From a virus, in the IMG/VR virus record IMGVR_UViG_3300009447_000061, positions 1-20,409 of that record: a stretch of DNA of 20,409 bases; one strand, 5' to 3'. Of this stretch, positions 1 through 20,409 are shown piece after piece. The notes under the pieces were generated by a model. That model searched no databases, was not told where the DNA came from, and saw only the letters and a list, made by a program, of their open reading frames with translations. Each line of letters begins with the position of its first letter. The first letter of the stretch is position 1. The position numbers and the translations under genes are program-made.

Positions 1-191
1 AATCTAGCAGAAACTCCAGATCCAGAAGTTGTTTGAACGGCTAAAGTCTCCCCGTCTTTAATTGCTAGAACGTCTATAATGCCAAATAGATCATGCCTAC
101 GCTTCGTGAAGCTACACCACCTCTCTACAACCTGTGCTGTATAGCCCTCGTCTCTGAGTAGCTTTAAAGTTCTTTGCGTGGGGCTACTCAT
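1..191 (-). CDS. Phage nuclease, PD-(D/E)XK-like (partial, C-terminus off the left edge)
   Basis: The first 63 codons of a gene that runs off the left edge. The ATG at 191-189 overlaps the TGA of the upstream exonuclease gene in an ATGA junction, which fixes the start and suggests translational coupling. The visible protein has an N-terminal helix (TQRTLKLLRDEGY), then a pattern around HDLFGIIDVLAI (D34, D40) and a strand ending AVQTT (Q53). That arrangement, with acidic residues before a strand carrying a Q/K position, resembles small phage nucleases of the restriction-endonuclease fold such as Holliday-junction-resolvase-like or VRR-NUC-like proteins. The rest of the fold is missing, so the family call is an inference. 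A role in phage DNA processing fits the exonuclease and SSB-like genes directly upstream. Confidence 0.6.
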   Translation of the reverse strand, partial: MSSPTQRTLKLLRDEGYTAQVVERWCSFTKRRHDLFGIIDVLAIKDGETLAVQTTSGSGVSAR

Positions 192-895
192 AAAATTCTT
201 TCTGCAATGCCTCTTTCCATTGCAACATCATTTGTTAGATACTTCAATGCTAGATTTACATCGGTCTTTAGAACTTCGTGAAAGTTTTTTCCTTCTACGC
301 CTTCAAATTTAAGCATCTCTTTACTTTTTATTTTCCCGCATCCTTCATCTTTACCAAAAAGCCCTAACTGCTTGCAAGCGTTCTCAGAACTACAGTAACT
401 TGGGTAGCTATCCCCAAACATGTAAATCTGTGAAAGGTCAACAAACTGATCTGTTAGGTAGCCTCTTGTATTGACTACAGCATGAGGAACTAAAACGCCA
501 AGCTTCCAGCTTCTAACAATAATATGCCTTGGATCAAAACATTCCTTATTGTTAGATCCGCTCCAATAGCACCAAGGATTATGACTTGTTCTAAAGTATC
601 CCCAAAACATTTCTAAAATTTCTTCTTCTGCAACTTCGCAAAGGACTTGCACCTCCCTAGATTGTGCCTTGTTTAATCCTATAGCGCAAATCTTGCTGGT
701 ATGAGGATTTAAAGCTGCCTTGTCTAACAGACTTTGCTTGTATCCTTTTTCTGCAGCTTCAAGTTTCGCTTCTATCTTTTCGGGGTCTTTTAAGTTCCCA
801 AGTTTTACGTCACTTGAGTTAAAAGGCTTTGCGAATTTCAGAATGTCATCATCTGAATAAGGTGCGGTTTCTATGTCGAAAATATTTGTTTCCAT
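188..895 (-). CDS. DnaQ-like 3'-5' exonuclease (RNase H fold)
   Basis: About 235 residues from the ATG at 895. Motif I (FDIET) appears within the first ten residues with the usual catalytic D and E. A middle region carries CFDPRHIIVR, close to the FDxxxLxxR pattern of motif II, and YLTNDVAMERG near the C-terminus matches the (Y)xxxDV motif III. These suggest a two-metal 3'-5' exonuclease for proofreading or DNA trimming, common in phage replication modules. A longer reading frame would begin at a GTG at 922, but that start lies inside a strong hairpin (914-953), so I prefer 895. The gene ends in an ATGA overlap with the nuclease gene and follows the SSB-like gene. Motif II is slightly atypical (GSNNKECFD rather than GHN..FD), so activity is probable but not proven. 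Confidence 0.75.
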   Translation of the reverse strand: METNIFDIETAPYSDDDILKFAKPFNSSDVKLGNLKDPEKIEAKLEAAEKGYKQSLLDKAALNPHTSKICAIGLNKAQSREVQVLCEVAEEEILEMFWGYFRTSHNPWCYWSGSNNKECFDPRHIIVRSWKLGVLVPHAVVNTRGYLTDQFVDLSQIYMFGDSYPSYCSSENACKQLGLFGKDEGCGKIKSKEMLKFEGVEGKNFHEVLKTDVNLALKYLTNDVAMERGIAERIL

Positions 896-913
896 GTCTT
901 TAAAAAATAATAA

Positions 914-953
914 GCCCCCCACCTAAAAAGAACGATAATTTTAGGAGGGGGGC
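914..953 (-). terminator. Long G/C-rich hairpin, terminator-like or leader attenuator
   Basis: Two 15-base arms (914-928 and 939-953) pair with one mismatch around a 10-base loop. Read on the minus strand the stem ends in GGTGGGGGGC and is followed by TTATTATTTTTT, the layout of a Rho-independent terminator. On the plus strand the stem is followed by a shorter T run (955-959). It lies between the SSB-like gene and the exonuclease, only about 18 bases ahead of the exonuclease ATG. It could end most late transcripts or attenuate downstream expression. I see no promoter in the short stretch between hairpin and start codon. Confidence 0.7.
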
Positions 954-978
954 AGTTTTTGTACACTACTACAAATTA

Positions 979-1566
979 TTAAAAGGGGATTTCTTCGATC
1001 TCTTCAACGTCTGCTTCTAACCCTGCGCTTGTTGGAGCTTCAACCTTGCCAGCTATCCAATCTGGAAGCTTGCTGAAAGCCTCTGGATCATGGTTGTAAG
1101 GATCATAAATTACAGGCGTTGCTTCTGGCTCAATTTTTTCTTTGCTTTCTGATGGCTCAACATCTGCAATATTAGCATAAATCCTTGATCCGTCTGCAGA
1201 GGTTTGATGCTTAATCTTGAGCATACAAGAAACGCCTAACAGCTTTTTAAGATCGAATCCCTGTAATTCTTCTTGGGTAAATTCTCGATCTCTCCAGCTT
1301 TCTAACAGCAAACGCAAAGAGGCTTTAGGAGCTAGAGAGCAAGTGAATGTTCTGCTGATTTGCGCTCTGCCTTCTTGTGTCTCTCCGTCTTTTGTCCACT
1401 CTCTAACAATAGAGGGGATTTCCCAAGTAACAATAACTTGGTTTTTTACACCATAGCTTGTTTCTTGTTCTCCAATTCCTGCAATAGTTACGCAAATTGC
1501 CTCATGCCTTCCTTTTGCGATTGGCTCGTAATCATTGCTCTTGCTACTATTTTCTTTTATAATCAT
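979..1566 (-). CDS. Phage ssDNA-binding-protein-like replication protein with acidic C-terminal tip
   Basis: A 195-residue protein. The core (about residues 15-137) looks like a single beta-rich domain with VTWEIP, an ISRTFTCSLAPKASLRLLLESWR stretch, and a WRDREFTQEELQGFDLKKLLG segment. I recognise this pattern from uncharacterised phage proteins that sit beside recombination and replication genes. After a Pro/Glu-rich linker the protein ends EEIEEIPF, which resembles the acidic DDDIPF tip that bacterial SSB uses to recruit repair proteins. A single-strand-binding or recombination-mediator role is therefore likely. Two TAA stops in tandem (981-979 and 978-976) end the gene. The ATG at 1566 has an A-rich leader with no Shine-Dalgarno match. 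The next genes, an exonuclease and a nuclease, support a DNA-metabolism role. Confidence 0.6.
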   Translation of the reverse strand: MIIKENSSKSNDYEPIAKGRHEAICVTIAGIGEQETSYGVKNQVIVTWEIPSIVREWTKDGETQEGRAQISRTFTCSLAPKASLRLLLESWRDREFTQEELQGFDLKKLLGVSCMLKIKHQTSADGSRIYANIADVEPSESKEKIEPEATPVIYDPYNHDPEAFSKLPDWIAGKVEAPTSAGLEADVEEIEEIPF

Positions 1567-1570
1567 CGGT

Positions 1571-1586
1571 TTTTATTTTTGTTGTT
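1571..1586 (-). promoter_or_regulatory. A-rich translation-initiation leader shared with the gene starting at 3576
   Basis: On the minus strand the 16 bases AACAACAAAAATAAAA sit just ahead of the SSB-like start. The identical 16-mer occurs at 3579-3594, ahead of the gene starting at 3576. Neither leader has a Shine-Dalgarno match. A-rich, SD-less leaders are known to be common in Bacteroidota, so this is probably a ribosome-loading signal. Confidence 0.45.
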
Positions 1587-1622
1587 TATGCCTTTTAGCG
1601 TTTTGCTTTTCGGCTTGTCGCA

Positions 1623-1922
1623 TCATTGCGATGCCCCAAGTTTTAGATTACTTTCGTGAAAAGATAAAGCTTCAAATAGCATTAAACAAAATAAAGCCAT
1701 GATTGCCACTTTCTTTTTTACATGCAATCCACCATATAAGGCGCAAATCACTTGGTCTAAATTGGTTATGATTTGCGGATCACTTTCTACAGTAGCAAAA
1801 ATAGGAACATCATCACCATAAGAGCAAACCATTACCACTCTTTTATCCAATGAGATTTCTATCCCGTGAGGCTGGGGATTCATTGTTAGCTCTGGATCTT
1901 CTTCAGCCGTGTAAGAATACAT
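1623..1922 (-). CDS. Small unknown protein with C-terminal membrane segment
   Basis: 99 residues from the ATG at 1922-1920. That ATG shares one base with the TAA of the upstream gene (TAATG), which decides the start over a TTG two codons upstream. The first two thirds are soluble and mixed in charge. Residues about 70-85 (KKKVAIMALFCLMLFEAL) form one hydrophobic helix behind three lysines, so a C-terminal anchor with a cytoplasmic N-terminus is plausible. I do not recognise the family. It is the last of three small genes between the lysis genes and the DNA-metabolism genes, so a lysis accessory or host-takeover role is possible but unsupported. Confidence 0.55.
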   Translation of the reverse strand: MYSYTAEEDPELTMNPQPHGIEISLDKRVVMVCSYGDDVPIFATVESDPQIITNLDQVICALYGGLHVKKKVAIMALFCLMLFEALSFHESNLKLGASQ

Positions 1923-2092
1923 TACCAATGCTTGTGATTAGCCTCAAAATATTTTTCGTCTGCCTCTCGCTTTAAATCCTCCAAGTTTTTTTTATTAACC
2001 TCGGAAAAGATCCAACTAACAAAAGCACAACAAAGACTAAAAATCATCAATGCGAATAAGAAATAAAGCCAAATTGTTACGGGTAGAGGCAT
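1922..2092 (-). CDS. Small single-TM protein
   Basis: 56 residues from the ATG at 2092, one base after the TAA of the preceding gene. A longer form from a TTG at 2137 would overlap that gene by 44 bases and is less likely. Residues about 4-27 (VTIWLYFLFALMIFSLCC onward) form one strong transmembrane helix. A charged, probably coiled, tail rich in K and E follows. One TM plus a charged helix fits a holin-like, antiholin-like or inner-membrane-spanin-like protein, but nothing in the sequence decides between them. It is coupled to both neighbours by near-overlapping stop and start codons. Confidence 0.55.
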   Translation of the reverse strand: MPLPVTIWLYFLFALMIFSLCCAFVSWIFSEVNKKNLEDLKREADEKYFEANHKHW

Positions 2093-2093
2093 A

Positions 2094-2303
2094 TTAATAT
2101 TTTGGTTTTCTGTTAGGAACTTGTCTTCCCCCAGCAATCATTTCGTAAGATGAAAAAGACTGCATGAATTTATCCGTAGTCATTTCTTCGCTTTCACATT
2201 TAATGATTGTAGGCTGAACATAAGAGGAAGGTCTGCTCCAAAATTCAGCAAGTCTTTCTTGCGGAGTTAGTTGCTCGCTTTCGCTGTTACATTTATGAGG
2301 CAT
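2094..2303 (-). CDS. Small soluble hypothetical protein
   Basis: 69 residues, starting at an ATG at 2303-2301. The protein is polar, has two cysteines and no hydrophobic segment, and ends basic (GGRQVPNRKPKY). I do not recognise a family. Continuous close spacing with its downstream neighbour (TAA T ATG) supports it being translated. The 42 bases upstream, back to the stop at 2346, are A/T-rich and contain one copy of the dispersed TTGTTAG heptamer (2335-2341). Confidence 0.5.
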   Translation of the reverse strand: MPHKCNSESEQLTPQERLAEFWSRPSSYVQPTIIKCESEEMTTDKFMQSFSSYEMIAGGRQVPNRKPKY

Positions 2304-2345
2304 GGCTATTAAAATGCAAACAAAAAATCAAAGGTTGTTAGAGAA

Positions 2346-2633
2346 TCAATCTCCTTCACGCCTGTTTAAACTTTTAGAAAGCTTATAGATAACATCTGAA
2401 AGCTTCTCATAGGATGCTGTATGTTCTAACCTTGCCAATCTCCTATCTTCCCGCTCATCTTTTAAAATCTCTTTTACTGTTTGTGTATGTTCCTTGTCTT
2501 GTGCTTTTAAGTGCCATTGGAAAGTTCCAATCAAAATAAATAATGCTGCAAAGATCATGCCAAGCAATCCCCCAGCTTCATTCCATGTTTCTAAATTAAG
2601 CTGCGAGGTTGCTAAAAATGTTAGGGCTATCAT
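2346..2633 (-). CDS. One-TM coiled-coil lysis-associated protein (holin- or spanin-like)
   Basis: 95 residues. The ATG (2633-2631) overlaps the amidase TGA (2632-2630) in an ATGA junction. Residues 20-42 (AGGLLGMIFAALFILIGTF) form a transmembrane helix. After it comes a long charged amphipathic helix (DKEHTQTVKEILKDEREDRR to the end). An N-terminal anchor with a long periplasmic or cytoplasmic helix is the layout of Rz-type inner-membrane spanins and of some small holin-like proteins. Position directly after the endolysin supports a lysis role, but the sequence alone does not separate the two options. Confidence 0.6.
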   Translation of the reverse strand: MIALTFLATSQLNLETWNEAGGLLGMIFAALFILIGTFQWHLKAQDKEHTQTVKEILKDEREDRRLARLEHTASYEKLSDVIYKLSKSLNRREGD

Positions 2634-3223
2634 ATTCCAAGATGAGTTTCTATTTTTGTAAGGCGTTCTTCAACTGTTAGAGATTTTTCTGAGTCGTAAT
2701 GCTCATTTACTAAAGACAAAAACCATTCCTTTTCTATCAAAGATCCGCAACAAGTTTTATTTGTTGTAGGATCATCACGATGAAAAAGAACGGTTTGATT
2801 GTCTGCTTTAAGGTGCATTTTTTTAAGCAAAATTGCAACTGTTAAAGCTGTTAGTTTAACTACTTCTAAACCTCTCCCCGTTTTAGGATCATCGCTTTCG
2901 TAATTGCCTAACATTTCGATTCCTATTGAATCCTTGTTAAAGCTCTTAGCGTGAACACCTCGCTTGTATAAACTACTCAAACCAAAGATTGCTTTTTCAT
3001 CTGTAAACAAGTGAGGTCCTGCTGACCACCCCAGAATATTTTTGTAGTGGTTTCTTAGGTTTTCTAAATGTTGCGTTTTCCAGCCGTTAGGGCGGTCTGC
3101 TAGATTGGGCGAGTAAGTATGGTGAACAGTAACAGATTTAGCCCAAGAGTTAATAGGTATTTGCTCAATATACAATTCAAACTCTGCAGGATTCCACGCC
3201 ATCCCTGTAAGCTCAAAGCCCAT
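2630..3223 (-). CDS. Endolysin: N-acetylmuramoyl-L-alanine amidase (Amidase_2 family)
   Basis: 197 residues. The fold matches zinc amidases of the T7-lysozyme/PGRP type, which cut the bond between N-acetylmuramic acid and L-alanine in peptidoglycan. VTVHHTYSP supplies H34/H35, GIEMLGNY (101-108) is the conserved central strand, LFHRDDP gives H148, and KTCCG gives K156 and C158. These correspond to the T7 zinc ligands (H, H, C) and the catalytic lysine two residues before the cysteine. The usual CPG is CCG here. There is no signal peptide, so export would depend on a holin. The C-terminal 20 residues form a short charged helix. The start at 3223 shares one base with the upstream TAA (TAATG), and the stop overlaps the next start, so it is coupled on both sides. 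Confidence 0.92.
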   Translation of the reverse strand: MGFELTGMAWNPAEFELYIEQIPINSWAKSVTVHHTYSPNLADRPNGWKTQHLENLRNHYKNILGWSAGPHLFTDEKAIFGLSSLYKRGVHAKSFNKDSIGIEMLGNYESDDPKTGRGLEVVKLTALTVAILLKKMHLKADNQTVLFHRDDPTTNKTCCGSLIEKEWFLSLVNEHYDSEKSLTVEERLTKIETHLGI

Positions 3224-3576
3224 TACTTGCTAGTTGTTGGATCTACAAAAAACTTAATGCCTCCCTTTGCGCTGTATTCGGCTTCTAAGCCGTCTTGCAT
3301 CTTGATCCCTATACTGAACGGCAAAGTGCCATTAGAACAGCTTACAAGCCCTAAAGAGATAAAAACGGATACGATAACTAACCCAACTCCACCCTTCATT
3401 TTCTCAATGATGGGTTTGCCGTATTTTGTGATTGCCCAAGTAGCGGAAGTGACAACTGCTAGAGCAATCCATTCGATTGCTTCGCTTGCTCCTTCCATTG
3501 GAAGATCGTATTTTTCGACAATGTAAAAAACTGCAATAACGATGCAGTGCCTTGCGTATGATAATAGTGGATTCAT
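3223..3576 (-). CDS. Membrane protein with internal lipobox, holin- or spanin-like
   Basis: 117 residues. Three hydrophobic stretches are visible at about 10-20, 34-51 and 63-79. The third ends LGLVSC (C80), a good lipobox match (L-V-S-C), followed by SNGTLPFSIG and a soluble tail. Two upstream TM helices followed by a lipobox is unusual. It could be a holin whose last helix merely resembles a lipobox, or a fusion of a holin-like part with a lipoprotein or spanin part. The gene directly precedes the endolysin and is coupled to it by TAATG, which supports a lysis role. The start is the ATG at 3576 behind the A-rich leader 3579-3594. Confidence 0.6.
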   Translation of the reverse strand: MNPLLSYARHCIVIAVFYIVEKYDLPMEGASEAIEWIALAVVTSATWAITKYGKPIIEKMKGGVGLVIVSVFISLGLVSCSNGTLPFSIGIKMQDGLEAEYSAKGGIKFFVDPTTSK

Positions 3577-3598
3577 AATTTTATTTTTGTTGTTAGAG

Positions 3599-4168
3599 TT
3601 ATCTTCCTTTTTTAGTTACTTTGCAATACCAGCCGTGAACATCTACTGTTAGATCATCTGCTGAACTAAGAATAAATTGCGCTGGATTTGTGATGGTGTT
3701 TGAGTTTCTCATGTAGATTCCATTGTATCTGATAACCGCAACCGCCCCAGCCGTTTTATGTTCTTGGTTTACTACGAATGGAACTGTAAAAGCTGTTCCT
3801 CCTTGCCCTAGCTCCATATCAATAGAAAAAGTTTGGTTTACTACAGAAGTAGTTACCTCAAGATCTAACCGAATATCAATCATGTCTCCGATATTTAATT
3901 CAGCAAAACCAAATCTGTTAGTTGCCGTGTTCCAGACATCAGTAACTTCTGTATCTGGCAAGTTTTTGTAGGTTTCTACTCCCGCCCCGTTATTGTTTAA
4001 TGCTATCGGAGTTCCTCCCGTTAGAGATTGCGGGGCTAGTGTGTTTCTATAATCAAAAATGCCAAAATCCCACAAGTCTGTGATTCCGATTGTTGATGAT
4101 TCCATTTTTTGAACTCCCAAGTTTGGAACGCCATTAGGAATGATAAATTTGTCTGCTGTTAGTGCCAT
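3599..4168 (-). CDS. Small phage structural protein at the tail tip (probable)
   Basis: 189 residues, predicted to be mostly beta strand with no signal peptide or TM. The middle (FGFAELNIGDMIDIRLDLEV) and the following alternating strands look like a jelly-roll or fibre-head domain of the kind found in small virion proteins of phages with Bacteroidota-like hosts. I cannot name a family. It lies directly downstream of the J-like gene with a 4-base gap, as receptor-binding or tip-accessory proteins often do, and upstream of lysis. An accessory fibre or receptor-binding role is inferred from place and composition only. Confidence 0.5.
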   Translation of the reverse strand: MALTADKFIIPNGVPNLGVQKMESSTIGITDLWDFGIFDYRNTLAPQSLTGGTPIALNNNGAGVETYKNLPDTEVTDVWNTATNRFGFAELNIGDMIDIRLDLEVTTSVVNQTFSIDMELGQGGTAFTVPFVVNQEHKTAGAVAVIRYNGIYMRNSNTITNPAQFILSSADDLTVDVHGWYCKVTKKGR

Positions 4169-4172
4169 GTTT

Positions 4173-6866
4173 TTAGTCTGTGTTTAATGTTACTTGATCT
4201 CCAAATTCGTCTTCTTCTAAATCAATTAGAATGTTAGCTGTTGGGGATTCGCTATCTGATAAGGTTGTAGGTGCATCTACTCTAACAGAGATTGTAGTTT
4301 TTTGTCCAGTATCACTTCCTGTAATGGTCGCTGCTACAGAAAGCATTACTTCTTCTTCTTCAATGTCATGATCTGCTGAAAGAGTAAAGCTAGATGTCGT
4401 GCTGCTAGAGTTGTTAGATATTTGGATGAAGGTTTCTCCGTCTAACGAATACTCAACTAAATAGCTTATAGCCCCCACTGCAGCATCCCAAGAAAAGGTT
4501 ACAAGTCTGGTTGTTTCGTTGTAGCTTGTTTGCTGCAGATTGGTGACAATAGGCGCAACTGGAATTGGATCTAAAGGCTCGTAATAAATTGGCGGGGCTT
4601 GGTCTGCATCTTTTTCAAATCTACCAAAGTTTTCAACTACACATTCAATAGTCATCTTGTCATAGCTGTTAGAAACGACTTTGTTTATTTTGCACAAATA
4701 GCCGTCATCTTCCAGAGGTCCGAAAATGTATATTGGATTTTGGTGTTTTTGCTCATCTATAGGAATTAAAAGCGGGTCTATCTGAACTAACGGATTTGCT
4801 AATTCAACTTGGTATTCTTCTCCCGCAACTGCCACCACCTCAAAAGGTCCGTATGACTCCCCATTCTTTTTTCTAAATATAATTGTGTGAGTTGCCCCTA
4901 TTGAGAAAACTGGTATTTCTGATAATGTGAAGATGCGGTTATTGTCTATCGCCTTTACATATCCATCTTGCCCGTTTTCTGAAACATCAGTGCAAACTTT
5001 TATAACATCTCCATAGGTCAAAGCGATTCCAGAATAATCAGTTTCAAATTTAATCTGCTGCCTATTGTAATACTCACTTGCCCAAAGATAATTTGTTAGC
5101 TTCTGCGCTTGATCTCTATTTGTTACGCCAGAGAGATTAATGGTTTTTGGATTTGATGCTGTTTGCGTTCCTATTGTGGCAACTACAGTTTCATTAGTCC
5201 AAGTTTCATGATCTAAATAGGTAGCCTTTAATCCGTCATTGAGATCATTATTCCAAATTCTTCTTGTTAGTTTCAAGCTTCCTTCAAGTATATTTTCTCT
5301 GTTGAAAATTGCTACAGGAATATTGCTTGGAATATCACGAATTACGCTGATCTTTCCCCCTACCATTATCGGAGTGCATCGGCAAACGAAACAACACATT
5401 TTAATAGCGTTCCAGACAGTCATTGATTTTGTAAATGACCAATCAAAAGTTTCTCCCGCTGCTTTCGCTTGAGCTACAGCGAACCTAATTGCGGGAATAT
5501 CCATAAGCTCTTGCTCTCGCCCTTCCATTCTGCCTCCCCAATCGGCTCTTAAAATACTTGTCATTGCCCAAATGGGATTTCTTGTTTCATCTGGGGCAAA
5601 TTCTGCAGCCCCTACCCAATCCGTAGCAAAGTCAGAAGTTAGAACTCTTACATTTCTTGTGCATAAAACTGTTACCTTGTTAGCTTGCGTGTTTTGAGAG
5701 GCTAAAGTTTCCATTGAGAACCAAGGGAAATCAAAATAAGTCAAATTTGTGTTGGCAGTTGCATCGACATTCCCTCTGTATCCTTTGCATAAATCCCAAT
5801 TATAAGAATTATTTCCTTTGCCGTCTGTTATTTCTTTATTTGTTCTAATGCCTCTTATCTCCCATCTTGCTGCATAGGGGGCATTTGCATAAAGAGTAAA
5901 TCTTTGCGCTTGTGCGGTTTGGAAGCTTCTTGAATAGCTTGTAAGAGTAGCCCACCCTCCAACTGGATTGCTGTCTTTATCAATTTCTCTTATCTCAAAT
6001 CTAACCCCAAAACTAACAGAACGCATCTTTCCTTCTTTGTTCATTCTATATCCACCATTTGGCAGACTTATATCATTTGCGATTTGCTGAATGGTAGTGT
6101 TAGGCGGGTTGATTTTGAAAGGTCCTACATAGCCAGTATAACCATTTTGGTTAGATGCTATCATTTGTATGCTGTTAACCTGTCTGCAAAGACTTATATT
6201 ATTATGACCATGACGAGTAAGCCTTGAGTTTGGACTGTTACCAAAAATCCCAAGTGTATCATACAAAACATTATCGTTATCCTCTGTTCTCGCATCATCT
6301 AACAAAACAACTTCTTGCTCCCATTCTGCAGGGTAGGGCGGGTTTCCAGAAAAGTAATAAACCCCATGACCTAACGTAAACCTTTGGTATAGATATTGAT
6401 TATTGTCCTTATACAAGGTGTAAGGTTGCATTATGTATGAAGGATAAACTTTGTTAGTTCCAAAATTATCTTCAATAGGTTGATTCAGTCTTGCTTGGTT
6501 TTTTTGTCCATCAATACTAAACACTGGATCTCCGCTTTCTGGAGTATCTTGTGCTGCGGGGCTAACAAGAAACAAAACTGCAATCACTAACAGAATTACA
6601 ACAATAGCTATTATTATCGTTATCGGTTCTCCTATGTTTACGATGAAACAAATCTTATCATTCTCTTCTAATTCAACCTCCCCCCATTCTTCTCTTAATG
6701 GGTGAAATCTGTCTTCTCCCCTCATCAAAACGCACATCCAAGGAGTTTCCTCCCATTCTCCTAGCATCTTGTTAGCACACTCTAACAGCGTTCCTTCTGC
6801 CTTGTAATTAATGCACCTAGTTGCGTGTGGATCTTGTGCGTCTTCTGTTATTGTTACTAAAGCCAT
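4173..6866 (-). CDS. Tail tip central protein, gpJ-like host-specificity protein
   Basis: 897 residues. The first 75 residues form a small ubiquitin-like region. One strong TM-like segment follows at 81-101 (PITIIIAIVVILLVIAVLFL). After it, the motif around FSIDGQKNQARLNQPIEDNFG begins the large beta-rich body typical of lambda J and related baseplate hub proteins. A phage-tail-3-like section lies near residues 420-600, and a fibronectin type III-like domain near 770-860 (YNETTRLVTFSWDAAVGAISYLVEYSLDG). The N-terminal hydrophobic segment suggests a gpI-like part fused to J. The protein would close the tail tube tip, and its distal end contacts the receptor. The start overlaps the NlpC/P60 gene by 10 bases, and the I/K/J gene order supports the call. 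Confidence 0.85.
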   Translation of the reverse strand: MALVTITEDAQDPHATRCINYKAEGTLLECANKMLGEWEETPWMCVLMRGEDRFHPLREEWGEVELEENDKICFIVNIGEPITIIIAIVVILLVIAVLFLVSPAAQDTPESGDPVFSIDGQKNQARLNQPIEDNFGTNKVYPSYIMQPYTLYKDNNQYLYQRFTLGHGVYYFSGNPPYPAEWEQEVVLLDDARTEDNDNVLYDTLGIFGNSPNSRLTRHGHNNISLCRQVNSIQMIASNQNGYTGYVGPFKINPPNTTIQQIANDISLPNGGYRMNKEGKMRSVSFGVRFEIREIDKDSNPVGGWATLTSYSRSFQTAQAQRFTLYANAPYAARWEIRGIRTNKEITDGKGNNSYNWDLCKGYRGNVDATANTNLTYFDFPWFSMETLASQNTQANKVTVLCTRNVRVLTSDFATDWVGAAEFAPDETRNPIWAMTSILRADWGGRMEGREQELMDIPAIRFAVAQAKAAGETFDWSFTKSMTVWNAIKMCCFVCRCTPIMVGGKISVIRDIPSNIPVAIFNRENILEGSLKLTRRIWNNDLNDGLKATYLDHETWTNETVVATIGTQTASNPKTINLSGVTNRDQAQKLTNYLWASEYYNRQQIKFETDYSGIALTYGDVIKVCTDVSENGQDGYVKAIDNNRIFTLSEIPVFSIGATHTIIFRKKNGESYGPFEVVAVAGEEYQVELANPLVQIDPLLIPIDEQKHQNPIYIFGPLEDDGYLCKINKVVSNSYDKMTIECVVENFGRFEKDADQAPPIYYEPLDPIPVAPIVTNLQQTSYNETTRLVTFSWDAAVGAISYLVEYSLDGETFIQISNNSSSTTSSFTLSADHDIEEEEVMLSVAATITGSDTGQKTTISVRVDAPTTLSDSESPTANILIDLEEDEFGDQVTLNTD

Positions 6867-7291
6867 TCTAAAAAAGTTCCTTTAATTGATCTTGTTAATT
6901 CTGCTCTTTTTAGTGGCTCGTAAACCACACCAAGTTTCCCTACACAATGCAAAACGCTTTTGGTTTCGGGGAAATAAACTCCCGTATGAATTGCAAAGTT
7001 TCCTCTTTTAAAAGAAACAACGCAAAAATCTTTTGGGTCTTTTACCTCCTTTAGATATTTGCCTTTTATTTCTTCGGTCGCAGCGTTTTTTGCTTTGTTA
7101 GTTGTTCTCGTTATATACTCGAAAGGCTTGGGGGTTTCAATTCCTAACTCCTTGTAAAAATACCAGACAAGCCCCCAACAGTCAAAGCCATTACGATTAA
7201 GCCCACCAGACAAATACTTGCAACCTATAAGGCTAATTATTAAGGGCTGGGAAATCTTCGATGGTATAGAGTTTGGATGGATATTTTGCAT
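6857..7291 (-). CDS. NlpC/P60-family tail peptidase (gpK-like)
   Basis: 144 residues. FDCWGLVWYFY carries the nucleophile C38, FAIHTGVYF carries the catalytic H102, and VLHCVG gives the third polar residue H115, the usual NlpC/P60 papain-like triad order. In tail modules such proteins sit between the tip genes and J (lambda gpK C-terminal domain) and are thought to cut peptidoglycan during DNA entry or to process tip proteins. The ATG at 7291 lies 59 bases inside the preceding DUF1833-like gene, an unusually long overlap. No ATG or GTG further down keeps the conserved N-terminal helix (LIISLIGCKYL), so I keep this start. Confidence 0.85.
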   Translation of the reverse strand: MQNIHPNSIPSKISQPLIISLIGCKYLSGGLNRNGFDCWGLVWYFYKELGIETPKPFEYITRTTNKAKNAATEEIKGKYLKEVKDPKDFCVVSFKRGNFAIHTGVYFPETKSVLHCVGKLGVVYEPLKRAELTRSIKGTFLEWL

Positions 7292-7781
7292 TAACTAATG
7301 ATCTGAAGGTTGCCCTTGCATTAATCTGGAAAGGGGTGATTTGCACTCCAAGAACTTCAACTGTTAGAGGTGGATCGTTTTGAGGTAATGGATAACCATT
7401 ATAGTGAGTGTCTGGATTGTAGCCTAAATTATTTTCTCCTAAATAAATCCTGTAAACTAAACTTATTGGGGCTGTGCTTTCTACTGGAACGCTTTTTAGA
7501 AACTTGGAGGCTTTCCCGTCAATGTTAGGGAAGGCAACATTAACAAAGCTAACTCCGTCACTGTTTGATTGTGGCAGAGAAAGACTGAAAGAACCCGCTT
7601 CATAAATAACCTTTAGATCATACGATGCAGGATCAGCCCAAGCTGTTAGAGGCTCTCTGTCATTGACTATATTTATAGAACCCCCCGTTGGGTGATAAAT
7701 ACTAACAGTTTCTAAAATTGGTATGTCTCTGTGATTTAGAGAGCCAACTTCTTTTAGTGCTTCCGTATAACTTGTGTTCAT
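7233..7781 (-). CDS. Tail tip protein, DUF1833-like
   Basis: 182 residues, all-beta. The layout matches the DUF1833 family of tail-tip proteins: an early strand with VSIYHPTGGSINIVND, a middle section around FSLSLPQSNSDGVSFVNVAFPNIDG, and the closing ARATFRSLVNAKYPSKLYTIEDFPAL ahead of the C-terminus. Members sit between the tail-tip minor protein and the NlpC/P60 peptidase in many siphophages, as here. They are thought to form part of the distal tail or hub ring, like lambda gpL. The C-terminal 19 codons overlap the start of the peptidase gene. The leader is A/T-rich with no Shine-Dalgarno match. Confidence 0.72.
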   Translation of the reverse strand: MNTSYTEALKEVGSLNHRDIPILETVSIYHPTGGSINIVNDREPLTAWADPASYDLKVIYEAGSFSLSLPQSNSDGVSFVNVAFPNIDGKASKFLKSVPVESTAPISLVYRIYLGENNLGYNPDTHYNGYPLPQNDPPLTVEVLGVQITPFQINARATFRSLVNAKYPSKLYTIEDFPALNN

Positions 7782-7803
7782 GGCTTAAAATTCTAAATTT
7801 ATA

Positions 7804-9507
7804 TTATGCTGCCCAAACAAAATTATTAGCCAAGGCTGTTTCTTCAACATAAGCAGTATCTTGCTCCCCCTCTTGACTTGTAGTGCCACCAGATGAAGAA
7901 CCCGCATTGATTGTGCTAGTTATTGTGTAAGTTGTCGAGGTAGAAGCCGTCACAGTGTGCAAGCCGTCATAATCCGAAACGGAAGCCCCCGCAATCACTG
8001 TATAATCTCCTGCAGTTAATCCATGACTAACAGAAGTGGTAACTGTGAAATCTGTAGCTGTGCTTGTTATTGATGATATGCCAATATCAGTTCTGGATCT
8101 TGCAGGAAATAAAGCGTTAGAGTTCCAGCAAGGGTTTCCAGAAACTCTTATTTTATTAGCTCCATAAGTAGAATCCCCATATAAATTATCAACTACTGCT
8201 TTCAATGCACTCATATCCAAAGCGGAATTTGTCCAGTTGCAAGTAGCTCTAAACGGAAAGGGACTGTCTCCAAGAATATTTATTGTTGTTAGTGAAGGGT
8301 TAGAGTGAAAATCAATATTTCCTCTGCCGTGATTAACTGCGACATTTGGGCAGCCGTTTATTGTGACAGTTGTTAGAGCCGCATTACCAGATATTTCAAG
8401 ATCTGGGTCTGAGCTTGTAGAAGTGTCAGAATAAAATTCATATTCGCTAAGATCTATTGCAGCAAGAGCATCGTTATTTTGCATTTTACACCTTCTAAGG
8501 CTGCATTTTGAAAGACTAGGAGCGGGGGTTGTTTCAAAGTTTGAAAGTAAGGTGTTTGAGTTAATTTCTAAACCCACTGTTCCGCTAACCCAACCCAGCA
8601 TTGTAGCGTTATCCTCAAGCTCTAAAATAAGGTTTGCCATTTTGCTAATGCCCGTCATTCGTATTTGTCGAAAATTATCTTTTATTGGGTATCGAAAAGT
8701 GCCGTTAATCTCTGGCATATTCCAATTAGGGCAAGTTGTAAAATCCATCACTCGCCAATAATGCTTTGGGTGAGATGCAACTGGATTAAACTCAGAAAGA
8801 AGAGGGGAGTTAGAGAAAGATACATAATCCAAAACCTGCGATGGCTTCGGGGCTGGATTTGAGTTTGATATGTTAGCGTAAGCATTAACAACAAAAGTTT
8901 CCTGTTGTGTTGTTATGGGCAGGGTCTTTGTCGGAATAAATGAGTTGGTTGTTAGACCAATAGTGCCATCCCAAAACTGGTAAGCTACTGGCACAGTATT
9001 ATCAACTGTTCTCAACTGCATTTTCAGCGTAGTTGCTGAAGAAAGCCCAGTATTGTTGACAAACTTTGCTACAATGGTATCTTCCTCTCCCGCTATTGTT
9101 AGTTCGCCTACGTCAATCAAGTTTCCTAATTCTAACTCATTTATGGTTTCAACCTCGTAAAACTCTATACTTGCTTGAACGGCTACTGATCCTATGCTTC
9201 TATACTTGTAAGTAAAATCAGAAACAAATTTAACTTGGCATTGTGTTAGAACTTGTGCGCCTCCTACTGGCAAATCAATTAAAAACCAATCATTTCCGTT
9301 TTTTAGATAGTGCTTCCAGACTCCTTTAAAGATTTGAAATTGCTCTTTTAAGAATGAAAAAGCAACTGTGCCTTCTTCTAAAGGTGTTGACCATCTATTC
9401 CTTTGCACAGTCCTTCCAGACTCCATTTTTTTGCGAAGATTCTGGCTCTTGTTTTTTACGCTTAAAGTTGCAGGATTAGGCAGGGTTGTATCATTCCAAT
9501 TAATCAT
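7804..9507 (-). CDS. Minor tail protein with added leucine-rich-like repeat and Ig-like domains
   Basis: 567 residues in three visible parts. Residues 1-130 (PNPATLSVKNKSQNLRKKME, QRNRWSTPLEEGTVAF, NDWFLIDLPVGGAQVLTQC) match the short distal-tail proteins commonly encoded just before DUF1833 genes. Residues about 230-450 form irregular repeats of the type LEISGNAALTTVTINGCPN and SNPSLTTINILGDSPF, resembling a leucine-rich or BspA-like solenoid. Residues about 475-550 (SVSHGLTAGDYTVIAGASV, TSTTYTITSTINAG) look like one compact beta domain near the C-terminus. The usual family member stops after the first part, so the rest appears to be an added surface-binding arm. The leader is A/T-rich, and the start follows the tape measure stop by 1 base. 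Confidence 0.7.
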   Translation of the reverse strand: MINWNDTTLPNPATLSVKNKSQNLRKKMESGRTVQRNRWSTPLEEGTVAFSFLKEQFQIFKGVWKHYLKNGNDWFLIDLPVGGAQVLTQCQVKFVSDFTYKYRSIGSVAVQASIEFYEVETINELELGNLIDVGELTIAGEEDTIVAKFVNNTGLSSATTLKMQLRTVDNTVPVAYQFWDGTIGLTTNSFIPTKTLPITTQQETFVVNAYANISNSNPAPKPSQVLDYVSFSNSPLLSEFNPVASHPKHYWRVMDFTTCPNWNMPEINGTFRYPIKDNFRQIRMTGISKMANLILELEDNATMLGWVSGTVGLEINSNTLLSNFETTPAPSLSKCSLRRCKMQNNDALAAIDLSEYEFYSDTSTSSDPDLEISGNAALTTVTINGCPNVAVNHGRGNIDFHSNPSLTTINILGDSPFPFRATCNWTNSALDMSALKAVVDNLYGDSTYGANKIRVSGNPCWNSNALFPARSRTDIGISSITSTATDFTVTTSVSHGLTAGDYTVIAGASVSDYDGLHTVTASTSTTYTITSTINAGSSSGGTTSQEGEQDTAYVEETALANNFVWAA

Positions 9508-9508
9508 A

Positions 9509-12500
9509 TTATTTTCTATTTAATCCGTAGTTAGTTTCCAATGCTGGAACAAAATCACCGCCTCCTTCTCTGGCTTCGTTTGTTAATTCAATCTTAGCTT
9601 GTGCTACTGCTTGCTCAACAATTATCTTAAAGTTGCCTTCCTCGTCTTGCTCTACTTCTCCCTCTAACTGAACAGGGGCATTGTTTACTATTGTAACATT
9701 GCCTCCGCTTTTACCTCCCGCTATTGGGTTGTTAGCTTGAGCGAAAAGATTTCTTTGCTGAGTCTTGTTTAGAATCATTTCCCCGCTATTAACTCTGCCT
9801 GTTAGCTGGTCACCTCCAAATGAAGAACCGCCAACAATACCGCCTTGCTGGTATGCTGGGGGCTGTTGAGATTTTATCTGCGCCACTTGAGCCAATCCGA
9901 AAGCAATGCTTCCCGCTGCAGCTATGTAGTTGAATGGCGGGGGAATGGTAGCCATAGCCTTAGTGGCACTTTGAAAAGTGTTTACTGTAGCCTCTGCGAT
10001 TGCAAAAGCTTGTTGCGCTTTAAATCCCTTTTTGCCAAATGCCTTAGCAAGTGCGCTCATGCCTCCAAAAAGCTCTTTTGTAGCATCAAGCTTTTGATTC
10101 ATTTCCTCTCTTGCAATCGCTTTTCTTACCTCTACTCCGTCTGCATCAATTTTATTTATTAACTCGTTTTTTTGCTCATGAGTTAGCCTTGTAGATTCGT
10201 CTATAAGGGTTCTCTTTTCTTCTTCATGAATAGCAAGCAACTCTAATTCCGTTGCGTATTGCCTACTAATCATTTCAACTTGTGAGTTAATCCTTTCCTC
10301 GTCTTGTTCTGCGCTTGAAGTGCTAGTTGCTTTTTCTTTGTCTGGCTCTATGTCTTTATTGAATAGATCAGTTGCTCTTTGCAAATAAAGGGCTTCTTCC
10401 TCTGGATCAAATTCGCCTTTTTGAATTTGTGTTACTGTATTGGTATAGTTGATGGAGGCTCTTTCTTCTTTTGTTGCAAGCTGCCCTCTAATTGATTCCC
10501 TGTTTACTAAAGCTGCGCTTTTCCCTGCCTCTGCAGTTTGCTGTTTTAGGATGCCTAATTGATTTTCTAAAAGATTTTTTATTGCTTGCTCTGCAGCGGT
10601 TAGCTCTTCTTTTTGCGCCAATAGATCATCAAAAGCAGTAAGCTTCTTTTCAAGAAGTGCTATGTTTTTATCGGTGTTTTCATTTAAAATTGCATCAACC
10701 CTAATCTGTGCGCTGCCAAGCTCTAAGGCTCTTTCTCCTATCTTTATTGCTTCCGCATTATATCTAACAACATCGCCAAATAAAGTTGCGTATATTTGCC
10801 CAAAAGCCTTAACCCTTCCTTCTATTTCTGCGTAAGACTGTTTAAGTTTTTCTGTCTCAGCTTTCCATTCTTCAGTAGTGATTTTAGAATCTTTTAGAAG
10901 TTGGTTGAGTCTTTCAACTTCAACCGCAATTTTAAATTGCTCTTGTTTAATCTGCCCTCCTGCACCTCCTATTCTTTTATAAACACCAAGTTGGATTTCT
11001 AACTGTTTTGTTGCCTCTACTTCTTCAGCAACTCTATTTCTTGCGCTTTTAAGATTTGCAAGATCAGATAGCCCTTTCTTGTATTCAGCTAGAGTTATTT
11101 TGCCCCTATTTAGGTTGTCAGCCATTATCTTTAAAGATGCTGAAACCTTTTCAATGTCTGCATCTAACGCATCTAACCCCTCTTGCCCTCCGTAGCCTTG
11201 GGTTATTTCTCTCTGCATTGCTAATGCCTTTTCAGCCTTTAAAACTCTCGCTGCAATTTCTATTTGCTTTGCCCCTGCCAATGCTCTTTTATCTGCTGAA
11301 TCTTTTATAGCTGCGCTATACCTTGCTAAATCTAACGCTCCGTCATCTAGTGTTTTGCCAAAGTTTTTAACTTGCTGCTCTGCGCCTTGACCTAAGAAAA
11401 TAAACCTTCCAACAATAGCGGGGAATTGCTGCAAAGCTTCCACGTAAGCACTGAAAATTTCTGGATCGGCTACTATGTCTGCTAGTCTTGCAATAGATCC
11501 AGAAAGCCCTTCGTTAGCTCCTGTAGCTTGGTTTGCGTTTTCAGCAAAAATCAAAAACGAGTTGCCAAGCTTCTTAAATGAAGTTCCTAAAGTTTCCCCT
11601 GCTATTTTAGAAGCTGCTGCCGTATCTCCAGAAGCCTTGCCAACTTCCTCAATAGCCTTTTTTGTTTCTCCTAATTTAGCCCCCGTAATGGCTGCTGTTA
11701 GGCTGTATGCCTCAATAGATCTTAGAGCCTTTACTAGAACTTGATCACTTCCACTTGCAGCCAATCTAACTTGCTCTAAAGCTCCCGCTAATCCTTCTTG
11801 CTCAATTAAAGCTCTGCCACCCTCAACGCCTAACTTCTCATAGATTGCAGCCATCGTTTCAGATGGATTCAATAGTGCTACAACTGCAGCTTTAACTTGT
11901 GTGAAACTCTCAGCCGTTTTAACCCCCTGCTTTGTAGTTGCTGCAGTAATGCCTAACAGTTCCTCTAGGCTAACTCCCGCTGTAGCTGCTGTAGCGGATG
12001 CTCTGGCAAGGCTCTTGGCTAATTGTGGAATGTTTGTCTTGCCTAGCTTTACTGTTCTAAATAATTGGTCACTTACTTTTTCAGCTTCGCTAGCTGATTT
12101 TCCATAACTGTTTAATGCAGTTGTTAGAAGGTCTGTAGAAGATCCAATATCTGCCAAACCGCCTTGCGCTAATTGCGCTGCAACTCTAACAAATTTATCA
12201 ACTTCGCCAGTAGGAACTCCCGCTGAAATTGCTTGGTAAAAACCTTGCGCTGCCTCTGTAGCATCAACCCCTAATGCTTGAGCTATTCCAAGAGCTTTAA
12301 GCCTTAGACCATCCATTTCTTTTCCGCTAACCCCCGCAATGGTTTGCACTTCCTTCATGGCTACATTAAACTTTAGCCACTGTGCTGTAGTTTTTGCAAT
12401 CGTTACCCCAACTGCAGTAACTCCAATAGCCATAGCCCCAATGGCAAGCCTAGAAGCCGTTGCCCCCGCTCCTACTTTATCAAGCGATGATTTCCCGCTA

Positions 12501-12586
12501 GTGCCTAAAGTGTTTAGCTTTGCTCTGGCTTCGTTTATACCAGTCGAATCAACTGTTAGTCTTAATCTTGCTACGTCTTCAATCAT
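9509..12586 (-). CDS. Tape measure protein (TP901-1 type)
   Basis: 1025 residues. It sets tail length and is expelled into the cell at infection. By the usual rule of about 1.5 angstrom per residue it would span about 150 nm. Residues about 45-65 are a hydrophobic helix, and about 70-330 match the TP901-1 tail-tape core (AQALGVDATEAAQGFYQAIS, TKQGVKTAESF). Residues about 400-830 are long charged coiled coil, about 890-915 a hydrophobic helix (FNYIAAAGSIAFGLAQVAQI). The C-terminal GGIVGGSSFGGDQLTGRVNS plus GEMILNKTQQRNLF is the signature seen in many tape measures. The start overlaps the end of the -1 frame chaperone by 8 bases, which couples their translation. Confidence 0.95.
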   Translation of the reverse strand: MIEDVARLRLTVDSTGINEARAKLNTLGTSGKSSLDKVGAGATASRLAIGAMAIGVTAVGVTIAKTTAQWLKFNVAMKEVQTIAGVSGKEMDGLRLKALGIAQALGVDATEAAQGFYQAISAGVPTGEVDKFVRVAAQLAQGGLADIGSSTDLLTTALNSYGKSASEAEKVSDQLFRTVKLGKTNIPQLAKSLARASATAATAGVSLEELLGITAATTKQGVKTAESFTQVKAAVVALLNPSETMAAIYEKLGVEGGRALIEQEGLAGALEQVRLAASGSDQVLVKALRSIEAYSLTAAITGAKLGETKKAIEEVGKASGDTAAASKIAGETLGTSFKKLGNSFLIFAENANQATGANEGLSGSIARLADIVADPEIFSAYVEALQQFPAIVGRFIFLGQGAEQQVKNFGKTLDDGALDLARYSAAIKDSADKRALAGAKQIEIAARVLKAEKALAMQREITQGYGGQEGLDALDADIEKVSASLKIMADNLNRGKITLAEYKKGLSDLANLKSARNRVAEEVEATKQLEIQLGVYKRIGGAGGQIKQEQFKIAVEVERLNQLLKDSKITTEEWKAETEKLKQSYAEIEGRVKAFGQIYATLFGDVVRYNAEAIKIGERALELGSAQIRVDAILNENTDKNIALLEKKLTAFDDLLAQKEELTAAEQAIKNLLENQLGILKQQTAEAGKSAALVNRESIRGQLATKEERASINYTNTVTQIQKGEFDPEEEALYLQRATDLFNKDIEPDKEKATSTSSAEQDEERINSQVEMISRQYATELELLAIHEEEKRTLIDESTRLTHEQKNELINKIDADGVEVRKAIAREEMNQKLDATKELFGGMSALAKAFGKKGFKAQQAFAIAEATVNTFQSATKAMATIPPPFNYIAAAGSIAFGLAQVAQIKSQQPPAYQQGGIVGGSSFGGDQLTGRVNSGEMILNKTQQRNLFAQANNPIAGGKSGGNVTIVNNAPVQLEGEVEQDEEGNFKIIVEQAVAQAKIELTNEAREGGGDFVPALETNYGLNRK

Positions 12587-12911
12587 GTAAACTATTCAGT
12601 TGGATTTGGTCTATAATTCTAATTGCTTTAATTTCAAAATTGCTTAGTTCAATTCCTGTTAGGTTTGACCAGCAAGCAATCTCATTAAAGTCTATAGCCT
12701 TATCTGTTTTTAATTCTTGGTAATATTGTAAAATATATAATAGGCGATCTGGTAACGGCTTTAATTCTTCTAACTCTTTTGGCTTAACTCCTGTAGTTTT
12801 CCAAACTTGCTTTAGGTGTTCTACTTGGCTTGTGCTACTGCCTTCTGGTCTTTTTTGGAGCTTAAATTGTTCTTCTGCAAATCGCTCGATTCGTCTAAGC
12901 TCCTTTTGATA
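12579..12911 (-). CDS. Tail assembly chaperone, GT-type extension read by -1 frameshift
   Basis: 110 codons in the -1 frame relative to the upstream chaperone, with no ATG or other good start of its own. The protein reads ELRRIERFAEEQFKLQKRPE, VEHLKQVWKTTGVKPKELEE, then LPDRLLYILQYYQEL, with DFNEIACWSNLTGIELSNFE and IKAIRIIDQ near the end. The W..LTG..L...E...I...D ending matches the T-part of phage tail assembly chaperones. Fused to residues 1-129 of the upstream protein it gives about 239 residues. In lambda, gpG and gpGT together hold the tape measure for tube assembly. The position directly before the tape measure fits this. The stop (12581-12579) lies 8 bases inside the tape measure gene. 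Confidence 0.8.
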   Translation of the reverse strand, partial: YQKELRRIERFAEEQFKLQKRPEGSSTSQVEHLKQVWKTTGVKPKELEELKPLPDRLLYILQYYQELKTDKAIDFNEIACWSNLTGIELSNFEIKAIRIIDQIQLNSLHD

Positions 12912-13297
12912 AAATTTTTCCTTCTTGCGGATGCTGCATCAATTTCTTGAGCTAAAACAGGCGCATCTTTTAGGAGCTTAATTGCGTTAGCCTTTGTGCA
13001 TTTGTAAGGAGTGCCATCATCATTTTTAAAGCTCCACCCAATGATAAGACAAGCCAACAAATCCAAGCTCAATTTCTCAGTTTCAAGAATTGATTGTAAA
13101 GAGTCATCAGCTTCTTCTTGCTCATGTATTGCAACAATCTTTTTTCTGAATTTAGATTGTGCCTTTTTAAATGAAATTGAATCAGTGCTTTTGATTTTGA
13201 TCCAATGTTTTGTTTTGTTTCCTTCAACGTCTGTTAGAGGGATCTTAACCCCTTCTTCTGCTAGTTTCGCTGTGGCGAATCCTTCTAGGTCTTTCAT
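12821..13297 (-). CDS. Tail assembly chaperone, G-type
   Basis: 158 residues, terminating at TAG. Residues 20-110 contain the usual helical core of tail chaperones: IGWSFKNDDGTPY, then a short TKANAIKLLKDAPVLAQEI helix, ending in ASARRKNF. That ending is typical of the family just before the frameshift site. After residue 129 the zero-frame tail (IKRSLDESSDLQKNNLSS onward) is low in complexity, while the -1 frame reads as conserved protein. This protein alone would be the shorter G product, and the frameshifted form is the GT product. The leader (ATTAAAACAAAAAC before ATG) is A-rich with no Shine-Dalgarno. It follows the tube protein gene by a 73-base gap containing a hairpin. Confidence 0.8.
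   Translation of the reverse strand: MKDLEGFATAKLAEEGVKIPLTDVEGNKTKHWIKIKSTDSISFKKAQSKFRKKIVAIHEQEEADDSLQSILETEKLSLDLLACLIIGWSFKNDDGTPYKCTKANAIKLLKDAPVLAQEIDAASARRKNFIKRSLDESSDLQKNNLSSKKDQKAVAQAK
12911..12917 (-). other. Canonical -1 slippery heptamer A AAT TTT
   Basis: On the minus strand the zero-frame codons AAA AAT TTT ATC (K127-N128-F129-I130) contain A_AAT_TTT, an X_XXY_YYZ heptamer. Slipping back one base continues as TAT CAA AAG GAG, giving YQKELRRIERF, which reads as conserved chaperone sequence. A run AAAAAAG at 12856-12850 is a second candidate, but its zero-frame form is C AAA AAA G, where the P-site re-pairing is imperfect, and the -1 frame already looks coding before it. I therefore favour 12917-12911. 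Confidence 0.6.
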
Positions 13298-13315
13298 GTT
13301 TTTGTTTTAATTAGT

Positions 13316-13344
13316 GTGCGTGATTATCGCTAGGGAATACGCAC
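13316..13344 (-). promoter_or_regulatory. Hairpin between tube protein and chaperone genes
   Basis: GTGCGT (13316-13321) pairs with ACGCAC (13339-13344). ATT/AAT extends the stem around a one-base bulge to nine pairs with a 10-base loop. On the minus strand it is not followed by a T run, so it is not a clear Rho-independent terminator. Its place directly after the major tail protein gene suggests a role in mRNA processing, stability or partial termination that keeps the tube protein in excess over the chaperones. Confidence 0.4.
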
Positions 13345-13370
13345 CCCTCCCAGCATGAGGCAGAAAAGAA

Positions 13371-14312
13371 TTAAACTGCCGAGCGATCTATTTGTATGTT
13401 AGATAATACTGTTGTATCATCAACCAGTGCTTGGAATGGCACTGCAAGGGTGATTGCACCCGCTCCGCTCACATCGGGGTTAGCCCCTCCTGTATAAGTG
13501 ATGCGAGGAATCAAAAATTCATATTTGTTAGTTCCATCGTTAAGTTCAAACTCAAGGCTTGATTCTGTCTCGTTAATGAACTTTTCAACCTGTTGGGCGT
13601 TCTCAAAATACATGGTTGCTTGTCCTGTTAGGGTGGAACGTCCGATAGTTGGATATTCAGTTAGATCTGATCCAACTACGTTGCGAGGCTCAAGCCCATT
13701 TTCAAGAGTCAGAGTAAGTTCCGTAATGATTGAAATAACAGAGCCGTCTACTTTAACAGATCCAGTAAATCCGTTGAAAGGACAGTTTGCGCTAGTTGTC
13801 CCTAGGGTTGATCCTGCTGGCTCTGTCTGGTTTACTGACATATCACGCCCAATAGTTCCAAAAGAGCCTGTGAGAGTGCCTACGGGGGCTACAGTTAGGT
13901 TAAGAGTGTTATACTCTACTCCCGTGTAAATATAGTAAGGCTTATCCGCTGCAAGCTGATCTGAGAAATGGCGCATTAAGCTAAAGCTTCTGCGAGTAAC
14001 TCCACCCTTCAAGCGGTCAATATCAGTGCCGCCTCCGTCAACTTCCCAAGTGCCTAACAGAACAGCTTCTAGCTCTTCGTCATAAGATCCATAGGAAATT
14101 TCAAAGCCAATATCTCCAGCTACGGCTTTGACCCCGTGCTTGGCACATTTGATTTGGCGATCTTCTCTTAGCTCTTCGCTAACAGTGATATCTTTCGACA
14201 TTCCAAGACTAACAGCCGTATGGCGTAGCTTTTTGAATGAAGGAGTTGCGGGTGTTACCCCGTAAGTTGATTCCTCTACAGAGTAAAGGGCATGGCGTGA
14301 AGCATCTGACAT
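13371..14312 (-). CDS. Major tail (tube) protein
   Basis: 313 residues. It begins SDASRHALYSVEESTYGVTP and continues FKKLRHTAVSLGMSKDITVS, the usual opening of phage tail-tube proteins. It then has alternating beta strands with DIGFEISYGSYDEELEAVLL, a segment of short-loop beta hairpins, and a C-terminal strand pair (FLIPRITYTGGANPDVSGAG, then ITLAVPFQALVDD). Such proteins stack as hexamers to form the tube, and they are the most abundant tail component. Position between the tail terminator and the chaperone/tape measure genes is standard. The start at 14312 follows an A-rich leader. The 73 bases downstream, before the chaperone start, carry only a hairpin. Confidence 0.9.
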   Translation of the reverse strand: MSDASRHALYSVEESTYGVTPATPSFKKLRHTAVSLGMSKDITVSEELREDRQIKCAKHGVKAVAGDIGFEISYGSYDEELEAVLLGTWEVDGGGTDIDRLKGGVTRRSFSLMRHFSDQLAADKPYYIYTGVEYNTLNLTVAPVGTLTGSFGTIGRDMSVNQTEPAGSTLGTTSANCPFNGFTGSVKVDGSVISIITELTLTLENGLEPRNVVGSDLTEYPTIGRSTLTGQATMYFENAQQVEKFINETESSLEFELNDGTNKYEFLIPRITYTGGANPDVSGAGAITLAVPFQALVDDTTVLSNIQIDRSAV

Positions 14313-14333
14313 AATATTTTTTGTGTTTGGTGT

Positions 14334-14759
14334 TTAGTTAATTGTGCGTGTTAAGCGAGAATACCAGATCACCGACACAGGCACTCGAAAAAAGTTGTTA
14401 GCAATAAATCCATCCGTTCTGCCACAGTTGCGAATAACAACCTCCTGCCCACTATAAACAAAACGCCTACCCGCTGTAAAGTAACTTCTGAGTTTGTCGG
14501 TTATATCTAACGCTTCCTTCTCGCCCTTGCCTGTTGGAACGTAAATGTCTAACTGAAGTATTCCCTCTAAGTCATCTTCTCCACCATCTCCAAGCGTTAT
14601 AACTTCTGGAACATCTGGCAAATATGTTAGACCAATCCAGACGTTATTTTTATCTGGCTCTTGTGGGCTGTTTTCAGTGATGATTTTATAAGTCCAGCCT
14701 TCCGCTGTGCTTAAATCCATGAAAGCTTTTACTAATGCTGATCTAACTAATGAACTCAT
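14334..14759 (-). CDS. Tail terminator / tail completion protein (DUF4128-like)
   Basis: 141 residues. The helix LVRSALVKAFMDLSTAEGW is followed by strands with VWIGLTYLPDVPEVITLGDG and GILQLDIYVPTGKGEKEALD, then a closing VRNCG-like stretch and VSVIWYSR. This helix-then-sheet plan with a G-x-LQ-D-x-Y-x-P-x-G-x-G motif matches the tail-terminator-like proteins that cap the tube (lambda gpU type). It lies between the gp10-like protein and the tube protein, as in HK97-type tail modules. The gene begins three bases after the gp10-like stop (TAA ATT ATG) and has no Shine-Dalgarno match. Confidence 0.75.
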   Translation of the reverse strand: MSSLVRSALVKAFMDLSTAEGWTYKIITENSPQEPDKNNVWIGLTYLPDVPEVITLGDGGEDDLEGILQLDIYVPTGKGEKEALDITDKLRSYFTAGRRFVYSGQEVVIRNCGRTDGFIANNFFRVPVSVIWYSRLTRTIN

Positions 14760-14762
14760 AAT

Positions 14763-15194
14763 TTAAATTTGCTTTTGTCTCGCCATTTTTCTAAGAATCT
14801 TCTTTGCTCTAAGAGCATTTTTTCTCATCATTCCCTTTGTGGCTTTTCTGCTGAATCCGCTAGCAGTTACCTTTTCAGTAGGTCCATTCCATTGTCCATA
14901 CTCTGCAACTTTAGCATAAGGCAAGTTGTTAGTCATATGAACAGAATCACCAAACTTCCCAAGCTTGTTTAGGATTTTGCCTTTTGTTGCTGTGCCGTTT
15001 TTATCCTTACTGCTTAAAGTTCCATCTAGCGTTTTATTTACTGAAGTTCTCCAGTTGCCCCGCAGCCTCCCCGTATCTACTGGAGTATCATCTATCACTT
15101 GGGAGAACAGCTTGATAATTGTTCCCCTTCTAATGCGGTCAACTTCTTTAGCTGACTTGTTAGAAAAGTTTATTATGTCACTTTGAAAGCTCAT
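14763..15194 (-). CDS. Neck protein, HK97-gp10-like
   Basis: 143 residues. The first helix leads into DDTPVDTGRLRGNWRTS, the PVDTGRLR motif that marks HK97-gp10-like head-tail joining or tail-completion proteins. NNLPYAKVAEYGQWNG in the middle is the conserved YA..vEYG element, and the C-terminus is strongly basic (KNALRAKKILRKMARQ). The protein helps join or stabilise the neck between connector and tail. It is followed directly by the tail terminator, the normal order. Upstream of it are the LamG adhesin genes, not other head-tail connector genes, which is unusual. Confidence 0.85.
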   Translation of the reverse strand: MSFQSDIINFSNKSAKEVDRIRRGTIIKLFSQVIDDTPVDTGRLRGNWRTSVNKTLDGTLSSKDKNGTATKGKILNKLGKFGDSVHMTNNLPYAKVAEYGQWNGPTEKVTASGFSRKATKGMMRKNALRAKKILRKMARQKQI

Positions 15195-15197
15195 GAT

Positions 15198-16658
15198 TTA
15201 TGGTGCATCGTTTGGTCTGTAAACTGAGCTATCATAACCATCGCTGTTTCCTGCCTTGTCTAGCCTGTCATCATCGTTAGTTAAGTAATGATGCTCTAAC
15301 CCGCTTTGAACATCTGTGCCAGCAACTAGATCGTTTATTTCTGATTGTGATAAAGCCTTTGAATAAATTCTAAAATCGCAAATCCTCCCATTTAAATACA
15401 AATCTGGATCATTAACAACTGATCTAGCTCCTACAAAAATATCTGTAGAATTGCTGTAATTAGACATTGTTGCCGAAGACATATCTCCGTCATCAGTTGC
15501 GTCTAAAGTTTCTTGAACCCCATCAAGGTAAATGCTCATTCCTGCTTGCGTAGTGATGCCAACCACATGAACCCAATCAGTCAACCCATTTGCCTGTGCT
15601 GTTGTTGTCTTAGCTCTCCCTTGGTTTCCAGTCTCAATGTAGCCGAGAGTCATTTTTCCATCACTACCTAAGAAAAAAGAAACTCTTGTTACACTAGGAC
15701 CACTTGCACTTTGCGCAGCAAAAATCATTTCTGAACTTGCTGGATTCCCGTCAATAAACTTAACCCAAAATGCAAAGGTGTGACTTGATTGGAAGATTGA
15801 TTCCATAGCAGAATCCTGTCTAACTGTAAAAAAATCACTACCATTACACAATAAATACCTGTTTCCAAATACAGGGTTACTTGGTAGAGGTGGAACGCTT
15901 GTGGAGGTTGACAGACTTACTGTGTCTGCCCCGCCTAAGTTGTTAGAGCTTTGATCTTCTACTGAATCAACATCTGTCAGCCAATGCCCGACAAGACCAG
16001 ATTGAACATCGGTTTCTTGATAAAGGTCAGTTATCTCCTGTGAAGACAGAACCCTATCATAAACTCTACAATCTGCCATTTTGCCTTCTGAAAAATATCT
16101 CACTCCAGCGTTTTCGTTCGCTATTCCTATTGCTGGATTAGAGTTTGTATTTTCCATTGCCACATAACTAGCACTCGTAAAGGCTTGAGTAACTGTCATT
16201 GGAACACCATCTATACTAAAGAAGCACCCTTGGTTAGCTGTAGCCCCGCCTCTTCCATCGTATGTAGCAACAAAGTGAGTCCAAATTCCTATTCTTGAGG
16301 AAAGATTAAATGCGCTTTTTATTCCTTGGTAACTCGTTGTGCCTTCCGAATTATCTGCTAATATCAAAATCAAAAAACCATTACCATCAGTGGTAAATAT
16401 GTATTCAATATTAGAATTGCCAGCATTTACATAATCATACTTTGTAAAAATACGGAATCTGCTCATATCTTCTATCTTAACCCAGCAAGATATTGAAAAA
16501 GGCGAGTCGTTTGTTCCATCACCAAACGTCAATAAATTAGTGTCTGGAATAATGATTGCCTCTTTATGTAGCTGATTAAAACTCCTAGAGGAATTGCCAA
16601 AGGGAACGCCCCCAGCCCCTTGAAATCCTTTTCTTTTATGTGATAAATATGAACTCAT
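15198..16658 (-). CDS. LamG-domain (concanavalin-like) adhesin, two domains
   Basis: 486 residues with two LamG-like jelly-roll domains. Domain one spans about residues 28-210 (SPFSISCWVKIEDMSRFRIF, IWTHFVATYDGRGG, MADCRVYDRVLSSQEITDLY). Domain two spans about 265-450 (HTFAFWVKFIDGN, DWVHVVGITTQAGMSIYLDG, ICDFRIYSKALSQSEINDLV). Each ends in a xTDVQSGLxxHxLT linker. There is no signal peptide. Such domains bind carbohydrates or proteins and are used as phage surface-binding or decorative fibres. This protein and its upstream paralogue share the linker but diverge in sequence. It begins 5 bases after the paralogue ends. A role in host-surface binding is inferred from family and place. Confidence 0.8.
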   Translation of the reverse strand: MSSYLSHKRKGFQGAGGVPFGNSSRSFNQLHKEAIIIPDTNLLTFGDGTNDSPFSISCWVKIEDMSRFRIFTKYDYVNAGNSNIEYIFTTDGNGFLILILADNSEGTTSYQGIKSAFNLSSRIGIWTHFVATYDGRGGATANQGCFFSIDGVPMTVTQAFTSASYVAMENTNSNPAIGIANENAGVRYFSEGKMADCRVYDRVLSSQEITDLYQETDVQSGLVGHWLTDVDSVEDQSSNNLGGADTVSLSTSTSVPPLPSNPVFGNRYLLCNGSDFFTVRQDSAMESIFQSSHTFAFWVKFIDGNPASSEMIFAAQSASGPSVTRVSFFLGSDGKMTLGYIETGNQGRAKTTTAQANGLTDWVHVVGITTQAGMSIYLDGVQETLDATDDGDMSSATMSNYSNSTDIFVGARSVVNDPDLYLNGRICDFRIYSKALSQSEINDLVAGTDVQSGLEHHYLTNDDDRLDKAGNSDGYDSSVYRPNDAP

Positions 16659-16663
16659 TATTT

Positions 16664-18180
16664 TTAAGATGGGCTATCAGTTGAGTAAGTAGAACCATTG
16701 TTAGTTCCATCATTTGTTCCCGCATGATCTAAAACGTCATCGCTGTTAGTTAGCCATTGACCAATTAGGTTAGTTCTATCTGTTGTGCCATTGTAGATGT
16801 CTAGGATTTGAGAAGCTGTTAGGTCAGTATCGTAGATGCGAACATCTGCATATTTCCCGTCTGCATAGGTTGTAGCGTATCTTCCAATGTAAACATTATT
16901 AGCTGTGTTTACATCCATAGCTCCGTAGCCTGCAGATCCAAAATCCGCATTGTCAACTTGAACGCCATTTACATATAACTTTAAACCCAACCTAAAGTTT
17001 TCTCCCCCGCTTCCGTCATAGGTAGCTGATACGTGTAGCCATTCATTCTCTGGTAGTGGGGTTGTGTATTCTCTACCTCTAAATACTCCACCATCTATTA
17101 AATAGATATTTAAGTTGCCCCCAGCATCAGTAGCTAAAAGCCATTCTCTATCAGAGCCTATACCATTATCCTTACCCAATACTCTAAATGTTGAATTATC
17201 ATCAATTTTCAACCATGTGCTGAGAGAAAAAGGTTCGTCATTGTTTCCATCTGAAAAACTAAACTCAGTGGAGTTACCTAAATTGACATGATCACTAACA
17301 CCATCAAAGTCACGGCTTGCTTGCCTAGATGGAACTAGATCCATAGGAGGGTTATCATACGAGTAAGTAGAACCAAAGTTAGTGCCGTCATTAGTTCCAG
17401 CCTTGTCTTCTACGTCATCGTTATCTGTTAGCCAATGTCCTGCAAGATTTGTTTGAACATCTGTGCCAGAGTAAATGTCAGAAACTTGGGAAGCTGTTAG
17501 GTCAGTATCGTAATATCTAACATCTGCAATCTTGCCGTCTTGAAAAAAGTTTGCGTTGGTTAACGCATTATAAGCTCCAATAACTACGCTTGCGGTTGAT
17601 GTCGTTATTGTCCCGTCAAATGCAGTGGTGTTTTCTAAGTTCCCGTTTATATAGATTTTTATTTCGCTTCCGTCAACTGTAGCTGCAAGATGAAACCATT
17701 CACCAACTGAAGCATCGGTTGTAGAGGTGCAAATAATATTTGTATTGTTGGTTTGCCTTATAAGAAATCTAACATCTGTTTCCCCTGTAAACAAAACCCA
17801 ACTTATGCCCCCACCCCCACTGCCAGAGTCAAATTTTGAGATTACACCCTTTCCAAAACTAGCATCTGTTGTTTCTTTTTTAATCCAAGATGAAACACTA
17901 AACACTGTGTCTCCGCTAAATATATTTCCAAGATCAACATAATCATTAACACCATCAAAGCTACGGCTTGCACTGCCAAACTCTACAGGTGGTGAGGGGT
18001 TATCATATGAATACTTTGATCCGTAGTTAGTGCCGTGATTTGTTCCCGCAGCATCTAGCAAGTTGTCTGCATCTGTTAGCCAGTGACCTACAAGATTTGT
18101 TTGAACATCTGTGCCAGCGTATAGGTCAGAAACTTGGGAAGCTGTTAGGTCAGTATCATAGATTCTAACATCTGCCATTT
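16664..18180 (-). repeat. Three diverged direct DNA repeats linking LamG domains
   Basis: About 150-180 bases recur near 16674-16840, 17352-17530 and 18001-18180. All three copies encode the end of a LamG domain and the linker DLTASQV/I-DLYxGTDVQTNLxGxWLTxxD. A shared stretch is GAAGCTGTTAGGTCAGTATC on the plus strand near 16812, 17495 and 18140. A shorter repeat (acaccatcaaagctacggctt and close variants) opens the domains near 17300, 17950 and 18630. The copies look like in-frame duplication of a whole domain-plus-linker unit, so unequal recombination could add or remove domains. Confidence 0.75.
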
Positions 18181-18334
18181 TCCCATTAATGTGATTTAAT
18201 GGAGTTGTTGGGTTAGTCAAAAAACCTAACCCTAATTCGTTTGCAGCGTTTCCAGTGGCGGTATGTTGGTAGTTGTAACTCCCTATAAATGTCCCGTCTC
18301 TATAAGCTGAAATAGTAGATCCATCTGAACTCAA
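16664..18334 (-). CDS. LamG-domain adhesin, downstream part of an interrupted gene
   Basis: 556 residues counted from a TTG at 18334, but the frame is open back to codon 18379 and continuous with the gene ending in TGA at 18380-18382. It opens mid-domain (DGSTISAYRDGTFIGSYNY), completing the LamG domain begun upstream, and then carries two more complete LamG domains (about residues 118-300 and 338-520). Codons just before the TTG read GWHHWAL, the conserved W-H-x-A strand of LamG. The true protein is therefore probably one 683-codon frame with a stop inside. No promoter or ribosome-loading leader is visible near 18334. Whether this part is translated depends on readthrough or on the stop being an error. 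Confidence 0.6.
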   Translation of the reverse strand: MSSDGSTISAYRDGTFIGSYNYQHTATGNAANELGLGFLTNPTTPLNHINGKMADVRIYDTDLTASQVSDLYAGTDVQTNLVGHWLTDADNLLDAAGTNHGTNYGSKYSYDNPSPPVEFGSASRSFDGVNDYVDLGNIFSGDTVFSVSSWIKKETTDASFGKGVISKFDSGSGGGGISWVLFTGETDVRFLIRQTNNTNIICTSTTDASVGEWFHLAATVDGSEIKIYINGNLENTTAFDGTITTSTASVVIGAYNALTNANFFQDGKIADVRYYDTDLTASQVSDIYSGTDVQTNLAGHWLTDNDDVEDKAGTNDGTNFGSTYSYDNPPMDLVPSRQASRDFDGVSDHVNLGNSTEFSFSDGNNDEPFSLSTWLKIDDNSTFRVLGKDNGIGSDREWLLATDAGGNLNIYLIDGGVFRGREYTTPLPENEWLHVSATYDGSGGENFRLGLKLYVNGVQVDNADFGSAGYGAMDVNTANNVYIGRYATTYADGKYADVRIYDTDLTASQILDIYNGTTDRTNLIGQWLTNSDDVLDHAGTNDGTNNGSTYSTDSPS

Positions 18335-18379
18335 CGCCCAATGATGCCAGCCAGAATCGGGAACGCAATTATCAATTTT

Positions 18380-18382
18380 TCA
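18380..18382 (-). other. Single in-frame TGA inside a LamG domain
   Basis: Minus-strand codons read TTA GAC GAC TGA AAA ATT GAT AAT TGC, with the same frame open for 111 codons before and 571 codons after. The protein on both sides belongs to one LamG domain (IIYNANQAQLDD, stop, KIDNCVPDSGWHHWAL). TGA serves as an ordinary stop elsewhere in the window (188, 1623, 2346, 2630, 12579), so a changed genetic code is unlikely. Possible explanations are a point mutation, a sequence error or programmed UGA readthrough. Confidence 0.8.
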
Positions 18383-18715
18383 GTCGTCTAATTGTGCTTG
18401 ATTGGCATTGTATATAATAAATCGTATTCCGTTAGACTGAGTCCCCGTCCTGTTGTCAAGCTGAAGTAAAAACCCCCTGCTGTTTCCAGCGTAATTGTTA
18501 GCGACCAATGCCCCAGCATTATTAGTGTTATACTCGTCCCATTTAGCCCATAACGTGATAGTAAAAACCTTGCTTATATGAATAAAGTTAAAGCTGCTTG
18601 TTGTGCCTATAGAATCAACATTATCATCAACACCATCAAAGCTACGGCTTCGATTTCCAAAGCCGTCAAATGTTAGAGCCTCGCCCCCGTGAATATATGG
18701 ATTGATTATATCCAT
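18380..18715 (-). CDS. LamG-domain adhesin, upstream part truncated by in-frame TGA
   Basis: 111 residues from the ATG at 18715, which shares one base with the upstream TAA (TAATG). It opens with NRSRSFDGVDDNVDSIG and VFTITLWAKWDEYNTNNAGA, the first half of a LamG-like domain, and stops at TGA before the conserved WHHxA strand. The fragment alone would not fold as a complete jelly roll. It should be read together with the frame downstream (16664-18334) as one 683-codon protein with three LamG domains. It follows an unidentified gene and belongs to the adhesin block. Confidence 0.65.
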   Translation of the reverse strand: MDIINPYIHGGEALTFDGFGNRSRSFDGVDDNVDSIGTTSSFNFIHISKVFTITLWAKWDEYNTNNAGALVANNYAGNSRGFLLQLDNRTGTQSNGIRFIIYNANQAQLDD

Positions 18716-19293
18716 TAAATCATTCCGTCTGGATCAACTGCAGGAGGAACGTAATTAAATAGCTCGTAGCAGTGGAGTCCATAGAGAACCATGTCAGCAT
18801 GGAATTGCTCAACTGTTAGACCAATGGAAGCCCCTAGAACATCTTTAACAACTAGAGCTTGTTCGCTAGGCATTTGGGTTTCATTAACCAATGTAAGCAT
18901 ACGAGTAAATGCGTTTTGTGCATCAACCGCAACATCGTATTTGATAGTTGTGTTAGGGCTTAAAAAATGAGCTGGAATTTTAGCATCAATTTCATCTTGT
19001 GTTAGGTCGACAACTTCAAAGCTTTGAATTGTTGCAGTCTCGTTAGCCACATCGTAATTAACGGGAAGCCTTTTGATTTTCTGAGTTGAAGAATCATAGC
19101 TTGGCTGTGCCTCTTTAACTTCAATAAGCCACTTAATATTATCAGCCAAGAAAGGAATCATTTCTGAAGTATCGTTAGATCCCCACTTGAGTCCTGTCAT
19201 TGGTTTCCCGCTGCCGTCTTTTAGAGGTGCGGAGGTGTTTGTATCATAGACAGTAAACCTGTCAGATTCTTGGATTGGATATGTGATAGCCAT
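18715..19293 (-). CDS. Hypothetical phage protein between tail-fibre and adhesin genes
   Basis: 192 residues, no signal peptide or TM. The N-terminal 60 residues are beta-rich with TNTSAPLKDGSGKPMTGLKWG. The middle is mixed with a helix-rich stretch (LTQDEIDAKIPAHFLSPN, DAQNAFTRMLTLVNETQMPS), and the C-terminus ends YVPPAVDPDGMI. I do not recognise the family. Position between the tail fibre and the LamG adhesins suggests a fibre-associated or fibre-chaperone role, but this is inference. The leader holds TTGTTAG (19303-19309 on the plus strand) and an A-rich stretch with no Shine-Dalgarno match. The stop shares one base with the next start (TAATG). Confidence 0.6.
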   Translation of the reverse strand: MAITYPIQESDRFTVYDTNTSAPLKDGSGKPMTGLKWGSNDTSEMIPFLADNIKWLIEVKEAQPSYDSSTQKIKRLPVNYDVANETATIQSFEVVDLTQDEIDAKIPAHFLSPNTTIKYDVAVDAQNAFTRMLTLVNETQMPSEQALVVKDVLGASIGLTVEQFHADMVLYGLHCYELFNYVPPAVDPDGMI

Positions 19294-19312
19294 TTTTGTT
19301 TTTTGTTAGTTT

Positions 19313-20409
19313 TTAATCCCATGAGATAAGCAAATCGCAATGCAATCCCGCTCCCCCCGCTGTAGTTGTATCTACTTCAAATTCAAATTTATCTCCAGCA
19401 TTAAAAGTAGTTGGATTAGTTGTTAGAACCGCTGGAGTCGCTGCAGTGGAAGTATCCGTTTGTGCATCATCAATAGTTATAGCAGTTGAGAAAATTGTAG
19501 TTCCTGTTTTATGAACGTCTAGTGCTAATGCGCTTCCGTTAGTTGCGCTTGCTGCCCCCGCTGCAACTGCATGAACTTTACCCTTTGCGGGGGCATACCA
19601 AGTATTTTTAATGCCAATAGTTGCATCTGCAGTTTCATTCCCTAGCTTCCAGCTATACCAGTTTTGTAATAGGCTGTTAGAATACTTTAAACGGATGCCA
19701 AGTAGCCTTGCATCTTGCGAAGCTGCAGTAGCTCCCGCTGCTGCTCTTGCAATCTCAAGGTGTAGAATATCGCCATCTTCAGCACTACCGCCCACTGTGA
19801 TAGACGAGGCTGTGATTTGGTGTATGTCTCCATCTGCAATGATAGGATCGTCTAGCGTTGCTGTAGGGGCAGGGAAAGCTACATCCCAAGCATCATCATT
19901 ACCCCCAGCTTGCGAAGCCACCTCCCATTTGACATTTTCTCCGATTGTCCCGCCTGTGATTGTCCAATAAAGTTCTACATCAATTACGCCTTTATCCCAT
20001 TGAGGGGGCATTGCAATTTTAGCATATAGAGTTTCTCCCGTTGCTACGTTATACCAGTCAACTGAGTTGTTAGTTCCGTTATCAGTTCCAGTGCTTGCGT
20101 CTGCCTCCCCGTCTTTGGCTAGCATCGCTCCCGCATCAATATAAACGGAAGTTTCCGCTGTTAAAGCACTGCCACCACCTCCAGCGTTGTCATCTACATA
20201 TTTCTTAGTTGCTGGATGAAAGTTTGCTGAAGGAGTGAATGAAATTGTATTATCTAACTCTAACACATTAGCTTTTGTTGCTAGTGCTGAAAGATCTTGG
20301 TCACCTGTATTTGTTCCAGTGATTGCGTCTAGCTTGGTTTTATCACCATCCACGAAAGCACCCTCCAAGGGTTTGACTTGCAGCCCCGACAAATCTTGAT
20401 CTCCTGTAT
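19313..20409 (-). CDS. Tail fibre protein (partial, N-terminus off the right edge)
   Basis: At least 364 residues. The frame stays open to the window edge, so a TTG start at 20392 is only apparent. Residues at the edge read TGDQDLSGLQVKPL, and GTNTGDQDLSALATKAN follows some 30 residues later, so the N-terminal part is a repeat of GDQDLS units typical of tail-fibre shafts. ATKKYVDDN is the usual end of such a shaft. The C-terminal 115 residues (WYSWKLGNETADATIGIKNT onward, ending TAGGAGLHCDLLISWD) form a beta sandwich tip, probably the receptor-binding or trimerising head. It is the first gene in transcription order here and probably follows other fibre or head genes beyond the edge. Confidence 0.75.
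   Translation of the reverse strand, partial: TGDQDLSGLQVKPLEGAFVDGDKTKLDAITGTNTGDQDLSALATKANVLELDNTISFTPSANFHPATKKYVDDNAGGGGSALTAETSVYIDAGAMLAKDGEADASTGTDNGTNNSVDWYNVATGETLYAKIAMPPQWDKGVIDVELYWTITGGTIGENVKWEVASQAGGNDDAWDVAFPAPTATLDDPIIADGDIHQITASSITVGGSAEDGDILHLEIARAAAGATAASQDARLLGIRLKYSNSLLQNWYSWKLGNETADATIGIKNTWYAPAKGKVHAVAAGAASATNGSALALDVHKTGTTIFSTAITIDDAQTDTSTAATPAVLTTNPTTFNAGDKFEFEVDTTTAGGAGLHCDLLISWD

Follow-up and report, generated by a model that had tools for sequence, protein, structure and literature searches.

Introduction

Cluster A mycobacteriophages carry stoperators, tens of rather long sites that lie mainly in short intergenic gaps and have a known repressor. The uptake sequences of Neisseria (DUS) and Haemophilus (USS) are host signals of 9-12 bp, and we know of no phages that gather such sequences at the density reported below. 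Another close case is that of Chi: lambdoid phages without recombinases over-represent it, with a median observed/expected ratio of 3.1, and in these Rec-minus phages its density is that of the host, 0.2/kb (Bobay et al., 2013; PMC3784561).

Here we describe the heptamer CTAACAR, of which a literature search found no published description, in a marine phage group represented by a fragment of a tailed phage from an IMG/VR record (the window, that is, the whole stretch of 20,409 bases analyzed, 1..20409). Like Chi in recombinase-less lambdoid phages, it is a short, non-palindromic, over-represented word in phages where no recombinase was recognized, its reading would be strand-biased and its copies would act singly. 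It differs in the word itself, in its density (3.5 per kb against 0.2, a factor of about 15), in filling half of the places that the proteins permit, and in being known from phage sequence and not from enrichment in a host. Like stoperators (PMC9283540), its sites are asymmetric, scattered and for the most part point in the direction of transcription; unlike stoperators, CTAACAR amounts to some 130 sites of 7 bp in a 42 kb relative, most of them intragenic (5 of 72 are extragenic in the window), and we found no repressor. As with uptake sequences, the sites are dense, dispersed, non-palindromic and tolerated within genes.

Results

The word and its sites

The window holds the structural genes and part of the replication block of a tailed phage, nearly all on the minus strand, which is the coding strand for essentially all of them. 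The products include a tail tape measure protein (9509..12586, -), a lambda J-like tail tip protein (4173..6866, -), a tail completion protein, an N-acetylmuramoyl-L-alanine amidase that is likely the endolysin (2630..3223, -), laminin-G repeat proteins and a tail protein (13371..14312, -) that served as query for relatives. The laminin-G tail protein is split into two ORFs (16664-18334 and 18380-18715), possibly by a frameshift or a sequencing error, and corresponds to long single ORFs in the relative G007. In the replication block lies an exonuclease-like gene (188..922, -), called exonuclease in the initial annotation, that gave no family match here.

By eye, about 72 copies of CTAACAR had been seen against about 7 expected, some 72% of them on the coding strand, and exact counting agrees: 52 copies lie on the minus and 20 on the plus strand (72% coding), with about 7 expected under a dinucleotide model (2.8 for CTAACAG and 4.4 for CTAACAA). 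This amounts to 3.5 dispersed, non-palindromic sites per kb, or one every 285 bases or so. The hexamer CTAACA (63 and 26 copies on the two strands) is the most over-represented in the window, and all its one-letter neighbors occur at near expected counts, pointing to a sharp specificity of 6-7 bp. The seventh base is a soft preference, with A and G well above C and T intermediate, and T is also favored before the word.

The use of several reading frames and of short gaps, already remarked upon, is borne out. On the coding strand, CTAACA occurs 33 times in codon phase 0 and 26 times in phase 1, and TGTTAG occurs in phases 1 and 2. The five wholly extragenic copies of CTAACAR fall within just 802 bases of non-gene sequence: two are in intergenic gaps (2335..2341, - and 12656..12662, -), two in the leaders upstream of the genes at 3223-3576 (3590..3596, -) and 18715-19293 (19303..19309, -), and one, the only one on the plus strand, lies outside the genes used for the gap count (2016..2022, +). 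The impression that leucine CTA codons of the exonuclease gene are chosen for the motif holds in part, as two are indeed CTA ACA, but the frame (188-901) has four CTA codons and not all are followed by ACA. Spacing of the copies is near random once the protein-permitted places are considered; the even spacing hinted at by the window alone disappears in that comparison, and helical phasing or regular spacing is absent from the window's phage group.

Selection beyond codon and protein constraints

When synonymous codons were permuted, keeping every protein and the codon usage, CTAACA was expected 13.7±3.4 times on the coding strand of the window, where it occurs 60 times, and 8.4±2.4 times on the other strand, where it occurs 26 times. 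Shuffles that also kept the dinucleotides at codon junctions gave 18.4 and 7.9. CTAACA is the top hexamer under the codon-permutation null as well. The codon-preserving shuffles thus fail to reproduce the count, and the view that the word is a selected signal at the DNA level, and not a codon by-product, is upheld.

The proteins of the window permit CTAACA at 116 places on the coding strand, and it is present at 59 of them (51%), with the two usable frames behaving alike (33/62 and 26/54); the tail tip gene by itself uses 15 of its 30 permitted places. On the template strand the figure is 24/69 (35%). Among 241 random other hexamers, the median use of permitted places is 8.5% and the maximum 30%. 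Three relatives match the window, giving 301/596 coding and 158/439 template places over the four genomes, with template use ranging from 30 to 42%. After this correction for opportunity, the strand bias is 51% versus 36% (Fisher p = 4e-6, for genomes that are not independent). The bias noted initially is therefore real but smaller than it appeared, since part of the 72% coding share arises because the proteins permit the word unequally on the two strands. The directions of replication and of transcription cannot be separated as its source.

Conservation and turnover in relatives

We retrieved relatives from IMG/VR with the window's tail protein (13371..14312). All close relatives (78-100% identity in that protein) carry the CTAACAR enrichment, so that this second check proposed in the initial annotation does not refute a selected signal either. 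In every larger close relative examined no hexamer outranks CTAACA; more distant relatives (46-51%) are not enriched. The 42.3 kb record G007, where the protein read at the two ends of the record overlaps, contains 133 copies of CTAACAR versus 11 of a reversed control word. Between the window and G005, which are 79% identical in nucleotides, 44 of 60 sites are common (73%, versus 34% for other hexamers), placing CTAACA first in conservation among 205 common hexamers. In relatives at 65-69% nucleotide identity only 24-38% of the sites are common; most have moved, yet their overall number is maintained (37 versus 31 and 33 versus 32). The CTAACA sites are under purifying selection with turnover. 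Selection thus acts on CTAACAR as a DNA word, genome-wide and on either strand, across this phage group.

Outside the group, we found no enrichment in the Acinetobacter phages with the nearest terminase (~60% identity) or in Pseudomonas phage PMBT14, and densities of only 0.1-0.5 per kb in 11 phages of marine or Arctic Flavobacteriia (hosts Cellulophaga, Maribacter, Polaribacter, Tenacibaculum, Nonlabens, Flavobacterium and Croceibacter). As a separate observation, AGCGG, the Chi word of Bacillus subtilis, is also biased toward the coding strand in the window, G004, G005 and G007, much more weakly than CTAACAR (in the window, 16% of permitted places coding versus 3% template).

The host

Shine-Dalgarno (SD) sites are nearly absent from the window's phage group (6% of genes), much as in a phage of the Bacteroidota genus Cellulophaga (8%), whereas Acinetobacter phages reach 61% and a Pseudomonas phage 58%. 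The gene leaders are A-rich. SD-poor leaders point to a host in Bacteroidota or in another SD-poor phylum. The terminase is nearest to that of Acinetobacter phages, yet the window, G004 and G007 have almost no SD sites, which hints that this lineage has adapted to a host poor in such sites.

The bacterial genomes scanned were all Pseudomonadota, and the leaders suggest another phylum. None of 369 gammaproteobacterial and 399 Pseudomonadota genomes (some common to both sets) had a host-like density of CTAACAR, the highest dispersed density being about 0.40/kb (G765) versus 3.5/kb in the phage. A tiny gammaproteobacterial genome of about 350-352 kb (G289:C1) is rich in CTAACAA and CTAACAG, with 391 copies; we rejected it as host because the copies lie partly in short head-to-tail runs and are missing from its two family members.

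A second phage group with the same word

A triple-motif scan of IMG/VR returned mostly tandem repeats. Further scans for three nearby copies gave three contigs, L224, L239 and L257, unrelated to the window's phages (L257 has its own terminase; L224 and L239 carry PhoH-like genes). Since the word itself was the query that led to these contigs, its presence in them is not independent evidence; a lysozyme that L257 and G007 share at 69% identity is. The second group is SD-poor as well. Here CTAACAR reaches 8-9 per kb outside ORFs and 0.1-1.5 inside, and the arrays show spacings of about 10-11, 20-22, 33 and 44 bp, near whole helical turns. Inverted pairs of the form CTAACAG-A5-CTGTTAG adjoin terminator-like hairpins. 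The intergenic pattern is weaker in the relatives L436 and L437, and in G392, a 134 kb record, the copies are concentrated in one block at about 64-75 kb.

Discussion

The word CTAACAR as such must serve the phage, probably as a signal read by a host enzyme. Our preferred reading, to which we give a probability of roughly 40%, is that the host's end-resection enzyme takes the word as a Chi-like polarity signal. Linear or broken phage DNA would meet an enzyme of the RecBCD or AddAB type, as can be supposed because no recombinase or nuclease inhibitor is visible; upon reading CTAACAR the enzyme would stop degrading and start recombination, the phage would keep the word wherever its proteins allow, and one strand would hold more copies as reading is directional. 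Several observations lead us to infer a host enzyme as the reader, and a resection nuclease as that enzyme. Neither a recombinase, a polymerase, a Gam/Abc-like protein nor a RecBCD inhibitor appeared among the scanned proteins of the window, G007 and G004 (their small ORFs being partly scanned), and phages without recombinases over-represent Chi. The word is short, non-palindromic and in excess of what codons and proteins impose, its orientation is biased (by the 51% versus 36% of permitted places in those non-independent genomes), and it is identical in relatives at 65-69% identity with different DNA-modification genes. This independence from the modification genes and, plausibly, from the phage's own DnaA-like protein (see below) favors a host reader, and near-random spacing is what copies that are each useful by themselves should show. 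Against a Chi-like signal stand the Pseudomonadota scanned, among which no genome comes near the phage's density, the published Chi density of Rec-minus phages, which is far below that of CTAACAR, and the intergenic arrays of the second group (at ~10-11/20-22 bp), which look more like protein-binding sites.

The main rival comes second and is somewhat doubtful: that a DNA-binding protein made in abundance by the host or the phage, with an architectural, silencing, segregation or stoperator-like role, recognizes CTAACAR and coats the genome. The sharp 6-7 bp specificity would suit such a protein, as would the arrays of the unrelated SD-poor group, whose three densest contigs have 8-9 copies per kb at near-helical spacings, and mycobacteriophage stoperators are an earlier example of asymmetric sites that are dispersed (PMC9283540). 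However, the window's group has neither helical phasing nor regular spacing, and stoperators are much less numerous and lie mainly between genes. One small DNA-binding candidate exists in every relative covering the region, a protein made of DnaA domain IV only (L034, 15093-15434, adjoining DnaB; homologs in G001, G004, G005 and L059). We discarded it as the reader, since the residues of its recognition helix vary between close relatives (NHAT versus DSST) and the word remains identical.

Recognition by a DNA-modification or restriction enzyme, with many modified sites protecting the phage, is improbable. Some relatives do carry modification genes: in G004, G005 and L051, FolE, QueD, QueE and a DpdA-like transglycosylase adjoin a ParB-like protein, forming a 7-deazaguanine DNA modification cassette (25578-29667 in G004, loci L039/L040), and G007 has instead a pair of GNAT and ATPase genes that we read as Mom-like, although the HMM match is to GNAT acetyltransferase only. 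But relatives that share the word have different modification genes or none, so that no cognate enzyme is conserved with it; G007 has the word without the 7-deazaguanine genes, which eliminates that system as the cause, and phages normally avoid restriction sites instead of gathering them.

The initial annotation had proposed either a DNA-level signal (for recombination, uptake, modification or packaging) or an RNA element on transcripts, and it is the first that our data sustain. An element acting in the transcript (in protection, translation or processing, for example) could account for the higher use of the coding strand and for the copies in the leaders of relatives (12 in 69), but it is quite unlikely, for template use is 30-42% against a median of 8.5%, and sense copies in mRNA cannot be the whole target.

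It is more unlikely still that these phages picked up a DNA uptake sequence of their host. CTAACAR is short, dispersed and non-palindromic, and the inverted pairs near terminator-like hairpins in the second group recall uptake-sequence terminators; nonetheless, close pairs of this kind are few in the window's group, and phages would gain little from uptake words. Lastly, that codon usage, codon-pair bias or base composition produced the word as a side effect has almost no probability left: protein sequence adds a little, through an excess of L-T dipeptides (65 versus 43 expected), but codon usage and pair bias are refuted by shuffles that recover roughly between a quarter and a third of the copies, by the equal use of both coding frames and by the enrichment on the template strand and in gaps.

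Taken at its broadest, our tentative proposal, which may well not hold in full, is that CTAACAR is a new host-read DNA word, which unrelated phages of a marine, SD-poor bacterium have accumulated until it fills half of the permitted positions. If true, it would be an unusually dense signal of self-identification, and phage sequence would suffice to read it. Only a few lineages have a known Chi or a similar word, and a phage group with the word at half of its permitted positions would reveal that word without any work on the host, while matching of words could help to identify the host itself. Such a group also shows that a short DNA word can constrain codon choice across a whole genome. Should the reader be something other than a resection nuclease, it would be a novel protein with dense, genome-wide binding.
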